From contig CAJXYE010000007.1 of NCBI GenBank assembly GCA_913063325.1, forward strand, positions 46,701-110,700: a stretch of 64,000 nucleotides of DNA. The letters run 5' to 3'. The notes under the pieces were generated by a model. The model worked only from the letters and a program-made list of their open reading frames with translations. It did not search any database and was not told the origin of the DNA. The DNA is from an uncultured Colwellia sp. Lineage in GTDB: Bacteria; Pseudomonadota; Gammaproteobacteria; Enterobacterales; Alteromonadaceae. A program made the position numbers and the translations under genes. Shown here in pieces: positions 1-64,000 of this stretch (position 1 is its first letter; every line of letters begins with the position of its first letter).

Positions 1-2214
1 GTAGGTCGTGCCACTGAAGAATTACACTTAACCGTTACTGATGAACATTTCGCTAACGATGAAAAACTCAATACGCCAATTGATTTACCACTTGACGTTC
101 TTTTAGGTAAAACACCTAAAATTTATAAAGACGTTAAGACAGCGACAGCTGAAGGTGATTCTTTAGATTTAAGTACGGTGACATTAACTGATGCTGCAGA
201 TAGAATTTTAAGTTTACCGACAGTTGCAGAAAAAACCTTCCTAATCACTATTGGTGATCGAAGCGTAACCGGTATGGTTAACCGCGACCAAATGGTTGGT
301 CCTTGGCAGGTTCCTGTTGCCGATTGTGGTGTTACTGCATCTGCGCTTGATTCATACCACGGCGAAGCCATGTCATTAGGTGAGCGTACACCGGTTGCTT
401 TATTAAACTTTGGCGCTTCTGCTCGTTTAGCTGTAGCTGAATCACTAACAAACATTGCCGGTACTGATATTGGTGATTTAAACCGTATTAAGCTATCTGC
501 AAACTGGATGTCTCCAGCAGGTCACCCTGGTGAAGATGCTGGTCTTTACGAGGCTGTTAAAGCTATTGGTGAAGAACTTTGTCCAGCCCTTGGTTTAACT
601 ATCCCTGTTGGCAAAGACTCAATGTCGATGAAAACAAAATGGGACGAGAATGGTACAGAGAAGTCTGTGACCTCGCCGATGTCTTTAATTATCACTGCAT
701 TTGGTGTTGTTGAAGATATTCGTAAAACAGTAACGCCTGAGCTTCGCACTGATAAAGGCGACACTCGTCTAGTAGCCATTGATTTATCAAAAGGCAAGAA
801 ACGTTTAGGTGGTTCATGTTTAGCGCAAGTTTATAAACAGCTTGGTAATGAAACGCCAGATGTTGACAGCCCTGAAGTATTAAAAGGCTTCTTCAACGCG
901 ATGCAAACATTGGTACGTGATGAAAAAGTTATTGCTTATCATGATATTTCAGATGGTGGTTTATTTACTACCGTTACTGAAATGGCTTTTGCTGGTCATA
1001 CTGGTGTTGATATTGATATCACTAAGCTTTCAACTAGCGCAAGTGATGACTTAGCAACATTATTTAATGAAGAGCTTGGCGGCGTGATTCAAATTCGTGA
1101 AAGCGATGTTGATGCTATTCATGCTGTTTTAGCTGAACACGGTATTTTAGATTGTTGTACTGATATTGGTCGTTTAAATAACGAAGATACTATCCGCTTT
1201 ACTCGTGACGATGAAGTAGTACTTGAAAACTCTCGTACCTACTACCGTACTGTCTGGGCTCAAACGACCTACAGAATGCAGTCACTTCGTGATAACCCTG
1301 AGTGTGCACAACAAGAGCATGATGTTAAATTTGATACAGAAGATCCTGGTTTAAATGCTGAACTTACTTTTGATATCAATGAAGACATTGTTGCTGATTT
1401 AATTGTTAAAGATGCACAGAATTCAAGTAACGGCATAGCAAACCCACGTGTTGCGATTTTACGTGAGCAAGGTGTTAACTCACACGTTGAGATGGCTGCA
1501 GCCTTTGATAGAGCGGGCTTTGTTGCTATTGATGTTCACATGTCTGACATTTTATCTGGTCGCACTGATTTAGCTGACTTTAACGGCTTAGTTGCTTGTG
1601 GTGGTTTCTCTTACGGTGATGTATTAGGTGCTGGTGAAGGTTGGGCAAAATCAATCTTATTTAATGCCAATGCACGTGAAATGTTCAAAACATTCTTTGA
1701 ACGTGAAACTACTTTCACCTTAGGTGTGTGTAACGGTTGTCAAATGTTGTCTAACTTAAAAGACATCATTCCTGGCTCTGAGCACTGGCCTCACTTTGTA
1801 CAAAACAAATCAGAACGTTTTGAAGCACGTTTCTCATTAGTTGAAATTCAAGAGAGTCCTTCAGTATTATTTAAAGGCATGGAAGGCTCACGCATGCCTA
1901 TCGCAGTTTCACACGGTGAAGGTCATGCTGAGTTTAGTTCAGATGAAGCAATTGATGCTGCAAATAACTCAGGCACAGTATCTATGCGTTATATTAATAA
2001 CTACGGTGATGTGACTGAAACTTACCCAGCGAACCCGAATGGCTCAGTTGATGGTATTACAGCATTGACCACTACCGATGGTCGTGTAACGATTATGATG
2101 CCACATCCTGAGCGTGTATTTAGAACCGTTGCTAACTCTTGGCATCCAGATAGCTGGGGTGAAGATTCACCTTGGGTTCGTATGTTCCGTAACGCTCGTG
2201 CTTTTATTGGCTAA
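1..2214 (+). CDS. purL: phosphoribosylformylglycinamidine synthase (FGAM synthase), 3' part
   Basis: The frame is open from the first base of the window, so this is the C-terminal 737 residues of a protein that is normally about 1,300 residues; the start lies outside. PurL makes FGAM from FGAR, ATP and glutamine in de novo purine synthesis in the cytosol. Visible are the second AIRS-like synthetase half, with a [11 protein letters not shown] segment, and from about base 1,450 a class I glutamine amidotransferase domain. Its catalytic Cys is in GVCNGCQ (codon 1729-1731), and the His and Glu are in PHPERV (codons 2104-2112). All triad residues are present and there is no frameshift, so the gene looks functional. 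It is the single large fused gammaproteobacterial type, not the small PurL/PurQ/PurS type. A hairpin terminator lies about 145 bases after the stop. Confidence 0.97.
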
Positions 2215-2232
2215 TCTTTTTGCTGTTAAAGC

Positions 2233-2294
2233 CAAGTTCTTTGTCGAAAGTACTCACTGACATTCGTCAGCTCCGTGCTTTCTTCTCGAACTTG
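2233..2294 (+). repeat. long imperfect inverted repeat after purL
   Basis: The arms CAAGTTC (2233-2239) and GAACTTG (2288-2294) enclose partly pairing GAAAG/CTTTC segments, and a perfect inner stem CTGAC (2257-2261) / GTCAG (2266-2270) closes a 4-base loop. Transcribed, it could form a cruciform-like hairpin of about 60 bases between purL and its terminator. It could be a 3'-UTR structure or a small dispersed intergenic repeat. No function can be assigned. Confidence 0.4.
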
Positions 2295-2357
2295 ACTCTA
2301 TCAGCTTCAAGATACTCTGATTATTTTTATATATAATTTAATTCGAGAAACTCAAAG

Positions 2358-2380
2358 CCGACATTTACTGTCGGTTTTTT
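2358..2380 (+). terminator. rho-independent terminator of purL
   Basis: Stem CCGACA (2358-2363) pairs with TGTCGG (2369-2374) around a 5-base loop, followed directly by six T. This is the only strong terminator between purL and the next gene on the same strand. Confidence 0.8.
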
Positions 2381-2458
2381 ATTGCCTTTTTTTCAATGTT
2401 AAAATATTGTTACCACAAGCCGATTTAATCAATAACAATAATAAAGGACATCTTGCTT

Positions 2459-3133
2459 ATGCAACAACATGACTGCTCTCCCCTATCAGATTTCATTGAA
2501 TATCCCGAAGCTGAAATGCTTACCCGATCACAAGATTTTTATGATGCAGTTAAACGTCGTCATTCTGTACGAAGTTTTAGTGATAGGGCTGTTGATAAAC
2601 AAGTGATTGAAAACTGCTTAAAGGCAGCAGGAACAGCTCCAAGTGGTGCAAATCATCAACCTTGGCACTTTGTTGCTGTGAGTTCAGCTGACATAAAAAA
2701 ACAAATTAGAGAGCAAGCAGAGCATCATGAACGAGGGTTTTATGAAGGACGCGCGGGAGAGGAATGGTTAGGTGCTTTAAAAGAGTTAGGTACTGATGCT
2801 AATAAACCTTATTTAGAGCATGCACCTTGGTTAATCGCTATTTTTAGTCAGAAAAAAGGTGGCATTAGTGAGAAAGATAAAAACACTAATTACTACGTTC
2901 ATGAGTCAGTAGGGATTGCTACCGGTATATTGATTACCGCACTCCATAATGCCGGCTTAGTTACCTTGACTCATACGCCAAAGCCGATGTCTTTTTTAAA
3001 CAAGGTTTGCAAACGGGGAGATAATGAACGTGCTTATATGTTACTTATTGCTGGTTACCCAAGTGAAGATGCTACCGTTCCTGCGCATGCTCAGGTGAAA
3101 AAGAGCTTAGCTGATATCGCTACTTTTTTATAA
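2459..3133 (+). CDS. nitroreductase-fold flavoprotein, iodotyrosine deiodinase-like
   Basis: A 224-residue FMN-dependent protein of the nitroreductase superfamily. I chose ATG 2459 because AAAGGA lies 10 bases upstream; an in-frame TTG at 2453 is too close to that ribosome site. The FMN-phosphate region RRHSVRSF (33-40) and TAPSGANHQPW (59-69) are typical. The order of conserved segments, including GILITALHNAGLVTLTHTP and GYPSEDATVP, resembles mammalian iodotyrosine deiodinase (IYD) more than NfsB or RutE. The IYD lid residues Glu/Tyr/Lys that bind the zwitterion of halotyrosine appear as E91, Y95 and K116, with the same 4 and 21 residue spacing as E157/Y161/K182 of the human enzyme (numbers from memory). 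It may therefore dehalogenate halotyrosines with NAD(P)H-derived electrons; a generic nitroreductase is the alternative. It stands alone between purL and a minus-strand gene. Confidence 0.8.
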   Translation: MQQHDCSPLSDFIEYPEAEMLTRSQDFYDAVKRRHSVRSFSDRAVDKQVIENCLKAAGTAPSGANHQPWHFVAVSSADIKKQIREQAEHHERGFYEGRAGEEWLGALKELGTDANKPYLEHAPWLIAIFSQKKGGISEKDKNTNYYVHESVGIATGILITALHNAGLVTLTHTPKPMSFLNKVCKRGDNERAYMLLIAGYPSEDATVPAHAQVKKSLADIATFL

Positions 3134-3234
3134 GGGCTAAATATCCAATAACATCGTTGCTTTCAATCCCAATAGCCAGCTATTGCTTAAGTAAAGTATC
3201 AACTAGACACGGTCTTAACGAAACAAAGTATTAA

Positions 3235-3450
3235 CTAAGCAAAGTCTAATGCGATATCGGTACAACCTTTTGCACAACGAATACCGGTGAGTTCACCTTG
3301 CTCAGGCGTATAAAGTGTTAAGGGTTGTTTGCAAGTGCTACACGGAACGGTTTTTCCTGACATCACTTGTTTAAGCAGTTTTTTTTGCTCGAAAAATGAG
3401 TCTTTACTGGCCTTTTGTAGCGCTGCGAACTGTTTAAGATCTATGCTCAT
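3235..3450 (-). CDS. small zinc-ribbon-like protein, unknown function
   Basis: A 71-residue protein with GGAAG five bases before the ATG. The N-terminal half is a lysine-rich amphipathic helix. The C-terminal half has CSTC (residues 37-40) and a second pair, CAKGC (59-63), which together could bind one zinc ion like a rubredoxin-type knuckle. No catalytic residues are visible. It lies downstream of the RraB-like gene on the same strand, with 107 bases and an inverted repeat between them, so co-transcription is possible. I do not recognise a named family; it could be a small nucleic-acid-binding or adaptor protein. Confidence 0.7.
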   Translation of the reverse strand: MSIDLKQFAALQKASKDSFFEQKKLLKQVMSGKTVPCSTCKQPLTLYTPEQGELTGIRCAKGCTDIALDFA

Positions 3451-3485
3451 AGTCTTCCAAATTTATTAATGATTAAACCAACAAC

Positions 3486-3524
3486 CGGTTACGTCAATAT
3501 GAATAAAGTACATTAACGTAACCG
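3486..3524. repeat. inverted repeat between two small minus-strand genes
   Basis: CGGTTACGT (3486-3494) and ACGTAACCG (3516-3524) are perfect 9-base arms around a 21-base spacer. On the plus strand CTTTTT follows, on the minus strand there is no T run, so it is not an obvious terminator for the minus-strand genes. It could be an operator or a processing hairpin. Confidence 0.35.
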
Positions 3525-3557
3525 CTTTTTAAGCGTGTGTCTTTAACGTTATTGACG

Positions 3558-3908
3558 CTATCCGACAAAGTAAACGCCATCAAACTGCCCTTTCAATGGT
3601 GCTGAACTTGACTCCAACAACTCTTGATAGCTAATGATATTTTCATGGGTCACTGACATTTGTGGGTAAGCGGTAATTTCCCAAGGTAAATCGGGATGTG
3701 CTTCTGATGGCGTAAAAGACAGTTTTTGATTGTTTTCTAATAATAACTGACCAAATTTAAGCGCTAACTCCTGTTCAGGAAATAATACTGAGAATTCAAT
3801 TTCACGCTCACTTTTTAAATCTTCGCCATTTTCTTGCATCTGCCAAAGGGTATTGCCAATTTCATCTTCAGGGAAAATCACTAAATCACGTATCATAGTT
3901 ACTCTCAT
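3558..3908 (-). CDS. RraB-like (ribonuclease E inhibitor B family) protein
   Basis: About 116 residues from ATG 3908; a TTG at 3917 would add three residues. The layout REIEFSVLFPEQ ... ALKFGQLL ... PWEITAYPQM ... and a C-terminal GQFDGVYF matches the RraB fold: an acidic alpha/beta protein whose strand-helix repeat ends in a YDGWG-like motif. RraB binds RNase E and inhibits mRNA decay in E. coli. Overall identity to E. coli RraB looks low, and the Trp of the DGW motif is Val here, so the same partner cannot be assumed. It may be a second, divergent RraB-domain paralogue. It sits upstream of the zinc-ribbon gene and reads toward it. Confidence 0.55.
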   Translation of the reverse strand: MRVTMIRDLVIFPEDEIGNTLWQMQENGEDLKSEREIEFSVLFPEQELALKFGQLLLENNQKLSFTPSEAHPDLPWEITAYPQMSVTHENIISYQELLESSSAPLKGQFDGVYFVG

Positions 3909-4023
3909 TGTCTTCAATTTAAGGTCATGTATAGGGTTTTATTGTTATCAATGCATATTTTAGCTTTGCTAAGTCAATAAACCTAGTAAAATAACGACAA
4001 AGCCCCCGTTAGCCATTTACAAC

Positions 4024-5016
4024 ATGCCAATAGATAAAATCGATTCCGATTGCCAAGGTGAAGAGCCAAGTCAACATCATAGTCATCAAAAGTTTGAGTG
4101 GCATATTCTTTTCACTGAAGAAAGTATCACGGATAAAAGTATTAGTGAACAAATTAACAATACTGCTATTGCCATTTTAGAAAGCTATGCTCATGAGCAA
4201 AATATTACGCTGTCAAAAACTGAGTTAAAGCAAGCTATCAGCAAAGGCGCGTTATGGTTAACACCGGCTAAAAATAAAAAACAAACACAACGACTTCGTC
4301 GTGTTAAAAAGCAATTGGCCTTTGGTGATGAGCTACATTTTTATTACAATAGCGAAGTACTTTCAGCACCTGTTCCTCAGGCCTTATTAATAGAAGACTT
4401 AGTTGACTACAGTGCCTGGTATAAACCTTATGGTATGTTGTCACAAGGGTCAAAATGGAGTGACCATTGCACCATCGCTCGTTTCGCTCAGCAAAATTTA
4501 CCTAATGAACGCCCTGCTTTTATCGTACATCGATTAGATAGAGCTGCGACAGGTTTGATTCTTATCGCCCACAGTAAAAAAGCTGCACGGGCATTATCAA
4601 ATATGTTTGAACATCATCAGCTAGAAAAGCATTACCAGATCATTGTTCACGGTGAACACAGTAAAAGGCCGCAGCCAGAAATCATAGCAATCGATGTTGA
4701 CGGAAAAAGTGCTCTAAGTACTTTTACCTGCTTAGCTTATGATAGCCTTGAAGATCGTTCGCTCATCAAGGTGAAAATTGACAGTGGCAGAAAACATCAA
4801 ATACGTATTCATGCGGCAAGTATTGGTATGCCCGTAGTTGGCGACAGGTTGCATGGCAGAGCTAATACAGATGAACAGTCAAATTTACAATTGTGTGCTG
4901 TAAGTTTACGCTTTACCTGTCCGCTATCATCGATGAACGATCAAGAACAAAATAAACAAGAGCGATTTTTTGAGTTACCAGAAACATTAAAGCCCCAGTT
5001 ATCACCGAGGCTTTAG
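4024..5016 (+). CDS. RluA-family pseudouridine synthase
   Basis: A 330-residue cytosolic RNA-modifying enzyme that isomerises uridine in rRNA or tRNA. The catalytic motif HRLDRAATG holds the nucleophile D172, followed by LILIAHSKKAAR and the RKHQIRIHAA segment typical of RluA/RluC/RluD/TruC. Residues 60-108 form a short S4-like RNA-binding region (basic KKQTQRLRRVKKQLAFGD). The first 25 residues are polar and His-rich, with no homology I can see. It is longer than TruC (about 260), so the exact target cannot be assigned. It stands alone and converges on dapA; its last codons form part of a hairpin that may act as terminator. Confidence 0.88.
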   Translation: MPIDKIDSDCQGEEPSQHHSHQKFEWHILFTEESITDKSISEQINNTAIAILESYAHEQNITLSKTELKQAISKGALWLTPAKNKKQTQRLRRVKKQLAFGDELHFYYNSEVLSAPVPQALLIEDLVDYSAWYKPYGMLSQGSKWSDHCTIARFAQQNLPNERPAFIVHRLDRAATGLILIAHSKKAARALSNMFEHHQLEKHYQIIVHGEHSKRPQPEIIAIDVDGKSALSTFTCLAYDSLEDRSLIKVKIDSGRKHQIRIHAASIGMPVVGDRLHGRANTDEQSNLQLCAVSLRFTCPLSSMNDQEQNKQERFFELPETLKPQLSPRL

Positions 5017-5020
5017 AGTT
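4988..5020. terminator. possible bidirectional terminator overlapping the stop of the pseudouridine synthase
   Basis: TAAAGCC (4988-4994) pairs with GGCTTTA (5009-5015) around a 14-base loop, followed by GAGTTTTC. The stem includes the last codons and the TAG stop. The T tract is short, so this is a moderate call between converging genes. Confidence 0.4.
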
Positions 5021-5040
5021 TTCAATACCTAATTCTTAAC

Positions 5041-5961
5041 TTAAATACAGTAGTTAAAGTCACTATCTTCAAGTAAAGACAAACTATCACCAACCAAATC
5101 TTTTTTAGCGACGGCTTTTAATAATTTAAAACCAACTTCACGCTGCTCCAAAGTAAGCGCTTGATAAGGTAGGCGGAAGTTTTTAGCTACAGCGTCTGTC
5201 ATCATTAAAGCCGTATTAATGGCAATAGGATTAGGCTCACAAAATAACCATTGCATTAGCCCTTGTAAACTATCATTGAGTTTAGCCGTTTCTTCTAAAT
5301 CAGCTTTATCCATTAATTGGCGCATTAAGCCTGGAATGATATTAGAGGTAACAGAGATAACACCGTGAGAGCCATGTTCATGACGACCAACGTAACTTTC
5401 ATCATCATTACCCGACCAACAAGCTATACCTTGTTTTTCATAATAAGCAATACGATCGTTGCCACCACATTCCTTCACACCAATAAAGTTTTTATGTTTT
5501 GATAAAGGTTCAATTACTTCTGGTGTTAAATCTTGTCCGGTTCTACCAGGTACGTTATAGATAAATGCAGGACCAATATCAAGTACACGTTTAAAGTGTT
5601 CACTAACGCCTTTAAGAGATGTACGACCATAATAAGGATTGATTTGTAATGCTGCGTCCATACCAATAGCAAAACCATTCTCAGTGGCTTTTATGGCTTC
5701 ACGCGTATTATTACTGCCAGTATTACCAACAATAATTAATTTTTCACCAAAATTATGTACACAATGAGCAATGAGCATTAAATGCTCTTCCCAGCTAAGT
5801 AAGTGCCCTTCACCGGTAGTACCACCAACAACTATGCCGTCTACACCAGCAGCAATTTGTTGTTTTATTAATAAATCATAGGTTTTTAAACAAACCTCTC
5901 CTTTTTCTGTATAAGGAGTTTTTACTGCGGTAATTAAACTTGCTGCTTTTATTCGCTTCAT
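5041..5961 (-). CDS. dapA: 4-hydroxy-tetrahydrodipicolinate synthase (DHDPS family)
   Basis: A 306-residue class I aldolase of the DapA family. It condenses pyruvate with aspartate semialdehyde in lysine and diaminopimelate synthesis in the cytosol. The Schiff-base lysine is K163 in GVKECGG, the catalytic tyrosine is Y135 in IYNVPGRTGQD, and the Thr pair is at 48-49 in GGTTGEG. The long YNVPGRTGQD form resembles the plant/cyanobacterial type rather than E. coli DapA. The usual neighbour bamC (nlpB) is absent, so the main dapA may lie elsewhere and this could be a second, family-related aldolase such as an N-acetylneuraminate or keto-acid lyase. The intact residues favour genuine DHDPS. Confidence 0.82.
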   Translation of the reverse strand: MKRIKAASLITAVKTPYTEKGEVCLKTYDLLIKQQIAAGVDGIVVGGTTGEGHLLSWEEHLMLIAHCVHNFGEKLIIVGNTGSNNTREAIKATENGFAIGMDAALQINPYYGRTSLKGVSEHFKRVLDIGPAFIYNVPGRTGQDLTPEVIEPLSKHKNFIGVKECGGNDRIAYYEKQGIACWSGNDDESYVGRHEHGSHGVISVTSNIIPGLMRQLMDKADLEETAKLNDSLQGLMQWLFCEPNPIAINTALMMTDAVAKNFRLPYQALTLEQREVGFKLLKAVAKKDLVGDSLSLLEDSDFNYCI

Positions 5962-6035
5962 TAACTATCTCTAATGCTTATTTGGTTTTAACTTAACTAA
6001 TATTAAGGTAAATCAGTAAATTCTTGTCGAACATT

Positions 6036-6425
6036 CTAACAATGACCGAGGTTATCAACAACCCGTCTCATGATATATTCTTCATTCGTTAGCCTATGCT
6101 GATAATGGAAAACTTTATGATCTAGCTTTAATACCTTATACGCCTGATAATTATCATCATTATTTAAGTCAGCCGCATACATATCTCCATCTATAAGCTC
6201 GTTTTTAGTCATTGTGAAGTGAATGTCACCAACAAGGCCCCAATCACCCAGTTCGGTAATTTCCTCAATAATTTCGCCTTTTATACCCATAGTCATAAAG
6301 GTAAATTCAAAACTACCATCACTGCTAAGTTGAGAATACTCAACAGTTTCATTGCCTTGTTCATCAATATCATTTCGATACCAACGACCAAAGAGTAATG
6401 CTCTGGGGTAACTTGTTATGCTCAC
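6036..6425 (-). CDS. uncharacterised lipocalin-like small protein
   Basis: A 129-residue protein. The start is GTG 6425, preceded by AGGGA at 8 bases; there is no ATG nearby. No signal peptide. The N-terminal GRWYRNDIDEQGNETVEYS and following alternation of strands (FEFTFMTM, GDWGLVGDIHFTMT, YQAYKVLKL) look like a small antiparallel beta barrel with a lipocalin/DUF-type GxW start, which suggests binding of a hydrophobic ligand. This is a fold guess, not a homology call. It is monocistronic, with a strong terminator on its upstream side that closes the next minus-strand gene. Confidence 0.65.
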   Translation of the reverse strand: MSITSYPRALLFGRWYRNDIDEQGNETVEYSQLSSDGSFEFTFMTMGIKGEIIEEITELGDWGLVGDIHFTMTKNELIDGDMYAADLNNDDNYQAYKVLKLDHKVFHYQHRLTNEEYIMRRVVDNLGHC

Positions 6426-6483
6426 TATAATTTCCCTAAAATTTCGCTATGTGGAATTAGAATTTAAAGTTATGACTTAGGCA

Positions 6484-6521
6484 TAAAAAAACCACAAATT
6501 TATTTAAATAAATTTGTGGTT
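6484..6521 (-). terminator. strong terminator of the DUF4097-like gene
   Basis: A perfect 32-base palindrome (arms 6490-6505 and 6506-6521), whose outer part AACCACAAATTT / AAATTTGTGGTT can form the stem, is followed on the minus strand by a T run (the A run at 6485-6490). It separates the 7341-6565 gene from the 6425-6036 gene. Confidence 0.8.
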
Positions 6522-6564
6522 ATCTTAATAGTAAACAGTATTAATGTGTGAAAGTTTTCTTTAA

Positions 6565-7341
6565 CTATTCACTTTTTAGTATGTTAATACTGCCGTTGAC
6601 ACTATCTAAGTTAACTAGACTCCCACCATTTCCAATTTCCCCGCGTAGGTTCTTGCCAAAAAAACTATTCTTTTTAGCTTCTAAGCCAAACTCAGTGTTA
6701 ATGCTCCCATGCATAGTATCTGCAGTAATAGCAGCATTGATATGCTCAGGAAGGTACAATTTAATACTACCATTAACAGTTTCAACGTCGATGTTATTAA
6801 CATTAGTCGCATTAAGGCTGTAGAGAACATCCACGCTGCCATTAACTGAACTGATTTGACTATTGCCACTCAAACCACTCGCCTTGATAGAGCCATTGAC
6901 CACTTGGGCTGCAATTTTTCCACTGATATCTCGAATAATCAAATTACCGTTAATAAGCTCAATATCAGATAAGTTTGAATCTGCCGGCAACCATACTTGG
7001 TAATCAACTTTAGCTCCTTGTTTATTTTGGTTATAACTATTATCTTTATAATCACTACTTACCGTTACTTTCTGACTTTTGTGAATCATGTTAATGGTCA
7101 AATCATCACGTGATTCCTGGTTCTTTGCACTAATATTGACCAACACTTTAATGCTATCTTCAGACCAGCTATTAATTGTTACAGCGCCATTAATATTATT
7201 TAGGCTAAAGTCCGTTTGACTGGTTACGGGAAAGGTTTTTTCAATTTCTTCATTAACTTGTGCTGATACTTGCAAGCTCAAACAAATCAGTGAGGTAAAA
7301 GTCACTAGACTTAATAAACTATTTTTCACTACTTTACTCAT
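6565..7341 (-). CDS. secreted DUF4097-type beta-helical protein
   Basis: 258 residues with AAGGAAG before the ATG and a clear signal peptide (hydrophobic core about 8-25, cleavage near VSAQ). The mature part is built from repeating strand-turn units in which the motif (I/V)NG(S/N)(I/V) recurs at least six times (NGAVTI, NGNLII, NGSIKA, NGSVDV, NGSIKL, NGSINI). This is the pattern of the DUF4097/DUF4098 putative adhesin family, which forms a small right-handed beta-helix. It is probably periplasmic or surface-exposed. The role is unknown; in other bacteria the family accompanies anti-sigma or PspC-type envelope-stress proteins, but no such partner is next door. Confidence 0.8.
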   Translation of the reverse strand: MSKVVKNSLLSLVTFTSLICLSLQVSAQVNEEIEKTFPVTSQTDFSLNNINGAVTINSWSEDSIKVLVNISAKNQESRDDLTINMIHKSQKVTVSSDYKDNSYNQNKQGAKVDYQVWLPADSNLSDIELINGNLIIRDISGKIAAQVVNGSIKASGLSGNSQISSVNGSVDVLYSLNATNVNNIDVETVNGSIKLYLPEHINAAITADTMHGSINTEFGLEAKKNSFFGKNLRGEIGNGGSLVNLDSVNGSINILKSE

Positions 7342-7448
7342 GTTTCTTCCTTATTATTCATTTTATTAGGCTTACAAAAATATTAGATGTAAGTTCAGCA
7401 AAAAAGGTTTAAATTTATCGACATATAAAAGCATCAGGAAATAAAATT

Positions 7449-8747
7449 ATGTCAGGCCCAAAAGTACAGCTGTTATTAACTGGAAATGAATTGATGACTG
7501 GAGATATTGTTGACAGTAATTCAGCCATGATGGCACAAGTGCTAAAAGACATTGGGCTAAGTGTTAATCGCAAGGTTACTGTCGCCGATGATTTAGCGTT
7601 ACTTGTTGATGAAATAACGTACATGGCAAACACAAGTGACATATTAATTATCAATGGTGGTTTAGGGCCAACAGTCGATGACTTAACCGCACAAGCCCTA
7701 GCCCTTTCCATAGGAGAAGAGTTAACTCAGCACCCAGAAGCGCTTGTTCATTTAACCCATTGGTGTCAACAACGAGGCGCAGAGTTAAATGCTCCCAACC
7801 TAAAGCAGGCTATATTACCTAACGGTTGCCAAATAATTGCCAACAAAAATGGTAGTGCTGTTGGTTTTTCAGTGCGGTATAAAGATTGTGATATTTACTG
7901 TACGCCTGGTGTTCCTCATGAACTAAAAGTAATGCTTACAGAACAAATAATACCGATTATCTCCGCAGGTTTACCACTAAATTTGATTACGGATATTACT
8001 CGATTACAGGTTTTTGGTATTGGAGAGTCGAGTCTACAAAAGATAATTAATGAACAATTACCTAACTGGCCTGAAGGTATCGAATTAGGCTTTCGGGCAG
8101 GTATGCCGTTACTTGAAGTCAAACTAACAATTAAAACAGAGCAAGGTTTAGCGCTCAAATCACCATGGAAAGAGAAGCTTATTAATGCGCTTGGCGATCA
8201 TATGATCGGTGAGATCAAAGGAAAACCCAAACCCCTTGCAGAGCACCTTATTAATCAATTGCAGCAACATAATCTAAAAGTCACCACGGCAGAATCTTGT
8301 AGCGGTGGTCTAATTGCCAGTAAATTAACAGAGGTCAGTGGTTCATCAGCTGTTTTTGAAGCTGGCTTTGTCACCTACAGTAACCAAATGAAAACCACTA
8401 TGCTAGATGTGCCCAAGAGTATCTTTGAGAAAGAAGGTGCAGTTAGTGAAGCGGTGGTTGTTGCTATGGCAAAAGGCTCACTAACAAAGTCTAACGCGGA
8501 TCTTACTATTGCTGTTTCTGGAGTTGCAGGGCCTAATGGTGGTAGTGATGATAAACCTGTTGGTACAGTTTGGTTTGCTTGGGGTAGTATGGATAACATT
8601 AAAACTCAGTGCTTATTATTACCTTACAATAGACTTCAATTTCAACAATTTGTCGCAGCGATTGGTTTAGATTTACTCCGCCGGTATCAGAAAAAATCAA
8701 CAACAAAACCTAATTATATAGTAGAAAGAGCCTTTCCTGATAAGTGA
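7449..8747 (+). CDS. cinA: CinA: MoCF domain plus NMN deamidase domain
   Basis: A 432-residue two-domain protein. Residues 1 to about 170 are the molybdopterin-binding-like (CinA N-terminal) domain, with TGNELMTGDIVDSNS and NGGLGPTVDDLT. From about residue 260 comes the PncC nicotinamide-nucleotide amidohydrolase domain, with TAESCSGGLIASKLTEVSG (nucleophilic Ser region near 280) and VSGVAGPNGGSDDKPVGT. It would convert NMN to nicotinate mononucleotide in pyridine-nucleotide salvage; the N-terminal domain acts in ADP-ribose pyrophosphatase activity in some homologues. Length and both motif sets are normal. It is not next to recA, the arrangement seen in several bacteria. Confidence 0.92.
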   Translation: MSGPKVQLLLTGNELMTGDIVDSNSAMMAQVLKDIGLSVNRKVTVADDLALLVDEITYMANTSDILIINGGLGPTVDDLTAQALALSIGEELTQHPEALVHLTHWCQQRGAELNAPNLKQAILPNGCQIIANKNGSAVGFSVRYKDCDIYCTPGVPHELKVMLTEQIIPIISAGLPLNLITDITRLQVFGIGESSLQKIINEQLPNWPEGIELGFRAGMPLLEVKLTIKTEQGLALKSPWKEKLINALGDHMIGEIKGKPKPLAEHLINQLQQHNLKVTTAESCSGGLIASKLTEVSGSSAVFEAGFVTYSNQMKTTMLDVPKSIFEKEGAVSEAVVVAMAKGSLTKSNADLTIAVSGVAGPNGGSDDKPVGTVWFAWGSMDNIKTQCLLLPYNRLQFQQFVAAIGLDLLRRYQKKSTTKPNYIVERAFPDK

Positions 8748-8796
8748 GTTCCATTAAAGAGATAAAATTAACAAAATTATGAGCTAGAATATAAAT

Positions 8797-8825
8797 ATAA
8801 GCAGATAACTGTCTGCTTATTCATT
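8797..8825 (+). terminator. probable terminator after cinA
   Basis: ATAAGCAGA (8797-8805) pairs with TCTGCTTAT (8812-8820) around a 6-base loop. It is followed by TCATTG rather than a T run, so termination may be weak. Confidence 0.45.
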
Positions 8826-8898
8826 GCTTAGTATAGAAAATATTTATATATTAAGACTAATAAAAATTAGAAACATAAATTAATATCAGGAGCTTATT

Positions 8899-9225
8899 TT
8901 GATAGAGAAAAATTTTATAACCAGCGGCAGAAATACTGTCATTCATAAGGTAAAAAAATTCGACCTACTTATAGTCAATGGTGAAAAGTCCGTTGTTATT
9001 ATTAGTCATCGTGGTATCGGCATATATAAAGGTGAAGTTCCTCAAAAACGTTCCATCGCTAAAAAAGCTTACCAAGATATTGTCGATATTGCTTCTGCAG
9101 AATTATTTGGTGAAGAAAAAACACTTTTGTTTGTGCAAGCACTTGATGGCATTGAGTATAAAATAGATTACTCAAAAGAAGGTACCAGTAGCTTTATTAA
9201 AATTCATCAAAATCACTATATGTAA
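8899..9225 (+). CDS. hypothetical protein with TTG start
   Basis: 108 residues. The start is TTG 8899, supported by CAGGAG ending six bases upstream and by the lack of an ATG before residue 108. No signal peptide or membrane segment. It alternates strands and helices (FDLLIVNGEKSVVIIS, HRGIGIYKGE, KKAYQDIVDIASAELFGEEKTLLFVQ) and ends in a His-rich tail. I do not recognise the family. It lies directly upstream of the FapA-like gene on the same strand, separated by 102 bases that contain a hairpin at the next ribosome site. Confidence 0.6.
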   Translation: MIEKNFITSGRNTVIHKVKKFDLLIVNGEKSVVIISHRGIGIYKGEVPQKRSIAKKAYQDIVDIASAELFGEEKTLLFVQALDGIEYKIDYSKEGTSSFIKIHQNHYM

Positions 9226-9275
9226 CAACGTTTAAAATTACATACTCATAATAATTATAAAATACAAGAACAGCA

Positions 9276-9318
9276 CCTAACCGTTACTTGGCTCAGCAGT
9301 ACTTAACGATTAGGGGGA
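9276..9318 (+). promoter_or_regulatory. hairpin whose 3' arm covers the fapA-like ribosome binding site
   Basis: CCTAACCGTTA (9276-9286) and TAACGATTAGG (9304-9314) form an 11-base stem with one C/A mismatch. The 3' arm runs into the GGGGGA ribosome site at 9313-9318, ahead of ATG 9328. There is no T run after it. It could control translation, for example as a thermometer or protein-binding leader; a chance inverted repeat is possible. Confidence 0.4.
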
Positions 9319-9327
9319 GCCATTGCA

Positions 9328-11016
9328 ATGACCACAGCCAGTTTAGTCTGTAATAAAAAAAATAATATTGATTTAGTCCTAGAGCCTATCAAAGGTGGCG
9401 ACACCATATCAACGTCGAGTATTAAAGATCTTATTGGTGCTTCAGAATTTATAAAACTTCGTATTAATAACGGTAATATTAAAAATGCTGTTGCTGAATT
9501 AAATGATGTTTTAAAACCCCTACAAGATAAGAAAGCCGGTAGAACAATTACCTATCAAGTTCTTGAACGCGTTGATGCAAAGATTAATATTACAATCGAA
9601 ACAGATGAAATGGGCGCCAGTGCTGAAATAACAAGTGCACAAGGTGGTAAACATCTATCCGCAAAGGCTATTTTAACCGCAGCACAAGAAGCAGGTGTAA
9701 AAAAGGGTTTTAGTAAAGAGCATTTAATTGAGCTTGCCCAACTTGCCGCTAAAGAAGCACCAAACTGTCAAGTTGACATGCAAATTGCCACGGGAAAGTT
9801 AGCAAAAAATGGTAAAGATGCCCTGATAAAACCACTTGTTGAAAGCGCTCAATCGCGAATATTAAAACCTAAAAAACGAGAAGATGGTAGTGTCGATATG
9901 CGTGATTTAGGTGACATTATTTGCGTAAAGGTCGGAGACCCTCTTGCTCAGAAAGTCCCCCTAACACAAGGCATACAAGGTTACACTGTCACTGCGACAC
10001 CTTTATCGCCGGAGCCTGGTCATGATATAGAGTTGATCGTTGGTGAAGGTACCAATCTAAGTCCTAAGAATAACAATGTCCTAGTATCTGAAAAAGTTGG
10101 TTTACCTAAACTCATTAATAACGGTATGGAAGTTGATGAGGTTTATAAGATTAAAAATGTCACCGTTGCCACTGGTAATATCAACTTTACCGGCAGTGTT
10201 ATTATTGACGGAGACGTCACTGAAGGCATGAAAGTAATCGCTTCAGGAGATATCACCGTTGGAGGTTTTGTCGAATCAGCAACACTAGAGTCTGGTGGCG
10301 ACATAACCATATCCGGTGGTATAATTGGTCGGAAACATGATATTGAAAAAACGCATATTACCGATATTACCATGAGTGTAAATATAAATGCCAAAGGCAG
10401 TATTTATGCAAAATATGGTCAATATGCCCAAATTACTAGTGGTAAAGATGTTCGTATTGAAAACCAGTTATTACATAGTATTTTAGATATAAATGGCAGA
10501 TTGTGGGTAGGGAAAAGTGAACAAGCTAGCGGAAAACTTATTGGTGGATACACAAAAGTAGGCACTTCAGTTCATGCCGGTATGATTGGTGCAACAGCAG
10601 GTAGTAATACAGTTATTAATTTTGAGCATAAAATACTGAAATTTAACGATGAAATTCACCAACTAGAAGAGTTACTAAAAATAGAATCAGATAAAACCAA
10701 TGAATTACAAGCAGCAATAAATAAATTAAAAAAATTACCAAAAGAAAAAGCAAAACCAGAATTATTAGCCAAGGTAGTACCTACTTATCAATACCACGCT
10801 AATAAAATGGGTGAATTATTAAATGAAAAAGAAGTAGTTGAAGCCAGCCTTCAAGAATACATGGCCAGTGTTTATATTGAAGCGACAGAGAAACTTTACC
10901 ATGGCGTTGAGCTAATTGTTGGTGACTTTAACGACAGGTCTCGCCGTGAATATGGACCAAGTAAGATGATTTACCGTGAAAGAAAAATAAAAATTGACGC
11001 TATTGTGAATACTTAA
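9328..11016 (+). CDS. FapA/DUF342 family polymer-forming protein
   Basis: 562 residues, with a strong GGGGGA ribosome site. The N-terminal half holds the FapA N-terminal region (about 1-200). Residues 200-420 carry the DUF342 beta-helix, seen as strand repeats VTVATGNINFTGSVIIDGDV, GMKVIASGDITVGGFVES, LESGGDITISGGIIG, with the conserved GxVI.GDV signature. A coiled coil of about 70 residues (roughly 430-500, with HQLEELLKIESDKTNELQAA) follows. FapA-type proteins are cytosolic and linked to flagellar assembly or surface localisation in Vibrio and Shewanella. No flagellar genes are present here, so that role is inferred from the family only. Its TAA overlaps the next start by one base (TAATG), so the two are translationally coupled. 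Confidence 0.82.
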   Translation: MTTASLVCNKKNNIDLVLEPIKGGDTISTSSIKDLIGASEFIKLRINNGNIKNAVAELNDVLKPLQDKKAGRTITYQVLERVDAKINITIETDEMGASAEITSAQGGKHLSAKAILTAAQEAGVKKGFSKEHLIELAQLAAKEAPNCQVDMQIATGKLAKNGKDALIKPLVESAQSRILKPKKREDGSVDMRDLGDIICVKVGDPLAQKVPLTQGIQGYTVTATPLSPEPGHDIELIVGEGTNLSPKNNNVLVSEKVGLPKLINNGMEVDEVYKIKNVTVATGNINFTGSVIIDGDVTEGMKVIASGDITVGGFVESATLESGGDITISGGIIGRKHDIEKTHITDITMSVNINAKGSIYAKYGQYAQITSGKDVRIENQLLHSILDINGRLWVGKSEQASGKLIGGYTKVGTSVHAGMIGATAGSNTVINFEHKILKFNDEIHQLEELLKIESDKTNELQAAINKLKKLPKEKAKPELLAKVVPTYQYHANKMGELLNEKEVVEASLQEYMASVYIEATEKLYHGVELIVGDFNDRSRREYGPSKMIYRERKIKIDAIVNT

Positions 11017-11822
11017 TGGCTATAGCTAACAAATCTAGACTAAAAATGAGTTTATTCTCATTAACACTCTTACCTTTTTATCAACAAGCCTATGCGCAAC
11101 AGTGCTCTATTAATCTAAATTATGGGGTCATTATTGACCCTAAGCACATCCGTATTGTTGATAAAGGTAAAACCCAAGTACAAATCAATAATACCAAGCA
11201 ACTCTTTATTGGCGGCAGAGAGGTTGCTTTATCTAAAGAGCAACAGCAACTCCTAAATAGCTTTAGTGGAGGTATTCGTCAGCAAGTTCCTGAAATAGTA
11301 TCTATCGCTATAGAAGGGGTTGATATTGGGCTAAAGGCAGTTAACGAAGTAGTTGCCGCCCTAACCGGAGAAAATAGTGCTTCACAGCAAAAAGTACAGG
11401 CGAAATTTGATGAACTAAAATGGCGCATACGCGCGCGCTTTAATCAAAGTGCGAATAATTACTACATTGCCCCGCAAGACTTAAATGATTTTGATGAAAT
11501 GCTCACAGGAGAGTTTGAACAAGAAATTGAAGCAATGATCTCAACCTCTATTGGCTCGATATTAGAAGCCGTTGGCCAATCGATTCTTGTCGAGGACAAC
11601 AGTAATGAGTACGGTGGTGAAACACGTATAACCACTTATGATAAACGGTTAACCAACATCAGCAAAGGCTTAGAGTTAGAAGTAACCCAAAGAGCAAAAG
11701 CATTAGATAAAAAAGTAGCTGTTTTTTGTCAGCAACTGACTTATTTAGATGAACTAGAAGCACAACTTCATCAAGCCATACCTGCATTAAAAGATTTTAA
11801 TCTTATCGAAACATCGAACTAG
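11016..11822 (+). CDS. YggN-like (DUF2884) periplasmic protein
   Basis: 268 residues. Signal peptide about 1-27 (basic KSRLKMSL, hydrophobic stretch, cleavage near AYAQQ). The mature part starts with a conserved Cys (QCSINLNYGV) and continues with INNTKQLFIGGREVALSKEQ and SFSGGIRQQVPEIVSIAIEG, the order typical of YggN/DUF2884, a family of unknown function in Gammaproteobacteria. The C-terminal half is helical (AKALDKKVAVFCQQLTYL), with a second Cys that could form a disulfide. The ATG overlaps the stop of the FapA-like gene, an unusual pairing of a cytosolic polymer-forming protein with a periplasmic one. Confidence 0.75.
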   Translation: MAIANKSRLKMSLFSLTLLPFYQQAYAQQCSINLNYGVIIDPKHIRIVDKGKTQVQINNTKQLFIGGREVALSKEQQQLLNSFSGGIRQQVPEIVSIAIEGVDIGLKAVNEVVAALTGENSASQQKVQAKFDELKWRIRARFNQSANNYYIAPQDLNDFDEMLTGEFEQEIEAMISTSIGSILEAVGQSILVEDNSNEYGGETRITTYDKRLTNISKGLELEVTQRAKALDKKVAVFCQQLTYLDELEAQLHQAIPALKDFNLIETSN

Positions 11823-11894
11823 TAAAAAAACTTCCCCCTTCTCAGCTATTATAACTAGCCTAGCAATTACATGATCTGACTTACTCTACAAATA

Positions 11895-11932
11895 AAAAAT
11901 CCAATACACTAACTAGAGCGTATTGGATTTTT
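11895..11932. terminator. bidirectional terminator between the yggN-like gene and the ETF-QO gene
   Basis: AAAATCCAATAC (11896-11907) pairs perfectly with GTATTGGATTTT (11920-11931) around a 12-base loop, with A and T runs on the outer sides. It lies between converging genes and can serve both. Confidence 0.8.
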
Positions 11933-11971
11933 AAAGACAATAAATAATTAATACCTAATACATATTATAAA

Positions 11972-13633
11972 TTACATATTTGGGTAGTTTGGTCCACCCG
12001 TACCTTCAGGCGTTACCCAAGTAATATTTTGACTCGGATCTTTAATGTCACAGGTTTTACAGTGAATGCAGTTTTGTGCATTAATAACAAACTTGTCCCC
12101 TTCTTCGGTTTGCTCTACTTCATATACGCCTGCAGGGCAATAACGCTGCGCAGGCTCATTATATTTAGTTAAATTAACTCGAATCGGAATATCAGCATCT
12201 TTAAGCTTTAAATGACAAGGCTGCTCTTCTTCATGGTTGGTATTTGACAAAAAGACTGAAGATAATTTATCAAAGCTTAACTTGTTATCCGGTTTAGCAT
12301 AATTAATTACCGGCATCTCTGCAGCAGGTTTTAGCTGAGCATAATCTACAGTATCATCTTTAAAGTTAAACGGTAATTTACCGCCAAAGAAGTTCTGATC
12401 TACCATGTTATAAGCGCCACCTAACATGGTGCCAAATTTATGCATTGCTGGCCCAAAGTTACGAGTATTATATAACTCATCATATAACCAAGAATCTTTG
12501 TAAAGCTCAGTAAAGCTCGTTAAATCTTGTTTACCTTCTGCTGCAATACCTTCACCGCCAATCAATGCTTGAGCAATAGCCTCTGCCGCTAACATACCCG
12601 ATTTCATTGCCGTATGATTACCTTTTATTTTAGCAAAGTTAATGGTACCGGCATCACAGCCAACCAATAAAGCGCCCGGCATAGTCATTTTAGGTAGAGA
12701 GTTAAAGCCACCCTTTGCCATAGCACGTGCGCCATAAGAAACACGCTTACCACCTTCAAGGTACTGACTGATTTTTGGATGATGTTTATAACGTTGGAAC
12801 TCATCAAATGGGCTTAAATGTGGGTTGCTATAATTTAAATCGACAATTAGACCAACAAAAACTTGGTTATTTTCCGCATGGTAAAGGTAACCACCACCGG
12901 TAGTATCTTTGTCCAATGGCCAACCCGCGGTATGAACGACTAAACCTTCTTGATGATTCTCTGGTGCTATGTCCCAGATTTCTTTGAAACCTAAACCATA
13001 ATGTTGTGGAGAGCTTTCTTTATCTAAGGAAAACTTTTCAATTAGCTCTTTACCTAGATGGCCTCGACAACCTTCAGCAAATACTGTGTACTTAGCACGT
13101 AACTCCATACCTGGCATAAATGAGTCTTTCTCTTTACCTTCCGCATCTAAGCCCATATCACCAGTAATAACGCCGCCAACACTGCCATCGTCATTATAAA
13201 TAACACTTTGTGCTGGGAAGCCAGGGAAAATTTCAACGCCTAATTCTTCAGCTTGCTCCGCTAACCAGCGACATACATTACCCATGCTAACGATATAGTT
13301 ACCGTCATTATGCATCGTTTTAGGCACAGAGAAATTAGGTACTTTTATACCTGAATCTTCACTATTTAATAAATAAATATCATCTGAAGTAACCTTAGTG
13401 GTTAATGGTGCATTTTTTTCTTGCCAGTCTGGAAATAATTCATTTAAAGATCTTGGTTCAAATACAGCACCAGAGAGAATATGAGCACCGACTTCAGAGC
13501 CTTTCTCAACAACACAAACCATTAATTCTTGTTGTTTCTCTTGTGCTAGTTGCATTAATCGACAAGCCGTTGATAAACCTGCGGGGCCAGCGCCAACAAT
13601 GACTACATCAAATTCCATCGATTCGCGTTCCAT
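11972..13633 (-). CDS. electron transfer flavoprotein-ubiquinone oxidoreductase
   Basis: 553 residues. It passes electrons from ETF to the quinone pool during acyl-CoA and amino-acid oxidation, at the inner face of the membrane. The first ATG is preferred over MEFD five codons later because GGGAG sits 6 bases upstream. FAD dinucleotide site VVIVGAGPAGLSTA is near the N terminus. The ubiquinone-binding middle region includes GGFNSLPKMTMPGALLVGCDAGTINFAKIKG. The C-terminal [4Fe-4S] site has CPAGVYE then NCIHCKTCDI, giving the four Cys ligands. It is divergent from etfBA across a shared promoter region with fatty-acid-type operators. Length is normal and all cofactor motifs are intact. Confidence 0.95.
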   Translation of the reverse strand: MERESMEFDVVIVGAGPAGLSTACRLMQLAQEKQQELMVCVVEKGSEVGAHILSGAVFEPRSLNELFPDWQEKNAPLTTKVTSDDIYLLNSEDSGIKVPNFSVPKTMHNDGNYIVSMGNVCRWLAEQAEELGVEIFPGFPAQSVIYNDDGSVGGVITGDMGLDAEGKEKDSFMPGMELRAKYTVFAEGCRGHLGKELIEKFSLDKESSPQHYGLGFKEIWDIAPENHQEGLVVHTAGWPLDKDTTGGGYLYHAENNQVFVGLIVDLNYSNPHLSPFDEFQRYKHHPKISQYLEGGKRVSYGARAMAKGGFNSLPKMTMPGALLVGCDAGTINFAKIKGNHTAMKSGMLAAEAIAQALIGGEGIAAEGKQDLTSFTELYKDSWLYDELYNTRNFGPAMHKFGTMLGGAYNMVDQNFFGGKLPFNFKDDTVDYAQLKPAAEMPVINYAKPDNKLSFDKLSSVFLSNTNHEEEQPCHLKLKDADIPIRVNLTKYNEPAQRYCPAGVYEVEQTEEGDKFVINAQNCIHCKTCDIKDPSQNITWVTPEGTGGPNYPNM

Positions 13634-13693
13634 AAGATCTCCCAGTATTATTATATTTATATTTTAAAATATTTCGGTAAGTTTAAAACATGC

Positions 13694-13718
13694 GTTTGAT
13701 ATTCAAACAAGTGTTTGA
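13694..13718. promoter_or_regulatory. PsrA-like operator (overlapping palindromes) in the divergent etf region
   Basis: Two perfect palindromes overlap: GTTTGA-TAT-TCAAAC (13694-13708) and TCAAACA-AG-TGTTTGA (13703-13718). The second matches, as I recall it, the gammaproteobacterial PsrA/fatty-acid regulator motif with TTCAAAC and GTTTGAA half-sites. The site sits 61 bases upstream of the ETF-QO start and about 160 upstream of etfB. Confidence 0.65.
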
Positions 13719-13807
13719 TAGTATCTTATAACAGATGCCCAAGCAAGGCACTGATATGAGCATTTAATTAGATTGTATCTTAGTTTAAAAGTTTTCACCA
13801 AGATTAC

Positions 13808-13825
13808 GTTGACGTTTACGTCAAC
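13808..13825. promoter_or_regulatory. LiuR-like palindrome upstream of etfB
   Basis: GTTGACGT-TT-ACGTCAAC is a perfect 18-base palindrome ending 55 bases before the etfB ATG. Its ACGT-centred arms resemble MerR-family LiuR sites that control branched-chain amino-acid degradation and etf genes in marine Gammaproteobacteria. The motif match is from memory. Confidence 0.5.
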
Positions 13826-13880
13826 CAAGCGTATCTTTTAACTATATATTGTAAATTAACAAACCTTCTCAGAGGCAGCG

Positions 13881-14633
13881 ATGAAAGTACTAGTTCCGAT
13901 AAAACGTGTTATTGACTATAACGTCAAAGTTCGGGTAAAAGCCGACAATTCCAATGTAGATCTTGCCAATACAAAAATGGCGATAAACCCTTTTTGTGAA
14001 ATAGCTGTTGAAGAAGCTGTACGTCTTAAAGAAGCCGGTACAGCAACAGAGATAATTGCAATTTCTATCGGTGATAAATCTTGCCAAGAGCAATTACGTA
14101 CTGCATTAGCTCTAGGCGCCGATCGCGCTATTCAAATTGAAACTGATGAAAGCTTAGATGCATTGAATATTGCTAAGTTATTACAAAAAATTGTTGAAGA
14201 AGAACAACCGCAACTGGTTATTTTAGGCAAACAGTCTATTGATAGTGACAATAATCAAACGGGTCAAATGCTTGCTGCATTAACAGGTATGCCACAAGGT
14301 ACTTTTGCTTCAGAAGTAAAAGTAGATGGCGATAAAGTTAATGTTACCCGTGAAGTAGATGGCGGTTTACAAACGGTTGCCCTTAACTTACCAGCGATTG
14401 TTACCACTGATTTACGTCTAAATGAACCGCGTTATGCTTCATTACCTAATATAATGAAAGCTAAACGCAAACCTTTAGTGGTAAAACCTGCTGCAGATTT
14501 TGGCATTGATTTAAGCGCTCGTACTAAATTATTAAAAGTGACTCCTCCAGCAGAACGCCAAGCAGGTATCATAGTAGAAAGCATTGATGAATTAGTTGAA
14601 AAATTGAAAAATGAAGCCAAGGTGATCTCATGA
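13881..14633 (+). CDS. etfB: electron transfer flavoprotein beta subunit
   Basis: 250 residues, preceded by AGAGG. The small ETF subunit binds AMP and helps transfer electrons from acyl-CoA dehydrogenases to ETF-QO. The start [19 protein letters not shown], the [21 protein letters not shown] segment and the family signature [20 protein letters not shown] region are all present, with normal length. It is the first gene of an etfBA pair whose stop overlaps the etfA start by four bases. Expression is probably controlled by the palindromes in the divergent region it shares with ETF-QO. Confidence 0.97.
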
Positions 14634-15556
14634 GTATTTTAGTAATTGCAGAACACGACAACAGCGCGTTAAAAGCTGAGACTCTAAAAACAGTAGCTGC
14701 CGCGCAAAAAATTGGTGGTGATATTACCTTGCTAGTCGTTGGCTTTAATTGTCAAAATGTTGTTGATGCTGCCGCAAAAGTAAATGGCGTGAGTAAAGTA
14801 TTAGCCGCTGATAATGCCGTTTATGAACATCAGCTTGCTGAAAACATCAGTTTATTAGTGACTGAGTTAGCTAGCGATTATGAACATATCCTAGCAACTG
14901 CACTAACTACCGGCAAAAACTTTATGCCGAGAGTTGCTGCTTTATTAGATGTTGCGCAAATATCTGACATTATTGACGTTGAAAGTAGCGATACTTTTGT
15001 ACGTCCAATTTACGCAGGTAACGCGATTGCGACAGTACAAAGTTTAGATAGCAAAAAAGTTATCACTGTACGTACTACCGGTTTTGATAGCGTAGCAACT
15101 GATGGTAACGCTGAAGTAGTTACTTTAGGTACCGTAACTGATGCGGGTATCTCTAGTCATGTAAGTGATGAACTTACTGTTTCTGAACGTCCTGACTTAG
15201 GTGCTGCAAGCGTTGTTATTTCTGGTGGTCGTGGCATGCAAAACGGCGATAACTTTAAGTTACTTGACGGTATTGCAGACAAGCTTGGTGCTGCCATTGG
15301 CGCATCTCGTGCAGCTGTTGATGCTGGCTTTGTTCCTAATGACATGCAAGTTGGTCAAACAGGTAAAATTGTTGCCCCTGATTTATATATCGCTGTTGGT
15401 ATTAGTGGTGCAATTCAACATTTAGCAGGGATGAAAGACTCAAAAGTCATTGTTGCTATCAACAAAGACCCAGAAGCGCCAATCTTCCAAGTTGCAGATT
15501 ACGGTATTGTTGCTGACTTATTTGATGCGTTACCAGAGTTAGAAAGCAAGCTATAG
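14630..15556 (+). CDS. etfA: electron transfer flavoprotein alpha subunit
   Basis: 308 residues, start in an ATGA overlap with etfB, so the subunits are made together. The N-terminal half is the nucleotide-binding-like domain. The C-terminal half is the FAD domain, with the [32 protein letters not shown] and [20 protein letters not shown] segments that define the family. It forms the soluble ETF heterodimer with EtfB and reduces ETF-QO, encoded on the other side of the divergent promoter. A strong terminator follows 61 bases after the stop. Confidence 0.97.
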
Positions 15557-15617
15557 AAGCTGCTAACGATAATATATAGGTAACAAGCTGTTTTCAGCTT
15601 GAAGTAGCCTTGATATA

Positions 15618-15658
15618 ATAAAACCACGCTTATGCAAATAAGTCGTGGTTTTATTTTG
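15618..15658 (+). terminator. terminator of etfBA
   Basis: ATAAAACCACG (15618-15628) pairs perfectly with CGTGGTTTTAT (15644-15654). The loop can pair further through CTTAT/ATAAG. TTTT follows. This closes the etfBA operon before yciH. Confidence 0.85.
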
Positions 15659-15699
15659 TCTGCCATTTGTTTAACTAATTTAACGGTACCGAGTGATTT

Positions 15700-16098
15700 A
15701 TGAAAAATAATTTATCGAGTTTAAGTGATTTAGCCGCCGCTTTTGGTAAGGCACCTATTGAGTCTGATAACTCAGCGCCTGCAAGTGACGACTCATTAGT
15801 CTATTCGACAGACTCTGGCCGCATTAGCCAACAAAAACAAAAGAATATTACCCCAAGTGACGGTTTTGCCCGAGTAAGACGTGAAACAAAAGGCCGAAAA
15901 GGCAAAGGTGTGATTGTTATTAGTGGTTTAGGCTTAGATGCTAAAGCATTAAAAGAATTAGCTAAAAAGCTAAAGAAAACCTGCGGTACGGGTGGCTCAG
16001 TCGTTAATGAAACCATTGAGGTTCAAGGTGACAAACGTGACGTAATACAGCAGGTTTTAGAAAAGGCAGGTTTTAAAGTTAAATTTACCGGCGGTTAA
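15700..16098 (+). CDS. yciH: SUI1/eIF1-family translation factor YciH
   Basis: 132 residues. The C-terminal SUI1 domain (about 65-132) is clear, with the GKGVIVISGLGLDAKALKEL, LKKTCGTGGSV and VQGDKRDVIQQVLEKAGF segments, which match YciH/eIF1. The first 60 residues are a polar, probably disordered tail that is normal for the bacterial family. YciH modulates initiation fidelity and has been described as an inhibitor of translation under stress. It is monocistronic and converges on recR with a 31-base gap. Confidence 0.93.
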   Translation: MKNNLSSLSDLAAAFGKAPIESDNSAPASDDSLVYSTDSGRISQQKQKNITPSDGFARVRRETKGRKGKGVIVISGLGLDAKALKELAKKLKKTCGTGGSVVNETIEVQGDKRDVIQQVLEKAGFKVKFTGG

Positions 16099-16129
16099 GG
16101 CGTGCTTCGGCCTTCTCCGGATGAAAGTA

Positions 16130-16735
16130 TTAAACCTCGTAGCTTTTCCTACCCGATAAAGCATGAGATAAAGTATTACCATCAACATACTCTAATTCTC
16201 CCCCTACCGGTACACCATGAGCAATGCGAGAAATATTGATTTGATATTGTTGAGCAAGCTCAGCAATATAATGCGCTGTAGCCTCCCCTTCTACCGTAGG
16301 GTTTGTCGCTAAGATAACCTCAGTAAAATGCCCACACGAAAACTGCTTAGCCAGAATATCTAAACCTAAATCGTCCGGACCAATACCGTCTATGGGAGAT
16401 AAATGCCCCATCAAAACAAAATACTTGCCAAAGAATTCACCTGTTTGCTCAATCGCAATAACATCACCAGGTGTTTCAACAATACATAAAGTAGTCGCAA
16501 GTTGACGTTTTGGGCTCTGACAAATTTCACATAAGTCTTCTTCGGTAAAATTTCGACATTGTTGACAGTGACCAATATCCGTCATCGCTCTTGCCAACGT
16601 ACTCGCAAGTTTACTGCCTCCACGGCGATTACGTTCAAGTAATTGAAAGGCCATGCGCTGTGCGGACTTAGCACCAACACCCGGTAAACACTTTAGTGAA
16701 TCAATTAACTCTTGTACAAGTGGACTAAATTTCAT
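16130..16735 (-). CDS. recR: recombination mediator RecR
   Basis: 201 residues, full length. The N-terminal helix-hairpin-helix ([18 protein letters not shown]), the C4 zinc finger (CQQC at about 57-60 and CEIC about 68-71) and the Toprim domain ([36 protein letters not shown]) are all present. RecR works with RecF and RecO to load RecA on gapped DNA. In most Gammaproteobacteria recR follows dnaX and ybaB; here it stands alone beside yciH, so the usual operon is split in this organism. Confidence 0.96.
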
Positions 16736-16832
16736 AAATAACAGCTACCTTTCAATATATTGGCTAATTTTAATAAAATTCACTAACAAATAGTAGCGCT
16801 TATTGAAAAACATTTACCTTCACTCAAGCTAC

Positions 16833-17600
16833 TTATGCAGAAGACGTCTCCGAAGGTATCACAGAAGGTGTATCTGAAGACAAGCGCTGCTGTCTCAGCT
16901 CAGACGGTAACTCATCAAACATCAACTTAAAGTGCCGACTAAAATAACTGTGATCAGAGAACCCCGATTGATAGGCTATTTGGGCAATAGGTAGCTTTGT
17001 TTCGACCAATAATCGTCTGGCATTATCTAAACGGATCTGACGAATAAATTGCTTAGGGGTTTTGGCCAAGTATTTTTTAAAACGCCTTTCTAATGCACTA
17101 ACCGACAAGTGTGCCACTTGTGCTAGTTTCTCAATTGAGAGTTCGATATGAAAATTATCCCTTATGTATTGCACTGGAACTTTTAATTCATCGATACCCG
17201 ATAAGGTTTTCACTGTTTTTTGTAAATGTCGGGTCACTCCATATGAGCCAATGATTTCAGAATTTTCATCAAGCAGTGGTCGTTTGGAGGTAGAAAACCA
17301 AGCAAGTTCACCTGATTTGTTGATATTCATTTCCAAGCGGTCAGTAACCGTTTCACCAGACATCACTTTTTGATCATCAGCAATAAATTGTTTTGCTATA
17401 TGGTTGGGAGATAAATCACTATCTGACTTTCCCAAAACTTGCTCAAGGTTTTTATAACCAAGGTGTTCAACAAACATTTGATTAGCGTAAACCACCCTAG
17501 TCTGGGTATCTTTTATCCAAAAAATGATATCAGGCAACATATCAAACATAGTAAGAACTTGTTTAACACTAACTTGATTTAACAGCGTGTCTTTGAGCAT
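16833..17600 (-). CDS. PAS-domain AraC-family regulator
   Basis: 255 residues from ATG 17600. Earlier in-frame starts (ATG 17675, TTG 17681) would run through the operator-like repeats at 17661-17689, so I prefer the later start. Residues about 15-130 form one PAS domain (MLPDIIFWIKDTQTRVVYAN, SDLSPNHIAKQF, GSYGVTRHLQ), which probably binds a small ligand or cofactor. The last 100 residues are the double HTH of AraC/XylS, with LAQVAHLSVSALERRFKKY and IAYQSGFSDHSYFSRHFK. It is divergent from the Gfo/Idh-GMC operon and is the best candidate for its regulator. The PAS plus AraC fusion is less common than the cupin plus AraC type. Confidence 0.85.
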   Translation of the reverse strand: MLKDTLLNQVSVKQVLTMFDMLPDIIFWIKDTQTRVVYANQMFVEHLGYKNLEQVLGKSDSDLSPNHIAKQFIADDQKVMSGETVTDRLEMNINKSGELAWFSTSKRPLLDENSEIIGSYGVTRHLQKTVKTLSGIDELKVPVQYIRDNFHIELSIEKLAQVAHLSVSALERRFKKYLAKTPKQFIRQIRLDNARRLLVETKLPIAQIAYQSGFSDHSYFSRHFKLMFDELPSELRQQRLSSDTPSVIPSETSSA

Positions 17601-17660
17601 AGTGATTACATAATAAAGAAATATGCCTTGATAGTAGCAAGAACTATAAATAAGTAAACG

Positions 17661-17689
17661 CCGATTTTGTTGCATCAACAACCGATTTT
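17661..17689. promoter_or_regulatory. candidate AraC-type operator: direct repeats 21 bases apart
   Basis: CCGATTTT occurs at 17661-17668 and again at 17682-17689, exactly 21 bases (two helical turns) apart on the same strand. A small palindrome, GTTGCATCAAC (17669-17679), lies between. This geometry is typical for AraC/XylS dimers, and the site is in the divergent region between the PAS-AraC gene and the sugar-oxidation operon. Confidence 0.5.
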
Positions 17690-17789
17690 ATATTAACCAT
17701 TATGGTTTGTGGTCGATATACTGAATTCAATCAAAATTATCCAACCAAGCTTATCTTCGTTAGTTTTTCATAGTCAGTTGAGTAGCAAT

Positions 17790-19052
17790 ATGAATAGTGT
17801 TCGACCAAAAAAAGTTCGTCTAGGTATGGTTGGTGGTGGTGAAGGTGCCTTCATTGGAGGCATTCATCGACTAGCTGCACAAATGGATGGGAAAATTGAA
17901 TTAGTCTGTGGAGCATTTAGTTCAAATCCTGAGAAAGCAAAAGCATTCGGTAAAACGCTCTTTCTTTCTGATGAACGTTGCTATGCCTCTTATGAAGAAA
18001 TGTTTGCACGAGAAGCAAGGTTAGACCGAGCAGAACGCATGGAGTTGGTTGCTATCGTAACACCCAACCATCTGCATTTTCCTGTCGCCAAACTTGCGCT
18101 TGAGTATGGCTTTCATGTGATTAGTGATAAACCAGCGACCTTGACCTTGGATCAAGCAATAGAGCTAAAGTCTATTATTGAAAAGACTGGTTTACTTTAC
18201 GGTCTAACCCATACCTATACCGGTTACCCCATGATTAAAGAGGCCAGACATCGTCTTAAACAGGGACAGCTGGGACAAATTAAAAAGATTATTGTTGAAT
18301 ATCCACAAGGTTGGTTAGCATCTAAAGATGATGAAAACAGTAAACAAGCATCTTGGCGATTAGACCCAAATAAAGCCGGTATTAGTTGCTGTATGGCAGA
18401 TATTGGCATTCATGCAGCTAATTTAGCCGAATATGTCACAGGTCTTAAAATCACCTCATTATGTGCAGAGTTAACCATCAATGTTGAAAATAGGTTATTA
18501 GATGATGACGGCACAGTTATGTTGCGCTTTGATTCAGGCGCACATGGAATCTTACTTGCCAGCCAAGTCTGTGTTGGTGAAGAAAATAGTCTTAAACTGA
18601 GAGTTTATGGCGAACATGCCAGCATTGAATGGTCACAACTCGAGCCAAACAGTTTGTGGTTAAAATTTTCAGACCAAGCTTCCCAATTAATAAGAACGGG
18701 GGTTGGTCAGATGGCCGAGGAAACCTTAGCTTGTATGCGTACTCCCGCAGGACATCCTGAAGGGTATTTGGAAGCTTTTGCCAATATATATCTGCAGTTT
18801 GCTAAGCAAATTCGACAGCATCATGATGACAATACTGTGGCTAACAGTACTAATGCTAAAGATAATGTTAACGCGAGCTGTGGTATCCCCGGCATTGATG
18901 AAGCTATCAGAGGTATGGCATTTATTGAAAATGTAGTTGCCGCCAGTCAATCGGAATTTAAATGGCATAACTTCTCTTTAAATCCAGCAGATATTAAACC
19001 AAGAACGATCAATGAGATTACCAGGGACAACAAGGAAGCGAATGATGAATAA
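17790..19052 (+). CDS. Gfo/Idh/MocA-family NAD(P)-dependent sugar oxidoreductase
   Basis: About 420 residues from ATG 17790; a GTG at 17709 would add 27 residues that fit no part of the fold. The Rossmann motif VRLGMVGGGEGAFIGGIH starts about ten residues in. EYGFHVISDKPATLTLDQA carries the conserved Lys-Pro (DKP) of the family, and the metal-free catalytic His region is near ADIGIHAANLAEYV. It is cytosolic. In related loci such enzymes oxidise a sugar at C3 or reduce the 3-keto sugar, and that is the likely role given the GMC oxidoreductase and two TIM-barrel proteins in the same operon. The 3' end overlaps the next gene by 8-11 bases. Confidence 0.87.
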   Translation: MNSVRPKKVRLGMVGGGEGAFIGGIHRLAAQMDGKIELVCGAFSSNPEKAKAFGKTLFLSDERCYASYEEMFAREARLDRAERMELVAIVTPNHLHFPVAKLALEYGFHVISDKPATLTLDQAIELKSIIEKTGLLYGLTHTYTGYPMIKEARHRLKQGQLGQIKKIIVEYPQGWLASKDDENSKQASWRLDPNKAGISCCMADIGIHAANLAEYVTGLKITSLCAELTINVENRLLDDDGTVMLRFDSGAHGILLASQVCVGEENSLKLRVYGEHASIEWSQLEPNSLWLKFSDQASQLIRTGVGQMAEETLACMRTPAGHPEGYLEAFANIYLQFAKQIRQHHDDNTVANSTNAKDNVNASCGIPGIDEAIRGMAFIENVVAASQSEFKWHNFSLNPADIKPRTINEITRDNKEANDE

Positions 19053-20094
19053 AATTAAAGGCCCTGCCATTTTTCTTGCCCAATTCATGAGTGATGAATC
19101 ACCATTTAATGATCTAAGCTCTCTTTGTCACTGGGCAGCAAGTCTAGGTTATAAAGGTATTCAATTACCAACCGATCCAAAGTTAATTGATCTTGCTAAA
19201 GCTGCCCAAAGCCAAGAATACTGTGATGAGATTACCGCCATAGTGAACAAGGCTGGTTTACAGATAAGCGAACTTTCTACGCATTTACAAGGTCAGCTTG
19301 TGGCAGTTAACCCTGCTTATGATCAAATGTTTGATGGTTTTGCTCCTGAGCATGTTCGCAATAACCCTGACGCACGAACTGATTGGGCTATTGAGCAATT
19401 AAAGTTTGCTGCAAAGGCAAGTAGCCGTCTTGGTTTAAAAGCACATGCCACTTTTTCTGGTGCTTTACTTTGGCATACTTTCTACCCTTGGCCACAACGT
19501 CCCCCAGGTTTAGTTGAGTTAGGTTTTGCAGAGTTAGCCAAGCGCTGGTTACCTATATTAGATGCTTTTGAGCTGGCCGAAGTCGATGTTTGTTTTGAGC
19601 TTCACCCCGGTGAAGATTTGCATGATGGCGCCAGCTTTGAACGTTTTCTTGAAGCCGTAGATAATCATCCGAGAGCAAATATTCTTTACGACCCAAGCCA
19701 CTTTGTCTTACAGCAACTTGATTATTTAGCCTTTATTGATATTTATCATCACAGGATAAAAGCCTTTCATGTGAAAGATGCTGAGTTTAATGCTTCAGGT
19801 CGCTCTGGTGTGTATGGAGGATATCAATCCTGGCAAGACCGCCCCGGTCGCTTTCGTTCTCTAGGTGATGGCCAAATTAATTTTAATGCTATTTTCAGTA
19901 AACTTACTCAATACGGTTACCAAGGTTGGGCTGTTTTAGAGTGGGAGTGTTGCATAAAACACCCCGAAGATGGCGCAAAAGAAGGCGCAGTTTTTATCAA
20001 TAAACACCTTATTAACCCGACCGATAAAGCCTTTGATGATTTTGCCGCGGTAACCAGTGATAACACTATTAATAAACAGCTTTTAGGGCTGTAA
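19042..20094 (+). CDS. cytosolic sugar phosphate isomerase/epimerase-type TIM barrel
   Basis: About 350 residues. ATGATG at 19042/19045 lies 5-8 bases after AAGGAAG; the longer frame from 19012 lacks a ribosome site. This is an AP-endonuclease-2-like TIM barrel with no signal peptide. Metal ligands expected for the family are visible: Glu in CFELHPGEDLH, Asp/His in LYDPSHF, His in AFHVKDAEF and Glu in VLEWECC. The GYQSWQDRPGRFRSLGDGQI segment is typical of the subgroup found next to Gfo/Idh enzymes. Likely substrates are keto-sugars or 3-keto-glycosides, so isomerase, epimerase or lyase activity are all possible. Translationally coupled to the Gfo/Idh gene. Confidence 0.82.
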   Translation: MMNKIKGPAIFLAQFMSDESPFNDLSSLCHWAASLGYKGIQLPTDPKLIDLAKAAQSQEYCDEITAIVNKAGLQISELSTHLQGQLVAVNPAYDQMFDGFAPEHVRNNPDARTDWAIEQLKFAAKASSRLGLKAHATFSGALLWHTFYPWPQRPPGLVELGFAELAKRWLPILDAFELAEVDVCFELHPGEDLHDGASFERFLEAVDNHPRANILYDPSHFVLQQLDYLAFIDIYHHRIKAFHVKDAEFNASGRSGVYGGYQSWQDRPGRFRSLGDGQINFNAIFSKLTQYGYQGWAVLEWECCIKHPEDGAKEGAVFINKHLINPTDKAFDDFAAVTSDNTINKQLLGL

Positions 20095-20132
20095 CATTTA
20101 CCATTCAATATTAACCAAGAGGAAGAGCGAAC

Positions 20133-21365
20133 ATGACAAAAACAACAAACAGTTCATCTCTGCTATTTAGAGCATGTTGCCTAGCACTAACCGTCACAGC
20201 GATGACTTTTGCTATTCGCGCTGGCATATTGAGTCAGTTAAGTGATGACTTTGGCCTGAGTGATAGTCAGCTAGGCTGGGTTAACTCTATGGCATTCTTA
20301 GGCTTTCCTGTCGCCATGATGATTGGCGGGTTTTTATATAACCAGCTTGGGGCAAAAAAATTACTGATTACCGCCTTTATTTGCCACCTCGCGGGGTTAA
20401 TATTAACCATAACGGCTACTGACTTTTGGGGCTTACTGGTTTCTAGCTTCTTTATTGGCTTTGCTAATGGCTCAGTAGAAGCAGGCTGTAATCCGTTGAT
20501 TGCGAAAATATATAAAGATAATAAAACCACCATGCTTAACCGTTTTCATGTTTGGTTCCCCGGTGGCATTGTTATTGGTGCAATAACTTCTAAGTTTATG
20601 ACCGATGCAGGCCTAGGCTGGAAACTACAAATAGCCGTGATGTTACTCCCTACGCTGATTTATGGTTTTATGGTCATTAGACAACAATTTCCACAACTGC
20701 ATAAAACAATAACCACATCGACATTAAGTAATATTAAAGCCCTATCAACGCCATTATTTATCTTTATGGTACTGTGCATGACCTTAACCGCAACCACTGA
20801 GCTTGGTACTCAACAATGGATTGACAGAATATTAGCCGCATCAGGTGCATCGCCTATGCTGATAATGGCCATGATCACAGGTTTAATGGCTGTTGGTCGC
20901 TATTTTGCCGGCCCTGTTATTCATCGATTAAACCCTGTAGGTGTCTTACTTTCATCAGCCGTTATTGCCACTGCTGGTATTTATAGTATGAGTATCGCCA
21001 CTGGTAGTGCAGTTTATTTCTCCGCTATTTTATTTGCCATAGGCGTGACTTACTTTTGGCCAACCATGATAGGTTTTATTGCCGAATATGTACCAGAAAC
21101 TGGTGCATTAGGTTTATCGCTAATTGGTGGTGCGGGCATGTTTGCAGTGAGTCTGTGGAACCCCGTGATAGGTCAGTGGATAGATAGTGCTAGAGTACAA
21201 GCAACGAGTGTAACGACTAATGCTTTAGAGGCAGAATTATTGGCAGGTCAAAGTGTACTGGAAAATTTAACACTATTCCCTGTGGTATTAATCTTTGCCT
21301 TTGCTTTATTATATTTTTATATGAATAAACGCAGTGCAACAAAACTAGTCGCCACTGATTCATGA
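20133..21365 (+). CDS. MFS sugar transporter, FHS-like
   Basis: 410 residues with GAGGAAGAG before the ATG and about 12 hydrophobic segments. N-terminal TFAIRAGILSQLSDDFGLSDSQLGWVNS and the FANGSVEAGCNPLIAKIY motif resemble fucose/glucose:H+ symporters (FHS) and the related NanT/YfkF-type group. FHVWFPGGIVIG is the corresponding loop 5 signature. It probably takes up the sugar or keto-sugar product released in the periplasm. It sits inside the operon, and its TGA overlaps an ATG of the small dehydrogenase subunit. Confidence 0.85.
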   Translation: MTKTTNSSSLLFRACCLALTVTAMTFAIRAGILSQLSDDFGLSDSQLGWVNSMAFLGFPVAMMIGGFLYNQLGAKKLLITAFICHLAGLILTITATDFWGLLVSSFFIGFANGSVEAGCNPLIAKIYKDNKTTMLNRFHVWFPGGIVIGAITSKFMTDAGLGWKLQIAVMLLPTLIYGFMVIRQQFPQLHKTITTSTLSNIKALSTPLFIFMVLCMTLTATTELGTQQWIDRILAASGASPMLIMAMITGLMAVGRYFAGPVIHRLNPVGVLLSSAVIATAGIYSMSIATGSAVYFSAILFAIGVTYFWPTMIGFIAEYVPETGALGLSLIGGAGMFAVSLWNPVIGQWIDSARVQATSVTTNALEAELLAGQSVLENLTLFPVVLIFAFALLYFYMNKRSATKLVATDS

Positions 21366-21379
21366 GTAAAGGAAATACG

Positions 21380-22054
21380 ATGAAAGAACATTACAATGAA
21401 GAGCCTTATATTGAAGTAAGCTGTATTGAAGAAAGCAATATGGCTAATGAATCACGTCGTAAGTTTTTACGTGGTTTATCTTTTCTCGTCGGTGGGACTG
21501 TGGCAACTGCATTAGTAAGTGGTAACTCACTCGCTGTTGCTATGGAACATTCACTAAAGCCAGTAATAGTGGGCAGTGACCTTTTATCTGATGGCAAAAT
21601 TTTTCCCTTAAGCCAACTAAAACAGTTAAAAGATATTTGTGCCATTGTTATCCCTAAAACCGATACTTTAGGTGCTGCTGAGGTCAATACTCACGGCTTT
21701 ATTGATAACCAGTTATTTCATTGTTACGGGAAAGCTAAACAAACGAAAATAAAACAGCTATTAATCCTGATAAATGATGTTGCCAAAAAGAATTTCTCAC
21801 GTTCGTTTACAGAACTTAGCCAAGATCAGCAATTTAAATTATTAACCGAACTTGATCAGGGAAAAGCTAATTTTGATAAAAAACAACGAGCCGACTTTAA
21901 AGCCTTAAAACAATTAATTTGCTTCGGCTATTACACCTCTGAAGTTGGTGCATCACAAGAGTTGCGTTATCTGGCTGTACCTGGCGGTTATAAGGGGTCA
22001 ATCCCTTATAAAGGTTCTGATGCAAACTGGGGTTCACAAGGCCTATATTATTAA
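21380..22054 (+). CDS. gluconate 2-dehydrogenase subunit 3-like protein with Tat signal
   Basis: About 224 residues from ATG 21380, preceded by AAAGGA; an ATG at 21362 overlapping the MFS stop is possible. The N terminus has a twin-arginine motif SRRKFLRG followed by a hydrophobic stretch (LSFLVGGTVATALVSG), so the protein is exported folded by Tat. The mature part fits the gluconate 2-dehydrogenase small-subunit family, with LKDICAIVIPKTDTLGAAE and YYTSEVGASQELRYLAVPGGYKG. This subunit escorts and stabilises the FAD subunit encoded next. The pair resembles glucoside 3-dehydrogenase LacC/LacA. No cytochrome c subunit is adjacent. Confidence 0.85.
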   Translation: MKEHYNEEPYIEVSCIEESNMANESRRKFLRGLSFLVGGTVATALVSGNSLAVAMEHSLKPVIVGSDLLSDGKIFPLSQLKQLKDICAIVIPKTDTLGAAEVNTHGFIDNQLFHCYGKAKQTKIKQLLILINDVAKKNFSRSFTELSQDQQFKLLTELDQGKANFDKKQRADFKALKQLICFGYYTSEVGASQELRYLAVPGGYKGSIPYKGSDANWGSQGLYY

Positions 22055-22098
22055 TTTTTCACTACGACAGCGTTTTAGCAATAGGATTTGAGGTAAAG

Positions 22099-23823
22099 AT
22101 GACTGAAAATTTATACATTAATAACACCAAAGAAGTCTATGACGCTATTGTCATTGGCTCAGGTATTTCGGGTGGCTGGGCCGCCAAAGAGTTCTGTGAG
22201 CGAGGCCTTAAAACCTTGATGATTGAGCGCGGTCGTGTTGTAGAACATAGAAAAGACTATATTGGTGAGAATAAAGCACCCTGGCAACAACCACTGCGCA
22301 CTAAAGTTGATAACTTATTAGTTAAAGAGCAACATCAAATTCAGCAACAGTGTTACGCCTTTACCGATGCAACTAAACATTTTTTTGGTAATGATAAAGA
22401 CTTACCTTATACCACGGAAAAAGGCACCAATTTTACTTGGATAAGGGCCAATCAATTGGGTGGGAAATCATTATTATGGCACCGTCAATCGTACCGATTG
22501 GGTGAATATGACTTTAACGCCAATAAAAGTGATGGCTTTGGTAACGATTGGCCAATACGCTCTCAAGATATCGAAAAATGGTATTCTCATGTAGAAAAGC
22601 ATGCAGGCATTAGTGGCTCATTAGATAACTTAGAAAATTTACCTGATGGAGAGTTTTTACCACCGTTTGAGATGAATTCACCAGAAAAGGCACTGCAAGC
22701 CAAGTTTGCTGAACTCTACCCACAAAGACCATTGATTATGGGGCGAACTGCACATTTAACTAAACCGACAAAATTACACTTATCGCAAGGACGGGTGAAA
22801 TGCCAAGCAAGAAATGAGTGCCATGCAGGCTGCTCTTTTGGTGGTTACTTTTCAACACAAAGCTCTACACTACCTGCTGCGGCAGCTACTAACAATTTAC
22901 ACATAGCCCCTAATAGTGTGGTACACAGCCTAATTTATGATGAAAAAACCAATCGCGTAAAAGGTGTACGTGTTATTGATAATGATGATTTAACTGAGCG
23001 AGAATACTTTGCTAAAGTTGTTTTTGTTTGTGCCTCTACTATAGGCTCAACACAGATATTAATGAACTCGACCTCAAAGAAGTTTCCTAATGGTATTGCC
23101 AATAGCTCCGGCGTTTTAGGGCATTATTTAATGGATCATAACTATAATGCCGGTGCTAGTGGTGACATTGAAGGTTTTGAAGATGAAATTGACAGAGGCA
23201 GACGACCAACCGGTTTGATGATGCCAAATTTTTATTACAAACCTGATGCCAGCCGTAATTTTTTAAGAGGTTACGCTCTTGCAGGAAGCGCATACCGTGA
23301 GGGTTGGCAAAGTTTACAGCACCAAGATGGCCTTGGTGCTGACTATAAAAACAAGTTAAAGCAAGCGGGGAAATGGCGTTTTGGCTTGTACGCTCAAGGT
23401 GAAATGTTACCGCGTTTTGAAAACCAAATGCGCTTCCATCCAACACTGAAAGATAAATGGGGCATGCCACAAATTGAATTTGATTGCCAATTTAGTGATA
23501 ACGAAACCAATATGATGATTGATGCCGCACAGCAAGCAGAAAAAATGCTTAAAGCCGTCGGTTTAAAGAACGTATCAAGCCAAGTAATGAACGGTCCACC
23601 TGGTTTAGCAATTCATGAACTTGGTACTGCCCGAATGGGACGAGATCCAAAAAACTCTATTTTAAATGCTTACAATCAAAGCCATGACATTCCAAACCTA
23701 TTTGTTACCGATGGCGCAAGTTTTTGTTCTTCGGCAGTGCAAAATCCCAGCTTAACTTTTATGGCCTTAACAGTGCGCGCCGTAGATTACTGTGTAAAAG
23801 AAATGAATGCTAAACGAATTTAA
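22099..23823 (+). CDS. GMC-family FAD oxidoreductase (sugar/glucoside dehydrogenase large subunit)
   Basis: 574 residues with GAGGTAAAG before the ATG. FAD-binding AIVIGSGISGGWAAKEFCERG is at the N terminus, the second GMC signature FTWIRANQLGGKSLLW follows, and the C-terminal block has IHELGTARMGRD and TDGASFCSSAVQNPSLT. In the C-terminal block the usual His-His/Asn catalytic pair seems to be His of IHELG plus Asn of QNPS. A Cys-rich CQARNECHAGC segment near residue 240 is typical of bacterial sugar dehydrogenases of this class. It lacks its own signal and is probably carried through Tat by the small subunit. Family members oxidise glucosides at C3 or gluconate at C2. Confidence 0.9.
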   Translation: MTENLYINNTKEVYDAIVIGSGISGGWAAKEFCERGLKTLMIERGRVVEHRKDYIGENKAPWQQPLRTKVDNLLVKEQHQIQQQCYAFTDATKHFFGNDKDLPYTTEKGTNFTWIRANQLGGKSLLWHRQSYRLGEYDFNANKSDGFGNDWPIRSQDIEKWYSHVEKHAGISGSLDNLENLPDGEFLPPFEMNSPEKALQAKFAELYPQRPLIMGRTAHLTKPTKLHLSQGRVKCQARNECHAGCSFGGYFSTQSSTLPAAAATNNLHIAPNSVVHSLIYDEKTNRVKGVRVIDNDDLTEREYFAKVVFVCASTIGSTQILMNSTSKKFPNGIANSSGVLGHYLMDHNYNAGASGDIEGFEDEIDRGRRPTGLMMPNFYYKPDASRNFLRGYALAGSAYREGWQSLQHQDGLGADYKNKLKQAGKWRFGLYAQGEMLPRFENQMRFHPTLKDKWGMPQIEFDCQFSDNETNMMIDAAQQAEKMLKAVGLKNVSSQVMNGPPGLAIHELGTARMGRDPKNSILNAYNQSHDIPNLFVTDGASFCSSAVQNPSLTFMALTVRAVDYCVKEMNAKRI

Positions 23824-23894
23824 AGAGATATTTTAAAAAGTGAGTTTAAATACATTATTTAAAAAGATACGTTAAATAAATAAAAGAGAGAGTT

Positions 23895-24782
23895 ATGAAA
23901 CTAAAAAAATTATTTAAAAAAGCAATGTCGATTATGATATTACTGCCCTTGCTAAGCAATGTTAATGCTCATACTGTGGATAGAAGCGTAAATGGGAATA
24001 CTATGAATAAAGTACCTAAACTCAGTGTACAACTTTGGTCTGTTAAAGATGTTATTGGTAAAGACTTCAAGGGCACTCTAAAAACCTTAGCGGGTATGGG
24101 CTTTGAGGGGGTCGAATTTGCTGGTGAATTTGGGCCTTATAAAAATGATGCGAAAGGCTTAAAGAACTTCTTAGACTCTATTAATTTACAAGCAAGTGGT
24201 GCACATGTTTCTTTTGAACAACTCAACCCAAGTAACTTCGACAAAACGGTCACTTTTTATCAACAGCTAAACCTTGATACCTTAATTATCGGTTGGGATG
24301 AACGAGCATGGCATCCACAAGGTATTAAAGAAGTCGTTAAGTTACTTAATCAGCTAGATAAAAAATTAGCTCCTTATAATATTAAGACTGGCTTTCACAA
24401 CCACGACCACGAATTTAATGACTTTCAAGGTACTACTTACTGGGACTACCTAGCAATGAACACTGCTGATTCGGTGGTATTACAGCAAGATGTTGGCTGG
24501 ACAACCTATGCAGGAAAAGATGCTGTAGAGTACGTAAATAAATACCCTAATAGAACACTTACCACCCACTACAAAGTACGTATTCCTGAAGGTGTAAAAG
24601 GCAAACTACCTATTATCGGTCAAGATACCATTGACTGGCTAAACCTATTAACAGCAAATATTAATGTAGGTGGCACCAAGTGGATAGTTGTTGAGCAAGA
24701 AGAGTATCCGAATGGATTAAGCTCTCTAGATGCAGTAGCTTTATCTAAAAAAGGCTTGGATGGATATATTAAGCAACTTTAG
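23895..24782 (+). CDS. secreted sugar isomerase/epimerase-type TIM barrel
   Basis: 295 residues with a Sec signal (KKLFKKAMSIMILLPLLS, cleavage near VNAHT). The mature protein is an AP-endonuclease-2-like TIM barrel. LSVQLWSVKDVIGKDFKGTL and MGFEGVEFAGEFG open it, and probable metal ligands are Glu in VEFAGE, His in FHNHDHEF, Asp in LQQDVGW and Glu in WIVVEQEEY. In Bacteroidetes and Alteromonadales such periplasmic proteins sit beside GMC or Gfo/Idh enzymes and cleave or isomerise 3-keto-glycosides. That fits here but is inference. It is the last gene of the operon; a short hairpin (AGTCAT/ATGACT at 24790-24805) follows. Confidence 0.82.
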   Translation: MKLKKLFKKAMSIMILLPLLSNVNAHTVDRSVNGNTMNKVPKLSVQLWSVKDVIGKDFKGTLKTLAGMGFEGVEFAGEFGPYKNDAKGLKNFLDSINLQASGAHVSFEQLNPSNFDKTVTFYQQLNLDTLIIGWDERAWHPQGIKEVVKLLNQLDKKLAPYNIKTGFHNHDHEFNDFQGTTYWDYLAMNTADSVVLQQDVGWTTYAGKDAVEYVNKYPNRTLTTHYKVRIPEGVKGKLPIIGQDTIDWLNLLTANINVGGTKWIVVEQEEYPNGLSSLDAVALSKKGLDGYIKQL

Positions 24783-24901
24783 CACAATCAGTCATTTAGA
24801 TGACTAATTATCCTTATATAAGTGGTTAGCATTTGCTTTATTAAGTGAGTTTCTATAAGTTAATTATTAAAATAAAAATAATTAGAGAAGACGGACGTAG
24901 T

Positions 24902-26059
24902 ATGAGTACTGTTCTTTTTAATACACTTGACTTAGCATTGCTTTTCACTATCTATCAATGTGTTTTATTTGCCTTTTTTTTACTACTAATAAAAAAAGGC
25001 AAAAAGCAAAGCAACGTATTATTAGCCTTGTTCCTATTGTCCTATGCGGCAATACCACTTGATACCCTGATTAATTTTGGCGAAGCATTTCGCCAATTTT
25101 CCATCGAGTTCTCACCTAATGTTTTTTATGTTTTTGGCTTAGCTTATTGGCTAGAAGCCGTATTACTACTCTTCTACGTTCGCTCTCTTATTTATAAAGA
25201 CTTTAGCTTTAAAAGAATCAACCTTTTATATCTATTACCTTTTGTTCTTTACCTTTTTTATGAAACCAGTAACTGGTACATGATTGATAGTACTACTAAA
25301 ATAGCGATTCTAAATGGTTACCAAATAGAGGCTGAGCCATTTCATACTCGTTTTATCAATTTGTTCAGAGAATGTTTTAGAACATTTTGTGGGGTATTGT
25401 GCTTACTTGAACTGCGCCATTACCAAAGACAAATCAAAAATAACTTTGCTGATATTGAAGATGTCGATCTTACTTGGCTCAAAATTTTAGTTATTGGCTT
25501 TCTAATCATTAAAGTACAGGCTGTATTGGTGACTATTGGTTACATGACCTCAATAGACCTGCATTTTGCTATTAATTACCCTGTCATTGGCCAACTTTCT
25601 AATTTCATGGTGATGTTTTTAATCAGCTTTCTAATATTTTTTAGCTTAGGGGTATCAAACCTCTTTCACGGTATTGATAGCTCAATCGTGACCACCCCAG
25701 AAAAACAGTCAATAGACCCTGCTCAAGTCAGTGCGCTAACACTCTATATGGAAGAGCATAAACCATATTTAAATCACCTGCTCACCTTAGATAACCTTGC
25801 TACACAAACGTTTATGCCACCACGACAGTTATCACAAGTCATTAATAGGCACTTTGAAAAAAACTTCTTTGAATTCATCAATAGTTACCGCATAGAAGAG
25901 TCCAAAATATTACTCACAAAAGAGGAGAATTCCAAAATCACCATGTTAGAAATAATGGCTCAGGCAGGATTTAACAGCAAAGCAACGTTTAATACCTTCT
26001 TTAAAAAAGTGGTCGGCATGACACCAACGCAATATAGAAGAGAGCAGCGAGAACAATAA
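24902..26059 (+). CDS. membrane-anchored AraC-family regulator (first of tandem pair)
   Basis: 385 residues from ATG 24902; the frame opens upstream at 24845, but alignment with the downstream paralogue (both start M-S/T-TVLFN) fixes the start. The N-terminal about 240 residues hold seven predicted membrane segments (for example LALLFTIYQCVLFAFFLLLI). The C-terminal 100 residues are an AraC HTH: LDNLATQTFMPPRQLSQVIN and IMAQAGFNSKATFNTFFKK. Sensing is probably at the membrane. The gene lies directly upstream of a paralogue and between the GMC operon and the GH5 gene, so either could be its target. Confidence 0.88.
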   Translation: MSTVLFNTLDLALLFTIYQCVLFAFFLLLIKKGKKQSNVLLALFLLSYAAIPLDTLINFGEAFRQFSIEFSPNVFYVFGLAYWLEAVLLLFYVRSLIYKDFSFKRINLLYLLPFVLYLFYETSNWYMIDSTTKIAILNGYQIEAEPFHTRFINLFRECFRTFCGVLCLLELRHYQRQIKNNFADIEDVDLTWLKILVIGFLIIKVQAVLVTIGYMTSIDLHFAINYPVIGQLSNFMVMFLISFLIFFSLGVSNLFHGIDSSIVTTPEKQSIDPAQVSALTLYMEEHKPYLNHLLTLDNLATQTFMPPRQLSQVINRHFEKNFFEFINSYRIEESKILLTKEENSKITMLEIMAQAGFNSKATFNTFFKKVVGMTPTQYRREQREQ

Positions 26060-26101
26060 TTGAACTGTATCTATCCTATTTATTTCTTCGAGAAAGCGTA
26101 A

Positions 26102-27295
26102 ATGACAACAGTGCTATTTAATAGCCACGACATCGTATTGTTAGTGGTTGCTTACGTCTGCTTTTTGTTTGCACTGATGACGCTGTTTAGTCGCCGTAAA
26201 TCTGACTCAAGCCATTTTTTCTTAGGCTTTTTTTTATTATCCCAAGCGTGTATTTCTACCTATACATTAGCTTTATACGGTGAAGCATTTCACCACTGGT
26301 CTGTTGAAAATACACCGGCTATATTTGCAACTTTAGAGCTGGCTCTTTGGCTAGAAGGGCCGTTGTTATTACTCTATGTGCGCTCGGCTATATTCCAACA
26401 ACTTCACTTTAAAAAGCGTGATTTGCTGTTATTACTGCCCTTATTTATCTACATGGTGGTGCTAGTTGTTGTTAACATTCAATTTGAATCCGAACAGGGA
26501 GCCGACTTTTTGCTTTTTTTGAGTTCAAACTACAGTCAATACTATGAACATCTACGTAATATTGGCCGGGCAGTTTTTGGTTTCTGGGCCTTTTTCACCA
26601 TACGTCACTACCAAAATCACCTTTCAATAGCCTACTCTAATCCTGAGTCAGTCAATTATGCTTGGCTTAAAATCTTAGTCATTGGTTTTATTATTTTAAG
26701 ATTGTGGTCTGAAAGTTACTTGCTCATTTATACCTTTGTTACGGCAATTTTTGACACGTCAGCGGTTACTTTAATCGATTTCAATTTAATGGGGGTTTTA
26801 GAGAATTATGGCCAATTATTACTCATATCTACTTTGTTATTTTTTGCTTTATCAGACCCTCGCAATATTCTAAGGGTAAGTAAAGAAACGCTCGATGGCA
26901 TTACTAAAGCTGATACTGCTAATACAGATTTAACTAAAGCAGATAAGCCTAATACTTATTCACCTGAACAAGTTGCCCGCGTCTGTAAGCACATGGAAAA
27001 ACAACGGCCCTATTTAAACAGCCAGCTAAAAATTGATAATTTAGCCCAACAAGTGTCTCTATCACCTAAGCTACTTTCTAATTTAATCAATCGAGAGTTT
27101 AACGTTAACTTTTTTGAATACATTAATAGCTATCGTTTAAAGGAGATATGCTCCTACCTTGTTGATCCTGAGATGGATGAGCAATCGATAATTGATCTTG
27201 CCTTTCTTGCCGGCTACAACAGTAAAAGCAGCTTTAATCGATTATTTAAAATAGACACAGGGAAAACGCCTTCACAATTTCGAAAAGAAAGATAA
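26102..27295 (+). CDS. membrane-anchored AraC-family regulator (second of tandem pair)
   Basis: 397 residues. Same architecture as its neighbour 42 bases upstream: seven hydrophobic N-terminal segments, a linker (about 265-290, KADTANTDLTKADKPNT), and an AraC HTH with LAQQVSLSPKLLSNLINREF and LAFLAGYNSKSSFNRLFK. The two share WLEGP/WLEAV, RHYQ and W-LKILVIGF blocks at matching positions, so the pair arose by tandem duplication. The linker is longer here. It probably controls the carbohydrate genes to its right, where TTGAACGTTCAA-type palindromes occur, but no direct evidence ties it to them. Confidence 0.88.
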   Translation: MTTVLFNSHDIVLLVVAYVCFLFALMTLFSRRKSDSSHFFLGFFLLSQACISTYTLALYGEAFHHWSVENTPAIFATLELALWLEGPLLLLYVRSAIFQQLHFKKRDLLLLLPLFIYMVVLVVVNIQFESEQGADFLLFLSSNYSQYYEHLRNIGRAVFGFWAFFTIRHYQNHLSIAYSNPESVNYAWLKILVIGFIILRLWSESYLLIYTFVTAIFDTSAVTLIDFNLMGVLENYGQLLLISTLLFFALSDPRNILRVSKETLDGITKADTANTDLTKADKPNTYSPEQVARVCKHMEKQRPYLNSQLKIDNLAQQVSLSPKLLSNLINREFNVNFFEYINSYRLKEICSYLVDPEMDEQSIIDLAFLAGYNSKSSFNRLFKIDTGKTPSQFRKER

Positions 27296-27694
27296 TTTAT
27301 CCATTCTAGGTACACATTATTCAAATTAATAAAAAACATTAACTATATGTAGCCACTGTAAATTTCCCTACCTCCCATAATTAGTTACAGCGCTTTATTA
27401 ACACTTAAATAAATCAAATTTTATTAGCTACTTAATCAGTACAACCTTCATTAACATAAAGTTGAACGTACAGTTATTGTACTTATCTCAAGTTGAGACG
27501 ACTTCTGAAAAGCAACATTTTATTGTTATTTTCGATGTTGAAGTTCTTTGAATTTATTTCGACAAAACAAGAATTAACTTACTAGCTCTGGAGTTAATAA
27601 GACCCCAAAGGTTAACCATGTTGCTGATGAGTCAATACTTAAAAGCAATTAAAAATAATAACAATCAAATTTAAAATATTTACAGGTAAGTATA
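27296..27694. other. 399-base intergenic region before the GH5 lipoprotein gene
   Basis: AT-rich and without any plausible gene. It contains a degenerate copy of the TTGAACGTTCAA palindrome (27462-27473) and a short inverted repeat GTACAGTTATTGTAC-like segment just after it (27468-27482). It probably carries the promoter of the GH5 gene. Confidence 0.5.
27462..27473. promoter_or_regulatory. degenerate TTGAACGTTCAA-type operator upstream of GH5
   Basis: TTGAACGTACAG matches 10 of 12 positions of the palindrome found perfectly at 29436 and 44826. It ends 221 bases before the GH5 start. Confidence 0.35.
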
Positions 27695-29314
27695 ATGATG
27701 CTGAATTTACGCTCTAGTTTTACTCTTTTTCAAACAGGCGCCAAAACAATAAATAAAACTTTTTTTTTAGGTAGCTTATTAATATTAAGCGCATGTGGCG
27801 GACCATCGTCAACAGAGCCAGAGGTCACTGATACCAATAAAACACCCGATATTATTACCCCAGAACTACCTGTTGCAACGGCCTTATTAATAGAAGCAGA
27901 AGATTATGTGCGCTTTTTAGATACCACGGAAGGTAACGAAGGTAATGCTTTTCGTAATGACAATGTAGATATTGAAGAAATGATCGATGGCAGTGGTTTT
28001 ATCATCAGCTATACCGAGGCTGGTGAATGGTTAGAATACGATATCACCCTCACGGCGGGAGATTATATCCTAACAACTACTGTTGCTTCAGAGCTGGGTG
28101 GTGGCAATTACTCCATATTTATTGATGATAAATTAATTGCTACTGATAGTGTCGATAAAACTGGCGGCTGGCAAGTTTTTGAAAACCACGATATTGCCTT
28201 ATTTAATGCCACAGAAGGCGCTCATACTTTACGCCTAACCATCAATTCTGGTCCATTCAATGTAGATACCATCAACTTTAAAGTAGATGATGGCAGCTTT
28301 ATTCCTCCAGTAGTTATACCTGAAGAAGAGCCTTTAAAACTGCCTGATGTTGAGGTGGTTATAGATGCTAACCCGATCAGCCCAGAAGTAGCCGTTAGTG
28401 ACATGGGCATAGGCATCAACTTAGGTAATACCTTAGACGCGCCATCAGAAGATTCTTGGGCACCTGCGGCAGAAGAGAAATTCATAATTGATTTTAAAGA
28501 AGCAGGTTTCAAACATATCAGAATTCCCGTTACTTGGCATGGCCGTACAGAGTCCTCAGCTCCATATGAAATAGATTCTGCAGAAATGGATAGAGTCGAA
28601 ACTATAGTTGATTGGGCGCTAAAGCAAGACCTTTATGTCATTCTAAATGCCCATCATGAAAGTTGGTTCAAGGATAACTATACAAGCCAAAGAAATCGTA
28701 ATCGATTAGACGCTATTTGGCTACAAATCGTCGAACGTTTCAAACATAAATCAGCTAAGTTGCTATTTGAAATCTTAAATGAGCCAACAGGATTAACTAT
28801 TGATAATGTTGATGAAATAAACGTTCGAGTACTTGATATCATTCGCCGTACAAACCCTACACGTTTAGTGGTATTTTCTGGCAATGGTTTCACCCCAATT
28901 GACTCTTTATTGGCAACGGAAATCCCTGATACAGATGATGATTATTTGATTGGTAACTTCCATGCATATGATCCCTGGCCATTTGCAGGTCAATGTCTAA
29001 GACGCTGGGGCACAGCAACAGATATCGCTGAGTTAAGTGATATTTATCAAAAAGCTCACAACTGGTCAGTTGAACACGATATCCCGGTGACCGTTAATGA
29101 ATTTGGTGTTGCACACTTTGACTTTACTGCACCTGAAAATGTCTGTGATGAAGCTGATCGTTTAAAATATATAGAAGCTCATGTGAATTTCGCCACAGAG
29201 CATGGCATTGCGGCAACCTTCTGGGATGATGCAGGCTCGTTCAGTACTTATAACCGTGCCGAGTATAGCTGGGGGCCTGAAAAAAATATTCTCGTAGCAC
29301 CAAACCTGCCCTAA
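27695..29314 (+). CDS. GH5 endoglucanase lipoprotein with CBM6-like domain
   Basis: 539 residues. Lipoprotein signal with lipobox LSAC (Cys34), so it is anchored in the outer membrane. Residues about 64-198 are a CBM6-like beta-sandwich: IEAEDYVRF, SYTEAGEWLEYDITL, GGWQVFENHDI, NVDTINF. A short Pro/Glu linker follows. From about 235 comes the GH5 TIM barrel, starting MGIGINLGNTLDAP, with acid/base E363 in EILNEP and nucleophile E469 in VTVNEFG. NAHHE near 318-322 supplies the conserved His. The likely activity is endo-beta-1,4-glucanase or a related beta-glucanase on polysaccharide at the cell surface. It begins the polysaccharide locus and has its own 3' hairpin. Confidence 0.92.
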   Translation: MMLNLRSSFTLFQTGAKTINKTFFLGSLLILSACGGPSSTEPEVTDTNKTPDIITPELPVATALLIEAEDYVRFLDTTEGNEGNAFRNDNVDIEEMIDGSGFIISYTEAGEWLEYDITLTAGDYILTTTVASELGGGNYSIFIDDKLIATDSVDKTGGWQVFENHDIALFNATEGAHTLRLTINSGPFNVDTINFKVDDGSFIPPVVIPEEEPLKLPDVEVVIDANPISPEVAVSDMGIGINLGNTLDAPSEDSWAPAAEEKFIIDFKEAGFKHIRIPVTWHGRTESSAPYEIDSAEMDRVETIVDWALKQDLYVILNAHHESWFKDNYTSQRNRNRLDAIWLQIVERFKHKSAKLLFEILNEPTGLTIDNVDEINVRVLDIIRRTNPTRLVVFSGNGFTPIDSLLATEIPDTDDDYLIGNFHAYDPWPFAGQCLRRWGTATDIAELSDIYQKAHNWSVEHDIPVTVNEFGVAHFDFTAPENVCDEADRLKYIEAHVNFATEHGIAATFWDDAGSFSTYNRAEYSWGPEKNILVAPNLP

Positions 29315-29340
29315 AAATCACCTAACCTTTAACAGCTATA

Positions 29341-29376
29341 AAATGTCCCTCTGCACTTTATGTAGGCGGACATTTT
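29341..29376 (+). terminator. probable terminator after the GH5 lipoprotein gene
   Basis: AAATGTCC (29341-29348) pairs with GGACATTT (29368-29375), followed by TGATCC. The loop is 19 bases. A short T run is part of the 3' arm. Confidence 0.45.
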
Positions 29377-29435
29377 GATCCAAAAACCAGCGACTTCTCT
29401 ACTAAAAATAGTTCAATCATAGGTATTACCGATAG

Positions 29436-29447
29436 TTGAACGTTCAA
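29436..29447. promoter_or_regulatory. TTGAACGTTCAA operator upstream of the second GH5 gene
   Basis: A perfect 12-base palindrome, 84 bases before the ATG of the second GH5 gene. The identical 12-mer occurs upstream of the TonB receptor at 44653. Confidence 0.5.
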
Positions 29448-29531
29448 ATGTCGCTTATGGTAAATGATTGGGCGAAGCGCTTAATCAAATATTTTATGCT
29501 CTCTGCATAATTAATAACCTTGTAACTCTCC

Positions 29532-30626
29532 ATGTTGATAAGTAACAATAATAACCACAAAGCAACTGCGCCTGCCGTTGAAAAACCTCTCCAATTCCAA
29601 TTATTTATTCCCCTACTCAGCCTGCTTATTTGCTCTTTTATCACCTTTGCTAGCCAAGTAACTATTGCTCCACAAATTGTAAAATCAGCAAGCAACATTT
29701 CTGCGGTAGCTAAGTCTGCGGTGGCTGAGCATGGTCAATTATCGATTAAAGATGGTCAATTGGTCAATCAACAGAAACAAGAAATTTCTTTAGCTGGGCC
29801 AAGTTTATATTGGAGCAATAATGGTTGGGCAGGAGAAGATTTTTATCAAAAAAATGTTATCAATAATATCAGCCAACAGTGGCAAGCTTCCATTGTGAGG
29901 GCAGCTATGGGCGCAGACTTTAAAGGCAGTTACTTAACTCACCCCGAAGACAATTTAAAACGAGTTGAGAGGGTTATTGAAGCAGCCGTTGAAAACGGAC
30001 TGTATATCATCGTAGATTGGCATTCTCATCATGCTGAAAATCATACCAAAAAAGCCATAGAGTTCTTCCAGCACATTGCGAGGAAATATGGTCACTTGCC
30101 TAATATAATCTATGAAATATATAACGAGCCTTTACAAGAGACTGACTGGCATAGTGTCATTAAACCCTACTCACTCAAGGTGATTTCAGCGATCAGAGCC
30201 ATTGATAGTGACAATGTTATTCTCATCGGCAGCCAGTCATGGTCACAAGATGTAGATATTAGCGCAAAGGATCCAATAACAGGTTTTAGTAACTTAGCTT
30301 ATACCTTGCACTTTTATGCCGGTACTCACAAGGATGAACTGCGCGCTAAAGCTCAAGTAGCACTTGATGCTGGCCTAGCGTTATTTGTTTCTGAGTGGGG
30401 TAGCGTTTCAGCAGACGGCACTGGTGATGTTGATTATCAAGAAACAGAGAAATGGCTGGCCTTTATGAGAAAAAACCAACTATCACATTGCAGTTGGTCA
30501 CTTTCAAAAAAAGAGGAAGGCGCTTCAATATTTAAACCAAGCGCTTCAACATCAGGTCCTTGGTCAGATAAAGACTTCACAAAAAATGGCCTTTATTTAA
30601 AAGAAATCATTCAAAACTGGGGTTAA
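29532..30626 (+). CDS. GH5 endoglucanase with N-terminal membrane anchor
   Basis: 364 residues. One hydrophobic segment (about 22-41) after a 20-residue polar N terminus suggests a signal anchor or an uncommon signal peptide, so the enzyme faces the periplasm or outside. The catalytic domain matches GH5 subfamily 2-like cellulases: SLYWSNNGWAGEDFY, VRAAMGAD, VDWHSHHAEN, acid/base E199 in EIYNEP, nucleophile E288 in FVSEWGS and a HCSWSLS tail. No binding module. It follows the GH5 lipoprotein but has its own palindromic operator and starts a run with the (alpha/alpha)6 enzyme 19 bases downstream. It probably shortens released glucan oligomers. Confidence 0.9.
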   Translation: MLISNNNNHKATAPAVEKPLQFQLFIPLLSLLICSFITFASQVTIAPQIVKSASNISAVAKSAVAEHGQLSIKDGQLVNQQKQEISLAGPSLYWSNNGWAGEDFYQKNVINNISQQWQASIVRAAMGADFKGSYLTHPEDNLKRVERVIEAAVENGLYIIVDWHSHHAENHTKKAIEFFQHIARKYGHLPNIIYEIYNEPLQETDWHSVIKPYSLKVISAIRAIDSDNVILIGSQSWSQDVDISAKDPITGFSNLAYTLHFYAGTHKDELRAKAQVALDAGLALFVSEWGSVSADGTGDVDYQETEKWLAFMRKNQLSHCSWSLSKKEEGASIFKPSASTSGPWSDKDFTKNGLYLKEIIQNWG

Positions 30627-30645
30627 CAACTAGGATTAAAAATTT

Positions 30646-32211
30646 ATGAATTTAAAGCACACCATCACAGCATTTATTGCTATGACACTTTGCACAGCTT
30701 CCTTATACAGCACTGCGACTTTTGCTGAACAAGGTAAATTCTATGCTAAGAAGCAGTATTCAGGACAAGAAATACCAAGCTTTAGCCAAAATAAAGATAG
30801 GCTACCTAAACCTATTTTCGATGCTAAACCCGAATATATTGATTTTTATTATCGTGCTTGGCAAATTGGTTTTGAACACTTTAAAAAACCGCAAACAACT
30901 AGTCCTTTTGTTTCAAATTTTATCGATGAAGCCTTTAACGACAATATATTTTTATGGGACATGAGTTTTTCAACCATGTGGGGCAACTACGCTCATCATA
31001 TTTTTCCAAGCATTGATGGTTTAGATAATTTTTACCGTACCCAAATGAGTGATGGTGAAATAGTTCGTGAGGTTGGCGAGAAAGATGGCCATTTGGGCGT
31101 TATTGGCTGGTCTGAGCCAGGCACCGAAGGCAACCTAAACCACCCTATTCTGCCTTGGGCGGAACTTGAGTCTTATAGAATCACCAACAACAAACAACGA
31201 CTCGCCGATGTGTATTTACCGCTACAAAAATACCGCGAAAGTTTTAGTAAAATTTATCATGCCGAATCTGGTTTATACCTTACCGATAAGGCTGCAATGG
31301 ATGACTCGCCACGCAATGAACAAATGCTTGCTGGTATCGATGTCGCCGCTGAGATGGTTATTTTTGATCTTTGGTTGGCTGAAATGGCGACAGCATTAGG
31401 TAAAAGTGCTGATGCCCAAAAGTATATTGCTCGAGCTGATGACTATGCAAAGTTTATCAATGAAAAACTTTGGGACGACAAAACGGGTTTTTATTATGAT
31501 TGGGGCAAAGATAACAAACGTATGACTATGCGCACCATAGCCGCATTTTGGACTATGTTAGGTAAAATCCCTAATCAAGAGCAATTGGCAAAGTTAATAG
31601 TCCACCTTAACGATCCCAAGTCTTTTAATACCAAACATAGGGTACCTACTCACCCGGCAGATGAAGTTGGATTTAACGGTGACTATTGGGCGGGAGCTAT
31701 CTGGGTTCCAACAAATACCATGGTAATTCAGGGCCTTGAAGTAAATAATGAGTTTACCCTAGCACGTGAAATAGCTATGAATCACCTTGATAATACTACG
31801 CAGGTTTTCCTAGACACCAATACCGCTTGGGAGAACTATACGCCACTAGAAATTAAACAAGGTCGTAAAGCCAAGCCTGATTTTATCGGCTGGTCGGGAC
31901 TTGCACCGATTAATTATTTGATTAAACATGCCATTGGACTTCGCATCAATGCGCCAAAAAATGAAATTACTTGGCGCATCAACGAACTTGGCCGTCATGG
32001 CATTGAAGGTTTACGCTTTAATGGTCAAGGAGAAGCAATGAATTCAGTGGACTTAATTGCTAAAAAACGAACAAGTCTCACTGATGATATTGATATCAAC
32101 ATCCAATGTCGACAAGCTTTCACCCTGAATATTATTAGCCGGCACGCCCAGAAAAGTTATCAACTAAATTGTCAGAGTAAAATAAATATAGTCTTTAAAC
32201 ATCAGCTTTAA
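30646..32211 (+). CDS. secreted (alpha/alpha)6 glycosidase, MGH1/GH63/trehalase-like
   Basis: 521 residues with a Sec signal (cleavage near TFAEQ). The body is an (alpha/alpha)6 barrel. Segments typical of the mannosylglycerate-hydrolase-like, GH63 and GH37 group are FLWDMSFSTMWGNYA, AMDDSPRNEQ with the expected general acid D219, NGDYWAGAIWVPTNTMVIQG and NTAWENYTP with the expected base E396. A small beta-domain ends the protein. Substrate cannot be read from sequence; in this clan it is usually an alpha-linked glucosyl or mannosyl group. It is likely co-transcribed with the GH5 gene 19 bases upstream. An alpha-glycosidase among beta-glucanases suggests a mixed or decorated glucan. Confidence 0.8.
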   Translation: MNLKHTITAFIAMTLCTASLYSTATFAEQGKFYAKKQYSGQEIPSFSQNKDRLPKPIFDAKPEYIDFYYRAWQIGFEHFKKPQTTSPFVSNFIDEAFNDNIFLWDMSFSTMWGNYAHHIFPSIDGLDNFYRTQMSDGEIVREVGEKDGHLGVIGWSEPGTEGNLNHPILPWAELESYRITNNKQRLADVYLPLQKYRESFSKIYHAESGLYLTDKAAMDDSPRNEQMLAGIDVAAEMVIFDLWLAEMATALGKSADAQKYIARADDYAKFINEKLWDDKTGFYYDWGKDNKRMTMRTIAAFWTMLGKIPNQEQLAKLIVHLNDPKSFNTKHRVPTHPADEVGFNGDYWAGAIWVPTNTMVIQGLEVNNEFTLAREIAMNHLDNTTQVFLDTNTAWENYTPLEIKQGRKAKPDFIGWSGLAPINYLIKHAIGLRINAPKNEITWRINELGRHGIEGLRFNGQGEAMNSVDLIAKKRTSLTDDIDINIQCRQAFTLNIISRHAQKSYQLNCQSKINIVFKHQL

Positions 32212-32299
32212 AAATAGTTGATAAATCAACTTAAATTAGCTTTATCTTGTTATTAAGCAATTATTTAGCGAATTATTTAACATTTAATAGATAAATAAT

Positions 32300-32313
32300 T
32301 GAAAGCGCTTACA
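32300..32313. promoter_or_regulatory. LacI-type operator TGAAAGCGCTTACA (site 1)
   Basis: A 14-base near-palindrome 38 bases before the ATG of the 134-residue gene. It is one of five copies in the window of the consensus TGWAAGCGCTTWCA. Confidence 0.65.
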
Positions 32314-32351
32314 ATCAACAGAGACATAACAAACGGAGTTGAGGTAGCAGT

Positions 32352-32756
32352 ATGCGTAAACATAGAATAAGTTTCGCTGATATAAACATTATCAGCGACA
32401 GCATTGCCGAATTAATTATTGACGAAGGCGTTGGAGTATCCATAGAAATGGTTGAAGAATATGATAACTTTCTGGCCTGTATATTCAACGGTGACTATGG
32501 TGTATTAATCAATAAAATTAATAATTACTCTTATAGCCTAGGCGCACAATTCATTATGGGCTCTAACGAACATATAATGGCGATTGCTGTGGTTAATTAT
32601 AGCGAGCAAGGTAGGCAATCCAGTAAAGAAATTGCCGGTAGACGTATTGTTGATCAGTTAAATGTAAAAACATTCTCAGGTTTGGAATTAGGTTGGCAAC
32701 AAGCATTGTCCTGGTTACAAAACGAGATCGACATCACTAAAGTGACCTCAATATAA
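32352..32756 (+). CDS. small SpoIIAA/STAS-like protein, uncharacterised
   Basis: 134 residues with GGAG and GAGG before the ATG; no signal. The order DINIISDSIAELIIDEGVGVSIEMVEEYD, FNGDYGVLINKINNYSYSLGAQ, HIMAIAVVNYSEQGRQSSK suggests the STAS/SpoIIAA-like fold seen in marine Gammaproteobacteria, but this is a pattern guess. The expected phosphorylatable Ser is not evident. It has its own LacI-type operator and lies in the carbohydrate locus, so it is probably induced by the same sugar. It converges on the periplasmic binding protein gene. Confidence 0.65.
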   Translation: MRKHRISFADINIISDSIAELIIDEGVGVSIEMVEEYDNFLACIFNGDYGVLINKINNYSYSLGAQFIMGSNEHIMAIAVVNYSEQGRQSSKEIAGRRIVDQLNVKTFSGLELGWQQALSWLQNEIDITKVTSI

Positions 32757-32785
32757 TAAAGGCGCCTAAGAAAAATATTGATGAG

Positions 32786-32816
32786 ATAAGCTAAAAATCT
32801 TATGTAATTAGCTTAT
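32786..32816. terminator. possible bidirectional terminator
   Basis: ATAAGCTAA (32786-32794) pairs with TTAGCTTAT (32808-32816) around a 13-base AT-rich loop between converging genes. It overlaps the stop codon of the minus-strand gene; there is no long T run. Confidence 0.4.
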
Positions 32817-33751
32817 GGATCAAGCGAGAGCCATAAGTTTTTCTTGCTTTGAAGCTGTTTGGTTTTTTCACTCAACAATGGATTTTCAAGTTTAAAAACA
32901 GCCCTATTTCCAATATTAAGCTGAGCCATAAGTCTTGGTGGAGCCTTTAGGCGATAAAATAATTGATCAAATTTACCTTTATTAATCGCACGCGTTAAAC
33001 CAACTTGTAGCCGATTAGCCAGTGCTGAGTTTTTTTTGTTAACAAAAAAATATAACGGTGCGGTGTATTGCAGTATCAAATGGCTTTCCAGAGCCAACAT
33101 TGGGTACTGTGCCAACTCTTTACGCACCTCGGTTATTGCCCGAGGGATATAATCAAAGCGTCGCCTTGCTAACATAGTGTGTAGTGATCTTGTCAGTGCA
33201 TCAACAGTAGGAATATTATTAGCACGCAAAATTTCTGTATCTGGCCAGTTAAGACCTTGCCCAGCAAGTAAAGTATTTAACTCTGACAGTGAATTAATGT
33301 CAGAAAAGATATTTTGATCACCATCACGTATTAAAAAAACCCGAGAGCCCATCAACCCTTTTAATAAGGGAACATATATCGCTTGTAATATTTGCTCTCG
33401 TTTTTTTGAGGTCATAGCCCACAGCACATCAATATTCTGCTCAGAACTAAGCATATTAATGCTGCGTTGTTGAACCATATTAATATTCACGGGAACCAAT
33501 TGGTAAGGACCAAAATCATCTAGAGTTTCCTCTAACGCCAACTTCAATAAACTGCCATAATATTTTTCATTATCATCAAACAGCGAACTTTGGTTATAAC
33601 GAACAATTAGTGACTTAGATGTATGCTTAACTGCTTGCTTAATCGCTTGAGTAACCTTTGCTTCAACCTCTGTAGTAATCGTTTGTGCCGTTAGAGTATA
33701 AGAAGCCAATAACAGCAGAAAATTGACAATAAAAATAGCTAAGTAAGGCAT
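32813..33751 (-). CDS. orphan periplasmic solute-binding-like protein (PBP2 type)
   Basis: 312 residues with a Sec signal (IFIVNFLLLLASYTLTAQT). It is a paralogue of the 63759-62851 protein at the right end. The shared blocks are LLKLALE with FG.YQLVP, WAMTSKKREQ / WTMTSKQREQ, LLAGQGLNWPD / LFAGQGRDWPD, RRFDYIPRA and YTAPLYFFV. The fold is most likely a type II periplasmic binding protein. No ABC permease or ATPase is near, so it may feed a sensor or scavenge ligand rather than drive import. It is the last gene of a minus-strand run led by the GH3 gene. Confidence 0.72.
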   Translation of the reverse strand: MPYLAIFIVNFLLLLASYTLTAQTITTEVEAKVTQAIKQAVKHTSKSLIVRYNQSSLFDDNEKYYGSLLKLALEETLDDFGPYQLVPVNINMVQQRSINMLSSEQNIDVLWAMTSKKREQILQAIYVPLLKGLMGSRVFLIRDGDQNIFSDINSLSELNTLLAGQGLNWPDTEILRANNIPTVDALTRSLHTMLARRRFDYIPRAITEVRKELAQYPMLALESHLILQYTAPLYFFVNKKNSALANRLQVGLTRAINKGKFDQLFYRLKAPPRLMAQLNIGNRAVFKLENPLLSEKTKQLQSKKNLWLSLDP

Positions 33752-33798
33752 AGGAAAGTAATCTTCTCTTTTATAAATACCTTATGGGTATCATGAAG

Positions 33799-34551
33799 TT
33801 ATTCTTTTTCTGTTATCAAAGTAGCGACGATAGCAGGATGATCTGAAGGGTAAGCACTTATCTTTTTTGCCTTGCCGGTAAGACCCTTAACAAAAAGACA
33901 ATCAATACCAGCGTTTTTAAGCAAGGTCATCTTAGCATTTGACTGCACTAATGCGACCTCGCGACTATCACAACGAGTATTAAAGTCACCCAATAATATT
34001 TTCGGGTAGGGCTTCATTGCATTTAGCTGAGCAGCGGTTTCTCCAGCATTGGCTCCCCTAGTTTCAACACTTTCATGATCCCAATGAACATTGACTAGCA
34101 GATAACGGTTATTTAGTTTTTCTATCACTGCATATTCACCCGTTCTGGTGGCGTTTGGACCATCAGTTAAGTCGAATCGGCCTGATTCGATAAAGCTATT
34201 TCCCAGACAACGATTAATAAATATTTGAAATTTATGTTGCCAACATTGCCCTAAGGATTTAGCTAAGGTGATAGCACGCTGATAATCTGTCGGTAGCTTG
34301 TTGTTAAGTTCATTATGCTTAAGCTGCCAGTCTTCAACACCTTCTTGAATACCTAAAACATCAACTTTATGCTTGTTAACGAGTTGCGCATAATCATCAC
34401 TGTGCTGTGGCATGGTTTTCCAGCCATAGATGTTTAACGACATCACTGTGATTGTCTTATTTCCTTTCTTAACAACTGTTTCAGCAAGTGGGTCGAAGGA
34501 AACAAACAATGCAGTCAATAATAAAATTGTTGCTTTAATAAATGCTGTCAT
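33799..34551 (-). CDS. secreted endonuclease/exonuclease/phosphatase-fold protein
   Basis: About 250 residues from ATG 34551, which follows the upstream stop by one base; a GTG at 34569 is an alternative. Sec signal about 1-24 (FIKATILLLTALFVSFDPLAE). EEP-fold motifs are in order: VMSLNIYGW, VLGIQEG (metal Glu), NVHWDHES, LLGDFNTR (Asp/Asn) and the C-terminal YPSDHPAIVATL (catalytic His). It would hydrolyse a phosphodiester or phosphate ester in the periplasm. In this operon (glycosidases, ADP-ribosyl hydrolase fold, esterase) it may strip phosphoester substituents, or scavenge nucleic acid; the substrate is unknown. Confidence 0.85.
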   Translation of the reverse strand: MTAFIKATILLLTALFVSFDPLAETVVKKGNKTITVMSLNIYGWKTMPQHSDDYAQLVNKHKVDVLGIQEGVEDWQLKHNELNNKLPTDYQRAITLAKSLGQCWQHKFQIFINRCLGNSFIESGRFDLTDGPNATRTGEYAVIEKLNNRYLLVNVHWDHESVETRGANAGETAAQLNAMKPYPKILLGDFNTRCDSREVALVQSNAKMTLLKNAGIDCLFVKGLTGKAKKISAYPSDHPAIVATLITEKE

Positions 34552-34552
34552 C

Positions 34553-35512
34553 TTATTTAAGTAAATCACTCAACTGATGGGATAATAGCCATTGATAAAG
34601 ATCATCACCTGAGTAAATACGTGTCCAAGCATCATGACCTTTATCTTCATGCACAGTAAAACGCACATTGTTATGACCTAACTTTTCGAGCTTAGTTAAT
34701 CCTGCATAAAAATACTGAATATTAACCGCACTATCTCTACCGCCGGCAAATTGCCAAACAGCTAACTTATGCTTTGCTATTGGCGCCATCAAGCTAGGAT
34801 GTCCCCAGCCGACTACAGGTGCTATAGCTGCAAATCGCTCTGGGTGTTTACTTGCCAGATACCAAGTGCCAAAACCGCCATAACTTAACCCCGACAAATA
34901 GGTTTTATCAGCGTTGACTCGATACTTGTTTTGTACGCTATCCAACATAGCAATCAAATCAGTCTCAAGCAGTTCCCAACCTTGAGGTAATAAAGGTGCA
35001 ACGTCACTCATATCTGTTAGTGAAGCCATTCTTTGAATATCTGTATTAGTTTCAAATGCTGCACTGCGTTTTGGTACACCTTGATCTAACCTTTTGGGAA
35101 TATTACCTTTTGAGCGATTATCAATATAGCTAATGCCCTTTTTATCAAAGCCAAACATATGCAGTTGCGGTGAAATAATAATAAAAGGTAAATCTTTTTT
35201 CTGTATCCAAGCCTCATGTAAAGGTCCTTGCATCAAAACAAAGTCTAATTCATCTTGGCCATTGCCGCGCTCACCATTACCGTGTAAAAACAGCATCACC
35301 GGCCATTTTTTATCTGGCTTAGAGTGATATCCTTTAGGTAAATAAACAAAATACTCTCGTTTACTTTGATCAATACTACTTTGGTAAGCTTCCCGTAATA
35401 ATTGCTCTTGAGATTGTTGAACAGTAGAGGTGTTATTGTCTGCTTGCTTAACATTACTCGTACAGCCGATTAGAAAACTTGTCATCATTAAACAAAGCAT
35501 TAGTTTTTTCAT
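34553..35512 (-). CDS. alpha/beta-hydrolase esterase lipoprotein
   Basis: 319 residues from ATG 35512, with GGAGG about 11 bases upstream; the frame opens at 35539 but lacks a ribosome site there. Lipobox FLIGC puts it on the outer membrane. The alpha/beta-hydrolase core resembles PHB-depolymerase-like and CE1 feruloyl/acetyl esterases: YFVYLPKGYHSKPDKKWPVM, FLHGNGERGNG (oxyanion), nucleophile in GLSYGGFG, acid in AGGRDSAV and His in KGHDAWTR. A segment of about 60 residues between LHMFGFDKKG and LLPQGWELL is an insertion or lid. It probably removes acyl groups from plant or algal polysaccharide. It is followed directly by the EEP gene. Confidence 0.83.
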   Translation of the reverse strand: MKKLMLCLMMTSFLIGCTSNVKQADNNTSTVQQSQEQLLREAYQSSIDQSKREYFVYLPKGYHSKPDKKWPVMLFLHGNGERGNGQDELDFVLMQGPLHEAWIQKKDLPFIIISPQLHMFGFDKKGISYIDNRSKGNIPKRLDQGVPKRSAAFETNTDIQRMASLTDMSDVAPLLPQGWELLETDLIAMLDSVQNKYRVNADKTYLSGLSYGGFGTWYLASKHPERFAAIAPVVGWGHPSLMAPIAKHKLAVWQFAGGRDSAVNIQYFYAGLTKLEKLGHNNVRFTVHEDKGHDAWTRIYSGDDLYQWLLSHQLSDLLK

Positions 35513-35566
35513 ATTGTTCCAAAACCTCCGTAATTTCATTCAATATATATGGGGAGTTAACCTAGT

Positions 35567-36967
35567 CTAGCCTTTTGTATCAGGGATTAGCCAAACATTG
35601 TTTTCAATATCTACTTTACCCCGCATTTGCTCAACCACTACTTGGTCAATCACTTTAATAGCTCTTTGCACCATCATGGTAAAAGTATCTTCACCTAATT
35701 GATCAGGAGTATGATCTGGAAAGTTTCTGCGCGTACGGTGAATCCAATAACTTTCTGATAAATTATCCTGGCCAAAGGCTTGTGCTACACCGTCTTTACC
35801 AATCATAAAGCCTAATAGTCCGCCCCAAGTCGCCGTTGGGTTATCTGAATCCCAGCCAGTCAAGGTGCCTATTTGAATGGTGCGAACAATATCACCTTCA
35901 CCATAAAATAAACTCACTAAGCTGGCAGCAAAGTTAATGCCGGCTTCAAAGGGGTCTTTATAAACATAACCATCGGCATTGTTAACTTGATAACGCTGAT
36001 AAACTGCATCACGGGTCTTTTCCCAATCATCTTTATTTGAGTTTTGCTGATAAGCATTATGGATAAAATCATACATTTTTGCTGGTGTAGATTGCTCTGG
36101 TAAAATGAGCCTTGCCTGCTCAGCTAGCCACTGAGTTTGCTGCTGCATAGTAAGTGATTTATCTACTTTCGATGCTAAAGAATGCATGGTGATATAAAAC
36201 TGAGAAATCCACTGAGCATCACCTTTTGCAGATACCCTAATAGGCAAATGTGCCATTTTTAATGCAACATCAGATCTTACTGGTGCCAACAAACCAAATA
36301 TTTCTGTAGTCAGTTGGGCATCAATCATCATGTATTTACTATTATTTTTCGGATCACTGGTTTCAGGCGGTAACATGCCCTGCGCCATGAGTATTCTAGC
36401 TTGTTCATTAGCTTCCCATAAAAAGTTCTCTTTAACCGCTTTCGAATCAGGAAATTTTTTGAAAAGCGGCGCATCCTCTTCCGAGTAAGTATGCGTTAAC
36501 CAACCTGTTCTGACTTGCTCTGCGCTCAACAGACTCGTTTGCTGTGATTCATGTAAGTACTGATACATGTATTCAATATCGGTATCATCATCAGCTCCCC
36601 AAGGCTGGCCCTTTTCAACAAAGAAAAAATCGATGGTATCACTATGAGGTACACCTTCTCCCCAAATGGCAGGTAAATCCTTACTACCCCAATCTGCATC
36701 GGTATAAAACGGCATAGTGGCAGTTGTACCTACCTTATCCATTTCAGTCACTAAGCCAGTCCAGTTAGCAATACTTTGCCCTAGCCAAAAGCCATGTAAC
36801 TTATCTTGGTAGCCAGCTCTTGAAACAGTAATAAACCCACTTATCTCATTTTTAAGGTGTTTTTTGTCTTTAGTGGCATCACTAACAACTTCAGTGGTAA
36901 CATTTCCTGTGCACGCAGGTAATGAAACGACCATAACAGAATATAAAAAGAGCTTGGCTAGTTTCAT
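35567..36967 (-). CDS. ADP-ribosylglycohydrolase-fold lipoprotein
   Basis: 466 residues with GGAGA before the ATG. Lipobox LPAC (Cys19) means an envelope lipoprotein. The ARH (Pfam ADP_ribosyl_GH) metal motifs are present: ADDDTDIEY (Asp126-130) and GWDSDNPTATWGGLLGFMIG near residue 385-405. The family hydrolyses ADP-ribosyl N- or O-glycosidic bonds in the cytosol; a surface-anchored copy between GH3 and an esterase suggests the di-metal scaffold acts on another glycoside. It is far longer than ARH1/DraG (about 300-350), with extra helices. Co-directional with GH3 (130-base gap with a hairpin) and the esterase. Confidence 0.85.
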   Translation of the reverse strand: MKLAKLFLYSVMVVSLPACTGNVTTEVVSDATKDKKHLKNEISGFITVSRAGYQDKLHGFWLGQSIANWTGLVTEMDKVGTTATMPFYTDADWGSKDLPAIWGEGVPHSDTIDFFFVEKGQPWGADDDTDIEYMYQYLHESQQTSLLSAEQVRTGWLTHTYSEEDAPLFKKFPDSKAVKENFLWEANEQARILMAQGMLPPETSDPKNNSKYMMIDAQLTTEIFGLLAPVRSDVALKMAHLPIRVSAKGDAQWISQFYITMHSLASKVDKSLTMQQQTQWLAEQARLILPEQSTPAKMYDFIHNAYQQNSNKDDWEKTRDAVYQRYQVNNADGYVYKDPFEAGINFAASLVSLFYGEGDIVRTIQIGTLTGWDSDNPTATWGGLLGFMIGKDGVAQAFGQDNLSESYWIHRTRRNFPDHTPDQLGEDTFTMMVQRAIKVIDQVVVEQMRGKVDIENNVWLIPDTKG

Positions 36968-37060
36968 TGAGTATCTCCAGTGGGTTTACATTGGCATTAG
37001 TTTTTACGGGTAAGCAATTAGCTGTTAAACGGTAGCTTTGCGCTATTGTGAATAAACACT

Positions 37061-37088
37061 CTGGCTAAGCGAAAATACACTTAGCCAG
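37061..37088 (-). terminator. hairpin between GH3 and the ARH-fold gene (attenuator or weak terminator)
   Basis: CTGGCTAAG (37061-37069) pairs perfectly with CTTAGCCAG (37080-37088), loop 10 bases. On the minus strand it follows the GH3 stop by 10 bases and is followed by AGTGTTTATTC, without a clean T run. It may lower read-through into the four genes behind. Confidence 0.45.
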
Positions 37089-37097
37089 ACGTTATAT

Positions 37098-39728
37098 TTA
37101 TTGTTGGTAGGTAAAACGTTTCTTCAATTTGATTTGATCAAGTGAAGTACCAAGTAATACTTCAAACTCACCAGCTTCGGCTAACCAATCATTTCTGCTG
37201 ATATCCCAAAAAGATAAATCGCGTTTAGTAAGTGTAATACTGACTTGCTTGCTTTCTCCTGGTGCTAAAAAGACTTTAGCAAAACCTTTCAGCTCTTTTG
37301 CTGGTCTATCAACACTTGACTCAACATCATGTAGATATAATTGCACTACTTCAGCGCCAGCGACTTTACCGGTATTCTTAACCATTGCTGTTACAGTAAT
37401 ATTGTCGACCGCAGTGATGTTTGATGCCGATAAAGCTATATCAGTTAAAGCAAAGTTGGTATATGAAAGACCATGACCAAAGGCAAAACTAGGCTTGATA
37501 TTTTGTTGTTCAAACCAACGATAACCTATAAATACGCCTTCTGTGTATAAACTTTCAATAGCGTTATAGTCATTTAAAGCAATCGGAGCAGTATCCTCTA
37601 AACGTGCTGGTAAAGTAATTGGCATTTTACCACTTGGGTTAACATCACCGGTTAAGATATCAGCAAAAGCATGACCTGCCTCCATACCGCCATACCAACC
37701 CCAAACGATGGCATTAGCTTGCTCTGCCCAAGGCATTTCAACAGCTGAGCCAGCAACGAGGAATATTACGGTTTTCTCATTCGCAGCAAGTAGCTTACTA
37801 ATAATCTCATCTTGTGAGTTAGGGAGTTTCATATCAGGTCTATCGATTGACTCTCTATCATCACCGTGACTCAAACCACCAAAATAGATAACTGCATCAG
37901 CTGCTTTTGCTGCAGCAACATACTCTGCTTCACTGCTAAATAATTCACCTGGCGCATTCCAACCTAAGGTGAAGTGTTGATTGCCATCATATTGGATTTC
38001 AAAAGAGTAAGACTCTCCCGCTTTTAATTCGATACCATGGGTTAATTCAGCGGTACTTGCTTGCTCTGTATTAACTTGATGAGCACTAGCTTGGTGAGTA
38101 ATGACAGTGTCATTATTAATTTTTAATTGAAAATTCCCTAAGGTCTCAACATTTAACTGATGCAAACCGGTAGTTAACGGCTTGATCTTTGCCGTCATAG
38201 TTATGTGCTGAGTTATGCTTGTGTCTTTAGCTTTAAATTTAGAATCAACTATCCAAGCCTTATCAGTTATATTTTCACGGCTCGACTCTTTAAAGTAGGA
38301 TACATTCCATGCAGGAGTTCCTGTCCAATGACGACTCTCAACATAATCACTGGCAATAGCAGCTAACTCACTGCTGCGAGCTCTCATTACCGTGATATTT
38401 ACATCTTCGCCAAATTTTGCTTTTAAGCCTTGTAATGGCGTCACTTCATATAAAGATTTTACTTCTGAAGAGCCACCACCCGTGCCATGTGCTTTATCCG
38501 TATTAGGACCAAGTACTAAAATATTTTTGATTTTATTTTTATCAAGCGGTAAAACTGATTGTTCACCCACCGTATCATTTTTCAATAACACCACGCCTTC
38601 AGTGGCAATTTTACGTGCAGCCACTTGGTGGGCTTTAGTATTTCTAGCCCCAGGTAAACGGTTTTCGTCATACATTCCTATGGTATGTTGTACTCTTAAA
38701 ATACGTCTAGCTTTTTCATCAGCAACTGATTCTGGAATCTTTCCAGCTTCAATCATATGCAAAAAAGGTTTAGCTAAAAAGTAGTCTTGATAATCATCAA
38801 CATTAGTACCCATTTCTAAATCTAAGCCATTTACCGCAGCGTCATAGGTATTAATATCAACATGCCAATCAGTAAGTAACACGCCTTTATAGCCCCACTC
38901 ACCTTTTAATATATCCATAACTAAATGTTTGCTTTGATTCGCATTAGTGCCAAAATACTCATTATATGAGCCCATCATACCAAGCACGCCGCCTTCTTTA
39001 ACTGCCGCTTCAAAGGCAGGTAAATAAACTTCTCTAAGCGTACGTTCATCAGGCTTGGCATTGACGCCGGTGCGGTTTAATTCTTGGGTATTCAATGCAT
39101 AATGTTTAACGGTAGCTGCAACATCATTGGCTTGAATAGCTTTGATTTGTGGTACTACTAATTTTGCCGCTAAAATTGGGTCTTCGCCCATATATTCGAA
39201 GTTTCGGCCGTACAAAGGCAGGCGCGCTAAGTTCACACCAGGACCTAAGATAAAGTCTTTTTTCCTGTCACGTGCTTCTGCACCTAATACTTGACCATGC
39301 AAACGAGCAATCTCAACATCCCAACTCGCCGCAACTGAGGTAAGGTGAGGTAAATAGGTAGAGTGATCATCGGTCCAATCAGCCGATGCCCAAGTATGAC
39401 GTTCTATTTGATGACGTACACCATGTGGGCCATCAGATAACCACATTTCAGGAATGCCAACGCGTTCAATGGCATTAACATGGAACTTACCACTGGCATG
39501 AGCCAAAGAGACTTTTTCAGCTAAGGTCATTTTTGACAATAGCGTTTCAACATCTTGCTCAACACTTACCAAACGCTCATCAGATTGTGGCTGGCCCTGC
39601 AGAGCATCTTCTTGGGCAATAGTGGTTTCATTGTCATTAACACAACCACTAACCGCGGTACTTAGAGCAAGTACTGCAGAAACAAGCATTGTACTTTTTG
39701 GCCTAACGTTCATAAATATAGTTTTCAT
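37098..39728 (-). CDS. GH3 beta-glucosidase lipoprotein with PA14 insertion
   Basis: 876 residues. Lipobox VSGC (Cys29). The GH3 N-terminal barrel runs from about residue 60 to 340, with KHYALNTQE, GMMGSYNEYFG and the nucleophile D287 in LLTDWHV. The (alpha/beta)6 domain follows (GVVLLKNDTVGEQSVLPL, GTGGGSSEVKS). A PA14-like insertion lies at about 470-600, and the second barrel domain continues with YFGGLSHGDDRESIDRPDMK, which holds the acid/base region. A fibronectin-III-like domain ends it (VVQLYLHDVESSVDRPAKEL). This layout is typical of beta-glucosidases that release glucose from cello- or laminari-oligosaccharides. A LacI-type operator sits 43 bases before the ATG. Confidence 0.93.
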   Translation of the reverse strand: MKTIFMNVRPKSTMLVSAVLALSTAVSGCVNDNETTIAQEDALQGQPQSDERLVSVEQDVETLLSKMTLAEKVSLAHASGKFHVNAIERVGIPEMWLSDGPHGVRHQIERHTWASADWTDDHSTYLPHLTSVAASWDVEIARLHGQVLGAEARDRKKDFILGPGVNLARLPLYGRNFEYMGEDPILAAKLVVPQIKAIQANDVAATVKHYALNTQELNRTGVNAKPDERTLREVYLPAFEAAVKEGGVLGMMGSYNEYFGTNANQSKHLVMDILKGEWGYKGVLLTDWHVDINTYDAAVNGLDLEMGTNVDDYQDYFLAKPFLHMIEAGKIPESVADEKARRILRVQHTIGMYDENRLPGARNTKAHQVAARKIATEGVVLLKNDTVGEQSVLPLDKNKIKNILVLGPNTDKAHGTGGGSSEVKSLYEVTPLQGLKAKFGEDVNITVMRARSSELAAIASDYVESRHWTGTPAWNVSYFKESSRENITDKAWIVDSKFKAKDTSITQHITMTAKIKPLTTGLHQLNVETLGNFQLKINNDTVITHQASAHQVNTEQASTAELTHGIELKAGESYSFEIQYDGNQHFTLGWNAPGELFSSEAEYVAAAKAADAVIYFGGLSHGDDRESIDRPDMKLPNSQDEIISKLLAANEKTVIFLVAGSAVEMPWAEQANAIVWGWYGGMEAGHAFADILTGDVNPSGKMPITLPARLEDTAPIALNDYNAIESLYTEGVFIGYRWFEQQNIKPSFAFGHGLSYTNFALTDIALSASNITAVDNITVTAMVKNTGKVAGAEVVQLYLHDVESSVDRPAKELKGFAKVFLAPGESKQVSITLTKRDLSFWDISRNDWLAEAGEFEVLLGTSLDQIKLKKRFTYQQ

Positions 39729-39770
39729 TAACTAACCTTTTAACTTCATATTTTGGGATTAACGACAAAA

Positions 39771-39784
39771 TGTAAGCGCTTTCA
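39771..39784. promoter_or_regulatory. LacI-type operator TGTAAGCGCTTTCA (site 2)
   Basis: A 14-base near-palindrome 43 bases upstream of the GH3 start (minus strand), where it would overlap the promoter and could repress the five-gene operon. Confidence 0.7.
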
Positions 39785-39893
39785 TTTCGTCGTTATAACA
39801 TAATATTTACTGATATTTTTAGCAAGTAAATATTCTTGTTGGTAACATTTTACTAGGTTAAGTACTCTGCTAACTATTTAGCAGAGCACTTAG

Positions 39894-41420
39894 CTATGCC
39901 TTGCAGTACTTAGCAATAAAGTCTTTTTGCATAGGCATAGTATCTACTGATTTTTGAATGACAGAATAGATATGCTCTAACCTTCGTGCAATTTCTTCTT
40001 CAGATAAAATATCAACTAACGGGTGATATCCCTGAGGATTTAATCCTTGTCCATGCATAACAGCTAGCCAAGAGGTTTCATTAAACAGTTCATTGTCTTG
40101 ACGAAAAATCCGTCCATTTTTTTGATATAGATCCATTTTGGCTTGCAAGCGATCTGAAACCTTCATATTTTGGCAATAACGCCAGAACTCTGAATCATCT
40201 CTATCCGTTGCTTTATAGTGGAGAACAATGAAGTCTCGGATATATTCAAGATCAGTTTTTGTCTGTGCATTGTAGGTATCAATATCTGTTTGGTCAAAAC
40301 CTTGATGCGGAAATAAACTCATCAGCTTAGCTATCGATGATTGTATTAAATGCAGTCCAGTCGATTCTAGCGGTTCAACAAAACCTGCTGATAGACCAAT
40401 GGCAACACAGTTTTTGTTCCAACTTTTTTTACGTACACCTGTTGTCCAACGTAAAAAATTCGGTTTGCCGATAGGCTCACCTTCCATTTGCGCTGTTAAT
40501 ATATTTACCGCCTCTTCATCGCTAACAAATTTACTTGGGTAGACATAGCCATTACCCACTCTGTGCTGCAGAGGTATTCGCCAAATCCAGCCAGATTTTT
40601 GTGCTTTAGCTTGAGTGAATGGGTATAACACATCTGTTTCTTTAGCCTTACAGGGCATAGCTACCGCCGTATCACATGGCAGTACATCACTCCAATCAAT
40701 GAAACCTGTTTTCATCGCACCTTCTATCAGCAAGGCTTTAAAACCGGTGCAATCTATAAACAGATCCCCTGCTACTCGCTCACCACTTTCCAATAATAAG
40801 CTATCAATAAAGCCATCACTGTCTCTCAATGAAACATCAATAACTTTACCTTCGCTTCGTATTACGCCACGTTCGACAGCAAAATCTCGTAAGTAATCGG
40901 CATAGAGAGTGGCATCAAAATGAAAAGCATAATTAATTTGTGACAGTGGAGAATTACCCATATTTTGAGGACGCATAAACTTTCCTTGTCGTGCCGCAAC
41001 AGCAGCTAAGGAGTATTGTTCGAGATCAGGGCTTTTACCTTGCTGATGCATTTTAAGCCAATAATGATGAAATTGGATGGCATCCATAGCAGTACCATGA
41101 TCGCCAAAGGGGTGCATATAACCGCCGCCCTTTTTAGTCCAATCAACAAATTCAATGCCTAGCTTAAAGGTCGCTTGGGTTTTCTTAACAAAGTCATTTT
41201 CGTCTATGCCGAGGATTTTGTTAAATAACGATATTTGTGGAATAGTTGCTTCGCCTACTGAAACTGTGCCAATTTGGTCTGATTCAATCAAGCGGATATC
41301 GCAATAATTTTTGCCTAATACTTTTGCTAAGGTCGCTGCCGTCATCCAGCCAGCGGTACCACCACCAACAATAACTATGTTGTTAATTTTTTTTTGTTGA
41401 TTTGCTGTTGCTTGATTCAT
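39894..41420 (-). CDS. flavin-dependent tryptophan halogenase-like protein (copy A)
   Basis: 508 residues from ATG 41420 with GGGAG six bases upstream. The frame is open to 41504, but that stretch contains the terminator of the TonB receptor gene, so the longer start is unlikely. FAD site IVIVGGGTAGWMTAATLAK, the VGEATIPQI segment, the Lys of ATFKLGIEFVDW that in PrnA/RebH holds the hypohalite, the halogenase motif SGWIWRIPLQH and the active-site Glu in EPLESTGLHLI are all present. By sequence it is a complete halogenase. Neighbouring TonB receptor and glycosidases are not a known tryptophan pathway, so the real substrate is open. Closest in the window is copy B. Confidence 0.85.
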   Translation of the reverse strand: MNQATANQQKKINNIVIVGGGTAGWMTAATLAKVLGKNYCDIRLIESDQIGTVSVGEATIPQISLFNKILGIDENDFVKKTQATFKLGIEFVDWTKKGGGYMHPFGDHGTAMDAIQFHHYWLKMHQQGKSPDLEQYSLAAVAARQGKFMRPQNMGNSPLSQINYAFHFDATLYADYLRDFAVERGVIRSEGKVIDVSLRDSDGFIDSLLLESGERVAGDLFIDCTGFKALLIEGAMKTGFIDWSDVLPCDTAVAMPCKAKETDVLYPFTQAKAQKSGWIWRIPLQHRVGNGYVYPSKFVSDEEAVNILTAQMEGEPIGKPNFLRWTTGVRKKSWNKNCVAIGLSAGFVEPLESTGLHLIQSSIAKLMSLFPHQGFDQTDIDTYNAQTKTDLEYIRDFIVLHYKATDRDDSEFWRYCQNMKVSDRLQAKMDLYQKNGRIFRQDNELFNETSWLAVMHGQGLNPQGYHPLVDILSEEEIARRLEHIYSVIQKSVDTMPMQKDFIAKYCKA

Positions 41421-41462
41421 AACTGTCTCCCAGAAAAGAATGTATAAATGCAGAAAATAAAG

Positions 41463-41502
41463 AAAAAAGCCGCCCCTAACATCAGGGAACAATAGGGACG
41501 GC
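41463..41502 (-). terminator. terminator between the TonB receptor and halogenase A
   Basis: On the minus strand the stem GCCGTCCCTA / TAGGGGCGGC (41502-41493 with 41478-41469, one G-U pair) is followed by six T (41468-41463). It lies 92 bases beyond the TonB receptor stop and upstream of the halogenase ATG, and separates the two. Confidence 0.7.
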
Positions 41503-41550
41503 AAAAGGGGTTGATAAGTGTCGATGCCATCAATTCCCTCGAAAATTTAG

Positions 41551-41577
41551 GGGGCGCTACTTGCTAATAGCTGCCCC
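41551..41577 (-). terminator. GC-rich hairpin just after the TonB receptor stop
   Basis: GGGGC-GCTA (41551-41559) pairs with TAGC-T-GCCCC (41568-41577), one bulged base. On the minus strand it follows the stop codon by 17 bases and is followed by CTAAATTTTC. It may stabilise the mRNA 3' end or aid termination. Confidence 0.5.
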
Positions 41578-41593
41578 ACATTTAACCAACTAG

Positions 41594-44500
41594 CTAGAAA
41601 CTAGCACGTACCACTAAACTATAACGAGTATCATTGCTGAACCAAGAACGCGTTTTTCTATCACCTTCTTCATTAATCTGCATTGTTGTTTCAGTAATAC
41701 TGTTACTGATGTTGGTGCCTTGTAAACCTAACTTCCAGTTATCACTTACCTCCCAAAATATTGAAGCATCCAATTGACCATTTGCTTCATTATAAATAGG
41801 TAATGTAGTGATAACATCACGGGTAGTTAGCAAATAATCTGAACGCCAGTTATAAGCAATACGCGCTGAGATGCCAAACTTTTCGTACAATAGCGCAGCA
41901 TTAGCATTTTGCTCTGATAAACCTTCTAGCGGCATATTATCCCAGGCAAAATCGCCTGCAGAATCTGAGTTTGAGCTAGAATCATTCAAACCAGAGTTTG
42001 GTGAACCTTCCTCATCAATATGGGTATAGTTTAATTGAATACCTAAACCACTAAAGGCTCCTGGTAAAGTATCAAAAAATTGTTGGTACGCAACCTCTAT
42101 ACCTTTTATAGTTCCTTCATCACCATTAGTCGCACCCGAAACTTGTACTTCTTGAGTGACGCCATTATTTGTGTAATCGCGTAATGAGACGCCATTGATG
42201 AAATAATTAGATAAGTCTTTATAAAACACTGTAGTCGTTAACGAGCCTGCTTCAGAAAAATACCACTCTAATGATAAATCATAGTTATATGACTCCATTG
42301 GTTTGAGGTATGGGTTACCCGTACTTGCCGTATAACGTTCATATTCTTTAGAAATGAGTACTGGCTCTTCACCTTCTGGTACTGATGTATCATAGATTCT
42401 GATCGCGTCTTGACCTGAGATGCCAACATAATTACGTAAGTTGCCTAATGAAGGCAGAGAAATAGCCTCAGAAAATCCAAATCTAACTAACAACTCATCG
42501 GTTAAATTCAATTTAAAGTTAAGACTAGGTAGTACATTAGTATACTCATTGGAGGCGACCAATTCATTCGTCGCTTTGTTACCAAAAGCAGCTTGATCTG
42601 GCACTAAAAAGTGATTTTCGTCTTGTGGTTCTCCTTCTCCACTTTCTCTTGGAACATCATCTGGGTAAGTGATAGCACCATGAGTGTCATTTTCTAGTTT
42701 TACGTACCTAACACCAATATTGGCACTATAGTCATAACCGCCAATATCACCTTCAAAATTAAACTTCAGGTACGCTGCGGTGCTCGTTTCTTCTGTTTGG
42801 TTAACTTCTGAGGCTTCAAAATTACCTATTGAATTACTACTTCGGTCTGCAAGAGGAGTCCAACCCCAATCAACAGCTCTAGTTCCCTCTAACGCTTCAT
42901 TTAATCCTTGATAGTCTTGTACCATTGCTAAAGACGGGAATAAAAAGTTATTACCTCCTTCTGCAGTTAATACCTTACCTCTTCCTAAATTATCAAAGCT
43001 AACTTCATCATAAGGCACATCCGTATCAGAAAACCAAGTATTGCCGCCAGCCCAACCTTCAGATAAAACGCCCCAGTTATAGGTTGATTGTCTTGTTGTT
43101 TGTTCACGGTTTGAATAACGGGCACCTACTTCAATTGATTTAACGATACCGTTATCAAAGGTATATTCTGCATCTAAACGTGTGGCAAATTCCTCGCCTT
43201 CATTATCTGAAACATGATCCATAGCATTACGCCAAAAATTTACCTCAGGATCAGTAAAAGGTGCTGATGCTACATAATCAGCTTGGCCATTATAAGCTGG
43301 GTGATGAAGGCTGATTTTAGGTAAACCGCTTCCTCGAAGATCCATACCGACAACGGCACGGGTAGCACTGGCGACTGACACATCTTCAATTTCCATAGTT
43401 GCATCAACATATTGAATATCGAAGTTAAGTGCTAGACTATCGTTTGGGGTAAATTTAGCGTTAAAGCTAAAGTCATTAACAATCGATTCTTCATCACGTA
43501 CTCGCGTGACCATAGCATGCTGCATACCATAAAGTTGCGGAGAGCCGTCTCCACGCCAGCCAGCATTCGATGTAATAGTACCGCTTTCATAATAACCACT
43601 TTCATCATACTCAAAGGTAGTCCCTTCAACTGGAATCATCGGATTTTGGTCATCAGCAATTTCAATGACATTTTCATTCCAAGCAAGAGTCGCTTCTGAA
43701 CGTATATATTCACCCGTTAATAATATGGTTTTATCTGGGCTTTCCCACTGCAATGAACTGGTAAAACCGGTACGATCACTATCATCTTTTTTTATGCTGA
43801 CACGAGCTGATTCAGGCACGAAGGTATCTTGGCCATTTATTTGCTCTTGCTGTCTATAACGACCCACTTGTGCAGCATGAGATTCTACTTTTATCTCAGA
43901 AGAAGACGCATTAATTAAAAAGCCAAAACGTCCCGAATCAGTATCCCAAATATCACTATACAATGCTGAAAAGGTAGGCGCAGTTTCTTCACGTAAATCG
44001 GTATAAGTGGCATCAGCTGAAAAAGCAAAAACGCGACCATCGGCATCAAATGCTTTACGGGTATTAAGGTTTACCGTACCGGCGATACCACCTTCAATCA
44101 AATCGGCGGTTTGGTTTTTATAAAGTTCGACTGAGCCCATTAGCTCAGGAGATACATCTTCAAAGCTTAATCCACGACCCGAATCAGCAGAAAAGCTATC
44201 TCGACCATTAAACTCGCTTCGAACTTGATTTAAACCACGAACAACAACACCACCGCCTTCAACACCAAAGTGATCTGGATCATCTGCTGCCGCAAACCTT
44301 TCAATGGCAACACCCGGCATACGAGAAATAGCTTCTAATACACTTCTGTCTGGCATAGAGCCAATATCTTCTGAAGAAATAGCATCCATTACCGTATCGG
44401 CATTCATTTTCATGTTTTGTGCTGAAATTAAATTACCACGTTGGCCTTTAACTTCAATGACCTCAATAGCCTCTTTTTTTGTTTCCGCTTTGTTTTTTTC

Positions 44501-44653
44501 ATCTGCTTCGGCAGCATAAACAGAAGCAGAACTTAAACCTAGAATGGCCGATGCTATGATTGAGTGCTTAAAGGTACTTTTATTTTTTCTTGAATTTACG
44601 TCTGAATTAGCGCGTGAATTTTTTGCGCACATAGTGCCTATTTTGTTTTGCAT
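41594..44653 (-). CDS. TonB-dependent receptor (carbohydrate type) A
   Basis: 1,019 residues, preceded by AAGGGGAT. The signal region is long (basic NSRKNKSTFKHS, then SIIASAILGLSSASVYAAE). The TonB box region is near VIEVKGQRGN, the plug domain follows (about 70-200: DAISSEDIGSMPDRSVLEAI, GVVVRGLNQVRSEFNGRD), and then a beta-barrel ending in aromatic YSLVVRASF, the outer-membrane assembly signal. Size over 900 residues is typical for uptake of oligosaccharides rather than iron-siderophores. A TTGAACGTTCAA palindrome lies 173 bases upstream and halogenase A downstream. The likely role is import of glucan fragments into the periplasm. Confidence 0.92.
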   Translation of the reverse strand: MQNKIGTMCAKNSRANSDVNSRKNKSTFKHSIIASAILGLSSASVYAAEADEKNKAETKKEAIEVIEVKGQRGNLISAQNMKMNADTVMDAISSEDIGSMPDRSVLEAISRMPGVAIERFAAADDPDHFGVEGGGVVVRGLNQVRSEFNGRDSFSADSGRGLSFEDVSPELMGSVELYKNQTADLIEGGIAGTVNLNTRKAFDADGRVFAFSADATYTDLREETAPTFSALYSDIWDTDSGRFGFLINASSSEIKVESHAAQVGRYRQQEQINGQDTFVPESARVSIKKDDSDRTGFTSSLQWESPDKTILLTGEYIRSEATLAWNENVIEIADDQNPMIPVEGTTFEYDESGYYESGTITSNAGWRGDGSPQLYGMQHAMVTRVRDEESIVNDFSFNAKFTPNDSLALNFDIQYVDATMEIEDVSVASATRAVVGMDLRGSGLPKISLHHPAYNGQADYVASAPFTDPEVNFWRNAMDHVSDNEGEEFATRLDAEYTFDNGIVKSIEVGARYSNREQTTRQSTYNWGVLSEGWAGGNTWFSDTDVPYDEVSFDNLGRGKVLTAEGGNNFLFPSLAMVQDYQGLNEALEGTRAVDWGWTPLADRSSNSIGNFEASEVNQTEETSTAAYLKFNFEGDIGGYDYSANIGVRYVKLENDTHGAITYPDDVPRESGEGEPQDENHFLVPDQAAFGNKATNELVASNEYTNVLPSLNFKLNLTDELLVRFGFSEAISLPSLGNLRNYVGISGQDAIRIYDTSVPEGEEPVLISKEYERYTASTGNPYLKPMESYNYDLSLEWYFSEAGSLTTTVFYKDLSNYFINGVSLRDYTNNGVTQEVQVSGATNGDEGTIKGIEVAYQQFFDTLPGAFSGLGIQLNYTHIDEEGSPNSGLNDSSSNSDSAGDFAWDNMPLEGLSEQNANAALLYEKFGISARIAYNWRSDYLLTTRDVITTLPIYNEANGQLDASIFWEVSDNWKLGLQGTNISNSITETTMQINEEGDRKTRSWFSNDTRYSLVVRASF

Positions 44654-44980
44654 GTTCTTAATCCCCTTTAATATTTCCGCCTAACTTATTCGCTATATTA
44701 AGTTGCCTATATAAGGCTCAATAATCAGGCTGTATATTTTTATAATCATTATTACCCTTTGCGAGCTTGTTCAACTTAGCAATAACAATTAAGGGGTTCG
44801 TCTCTACTTAAAAAATAGCTCGAATTTGAACGTTCAACTTTATGTATACCTATATTTAAACTTGTAACTTAACGTAACAACATGTTTTTTATAAGTTTAT
44901 AAAAACAGTGTTTTTTGTGGTTTTTTACAATAAAAGTAAAGTGGCACCTTGAACAAGCATGATTAAGCTATTCGATCATG
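44654..44980. other. 327-base promoter region between the TonB receptor and the CBM9-like gene
   Basis: No gene. It holds the perfect TTGAACGTTCAA palindrome (44826-44837) and AT-rich DNA that probably carries the receptor promoter. Confidence 0.5.
44826..44837. promoter_or_regulatory. TTGAACGTTCAA operator upstream of TonB receptor A
   Basis: A perfect 12-base palindrome 173 bases before the receptor start, identical to the site before the second GH5 gene at 29436. Confidence 0.5.
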
Positions 44981-45754
44981 CTACTTAATCAAGGTTAATT
45001 TTTGGAAAACATCTGCAGTGATATAACCTAAGTTCTTACTGCCATTTACCGCTTTAATATCAACCGAGCCCATAAAATGTTCACGCTCTTTACTGCCATC
45101 GTTATCACAATAAGCCAACATAAAACCGAGCTTTTTACCCAAAGATAATTTAACTGGCTGGGACTTATCCTTTTGCCTGTTTGTGTGAGTCGGCGTTTGC
45201 AAAGAAAAGCTATCGTCATAAACACGAACAGCCATTTCCCAGATAACTTTATTAGGTGATTTTTCACTACGTCGCCAGACACTATCAATATGGTCATTTA
45301 ATAAAACAAAGTTATCAGAGCCATCGGTATTTTTTTCGCCCATATCTACCGACTGATTATCCAAAGCAACATGATAAGCAAAGGCATTATAGTTAAACTG
45401 GTGATTACCACCCGAGGCATCCTCATCAATAAAGATTTCTAAACAATCATCATCCCAATACAAATGACGCGGATCTGCGTGTTGATCAAATAAAATATCA
45501 TCGGTAATTTCTACCAATAAATATAATTGCTCTGCATCCCACATGACTTTAAACCGCCCGGAAAAATCTTCCTTACTTGGCATGCTTCCCAAGATTAATT
45601 GGTCAATTGGCTGCCAAGTCGCTAACTGCCAAGCAGATTCATCGGCAATACCATCAATAGTCATTTTCGTTGGTGATTTTAGCGCTTCAAGGGCTGATAC
45701 ATTGATAGAATAAAAGACTAAGAATGGTATTATAAATTTAAAATAGTTAGACAT
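44981..45754 (-). CDS. secreted CBM9/DOMON-like carbohydrate-binding protein
   Basis: 257 residues with a Sec signal (FKFIIPFLVFYSINVSALE). The mature part is one beta-sandwich related to the CBM9 family of xylanases and sugar-binding DOMON-like proteins: MTIDGIADESAW, GRFKVMWDAEQLYLLVEITDD, DCLEIFIDEDASGG, and a GFMLAYCDNDGS-type Trp/Asp/Asn region that contacts reducing sugars in CBM9. No catalytic module is attached. As a single domain in the periplasm it may bind cellobionate or oligosaccharide for delivery. It is the last gene of the GPH-GH94-gluconokinase operon, 3 bases after the kinase stop. Confidence 0.8.
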   Translation of the reverse strand: MSNYFKFIIPFLVFYSINVSALEALKSPTKMTIDGIADESAWQLATWQPIDQLILGSMPSKEDFSGRFKVMWDAEQLYLLVEITDDILFDQHADPRHLYWDDDCLEIFIDEDASGGNHQFNYNAFAYHVALDNQSVDMGEKNTDGSDNFVLLNDHIDSVWRRSEKSPNKVIWEMAVRVYDDSFSLQTPTHTNRQKDKSQPVKLSLGKKLGFMLAYCDNDGSKEREHFMGSVDIKAVNGSKNLGYITADVFQKLTLIK

Positions 45755-45757
45755 TAT

Positions 45758-46339
45758 TTACTTTCCTGATAATTGATTATGAGTAGTTACTTTTGTAGTA
45801 ATTACTTCTCTAATAATTGAGTAAGCGAGTTTATTTATTTCATCAAAAACCGACAAATAGGGCCGCTCTATATTTATGGTGCTGACATCTTGTTCACTGA
45901 GCAAAGGTGGCTCCATAGCTGCAAATTGGCTATCCAATAATTTTGCTGAAAAAAAGTGACTTTCACGCTGAGATATTCGCTTTGAAATAACAGCCTTATC
46001 ACCATCTAAATAGAAAAAATGACAAACAAAAGACAGCTCTCTAAAAAGTTGCCGATGCGCTGACTTTAAACCTGAATAGGCCAGCGCTACTGATTTTCCT
46101 TGCTGATATAATGAATTTAAATGCGCAATGATTGCTGCAAGCCAAGGTGCCCGCATTTCATCGGTTAATGGTTTGTTGTTTGCCATATGTTTTTTGGCTT
46201 GCTCGCTATGAAAATCATCAGCATCAAGAAAAGTTAATGAAAGTTCATCAGCCATTTCCTTAGCTAAACTCGACTTTCCGCTACCACTAACCCCCATGAC
46301 AATAAATAGCCGTGGCGTATCTCTGTCAATATTAACCAT
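45758..46339 (-). CDS. gntK: gluconokinase
   Basis: 193 residues. It phosphorylates gluconate to 6-phosphogluconate in the cytosol. P-loop VMGVSGSGKSSLA, gluconate-binding DADDFHSEQAKKHMANNKPLTDEMRAPWL region and the LAYSGLKSAHRQLFR block (usually CSALKRxYR) are present. The YSG/SAH differences from GntK are mild. It overlaps the GH94 stop by 8 bases, so it is co-translated. The link matters: a GH94 enzyme that phosphorolyses cellobionic acid gives glucose 1-phosphate and gluconate, and this kinase takes the gluconate onward to the pentose phosphate or Entner-Doudoroff route. Confidence 0.88.
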   Translation of the reverse strand: MVNIDRDTPRLFIVMGVSGSGKSSLAKEMADELSLTFLDADDFHSEQAKKHMANNKPLTDEMRAPWLAAIIAHLNSLYQQGKSVALAYSGLKSAHRQLFRELSFVCHFFYLDGDKAVISKRISQRESHFFSAKLLDSQFAAMEPPLLSEQDVSTINIERPYLSVFDEINKLAYSIIREVITTKVTTHNQLSGK

Positions 46340-48746
46340 GCGCCGCTACCCTCACCTGAAGTTGATACTCTTGCCCTGACTGTAAATTTGTCAATACATT
46401 TCCAGTGACAATTTGTTTATCAAGTAATACTTCCATGTTAATAATATCGCTTGCCTGTTCAATATTGAAGTTGATAACGACGCCCCTAAACAGACGTTGT
46501 CCTGATAGGTTTTTTAAGCTAGCTGGCAGCTTGGGACTGATTTGCAAACCGCTTGCACAGCCTTTTAAGCCACAAAGCTCTTCCACTAAGCAGCGATATA
46601 ACCAAGAAATGGTGCCGGTATTAAATAAATGGCTAGAGCGACCCGCTTGCTGTGGAAATTGATGATAGGCACCACGATAATAATTAGGTACATAGACAGG
46701 CAACTGCCCAGTTTTTTCTGCACTTTCAAGAGAGGGCAACATTTTACAAAGCAAATCAAAAGCAATATTATTTTGCCCTGCCTGATATAGCGCATAAATA
46801 TAAAATATTGCCGCATGATTATAAACAGAGCCATTTTCTGAAACGCCGGGATGCTTTTGGGTGATTCGACCAATATCTTCCACCATACTGGTATAGCTTG
46901 GCGCCAGCATCATCACACCTTGAGGTGTTGTTAACTGCTCAGTAATGGCGACAATCATATGCTTTTGTTGCTCTTCATTTGCAGCACCACTGAGCATGGC
47001 CCAGCTTTGCGGATTTAAAAATATCTTGCCTTCTTCATCTTCATTGGTACCAAAAACACGGCCACTGTCTGTTATACCGCGCGCAAACCACTCTCCATGC
47101 CAGAGGTGTTCATTAACCGCTTTATTTATTGCTTTGGCGGCAAAGCGGTATTCATCGTACTTTTGTATGTTAATACTAATATCGTACTCATCACAAAGAT
47201 TGCACCAAGAAGTTAATGCATAGGATGTCGCTAAAGATAACCAAGAAGAAACCCCCTTTCCTTGATAACCGACCATATTCATCGGATCACACCAATCACC
47301 TTGTTCAATAAAGCTTAAACCGCGATGGTCGGTGGCATTGATTAAATAATCTAACGCTAATTCAATATGTCGCGTAAAAGACTGCTGCTCTGTTGAGTCA
47401 GAAAAAGGGATCATTTCACTAAGTAAGCTAACATCTGCCGTCTCATTTAAATAAACAGTCAAACAAATAGGCAGCCAAACACCGTGATCGGCATGGGGTA
47501 TTTGATTAATATATTTCAGCTCAGCATTTTCGTGTAGCAGTACACCTTCTGGCATAGCACCATTTATGCTTTGTTGAGACACCGCTCGCATATAGGCTTG
47601 ACGAGTGACTTGTGTATCAATAAAAGCCATGCCCATATTATCTTGAATATAATTACGTGTTTGCGGATCGGTACTTAAGCGGTTAACGTCACCATGATAA
47701 AACATCTGCCTAGGTAACCAGTGATTGAAAAAGTCATTAAAAGCACTATTTCTTGTGTTACTGGCAAGGGTTAAACAAGCTTTTCCCTGAGCAATATATT
47801 CTTGATAATCATTTATAGCCTTACTACGTTGTTGATGCCCCAAGTACTTTTCTTTGATATTAGCGATTTCAACTTCATCTTTTGCTGGACCAAATAAAAA
47901 TTGCAAAGTTTTACGTTCACTAGGCAATAACTGCTGTTGAAACTGCATCACGGCAACAGGTGTTTCATAACGCGCTTCAACATTTTCTAATCGTTCTGAC
48001 TGCAAAGCACTAGGGTTATGTAAGCCACCCTCACCTTCAAAAGCTTTTTGATTAGTATGCCAAGCCGTCGGAATGGTATCGCTTAGAAAGAAGGTTTTAT
48101 CTTTTAGCTGCGCATTTTTAAAATAATCTTCAACTTTTTGGTAAGGAGTAACACTGGTCGCGACAATGGCATTTAGTCCTTCGTCATAAGTCGCTGATTG
48201 ATTCATCCATGACATATATCCAATAGAGAAATACGGATAAATGCTAATACTTCTTGTCGTTTCAGTTAAATTACAGATTGAAAAAAACCAGCATTCAACT
48301 AAATCATCTTTTGTTAAATTAACTTTAATACTTATCTGCAAGCCACTATGCTCAATTGACCAAGTAATATCACTATTGCCTAACTCAAAAGAAAACTTAT
48401 CTAGCTCAACTCGCATAGGCTCATAAGGCAGAGAAATTATCTCACCACTGTCTTCATCTTTTAGGTAGAAAAAACGCCCTGGATGATGCGTAAAGTAACT
48501 ATGCTCTGGCTGAATAAAACTTTTCGCTTCCATATTTGGCGCATAAGAATACTTAGCGGGCTCAGGTTGCATAAACTGTGAATTAACATAACCGCGACAA
48601 TTTACCTGCATTACCATGGCGTTATTCCATAGAAACCCCGTAGCATTAGGAAGCTTTGTTGGACTGGTAAGTTTAACTTTACTGAAACTGTTATCAGTAT
48701 TGTCTATAGAAATTAAAGGCTGCTTCGCTGAAGAAAATTTAGACAT
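46332..48746 (-). CDS. GH94 glycoside phosphorylase, probable cellobionic acid phosphorylase
   Basis: 804 residues from ATG 48746 (AGGAG 7 bases upstream, overlapping the transporter stop by 8 bases); the frame opens at 48785. No signal peptide, so it acts in the cytosol. The N-terminal beta-sandwich and (alpha/alpha)6 catalytic domain of GH94 are present, with the general acid D487 in EQGDWCDPMN and the phosphate-binding region HPGVSENGS. In IGRITQKHPG the residues R627 and K631 sit four apart, matching the Arg609/Lys613 pair that I recall binds the carboxylate in Saccharophagus cellobionic acid phosphorylase; cellobiose phosphorylases differ here. The adjacent gluconokinase supports that specificity. 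Cellobiose or another disaccharide stays possible. Confidence 0.85.
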   Translation of the reverse strand: MSKFSSAKQPLISIDNTDNSFSKVKLTSPTKLPNATGFLWNNAMVMQVNCRGYVNSQFMQPEPAKYSYAPNMEAKSFIQPEHSYFTHHPGRFFYLKDEDSGEIISLPYEPMRVELDKFSFELGNSDITWSIEHSGLQISIKVNLTKDDLVECWFFSICNLTETTRSISIYPYFSIGYMSWMNQSATYDEGLNAIVATSVTPYQKVEDYFKNAQLKDKTFFLSDTIPTAWHTNQKAFEGEGGLHNPSALQSERLENVEARYETPVAVMQFQQQLLPSERKTLQFLFGPAKDEVEIANIKEKYLGHQQRSKAINDYQEYIAQGKACLTLASNTRNSAFNDFFNHWLPRQMFYHGDVNRLSTDPQTRNYIQDNMGMAFIDTQVTRQAYMRAVSQQSINGAMPEGVLLHENAELKYINQIPHADHGVWLPICLTVYLNETADVSLLSEMIPFSDSTEQQSFTRHIELALDYLINATDHRGLSFIEQGDWCDPMNMVGYQGKGVSSWLSLATSYALTSWCNLCDEYDISINIQKYDEYRFAAKAINKAVNEHLWHGEWFARGITDSGRVFGTNEDEEGKIFLNPQSWAMLSGAANEEQQKHMIVAITEQLTTPQGVMMLAPSYTSMVEDIGRITQKHPGVSENGSVYNHAAIFYIYALYQAGQNNIAFDLLCKMLPSLESAEKTGQLPVYVPNYYRGAYHQFPQQAGRSSHLFNTGTISWLYRCLVEELCGLKGCASGLQISPKLPASLKNLSGQRLFRGVVINFNIEQASDIINMEVLLDKQIVTGNVLTNLQSGQEYQLQVRVAAHG

Positions 48747-50214
48747 TAACAGCTCCTGTTGAATCAGCTTGACCGCCACTAACATTCTGCTTTTCTTGTT
48801 GTGCTATTTTTTGTTGTGCTGTGCTTTGTTGTACCGCTTTTTGTTGCTCAATATCTTGCTGAGTTTGTAATTCAGTCTGCAGCTTTTTCAATTTTTCATC
48901 ATCCAATGGGTAAAAATAAATTAACGGTACGGCAATAGCCGCAAAGATTGCCGGGACCACCGTCATTAACAAGACAATGCCCTCTTGCGATGTACCCGTT
49001 TGCACTTGGTTGGCAATATAACCTAATGAAGCTAGCGTCCAGCCAATCATAGCGCCGGCTAAAGCGCCGCCTAACTTTTGCGCAAAAGCAGCTGCTGAAA
49101 ATATCATTGCCGTTGCCCTTCTCCCCGTGCGCCACTGCGAAAAATCAGCGGTATCGGCATACATAGAAAAAACCAAGGGGGATTTAGGGCCTAGTGCTAA
49201 ACCAATCATTATTTGCAAGGCAAACATCAAGGTAATGTTGTCTTTTGGCACAAAGTAAAAAACCAAAGAGAGTGCCGCGACAAGTGTCATTAAAATCATT
49301 AATAAACGACGTTTATCAACAAACTTAGTCAGTAGTGGCGTCGACGCAGCACCAATAGCTAAAGCAATCATATAAACCATGGCAAAACTGCCAATAAGAT
49401 CAGGCCGCTCAACATAATATTTAAAATAAAAAGTACCAGTACTGCCTCTTAATGAGATAGTCATCATGATGATGAGCGCTAAGACAAATAAAACTTTCCA
49501 TGGTTTATTTTGTGTTAAGTCTTTTAAGTCCTGCATTACTGGTGTTTTTTGATTGGCCGGTGGCGATACACGCTCCGTGGTAGATAAGAAGGTAATAGTA
49601 AAGAGCACTGCTGCGATTAAACCATAGACCAGCATAGTATATTGCCAACCAAGTGCTTCATTGCCTTGTCCTAAGTAAGCCACTAATTCAGGTGTCATAT
49701 AGGCAACAATACTGCCCCCTGAAAAAGCGCCAATAAAACGAAAACTGGTGAGCGTCGTTCTTTGCTGAGTATCCGATGTCACCACGCCAAGTAAAGCGCC
49801 ATAAGGCACATTAATAAAGGTGTAAGCTAACATCATAAATATGTAAGTACCGTAGGCCCAAATGAGTTTATTGCCGTCACTGACATCAGGCACAGTAAAA
49901 GTAAGTACCCCTGCGGCGACCATAGGGATGATGCCCCAAAGTAAATAAGGTCTGAACTTACCAAACTTTGTTTTGGTTCTATCGGCAATTGCTCCCATCA
50001 AGGGATCAGAAAAAGCATCAATGAGTCGAGTCACTAACATCATGGTACCTACAGCAGCGGCTGAAAGACCAAAAACATCGGTATAGAATATAAAGAGAAA
50101 TACATCAAAGACACGCCAATAAAAATTTGAGGCAACATCACCACAGGCATAACCTACTTTTTCACCTAAGCTCAGACCTAAATTCTGTTGATGTTGTTTT
50201 ATTTTTTTTATCAT
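48739..50214 (-). CDS. GPH-family sugar:cation symporter
   Basis: 491 residues from ATG 50214 (GGTGG about 10 bases upstream); 17 extra codons back to 50265 are less likely. About 12 hydrophobic segments. GPH (glycoside-pentoside-hexuronide) signatures are present: KVGYACGDVASNFYWRVFDV, RLIDAFSDPLMGAIADRTKT with KFGKFRPYLLWG, and the FINVPYGALLG loop. The C-terminal tail is Gln/Glu-rich (QTQQDIEQQKAVQQS), of unknown function. It probably imports cellobionate or cellobiose into the cytosol. It heads the operon with GH94, gluconokinase and the CBM9-like gene, and a LacI-type operator lies 92 bases upstream. Confidence 0.9.
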   Translation of the reverse strand: MIKKIKQHQQNLGLSLGEKVGYACGDVASNFYWRVFDVFLFIFYTDVFGLSAAAVGTMMLVTRLIDAFSDPLMGAIADRTKTKFGKFRPYLLWGIIPMVAAGVLTFTVPDVSDGNKLIWAYGTYIFMMLAYTFINVPYGALLGVVTSDTQQRTTLTSFRFIGAFSGGSIVAYMTPELVAYLGQGNEALGWQYTMLVYGLIAAVLFTITFLSTTERVSPPANQKTPVMQDLKDLTQNKPWKVLFVLALIIMMTISLRGSTGTFYFKYYVERPDLIGSFAMVYMIALAIGAASTPLLTKFVDKRRLLMILMTLVAALSLVFYFVPKDNITLMFALQIMIGLALGPKSPLVFSMYADTADFSQWRTGRRATAMIFSAAAFAQKLGGALAGAMIGWTLASLGYIANQVQTGTSQEGIVLLMTVVPAIFAAIAVPLIYFYPLDDEKLKKLQTELQTQQDIEQQKAVQQSTAQQKIAQQEKQNVSGGQADSTGAVNV

Positions 50215-50305
50215 TTTCAAGCCACCACAGTTACTGAAAGTTACACTTACATTCAAAGACTGCAAAGTTAGTAATTACCTATTTGTATCGTATACCGTCA
50301 CGCAA

Positions 50306-50319
50306 TGTAAGCGCTTACA
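50306..50319. promoter_or_regulatory. LacI-type operator TGTAAGCGCTTACA (site 3)
   Basis: A perfect 14-base palindrome, 92 bases before the GPH transporter start. Confidence 0.75.
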
Positions 50320-50514
50320 AATATACTTTGATTGGAATTATTTTCAATCAAATTTTAGTACTCCCATTACATTAAACAACTAAACTATTGTTATAAATAG
50401 AATTAAAATAATTGTTACAACTATCTTCCTGAGTGAAAAAAGTACGTTTAGTGTATAAACTTTAATTTAGTTTTAAATATTTATTGACCTACTTTTATTA
50501 ATCACTTACCTTTA

Positions 50515-50528
50515 TGTAAGCGCTTACA
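50515..50528. promoter_or_regulatory. LacI-type operator TGTAAGCGCTTACA (site 4)
   Basis: The same 14-base palindrome extended to 16 bases (50514-50529), 120 bases before the second TonB receptor start. Confidence 0.75.
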
Positions 50529-50647
50529 TATTACATTGAATTACAATTTGTCAAAGCACACCGACCTACTGTATTCTGATGATATTAATGAAGACGCTCA
50601 ACCTATACATATAATTATAAAGCTATCCATTAAACTGGGGATGTAAC

Positions 50648-53600
50648 ATGAGTCAGAAAACATTTACTAAAACAAGAATTGCAACAAGCTTGTCACTGAT
50701 ACTTGGCGTAACTGCGCTACCAGCAATATCAGCAGAAGAAGCTGCTATAAAGGATAATGTCGAAGTTATCGAAGTAACAGGCATGCGCTCTAGCATTAAA
50801 GAGTCAACTCGTTTAAAACGCGATGCTACCGGTGTTGTTGATGCAATTTCAGCAGAAGATATCGGTAAGTTCCCTGATACTAACTTAGCAGAATCTTTAC
50901 AACGTATTACCGGTGTTTCAATTGACCGTTCAAATGGCGAAGGTAGCAGAGTAACGGTTCGTGGTTTCGGTCCTCAGTATAATATGGTTACCTTAAATGG
51001 TCGCTTTATGGCTTCAACTACCTTACCTGATGGTGGCGGCGCTTCTGATAACCGTGCATTTGATTTCCAAAACCTTGCTTCTGATGCAGTTAAGTCAGTA
51101 GAAATATATAAAACAGCAAATGCTGCTGCTGCCAGTGGTGGTATTGGTGCAACCATTAACATTAATACCGCTAAGCCGCTTGATAACCCAGGTTTTGTTG
51201 CCAGCATTGGTGGTAAAGCAATGATGGATACCTCGGTAAGAGATGGTGTTCGTGATTACAGTGATCAAGTAACACCTGAACTTTCGGGTTTATTAAGCTG
51301 GACAGATGAAGACGAAATGTTTGGTGCTTCTCTGACGGGGAGTTTCTCTCAACGTGATAGTAGTGCAACACAAGCCGTTGTTGCACAATGGCGTAACGGT
51401 GTATATGACGGAACAGTTCCTGATATGGTACCTAGTACTTCTCCTGGCGCTCCGACTCAGTTAAATAATGCACCTGGTATTGGTGAAAATTATGCACTGC
51501 CTTCAGACCTTGGTTACCGCCTATGGGATAGACAACGCGAACGTACTAACGCACTATTGACATTACAATATCGCCCTATCGATTCTGTCACCGCAACGTT
51601 TGATTATACTTACTCTAAGTTAGAGCAAGAGCAACAAGGTACCGAATTATCAATTTGGATGTCAGATTATAAAAGTGACATCACTTTTACTGATGGTTTA
51701 AACCCTTCTCCTTTACATTATGCAGAAGATAAACGCGAACAAGCACCTCGCGATATCGCAGTAAAGCAAAAATATCGTAGCTCACTTACCGAAGATAAAG
51801 CTATTGGCTTAAACTTGCAGTGGGAAGTTAGTGATGATCTAGTATTAGCGTTTGATTACAACGATTCTTCTTCTGAAACGTCACCATTATCAAGCTACGG
51901 TAATGATGTTACTGTGGGTATAGGCTCTAACGTATTAGCACAACAAGGCGCGACTTATGGCGCCACAGGCTTCCCTGAAATCCATGTTGGTTTTGACGAT
52001 TGTGACCCTCGTATTGGCTTAAACTGTAATAATGCTTTTGATGTGAGTGATGTTGGTACTTCTATTTATCAAAAATCACATGCCTACAATACCAATGATA
52101 TTACTCAAATTCGTATTGACGGTACCTGGGAGTTTGAAGATGGTCAAATTGATTTTGGTGTTGAATCAAGAGAAATGGATAACCACTCAGTACAATCAAG
52201 CACTAACCAATCCATGGGTGATTGGGGTGTAAGTAACCCTGGGGAAGTTCCTGCATCAATGTTGGACGCTATCGATTTTAATGATTCTTTAGATGACTAT
52301 AAAACTGCTGGTTGGACACAAGCTTTCCGTGGCGATGCTATTGCTTTAGCCAATCATTTTGCACCTGTTTACGGCTTAGATTTAGCTCGTGATACTGCAA
52401 CGGGAACAGACCGTCGCATACAAGAAGATGTTACCGCTGCTTATGTAAAAGCTTCTTACGCTGGTTACATCGCTGATATGCCTTACAATGTTTCAGTAGG
52501 CCTACGTTATGAAGATACAAAATCTACCTCTACAGCTAACCTTGCTGCGCCAACAGCAGTACGCTGGGTAAGTAATAACGATTTTACTGTCGATCAAGGC
52601 GCTAATGAAAATGCTACCTTATTTAGCACGTCAAACTCTTACAGCCACCTTCTACCTAACATCGATTTTGATATTGATATTGTAGAAAATGTTAAAGCCC
52701 GCGCATCATTTAGTCAGACAATTGCTCGCCCTACCTATGGTCAACTGAGTAATGCTACAAGTATTACCGGTGGTCCAAATGCACCTACAGTACTTAATGG
52801 TACTACTGGCTCGGCAAATAGTGGTAACGCTTCACTTGTACCATTAGAGTCAACTAACATTGATATTTCAATGGAATGGTATTTTGATGATACAAGTTAT
52901 GTTTCTGCTGGTTACTTTAGAAAAGATGTTGATAAGTTTATCGGTAATGGACCACTTGTTGGTGATTATTACGGTTTAGGTGACCCAAGTGGCGGCCCAA
53001 GAGCTCTTAAAGCTATTGAAGATTTAAACGCTGCAGGTATATCCGTTAACGAAACAACGTTATTCTCACAAGTTGCAGCCACTATCTTAGGTGAAAATAT
53101 CTATGATAACGGTCATACTGATAACGATTATGAAGCATTAGTTGATGTTTACGCAAATAGCGATGACCCAGCAATGAGCTTTTTATCACAGTCACCAACG
53201 AACAACAAAAGTGCGGTGATAGATGGTATGGAGTTCGCTGTTCAGCATTTCTTTGGCGACAGTGGTTTTGGTTTCCAAGCAAACTATACCCTAGTTAATG
53301 GTGATATCGGTTTTGACTTAGCAAGCACTGCTGAGCAGTTTGCTTTACTTGGTTTAAGTGATACCGCTAACTTAGTATTGTTATATGAAATGGACGATTT
53401 CTCAGCACGTATCGCTTATAACTGGCGTGATGAGTTTTTAAATAATGCAGCAATCTATGAGAATGAACCTGAGTTTACTGAAGAGTACTCACAAATTGAT
53501 TTCAGTGTTGGTTATCAAGTAACCGACCAGTTCTCGATGTCATTTGCAGGCATTAACATTACAGGTGAAGACCCACGTAGACACGGTCGTACAAGTAACC

Positions 53601-53662
53601 AGGTAACGTTTGCTGAAGAGTGGAGTGCGCGTTATGAGTTAGGTCTTCGTTACACTTTCTAA
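50648..53662 (+). CDS. TonB-dependent receptor (carbohydrate type) B
   Basis: 1,004 residues with GGGGAT before the ATG. Sec signal about 1-29 (cleavage near ISAEE). The TonB box region is near EVIEVTGMRSS, then a plug domain (VVDAISAEDIGKFPDTNLAE, VTVRGFGPQYNMVTLNGR, GIGATININTAKP) and a large barrel ending SARYELGLRYTF, with terminal Phe. It resembles the CarO/maltodextrin type used for glucans. It belongs to the LacI-type regulon by its upstream palindrome and is followed by SapC and halogenase B. It is a paralogue of receptor A with low overall identity. Confidence 0.94.
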   Translation: MSQKTFTKTRIATSLSLILGVTALPAISAEEAAIKDNVEVIEVTGMRSSIKESTRLKRDATGVVDAISAEDIGKFPDTNLAESLQRITGVSIDRSNGEGSRVTVRGFGPQYNMVTLNGRFMASTTLPDGGGASDNRAFDFQNLASDAVKSVEIYKTANAAAASGGIGATININTAKPLDNPGFVASIGGKAMMDTSVRDGVRDYSDQVTPELSGLLSWTDEDEMFGASLTGSFSQRDSSATQAVVAQWRNGVYDGTVPDMVPSTSPGAPTQLNNAPGIGENYALPSDLGYRLWDRQRERTNALLTLQYRPIDSVTATFDYTYSKLEQEQQGTELSIWMSDYKSDITFTDGLNPSPLHYAEDKREQAPRDIAVKQKYRSSLTEDKAIGLNLQWEVSDDLVLAFDYNDSSSETSPLSSYGNDVTVGIGSNVLAQQGATYGATGFPEIHVGFDDCDPRIGLNCNNAFDVSDVGTSIYQKSHAYNTNDITQIRIDGTWEFEDGQIDFGVESREMDNHSVQSSTNQSMGDWGVSNPGEVPASMLDAIDFNDSLDDYKTAGWTQAFRGDAIALANHFAPVYGLDLARDTATGTDRRIQEDVTAAYVKASYAGYIADMPYNVSVGLRYEDTKSTSTANLAAPTAVRWVSNNDFTVDQGANENATLFSTSNSYSHLLPNIDFDIDIVENVKARASFSQTIARPTYGQLSNATSITGGPNAPTVLNGTTGSANSGNASLVPLESTNIDISMEWYFDDTSYVSAGYFRKDVDKFIGNGPLVGDYYGLGDPSGGPRALKAIEDLNAAGISVNETTLFSQVAATILGENIYDNGHTDNDYEALVDVYANSDDPAMSFLSQSPTNNKSAVIDGMEFAVQHFFGDSGFGFQANYTLVNGDIGFDLASTAEQFALLGLSDTANLVLLYEMDDFSARIAYNWRDEFLNNAAIYENEPEFTEEYSQIDFSVGYQVTDQFSMSFAGINITGEDPRRHGRTSNQVTFAEEWSARYELGLRYTF

Positions 53663-53971
53663 CTCATAAAAGATAAACTTTTAACTAAATATTAAGCGTT
53701 AAAAGTTACCGATAAATAAACCGCTAAGCCTGAAAATTTGGCGGTTTATTTTTATTTAGAAAATAAAAAATCAGCACTAAAAAAACACATATCAAGTAAA
53801 GTTAGCAAGTAATACAGAGCTAACAGCTCCTAGATAGTGTTTTATAAAGTGACCTACTCTCCCAGGTTCTTTTTTAAAACATTTATTTAAAAATAAGTTT
53901 TTGATAAAAAAGACTTTCAAAAAACAAATAAAAAACCTACATTAAACAAGCACTCATCTATAGGACTCTCC
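53663..53971. other. 309-base gap with terminator before sapC
   Basis: Contains the receptor terminator (53715-53756) and about 200 bases of AT-rich DNA in which I see no gene or clear operator. SapC expression probably starts within it. Confidence 0.5.
53715..53756 (+). terminator. terminator of TonB receptor B
   Basis: AATAAACCGC (53715-53724) pairs perfectly with GCGGTTTATT (53741-53750), followed by TTTATTT. Confidence 0.8.
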
Positions 53972-54709
53972 ATGGCGAATCACGACATTCTCGATAATAA
54001 AAACCACAAAGACATTAAAGTTATTACCCATTTTAACGATGAGTTTTCAGAAAATACGAACAGTGCCTTAATATTCCCAACCGAAATGAAAGCAGCACAA
54101 CGTGACTACCCTATTCTATTTATTAAAAACCCAGATACCGGACAGTTTCAAAGTGTGGTATTACTGGGCTTAGTTGCTGGTGAGAATCTTTATATTAATA
54201 ACGGTTGGCAAGCCAGTTACATCCCTGCGATGATGAACAAAGGCCCATTTACTATATGTTATGAAGAAAAAGAACAAAATGGCGAAAAAGTTAAACAGCC
54301 AATAGTTGCCATTGATATGGACAGCCCGAGAGTAAACAAAGAAAATGGCGAGCCAATATTTTTAGCTGATGGTCAAGCGAGTCCTTACTTACAACAAGTA
54401 AACCAATCACTAAAAACACTGCATGATGGTTCACAGTTAAGTCAGCAAATGTTTAAATCTTTCTTAAAACATGACTTAATTGAACCTCTGGCTTTAAAAA
54501 TCGAGTTGAATAATGGTGAAAAAATTTCTCTTCAAGGTAATTATACCCTTAACGAAGAAAAGCTTGCTCAGCTCAGTGGCGATGCACTAACTGAGCTGAA
54601 TAGCTCTGGTCTACTAAGAGTCGCTTATTTCATTACGGCTTCTTTGGACAATATCCAGCGATTAGTCGACTTCAAAAACAATCAACAATCAACAAGTAAT
54701 AATCAATAA
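53972..54709 (+). CDS. SapC-family protein
   Basis: 245 residues, no signal peptide. The family signature is clear: FPTEMKAAQRDYPILFIKN, GLVAGENLYINNGWQASYIPA, GPFTICY, IDMDSPRVNKENGEPIFLADGQASPYL. SapC was named from the Campylobacter S-layer region, but in marine and plant-associated proteobacteria it recurs between TonB receptors and tryptophan-halogenase-like genes in polysaccharide loci, with no biochemical role shown. It precedes halogenase B by 54 bases and is probably co-transcribed. Conserved Asp and Ser residues hint at an enzymatic or binding role. Confidence 0.85.
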   Translation: MANHDILDNKNHKDIKVITHFNDEFSENTNSALIFPTEMKAAQRDYPILFIKNPDTGQFQSVVLLGLVAGENLYINNGWQASYIPAMMNKGPFTICYEEKEQNGEKVKQPIVAIDMDSPRVNKENGEPIFLADGQASPYLQQVNQSLKTLHDGSQLSQQMFKSFLKHDLIEPLALKIELNNGEKISLQGNYTLNEEKLAQLSGDALTELNSSGLLRVAYFITASLDNIQRLVDFKNNQQSTSNNQ

Positions 54710-54763
54710 CTTTTCTGGACACTCTGTTTAGACAGTTACGTCAGTGTATATTTTGAGGTGTAA

Positions 54764-56248
54764 ATGAATAATCAAAAAATTACTAAAGTAGTTATTGCTG
54801 GTGGCGGAACTGCTGGTTGGATGGCTGCAGCCTCTTTATCAAAATTGTTAGGTAAAAGTTTTGATATCACCTTAGTAGAATCAGATCAAATAGGCACTGT
54901 CGGAGTTGGTGAAGCTGCCATTCCTACCCTTACTGCATTTCATCGCTTACTCGGTATCAATGAGCAAGCCTTCATGAAAGCAACACATGCAACGTTTAAG
55001 TTAGGTATAAATTTTGAAAAATGGGAAAAGGGTGATGATGAATATATGCATGGCTTTGGTCGTGTAGGAAAAGAATGTTGGGCTGGAGAATTTCAGCATT
55101 TTTGGTTGCATGGCAAACAAAACAACATTGAGTTTGACTTTGATCATTATTCACCTGAAATTCAAGCAGCTAAAGCTGAAAAATTTTCACTTTCAAAAGG
55201 CGGCTTAAATTACTCTTATCATTTAGATGCAACGCTGTATGCCAAGTTTTTACGTACATTTGCCGAGGCTCATGGTGTTAAGCGCATAGAAGGTAAAATT
55301 ACTGAGGTAAGCAAAGACTGTAAAACAGGTGACATCACATCATTAGCACTTGATAACGGTAACGTTATTGAAGGTCAGTTATTTATTGATTGCACAGGTT
55401 TTGTTGGTTTACTTATCGAAAAAGCGTTACATACAGGTTACGAAGATTGGTCACACTGGTTACCGTGCGATAGTGCTGTAGCGGTACAAACAAAGTCTGT
55501 ATCAGCACCTTTGCCTTATACCCGCTCTATCGCCCATGAAAGTGGCTGGCAGTGGCGTATCCCATTACAGCATAGAGTCGGTAATGGTTTAGTATTTTGC
55601 AGTAAGTACTTAGCTGATGAAGAGGCTAAAAACTTATTGATGGATAATATTGAAGGTGAGGCAATTAACCAACCCAGAGTCATTAAGTTTAAGACTGGCC
55701 GTAGAAGAAAAGGTTGGAATAAAAATTGTGTTGCCTTAGGTTTATCGAGTGGCTTCTTAGAGCCATTGGAATCAACCAGTATCCATTTGATCATGTCAGG
55801 TGTTTTACGGTTAATTCGACTCTTTCCTTTCGAAGGGATCACACCTGCTACTGTTAACGAATATAATCAACAACTCACCTCTGAACTAGAACATATCAGG
55901 GATTTTATTATTTTGCATTACCATGCCACGCAGCGAGAAGACACCCCGTTTTGGCAGTATTGTAAAAATATGGAAATACCTGAATCACTCAAACAAAGGT
56001 TAGATTTATTCAAAGAAACAGGTCGTGTTTTTACTACTGAAGGGGAATTATTCCGCGTTGATTCATGGGTACAAGTCATGTTAGGCCAAGGTATTTATCC
56101 TGAGCAATACCATCAAATTGCCGCTATTATGAAACAACACGAACTCGAAAGGTTCTTAGGGGATATCAGGCAAACCATTGATAAGGCTATTGCTGGTTTA
56201 CCTTCACATCAAAGCTTCTTAAACGACTATTGTCGTTCAACGATATAG
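54764..56248 (+). CDS. flavin-dependent tryptophan halogenase-like protein (copy B)
   Basis: 494 residues with GAGGTG before the ATG. FAD site VVIAGGGTAGWMAAASLSK, VGEAAIPTLTAF, Lys in ATFKLGINFEKW, halogenase motif SGWQWRIPLQH and Glu in LEPLESTSIHLI are all present. It shares most blocks with copy A (VLPCDTAV/WLPCDSAV, RVGNGYVY/RVGNGLVF, RDFIVLHYKAT/RDFIILHYHAT), so both descend from one duplicated gene. It lies in a TonB receptor-SapC-halogenase order seen in other polysaccharide loci. The substrate is unknown; a free tryptophan role is unlikely without biosynthetic partners. Confidence 0.86.
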   Translation: MNNQKITKVVIAGGGTAGWMAAASLSKLLGKSFDITLVESDQIGTVGVGEAAIPTLTAFHRLLGINEQAFMKATHATFKLGINFEKWEKGDDEYMHGFGRVGKECWAGEFQHFWLHGKQNNIEFDFDHYSPEIQAAKAEKFSLSKGGLNYSYHLDATLYAKFLRTFAEAHGVKRIEGKITEVSKDCKTGDITSLALDNGNVIEGQLFIDCTGFVGLLIEKALHTGYEDWSHWLPCDSAVAVQTKSVSAPLPYTRSIAHESGWQWRIPLQHRVGNGLVFCSKYLADEEAKNLLMDNIEGEAINQPRVIKFKTGRRRKGWNKNCVALGLSSGFLEPLESTSIHLIMSGVLRLIRLFPFEGITPATVNEYNQQLTSELEHIRDFIILHYHATQREDTPFWQYCKNMEIPESLKQRLDLFKETGRVFTTEGELFRVDSWVQVMLGQGIYPEQYHQIAAIMKQHELERFLGDIRQTIDKAIAGLPSHQSFLNDYCRSTI

Positions 56249-56279
56249 TCCTCTACGCTTTACGCCTTAAATCTTATAA

Positions 56280-56316
56280 AAAAGACCAAGCACATTAATT
56301 AATGTGCTTGGTCTTA
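56280..56316. terminator. bidirectional terminator between halogenases B and C
   Basis: AAGACCAAGCACATTAA (56282-56298) and its perfect complement (56299-56315) form a 34-base palindrome, with an A run on the left, between converging genes. Confidence 0.8.
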
Positions 56317-56352
56317 GAATGTTTATCTACAAGGTCATCTGTCTTAAAAGAT

Positions 56353-57912
56353 CTAAATCTTCTGCATACCATATTCTTTTATTTTATTAATCAGCTCTCT
56401 ATTGCTGGGCAATATCGATAGGTATTTTTTTGTAAGCTCGGCATTTTCATTAAAAAATTGATTTGCTATTTCGTCGTTAACAAACTTTCGAGACACTTGA
56501 TTTTCTTGTGTTTCAAAGCCCATACCATAGAGCACATATTGCCAACTTGAAGAGGGAAAGACCTCATCAACATGATGGAAATCTTGCGGCCCTGGTGGTT
56601 GATGTTTCCATAAAGCTAATAATTCTTTTAGGCTTTCTGGGATAGTTTCTACATTACAGTTGTCTCGCCAATAAGCAGAGTCTGTTCTTTGGGTTAATAC
56701 ATAATGCAGCTTTAAAAACGCGATAATACGCTCCCAGCGATACAAAAACTGTTTATTATATCGCTTAGCAACTATGTCCATGGTTTCGCGAGTTGCTGGC
56801 ATTTCCTTACTGATTTTGGCAGCTGCTAGCTCAACTAAGACTAGAGCAGAAGCCTCCAGAGGCTCTAAAAAACCTGATGCCATACCAATAGCAACACAGT
56901 TTTTATGCCAGAACTTTTCTCTATGCCCTGGGTTAAAGCTTATTTTTCTAACGTTAAGCTTATCTGTTTCAGCTTTGCCAATAGAGGACTCAATATAAGC
57001 ACGCAGTTCTAGTTCAGCATCTTTTTCATTAGTATGTTCACTTGAGTAGGCATAACCAACCCCTCGTCTTGAAGGTAACCCTATATCCCAAATCCAGCCA
57101 CAGCTTTGCGCTGTTGATATAGTATGTGAAGCAATAGGACTATTCTCGTCAGCGTAAGGCACTTGTACTGCCAAGGCAGTATCATTAAACAATATGTGCT
57201 TTTTGCTAATAAAGGGGATTTTAAAGTGCTTGCCCAATATTATTGAAGATAACCCAGAGCAGTCAATGAATAAATCGCCAGCAATATCACCACTCTCTTT
57301 GGTGGTGACTGATGCAACATCACCATTGTCAGCTGAATTTATGGCTGTTACATGGTCAATAATATGGTTAACGCCTAACTTTTCAATACAGTGTTTTTGC
57401 AAGAACTGACCTAACTTAACCGCGTTAAGGTGATAAGCATAATTAGCTATACCGGCATATTCAGGTGTTGAAATAAGTTTAGGTGCACGGCCTTGCTCAC
57501 AGATGTGACCTTGATAACTAACGGCATCAGCAAATGATATTTCGGCTCGATGTTTCTGCCATGGGAAAACAAGATCTGTTTTGGTATAGCCCTGTGGTAA
57601 CACCAATGGATGATAATAATAATCGTCTTGTGCACCGGTAACCCATTTAGAAAATTTTGCACCTTGTTTAAAGGAGGCTTCACATTCTCTAAATAAATCA
57701 GTTTCATCTATGCCAATTTTATCTAAGGTTTCTCGCATGGTAGGCCAAGTACCCTCACCTACACCAACGGTGTTAACCTCAGGTGACTCTATTAATGTCA
57801 CTTGTAAACCTGATTCAGACTTAGCGTTATGCTCCGCAGCAATCACTCCTGCAGTTAACCAACCAGCGGTTCCGCCGCCAACAATGATTACTTTACGAAC
57901 AACGTTATTCAT
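56353..57912 (-). CDS. tryptophan halogenase-like protein (copy C), divergent motif
   Basis: 519 residues with GGTGAG before the ATG. FAD site VIIVGGGTAGWLTAGVIAAEH, VGEGTWPTMRETL, Lys in ASFKQGAKFSKW and Glu in LEPLEASALVLV are kept. However, the WxWxIP halogenase motif reads SCGWIWDIGLPSR, so Arg-Ile-Pro is replaced by Asp-Ile-Gly. The family relies on this motif to keep substrate away from the monooxygenase route, so the chemistry may differ (hydroxylation, or another substrate). It is more distant from A and B than they are from each other. It converges on copy B and has a long 5' region containing a LacI-type operator far upstream. Confidence 0.83.
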   Translation of the reverse strand: MNNVVRKVIIVGGGTAGWLTAGVIAAEHNAKSESGLQVTLIESPEVNTVGVGEGTWPTMRETLDKIGIDETDLFRECEASFKQGAKFSKWVTGAQDDYYYHPLVLPQGYTKTDLVFPWQKHRAEISFADAVSYQGHICEQGRAPKLISTPEYAGIANYAYHLNAVKLGQFLQKHCIEKLGVNHIIDHVTAINSADNGDVASVTTKESGDIAGDLFIDCSGLSSIILGKHFKIPFISKKHILFNDTALAVQVPYADENSPIASHTISTAQSCGWIWDIGLPSRRGVGYAYSSEHTNEKDAELELRAYIESSIGKAETDKLNVRKISFNPGHREKFWHKNCVAIGMASGFLEPLEASALVLVELAAAKISKEMPATRETMDIVAKRYNKQFLYRWERIIAFLKLHYVLTQRTDSAYWRDNCNVETIPESLKELLALWKHQPPGPQDFHHVDEVFPSSSWQYVLYGMGFETQENQVSRKFVNDEIANQFFNENAELTKKYLSILPSNRELINKIKEYGMQKI

Positions 57913-58473
57913 AATTATCTCACCTAAATTTTAGCTTTATATCTTCAATAGGGGTTACAACTTTCTCGCACTGGTGCGAGTTCATTGGCCAAGTAGCATT
58001 CACATTTCGGTTAGTTAAAATTCTACTACCGTTCGGCCTTGATAAATAGTTGAATAATTTTAAAAACTCGTTTTCAGCAAATTGACTTTTTGACTTCGAA
58101 AACAAGCATTAAATAATGTTCAATATGATCATTAAAAAATTGCATATTCTCAATACTACACCCTGTAGGTCTATGGCATACAGCCAAGCTGAAACAACAA
58201 TAAAATTACGGATTCCACATCATAATAAACGTTGAACAAAACAGCATGTAAGCGCTTTCATTTAAAACTACTAACGACTATTTTTCAAGTTTTATTTAAA
58301 CCTTTAAAACAATTTAAGCTATTAAAGAATACTAACTGGCAGGTTAAAGTGTTTACTTACCGCAGTTTCCTTAGTTTTCAAATCTACTTAATTAATTATA
58401 TCAGTGATAAAAATAATATTTTTAACGGTTATCTACTAAAATTAGCTTTAACAAGTATTTCTTAGGTTTAGCC
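57913..58473. other. 561-base divergent region upstream of halogenase C and the histidine kinase
   Basis: AT-rich, no convincing gene (short frames here lack ribosome sites and coding character). It carries LacI-type operator site 5 (58247-58260), 214 bases from the kinase and 335 bases from halogenase C, so its target is unclear. Confidence 0.5.
58247..58260. promoter_or_regulatory. LacI-type operator TGTAAGCGCTTTCA (site 5)
   Basis: The same 14-base near-palindrome as upstream of GH3, in the divergent region between halogenase C and the histidine kinase. It most likely serves halogenase C, given the nature of the other targets. Confidence 0.6.
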
Positions 58474-59679
58474 ATGACAACATCGACATTTTTTGATAGC
58501 AATGACTTTATGCCCCACGGTATGTGTTATTTGTGGCGAGCAGATATTCTCTGGACGTCTGTTATTTCAGATGTATTAACGGCTCTTGCTTATTTTTCCA
58601 TTACCGCCGCCGTTATTGTGTTTGTTAAGAAACGCCAGGACTTACCATACCCTTGGTTCTTTTTACTGGCAGGTTCGGTTATATTTCTAGCCTGTGGAAC
58701 GTCTCACCTCGTCAGTGCCATTGTTATATGGGAACCCATATATGGTGTATCAGCAATAGTTAAAGCAATAACTGCAACAACCTCTGTTGCTACCGGTATT
58801 ATCATTTGGCTGGTATTGCCTTTCTTTCTCAACTTACCTAGTCCATCAATGTTAGAGAAAAAGAATATAGCATTACAAGACTCACTGAATAAGTTAAATA
58901 TTGCGCAAACATCCTTGATTGAATCTGAAAAAATGGCAGCCATAGGAGGCCTTGTTGCAGGCGTAGCACATGAAATAAATACCCCCTTAGGCATATCGAT
59001 AACAGCGGTATCACATTTAGTAGAAACCACGGATAAGCTTGCTAAGCATTTTGAACTCAATCTAGTATCACGTAAAGAGCTCAGCAATTACCTCGCAGAA
59101 GCAAAACTTAGTGCCGAATTAATCAGTAATAATTTACAGCGCTCCGCGAATTTAGTTACCAACTTTAAACTCGTTGCCGTTGATCATTCCAATACAAATC
59201 TTTATTTATATGAAGTAAAAAAATATACCAATATAATACTCAGTAGCCTTCAGTCAGAATTAAAAAATAAAAAATGTCATTTAACTTTAACCTGTAATGA
59301 TGAGATTGCGCTTTGGGGAGATCCTAGTGTTTTAACACAAATCATTACTAATCTAGTAATGAATTCAATAACCCATGCCTTTGAAAATACCGAGACAAGA
59401 AATATTGATATTGAAATAACAACAACAGAGCAATTCCTTGTATTAAATTATAAAGACTCCGGTTGTGGCATAAAAGAGGCAGATAAGGATAAGGTCTTTG
59501 AACCATTTTTTACCACTCGACGTGATAAGGGAAGTAGTGGTTTAGGCATGCATATTGTTTTCAACCTAGTAACACAATCATTAAAGGGAACGATTAATTG
59601 TGTCAGTAATTTAGGTAAAGGCACAGAGTTTACTTTGAAGTTCCCTGCTGATACACGAGACGGGTCTCCATCAACATAA
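58474..59679 (+). CDS. orphan histidine kinase with ethylene-receptor-like membrane domain
   Basis: 401 residues. N-terminal FMPHGMCYLWRADILW is followed by three membrane segments that align with the plant ETR1/cyanobacterial ethylene-binding domain: ISDVLTALAYFS (D33, Y40) and FLACGTSHL (C74, H78). Cys and His are four apart, as in the Cu(I) ligands of ETR1. A coiled-coil signalling helix follows, then a HisKA-type domain (H166 in LVAGVAHEINTPLG) and HATPase_c (N box QIITNLVMNSITHAF, DSGCGI, SSGLGMHIV). No receiver domain and no response regulator nearby. The domain is common in bacteria, where it may sense ethylene or another small olefin/copper-linked signal; ligand unproven. Confidence 0.85.
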   Translation: MTTSTFFDSNDFMPHGMCYLWRADILWTSVISDVLTALAYFSITAAVIVFVKKRQDLPYPWFFLLAGSVIFLACGTSHLVSAIVIWEPIYGVSAIVKAITATTSVATGIIIWLVLPFFLNLPSPSMLEKKNIALQDSLNKLNIAQTSLIESEKMAAIGGLVAGVAHEINTPLGISITAVSHLVETTDKLAKHFELNLVSRKELSNYLAEAKLSAELISNNLQRSANLVTNFKLVAVDHSNTNLYLYEVKKYTNIILSSLQSELKNKKCHLTLTCNDEIALWGDPSVLTQIITNLVMNSITHAFENTETRNIDIEITTTEQFLVLNYKDSGCGIKEADKDKVFEPFFTTRRDKGSSGLGMHIVFNLVTQSLKGTINCVSNLGKGTEFTLKFPADTRDGSPST

Positions 59680-59809
59680 GCTTATTAGAGTAATCTGATT
59701 AATTTAACACCCAGAGCTATCGGGGTTATGCCAAGCCTATTGATAGCTTTTAGTAGCGACAAAGTACCTCACAAAGGATTAATTCGCCCAAAAACTATTC
59801 TGCTATTAG

Positions 59810-60009
59810 GTAAATTCTCAATGGATCCTGCATCATTTACTTTGCTATAGACTTTATTAAGATGGGATCTTCAGGTGGGGTTAGTAATAAACCTGACATG
59901 TAAATGTAATGATTGATAGAGCATTAACCACCAACGTAATCACTTGTAGCTCTCGTTTACTCAAACCAATATTTTGGTAATGTGCTAAAGCTTGTCTTTT
60001 TACCTGTGG
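59810..60009 (-). pseudogene. remnant of a LuxR-type HTH domain, frameshifted
   Basis: On the minus strand one frame reads GLSKRELQVITLVVNALS, the next reads NHYIYMSGLLLTPPED, and a third stretch reads SHLNKVYSKVNDAGSIEN. In this order they reproduce the LuxR/GerE pattern LTKRE-x-EVL-x-LV-x-GLSN, then the recognition helix, then HLxxIYxKL. Frame changes and stops (for example after QVYY) break it, and no upstream receiver or sensor domain is left. It lies in a 411-base gap between the histidine kinase and a binding-protein gene, and may be what remains of a regulator. The rest of the gap shows nothing recognisable. Confidence 0.5.
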
Positions 60010-60090
60010 CTATAAAACAGTCACTCAATAATCATCACTACACAATGCATTGATATCAAAAAATTCCCTCGTTGATTGTTAATCATGAGG

Positions 60091-60855
60091 TTATTGTTTA
60101 GCAGTTGAATACAATTCAGGGTTTTGTAGAATAAACTCTTCAATGACCTTAGAGAATACTTGTTGTCGAGCAGCCTGTTGGATCTTTAGCAGGTCATTAG
60201 CAGTAAAGGTCAGTTTACTTTTTTTACTGAGCGCAAAACAGAGATTCCTCTGGGTGTGATAACGATAAGGATTTATCTTAATTTTACTATCAATGTCAAT
60301 ATCACCTAACTCATTTTGAGTGCTTTGCAATATTGTTTTTGAGGTAACAATGACATCAATACGCTTTCTCAGTAACATTTTTAAGCCACTGCTAATGTCC
60401 TTAATTAACACTTTTTTAATCGCTTGTTCAGTTTCCAATTGCTTAAAGTACTTAGTGTTTTTTGTTATACCAACAAGATGTTTTGACAAATCATCAAAAT
60501 TCACGATATCTGGTGAATCAATACGACTAACAAATATATAACCATCATCAGCTTGGTAAGGAACAAAATGAGCAAAGTTATGTCTACTAGGATCATCGAC
60601 TAACCCAGCTAAAACATCAACTTGCCCTAGCTCTAACATCCGCAAACAGCGAGCAAAATTGGGCCCAGGTATAAACTCGAGCTTATGACCCAGTAATTTT
60701 GCTAACTCTTTTAATGCTGCAATACTTTCGCCCTTAGGCTGCTCAGACAAAATTTGCAAAGGTGGATAATGATCTATACACACTTTTATTGTTGAGGCTT
60801 GTGCAAAAAATGACAAGCAATAAGCAATAAAAAAAACAGCTTTAAATATTCTCAT
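60091..60855 (-). CDS. orphan periplasmic binding protein (SBP_bac_3-like)
   Basis: 254 residues with a Sec signal (FKAVFFIAYCLSFFAQAST). The mature part follows the amino-acid-type periplasmic binding fold: IKVCIDHYPPLQIL, ESIAALKELAKLLGHKLEFIPG, LELGQVDVLAGLVDD, VGITKNTKYFKQLE, LLRKRIDVIVTS. The ligand cannot be read; family members bind polar amino acids or related small molecules. No ABC permease or ATPase is next to it. Orphan versions of this group are common in Alteromonadales and may feed sensors. Confidence 0.78.
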   Translation of the reverse strand: MRIFKAVFFIAYCLSFFAQASTIKVCIDHYPPLQILSEQPKGESIAALKELAKLLGHKLEFIPGPNFARCLRMLELGQVDVLAGLVDDPSRHNFAHFVPYQADDGYIFVSRIDSPDIVNFDDLSKHLVGITKNTKYFKQLETEQAIKKVLIKDISSGLKMLLRKRIDVIVTSKTILQSTQNELGDIDIDSKIKINPYRYHTQRNLCFALSKKSKLTFTANDLLKIQQAARQQVFSKVIEEFILQNPELYSTAKQ

Positions 60856-61062
60856 AAATTCATTATATACAATTTAATTTTTATGGTGGTTTAAACGCAC
60901 TAAAAAATAATAATATATGCATAAAAACGATAGCTAGGGAGTTATTATCCCTTACTGTATATAATAAAAGCACATTAAATATGTACCAATCTTATTTACA
61001 CTTTTATTTTTATCCTTATACTTCATTTGAATTGTAGCTTTGACAAAATAGGATGTAGGGAA

Positions 61063-61614
61063 ATGAAAGTAGCGGTTGAATCACACGAATTTAGAAAAGA
61101 TCTGTACTTTCATGATCTCGTTTCCAGTTTTTCTATTTCACTCTGTGGATGCCCTGTTATCTTTGAAGAGCATATCGATATTTATAAAGATCCCAAACAA
61201 ATGTTAAGCTTTCCCGGTGCGTTTTCTGAAAACAAGCACCTAGCTCCTTATCAATTAAGACAACAAGGACTTTCTGGCAATATAAATAAAAGCAAACATA
61301 TAGCAGCATGTTGCAGTATGTTGGCCAATACAGCCTACGAGTCAGTAAAACAATATAACGACGGCTCTGAGATTTTTGAGTTTTTCAGGCATATCAGAAA
61401 TGCCTCATCACACCTTAACGTTTTTCAATTCAACCTTAAAGAACCTGCCAAACCAACTAAATGGCGTGGCGCAATTATTGACCACCTCAAGAAAGGGGAA
61501 ACAAATAAACTTCATAATCAAGGCTGTTTTGGTCACTTTATCGGTGTTGCTGACTTACTTGATTTATTAATGGATATCGAGAAAAAGATAATTAGCCAGC
61601 TTAAAGGTACTTAA
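61063..61614 (+). CDS. putative HEPN-type protein, unknown function
   Basis: 183 residues from ATG 61063, with AGGGA upstream; an in-frame TTG at 61027 would add 12 residues. No signal peptide. FFRHIRNASSHLNVFQFN contains R112-N-A-S-S-H117, which fits the R-x4-H (RNxxxH) motif of HEPN-domain RNases, inside a predicted helix. The remainder (HDLVSSFSISLCGCP, QGCFGHFIGVADLLDLLMDIEKK) is helical and unassigned. HEPN proteins cut or bind RNA in toxin-antitoxin and phage-defence systems, but no nucleotidyltransferase or antitoxin partner is adjacent. This is a motif-based suggestion. Confidence 0.6.
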   Translation: MKVAVESHEFRKDLYFHDLVSSFSISLCGCPVIFEEHIDIYKDPKQMLSFPGAFSENKHLAPYQLRQQGLSGNINKSKHIAACCSMLANTAYESVKQYNDGSEIFEFFRHIRNASSHLNVFQFNLKEPAKPTKWRGAIIDHLKKGETNKLHNQGCFGHFIGVADLLDLLMDIEKKIISQLKGT

Positions 61615-61696
61615 TTAAAAGAAGCCAGCCAACTAGGTATTCAAAGCAATAAGCTATACTTACGACTCCAGCCGATAATATGGTCTTTTCAGTGTA

Positions 61697-62782
61697 ATGA
61701 ATAAACTTATTGTCATATCATTCCTATTACTGACATTCCCTGCAGCAGCATTGAAAGTTACCTTTATAAACCCATCTATGCAGGGCAATGACTTTTGGGA
61801 TCAAGTTAATGAGGTTGCTTTAGCAGCAGCTAGCGACCTCAATATCTCTTTTGACATCGTTCAAAGTGGCGGTCACCGCCTACTACAAAAAGAATTAATC
61901 AATAATATAATAAGCCAAGATACCAAGCCTGATTATGTGATTTTCATGCCCTATGATGGTACAGCTTTTGATAGTTTTACTAAGCTAGAGCAAGCTAAAA
62001 TTCCTTTCATCACCCTAGAAAGAACGGTTTTCCCTGATTTACAAAACAAATTAGGTGTCCCTCAACAATATTTTAAGTTTTGGCTAGGTGAAATTTATCA
62101 TGACAACAAAAAAGCTGGCCAGCTGCTTGCGAGTACATTATTCAAAGCAAGTAAGCAAAACCTTGCAGTTACCAAGAGCTTAAATGTAATCGGTATATCC
62201 GGAGATATGAGTGGTCAATCTAGTGAACGTAATGCTGGTTTAGTTGAGGAGCTAGAGCAAGATACCGATTTTTCTCTAGCCCAAATTGTTAATGGTCGCT
62301 GGGAAAGAGACATAGCGAGCGATATGTTTATTGGTCTATTAAGGCGATATAAAGATATCCAAGTAATTTGGACTGCTGCTGACATAATGGCACTTGGCAT
62401 AGCCGATGTGGCCAATGCACAAGGCAAGACAATCAACCAAAACTTATTTATTGGCGGTTTTGATTGGACTTTAGAAGCGCTACAAGCAATCAAAGAAAAT
62501 CGCTACACTGCCAGTGTCGGCGGCCACTTTATGCAAGCAGCTTGGGCATTAGTTAAAATATACGATTATAACAAGGGTAAACCAGCCTTTGCTATTAGCG
62601 CTAATGCCACCTCTTATCAGTTGCAATTAATCGATAGAAATAACATTGACGATTATCAAGTATTACTTAATGCCCCTGATTGGGACAAAGTCGATTTTCT
62701 CCAATTTTCATTGTCTCATCAATCAGACTTAACGGACTATCAGTTTGACTTTTCGAGAGTATTAGGTGAATTAAACAACTAG
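61697..62782 (+). CDS. orphan sugar-type periplasmic binding protein (PBP1 family)
   Basis: 361 residues with a short Sec signal (cleavage near FPAAALK). The mature protein is a LacI/ribose-binding-like PBP type I: VTFINPSMQGNDFWDQVNEVA, SGGHRLLQKELINNII, YVIFMPYDGTAFDSF, NVIGISGDMSGQSSERNAG, IGGFDWTLEALQAIKENRYTASVGG. It resembles sugar binders that partner ABC importers or, as here where no importer is adjacent, two-component sensor systems (LuxP/ChvE type). The closest potential partner in the window is the orphan kinase at 58474, which has no periplasmic domain large enough for docking, so the partner is elsewhere. Confidence 0.78.
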   Translation: MNKLIVISFLLLTFPAAALKVTFINPSMQGNDFWDQVNEVALAAASDLNISFDIVQSGGHRLLQKELINNIISQDTKPDYVIFMPYDGTAFDSFTKLEQAKIPFITLERTVFPDLQNKLGVPQQYFKFWLGEIYHDNKKAGQLLASTLFKASKQNLAVTKSLNVIGISGDMSGQSSERNAGLVEELEQDTDFSLAQIVNGRWERDIASDMFIGLLRRYKDIQVIWTAADIMALGIADVANAQGKTINQNLFIGGFDWTLEALQAIKENRYTASVGGHFMQAAWALVKIYDYNKGKPAFAISANATSYQLQLIDRNNIDDYQVLLNAPDWDKVDFLQFSLSHQSDLTDYQFDFSRVLGELNN

Positions 62783-62850
62783 AGTATTCACAAAGTTGCA
62801 ACCGTTATGTTCTGATATACATAACCTCAACTCTGGATGATAAAAGTTAC

Positions 62851-63759
62851 TCAATAAATTGTTTTATCGCCTTTATTTATCACTTTGCCTTTGGGAAAGT
62901 TAAATAATGAAAATTTCTCTACCACTTGCTGAGTTTCTTGGGACATGAAAGCATTTTTCAGTTTGAAAATTTTTCGCTTCTCTAGCTGTGCTGCTGCCAA
63001 CATGCTTTTTGTCACCGGATGACTATCAAATAACCTTTTGAAGCTGCCATCTTTTTCAGCATTTATTAAGCCCTTTTCTATTCGACTTTTAAGTTTTGGA
63101 TTGTCAAAACTAACAAAAAAGTAATAAGGTGACGGGTAATGAAGCGCCAGTGAAGATTCGACTTGCAAGCCTTCAAACATCTCCACTTCATTCCATGGTT
63201 CATGTAATGCGCGCGGCATATAATCAAACCTGCCAAACTGCAGCATATTAAATAGTGTCGAATGTCCAGGCCCTGTGATTAACCGATAATCATTATCGAC
63301 TAAAACAGCTGAATCAGGCCAATCACGTCCCTGCCCGGCAAAGAGTTTTTTCAGCTGTTTGGCACTTTTAACTTGAGAGAACTTTTCTTGTTTCCCCTGC
63401 TTTATTAGAAAAATACGGTAGCCGCCTAACCCTCTTAATATTGGGATCCGAATAGCGCTTAGTTCTTGCTCTCGCTGCTTCGATGTCATTGTCCAAGTGA
63501 CACTCAAATTACGGTTATATTTTATCTCAACTAGTGCCCTACCTTGATACATAGGCTGTTCTGATTTCTCAAGCTGATATTCACCAAACTCCTCTTTAGA
63601 ATTTTCAAGGGCAAGTTTAAGTAATGCTAGATAATAGGTGTGTTCTTTAAATCTCTCTTCATCATAATCCCAAGGGTAGACAATAGTGTCAATTGCCTGC
63701 ACAGCGGGGCTAATAGAGAAAATAACCAACATTAAAAAAGCAATATAAATACTACGCAT
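62851..63759 (-). CDS. orphan periplasmic solute-binding-like protein, paralogue of the one at 32813
   Basis: 302 residues from ATG 63759, with GGAAG eight bases before. GTG 63762 directly in front could also serve. Signal IAFLMLVIFSISPAVQAID. It shares blocks with the 33751-32813 protein: LLKLALENSKEEFGEYQL, WTMTSKQREQELSAIRIPIL, LFAGQGRDWPD, QFGRFDYMPRA, PSPYYFFV, GLINAEKDGSFKRLF and KIFKLKNAFMSQET. Type II periplasmic binding fold is likely. No transport genes are adjacent. Confidence 0.72.
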   Translation of the reverse strand: MRSIYIAFLMLVIFSISPAVQAIDTIVYPWDYDEERFKEHTYYLALLKLALENSKEEFGEYQLEKSEQPMYQGRALVEIKYNRNLSVTWTMTSKQREQELSAIRIPILRGLGGYRIFLIKQGKQEKFSQVKSAKQLKKLFAGQGRDWPDSAVLVDNDYRLITGPGHSTLFNMLQFGRFDYMPRALHEPWNEVEMFEGLQVESSLALHYPSPYYFFVSFDNPKLKSRIEKGLINAEKDGSFKRLFDSHPVTKSMLAAAQLEKRKIFKLKNAFMSQETQQVVEKFSLFNFPKGKVINKGDKTIY

Positions 63760-63794
63760 CACTTAAACTTCCATTAATTACTAGCAATCATTAT

Positions 63795-63833
63795 TGGCAT
63801 AACTCAGAAAAATATTTGTTATGAGTTATGCCA
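63795..63833. repeat. perfect 12-base inverted repeat upstream of the last gene
   Basis: TGGCATAACTCA (63795-63806) and TGAGTTATGCCA (63822-63833) with a 15-base AT-rich spacer. It could be a terminator stem for a minus-strand gene to the right, or the edge of a repeat; no T run follows. Confidence 0.45.
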
Positions 63834-64000
63834 GTTATACTTGATAGCATTACCAAGATAGAGCAGGGGCTATTGGTCTTTCGAGATTGTTTTGCAGCAG
63901 TTTATTGGGTATTTATACAAGGTAGAGCCTTTGTAATGTGGTTGTTCCACATAAAAAGGCGATAACGCCGTAAAAATGACCAACAAACGCTGTCCGAAGG
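63834..64000. other. structured right edge of the window
   Basis: Two small hairpins, TGTGG-TTGTT-CCACA and GGCG-ATAA-CGCC, occur about 10 bases apart near 63940-63970. A 45-codon frame (63828-63965) has no ribosome site. The DNA is more GC-balanced than the gaps around it. It may belong to an element or gene that continues outside; I cannot assign it. Confidence 0.3.

What the first reader, a model, noticed from the sequence alone, without database searches (positions are those of the whole stretch)
39894..57912. Three flavin-halogenase-like proteins plus SapC embedded in a polysaccharide locus
Copies A, B and C sit next to TonB receptors and SapC, not with tryptophan or secondary-metabolite genes. 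A and B keep FAD site, Lys, WxWxIP and Glu; they look like working halogenases with an unknown substrate. The recurring receptor-SapC-halogenase order suggests a defined system, perhaps modifying an aromatic group on the polysaccharide, a ligand, or a protein partner. The role is not known to me from the literature.
Basis: partly seen in the sequence, partly recalled or inferred. Interest (0 to 1): 0.7.

Follow-up and report, generated by a model that had tools for sequence, protein, structure and literature searches.

The report
Halogenase–hydroxylase cassettes beside sugar receptors
Three halogenase-like genes and a SapC gene in this Colwellia-like marine bacterium belong to a gene cassette that recurs beside outer-membrane sugar receptors in Gamma- and Alphaproteobacteria, and its enzymes are predicted to chemically modify a protein, likely the receptor itself, before it reaches the cell surface.

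Summary
The window has two TIGR01782 TonB receptors, one SapC and three full-length Trp_halogenase proteins inside a glycan locus. The receptor–SapC–halogenase order occurs once in the window but recurs elsewhere. In a phylum-wide draw of 150 genomes, 28 of 34 halogenase regions hold a TonB receptor against 1 of 25 shifted controls (p about 6e-10). SapC (12), Cupin_8 (11) and DUF6445 (6) occur in the same 34 regions and in no control. DUF6445 is predicted to fold like a 2-oxoglutarate/iron hydroxylase. The unit is thus a cassette of oxygen-dependent enzymes, often with SapC, beside receptors for chemically different glycans, which speaks against an aromatic polysaccharide group as substrate. 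B resembles Xcc4156 and BrvH, which do not halogenate free tryptophan and whose native substrates are unknown. Three of six marine phages that I opened carry a similar kit beside tail-fibre-type genes. I favour modification of a surface protein, most likely the receptor (confidence 0.5). Against it: no residue signature or aromatic enrichment in cassette-linked receptors (123 compared), 6 of 34 regions lack a receptor, and no product has been measured. I found no description of the cassette in the open-licence papers searched.

The parts
39894..41504 (-). Halogenase A (likely ATG start at 41420), directly downstream of receptor 1
   Evidence: PF04820 637 bits; Lys, Glu, WxWxIP kept
41594..44653 (-). 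TonB-dependent receptor 1, TIGR01782
   Evidence: 655 bits against cut-off 310
44981..45754 (-). CBM9-like protein
   Evidence: PF06452 E 1.6e-37
45758..46339 (-). Small P-loop kinase
   Evidence: PF13671 E 2.7e-12
46332..48785 (-). GH94-family protein
   Evidence: PF17167 E 6.6e-59
48739..50265 (-). GPH-family sugar symporter
   Evidence: TIGR00792 403 bits, over cut-off
50648..53662 (+). TonB-dependent receptor 2, TIGR01782
   Evidence: 643 bits against cut-off 310
53972..54709 (+). SapC, same strand as receptor 2 and B
   Evidence: PF07277 E 6e-69; model pLDDT 92.6; no PDB fold match
54764..56248 (+). Halogenase B (Xcc4156/BrvH-like)
   Evidence: PF04820 634 bits; best PDB sequence matches 6y1w, 9luq, 6frl
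56353..57912 (-). Halogenase C (2pyx-like class), convergent with B
   Evidence: PF04820 389 bits; best PDB sequence matches 2pyx, 9ltb, 9lu2; WxWxIG
37098..39728 (-). GH3 protein with PA14, same glycan locus
   Evidence: PF00933 and PF01915
27695..29314 (+). GH5 protein with CBM6, same neighbourhood
   Evidence: PF00150 E 7.8e-51
29532..30626 (+). GH5 protein
   Evidence: PF00150 E 8.4e-55

Best explanation
The three halogenase-like proteins and SapC belong to a conserved cassette encoded beside TIGR01782 TonB-dependent sugar receptors, and its enzymes are predicted to halogenate (and, in fuller versions of the cassette, hydroxylate) a protein made in the same locus, most likely the receptor precursor in the cytosol before export. 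Shown: the genes, the kept catalytic residues, the linkage to receptors far above controls, short operon-like gaps, the recurring members SapC, Cupin_8 and DUF6445, the variety of glycan loci, and a similar enzyme kit beside tail-fibre-type genes in three of six phages opened. Predicted from a model and motif: DUF6445 is a 2-oxoglutarate/Fe(II) oxygenase. Inferred and untested: that the substrate is a polypeptide, that the client is the receptor, that SapC is an adaptor presenting the unfolded client, and that the benefit is a changed receptor surface (stability, ligand grip, or hiding from phages and bacteriocins).
Against: Among 123 receptors no alignment column separates 78 cassette-linked from 45 unlinked ones beyond clade (best 0.73 vs 0.26). 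Linked receptors are not richer in Trp (1.28 vs 1.35 %, p 0.75) and slightly poorer in Tyr (3.94 vs 4.16 %, p 0.047). Six of 34 regions have no receptor. SapC is missing from 22 of the 34 regions, and only 6 of 17 plasmid SapC loci opened lie with a receptor and a halogenase. Some DUF6445 fold matches act on small molecules (PasI, HygX). BrvH and Xcc4156 act on indole in vitro, slowly for BrvH. No modified protein has been measured.
Confidence: 0.5

Rival explanations
1. The halogenases act on a free small aromatic molecule in the cell (indole, a phenol, an algal aromatic taken up with the glycan) for signalling, defence or detoxification, and are co-regulated with sugar uptake.
For: BrvH and Xcc4156 brominate free indole and derivatives in vitro. 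Relatives of B also occur in 31 Streptomyces plasmid records among 91 matching records, where small-molecule halogenation would be usual (general knowledge). Receptors show no modification signature.
Against: BrvH's low activity led its authors to doubt indole as natural substrate. Two further oxygenase families share the cassette. Neighbour genes are sugar transport, LacI and glycosidases, with no aromatic pathway among the 25 families listed for 101 ORFs.
Confidence: 0.25
2. The halogenases modify an aromatic group carried by the polysaccharide that the locus degrades.
For: The loci are glycan-degradation loci.
Against: The halogenases occur in loci for beta-glucan-, pullulan- and GlcNAc-type sugars. 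A, B, C and SapC show no signal peptide by eye (sequences), so they would not meet an extracellular polymer.
Confidence: 0.06
3. The proteins are flavin oxygenases used for something other than halogenation (hydroxylation, oxygen or redox sensing, or regulation of the locus).
For: Class C has WxWxIG in place of WxWxIP. Four weak tandem relatives have lost both Lys and Glu, so non-catalytic roles exist near cassettes.
Against: Lys and Glu are kept in 112 and 113 of 114 full copies, and B's nearest solved relatives are active brominases.
Confidence: 0.15
4. The linkage is only hitch-hiking: a mobile block copied together, without functional tie between receptor and halogenases.
For: Many rows come from one genus, and loci move as blocks.
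Against: The association holds in 14 other genomes of a phylum-wide draw, with receptors of several clades, and in Alphaproteobacterial plasmids.
Confidence: 0.04

Closest known systems
BrvH (6frl) and Xcc4156 (6y1w), flavin-dependent halogenases of unknown native substrate
   Same: Nearest solved relatives of B over its full length; same catalytic residues and short C-terminal loop; BrvH also has a second halogenase gene beside it
   Different: The passages I saw of those two papers do not mention TonB receptors or SapC; the cassette context, Cupin_8 and DUF6445 are added here
CUT loci (carbohydrate utilisation loci containing TonB-dependent receptors; PMC1790865)
   Same: Receptor, inner-membrane sugar transporter and glycoside hydrolases side by side
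   Different: The main text of the CUT paper has no occurrence of halogenase or SapC (supplements not seen)
Halogenase and 2OG-oxygenase clusters of marine T4-like phages (syn9, S-CREM1, S-RIM44)
   Same: Halogenase(s), a phrog_1644 protein related to DUF6445, and a JmjC_2/Cupin_8 protein in one run beside tail-fibre-type genes
   Different: Phage halogenases are about 30 % identical to B; SapC matched one phage record only, which looks bacterial
MibH, peptide tryptophan halogenase
   Same: Open active site, by published comparison with BrvH
   Different: MibH acts on a lantibiotic peptide; no conserved small precursor ORF was found in these loci

Membership tests
Flavin-dependent halogenases (PF04820) | Match above the family cut-off over the whole domain | tested here: met
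   A 637, B 634, C 389 bits against 21
Flavin-dependent halogenases (PF04820) | GxGxxG, catalytic Lys and Glu | tested here: met
   Kept in A, B and C
Flavin-dependent halogenases (PF04820) | WxWxIP motif, A and B | tested here: met
Flavin-dependent halogenases (PF04820) | WxWxIP motif, C | tested here: not met
   WxWxIG; so C is filed by fold family only
Flavin-dependent halogenases (PF04820) | FADH2- and halide-dependent halogenation | not testable with these tools
   Needs purified enzyme
Free-tryptophan halogenases (PrnA/RebH type) | Long C-terminal tryptophan-binding loop (B) | tested here: not met
   B runs gap-free along BrvH's short loop and its match to PrnA ends at PrnA residue 434; loop shortness relative to RebH is reported in PMC5945002. 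Sequence only
CUT locus | TonB receptor, inner-membrane sugar transporter and degradative enzymes together | tested here: met
CUT locus | Sugar-related regulator in the locus | tested here: inconclusive
   No LacI-type DNA-binding match among the 20 window ORFs scanned; the other window ORFs were not scanned
SapC (PF07277) | Match above the family cut-off | tested here: met
   232 bits against 28.9
2-oxoglutarate/Fe(II) oxygenases (for DUF6445 of related loci) | H-x-D...H iron ligands and distal Arg | tested here: met
   H115, D117, H207, R225 invariant in 61 sequences; kept in 22 of 22 cassette copies
2-oxoglutarate/Fe(II) oxygenases (for DUF6445 of related loci) | Double-stranded beta-helix oxygenase fold | tested here: met
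RiPP peptide halogenase system (MibH-like) | Co-encoded precursor peptide | tested here: inconclusive
   No 20-100-aa ORF shared by more than 3 loci in any of four locus groups; divergent or distant precursors would be missed

The most novel reading that the evidence does not exclude
Gram-negative bacteria carry a dedicated cytosolic machinery that halogenates and hydroxylates their TonB-dependent sugar receptors (and some giant secreted proteins) before export, with SapC as client adaptor, and marine T4-like phages use a similar enzyme kit on their tail fibres, so that receptor and phage surface chemistry may be locked in an arms race.
Probability: 0.3. Interest if true: 0.92.

Novelty: new variant of a known kind. 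Interest (0 to 1): 0.66.

Why it matters
The native substrates of BrvH and of the Xanthomonas halogenases are recorded as unknown (PMC7336383, passage). Placing such enzymes in a receptor-linked cassette with SapC and two oxygenase families makes that open question directly testable: compare the co-encoded receptor with and without the cassette. If the protein reading is right, halogenation would be a routine modification of bacterial surface proteins, with consequences for glycan uptake, recognition by phages and bacteriocins, and marine halogen chemistry. Halogenase transcripts assigned to Colwellia sp. MT41 in an oil/dispersant study were read as antibiotic or phage biology (PMC11337851, passages); that strain has a SapC 87 % identical to ours (P0021), so a receptor-linked role is an alternative worth checking.

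Tried and rejected
Receptor residue signature: a first pass on fewer receptors gave candidate plug-domain columns; with 123 receptors (78 linked, of which 3 have only one non-halogenase cassette gene nearby, and 45 unlinked) the signal follows clade. Aromatic enrichment in linked receptors: none, Tyr slightly lower.

Precursor peptide: no small ORF shared by more than 3 loci in four groups; the few shared by 3 are under 30 aa.

SapC tied to a hydroxylase or sulfotransferase: seen in L017 only, not in the six other standalone loci, so dropped. SapC tied to giant exported proteins: Azospirillum, Pseudosulfitobacter and Methylobacterium plasmids, not Mitsuaria, Marivivens, Aureimonas, Thiodictyon or Rhodospirillum; Pseudomonas canadensis and Sulfitobacter have a DUF6447 gene beside it; the Ensifer record has no annotation there. 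Only suggestive.

Flavin reductase: not among the 25 families listed for 101 neighbour ORFs; 134 of the 159 families were not shown, so it is not excluded.

One search used a wrong Pfam accession and tells nothing. One search replaces, whose ORF choice missed halogenases in GC-rich loci. A was not searched against PDB sequences; its likeness to Xcc4156/BrvH rests on 49 % identity with B.
Full report
WHAT IS THERE. The window is G000:C7:46701-110700 of a 4.88 Mb, 126-contig genome. Named records with the closest SapC are Colwellia and Psychrosphaera. The finding's stretch holds halogenase A (39894-41504, -), TonB receptor 1 (41594-44653, -), a CBM9-like protein, a small kinase, a GH94 protein, a GPH symporter, TonB receptor 2 (50648-53662, +), SapC (53972-54709, +), halogenase B (54764-56248, +) and halogenase C (56353-57912, -). 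A GH3 gene and two GH5 genes lie upstream. Both receptors belong to TIGR01782. A and B share 49 % identity; C shares 29 and 31 % with them.

CATALYTIC STATE. A, B and C keep the FAD motif, the Lys and the Glu; A and B have WxWxIP, C has WxWxIG. Among 114 full halogenases of 84 loci, Lys is kept in 112, Glu in 113 and the first Trp in 114; four weak tandem relatives have lost both Lys and Glu. The nearest solved sequences to B are 6y1w (Xcc4156), 9luq and 6frl (BrvH), to C 2pyx, 9ltb and 9lu2. B aligns to BrvH without gaps along the C-terminal part, while its match to PrnA ends at PrnA residue 434. The BrvH authors report that a short loop (432-444) replaces a longer one in RebH, that the site is open, that free tryptophan is not halogenated, and that it resembles the peptide halogenase MibH (PMC5945002, passages). 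The Xcc4156 authors call the native substrates unknown and extend the peptide idea (PMC7336383, passages).

CO-OCCURRENCE. The own genome has 7 full halogenases (two further rows on C69 are pieces of a distant FAD protein), 3 SapC and 11 TIGR01782 receptors over the cut-off. All 7 halogenases lie within about 3 kb of such a receptor; 5 of the 11 receptors are linked. In 150 genomes drawn evenly from the phylum, 15 had a halogenase at E <= 1e-60: 57 places, 7 of them own. I fetched the 34 regions that hold the other 50 places, and 25 control stretches shifted along the same genomes (26 asked for; one did not exist). A receptor was found in 28 of 34 regions against 1 of 25 controls; SapC in 12, Cupin_8 in 11 and DUF6445 in 6 of 34, each in 0 of 25 (Fisher p 5.7e-10, 4.9e-4, 1.0e-3, 0.030). 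Of 49 halogenase genes counted (one weak copy left out), 43 have a receptor in the region, 39 within 5 kb and 33 within 2 kb. Halogenases of the wider family are not always receptor-linked: 31 of 91 plasmid records that match B are Streptomyces (not opened).

THE CASSETTE. Of 62 SapC places in 30 related genomes I fetched the 40 best-scoring and added three own loci. Of these 43, 36 carry halogenases (57 genes), 33 receptors, 15 a DUF6445 protein and 9 a Cupin_8 protein (families named). The other seven are a separate standalone SapC type. The fullest loci, L031 and L099, read receptor, class-C halogenase, SapC, Cupin_8, B-like halogenase, DUF6445. Gaps between cassette genes are mostly under 100 bp. 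The window's own arrangement, receptor-SapC-B with C convergent, is kept in 7 of 7 loci from another collection. On plasmids, Sphingobium RAC03 has receptor-SapC-cupin-halogenase-GH16-LacI-MFS-GH3; Sphingomonas R1, S. parapaucimobilis, Niveispirillum, Novosphingobium EMRT-2 and one Catenovulum locus also combine receptor, SapC and halogenase. These are 6 of the 17 plasmid SapC loci that I opened. Asticcacaulis and a second Catenovulum locus have receptor-halogenase pairs without SapC.

WHICH GLYCANS. In the own genome the halogenase loci hold GH94/GPH/GH3 (window), a GlcNAc set (GH20-, GlcNAc-kinase- and NagA-like genes recognised from sequence; a PGI-family isomerase by Pfam), a pullulanase, and GH30 with GH5. 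Among 101 neighbour ORFs of the phylum-wide regions (up to two per side, none over 1100 aa) the commonest families are MFS (8), LacI (7), alpha-amylase (5) and GH3 (4). No single aromatic-bearing glycan unites these. A, B, C and SapC show no signal peptide by eye (sequences), so they would act in the cytosol.

PHAGES. Relatives of B occur in 82 of 50,697 phage records, mostly cyanophages. I opened six: HTVC008M, P-SSM2, syn9, S-CREM1, S-SCSM2R and S-RIM44. All six have at least one 2OG- or phytanoyl-type oxygenase within 5 kb, by annotation or Pfam (P-SSM2 by a PF05721 note only). In three (syn9, S-CREM1, S-RIM44) tail-fibre or Gly_rich_2 proteins are followed by one or two halogenases and then by oxygenases that include a JmjC_2/Cupin_8 protein and a phrog_1644 protein. 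phrog_1644, named minor coat protein, also matches the bacterial DUF6445 (E 1.9e-15). In the 111.5 kb of syn9 that I read, 3 of 5 annotated 2OG oxygenases lie in the 11.5 kb around the halogenases. Caution: 2OG oxygenases are common in cyanophages, 14 of 16 genomes in PMC3037559 (passage), so this is a clue and not a test. The passages that I read explain these phage genes by nitrogen metabolism, DNA repair, antibiotics or auxiliary metabolism.

MECHANISM. Three unrelated families of oxygen-using enzymes share loci with a large surface protein: the receptor in most bacterial loci, an RTX/DUF11 protein of at least 2917 aa in one receptor-less locus (L090), tail fibres in three phages. The simplest common substrate class is a polypeptide. 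I propose that the enzymes modify the receptor precursor in the cytosol and that SapC acts as a client adaptor. The SapC part is weak: SapC also occurs alone and in other settings, and its model has no detected fold relative.

EVIDENCE AGAINST. Among 123 receptors no column separates cassette-linked from unlinked ones beyond clade. Linked receptors are not richer in Trp and slightly poorer in Tyr. Six of 34 regions have no receptor (L083, L090, L096, L101, L112, L113). Sites could vary or lie in loops, but this is why the confidence stops at 0.5.

PRINT STATUS. Ten text searches listed no paper that, by title, abstract start or the passages I opened, describes this cassette; I opened eight papers by passages only (searches cover them, with two more among these) and read none in full. 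The library holds open-licence PMC papers only; the Xanthomonas halogenase paper of Ismail et al. 2019 was not seen. The main texts of the CUT-locus paper (PMC1790865) and the Shewanella sugar paper (PMC2996990) have no occurrence of halogenase or SapC; their supplements were not seen.

Noticed in passing
L080:9000-10457, L084:9047-10510, L088:8251-9435, L105:10826-12022: Weak halogenase-like genes (77-146 bits) in tandem with active-looking halogenases have lost both catalytic Lys and Glu: possible non-catalytic partners.
   Followed up: partly
L017:12379-13149; also L061, L063, L065-L068: A separate standalone SapC type sits at a conserved place beside a small ORF of about 110-120 aa and housekeeping genes (fts/rsmD-like by sequence), without halogenase or receptor.
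   Followed up: partly
L221:8201-8992 (syn9 gp46) and L224:7986-8750 (S-RIM44): phrog_1644 'minor coat protein' is related to DUF6445 and so is probably a 2OG/Fe oxygenase and not a coat protein.
   Followed up: partly
phage-collection record MT835646.1: An unannotated 'Bacteriophage sp.' record from faeces matches halogenase B (52.5 %), SapC and DUF6445 together; it looks like a bacterial contig filed as phage.
   Followed up: no
L018 (G000:C69:1-16000), 5758-6993: The two partial PF04820 rows on C69 belong to one FAD-dependent oxidoreductase among fatty-acid-synthase-like genes; not a halogenase of this cassette. The likeness to an aryl-polyene-type cluster is recalled, not tested.
   Followed up: no
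window 58474-59679: Histidine kinase with an ethylene-receptor-like N-terminal domain (PF25487, E 2e-27) right after the halogenase block.
   Followed up: no
L090:8011-20000: DUF6445 and halogenase without a TonB receptor, beside an RTX/DUF11 repeat protein of at least 2917 aa.
   Followed up: partly
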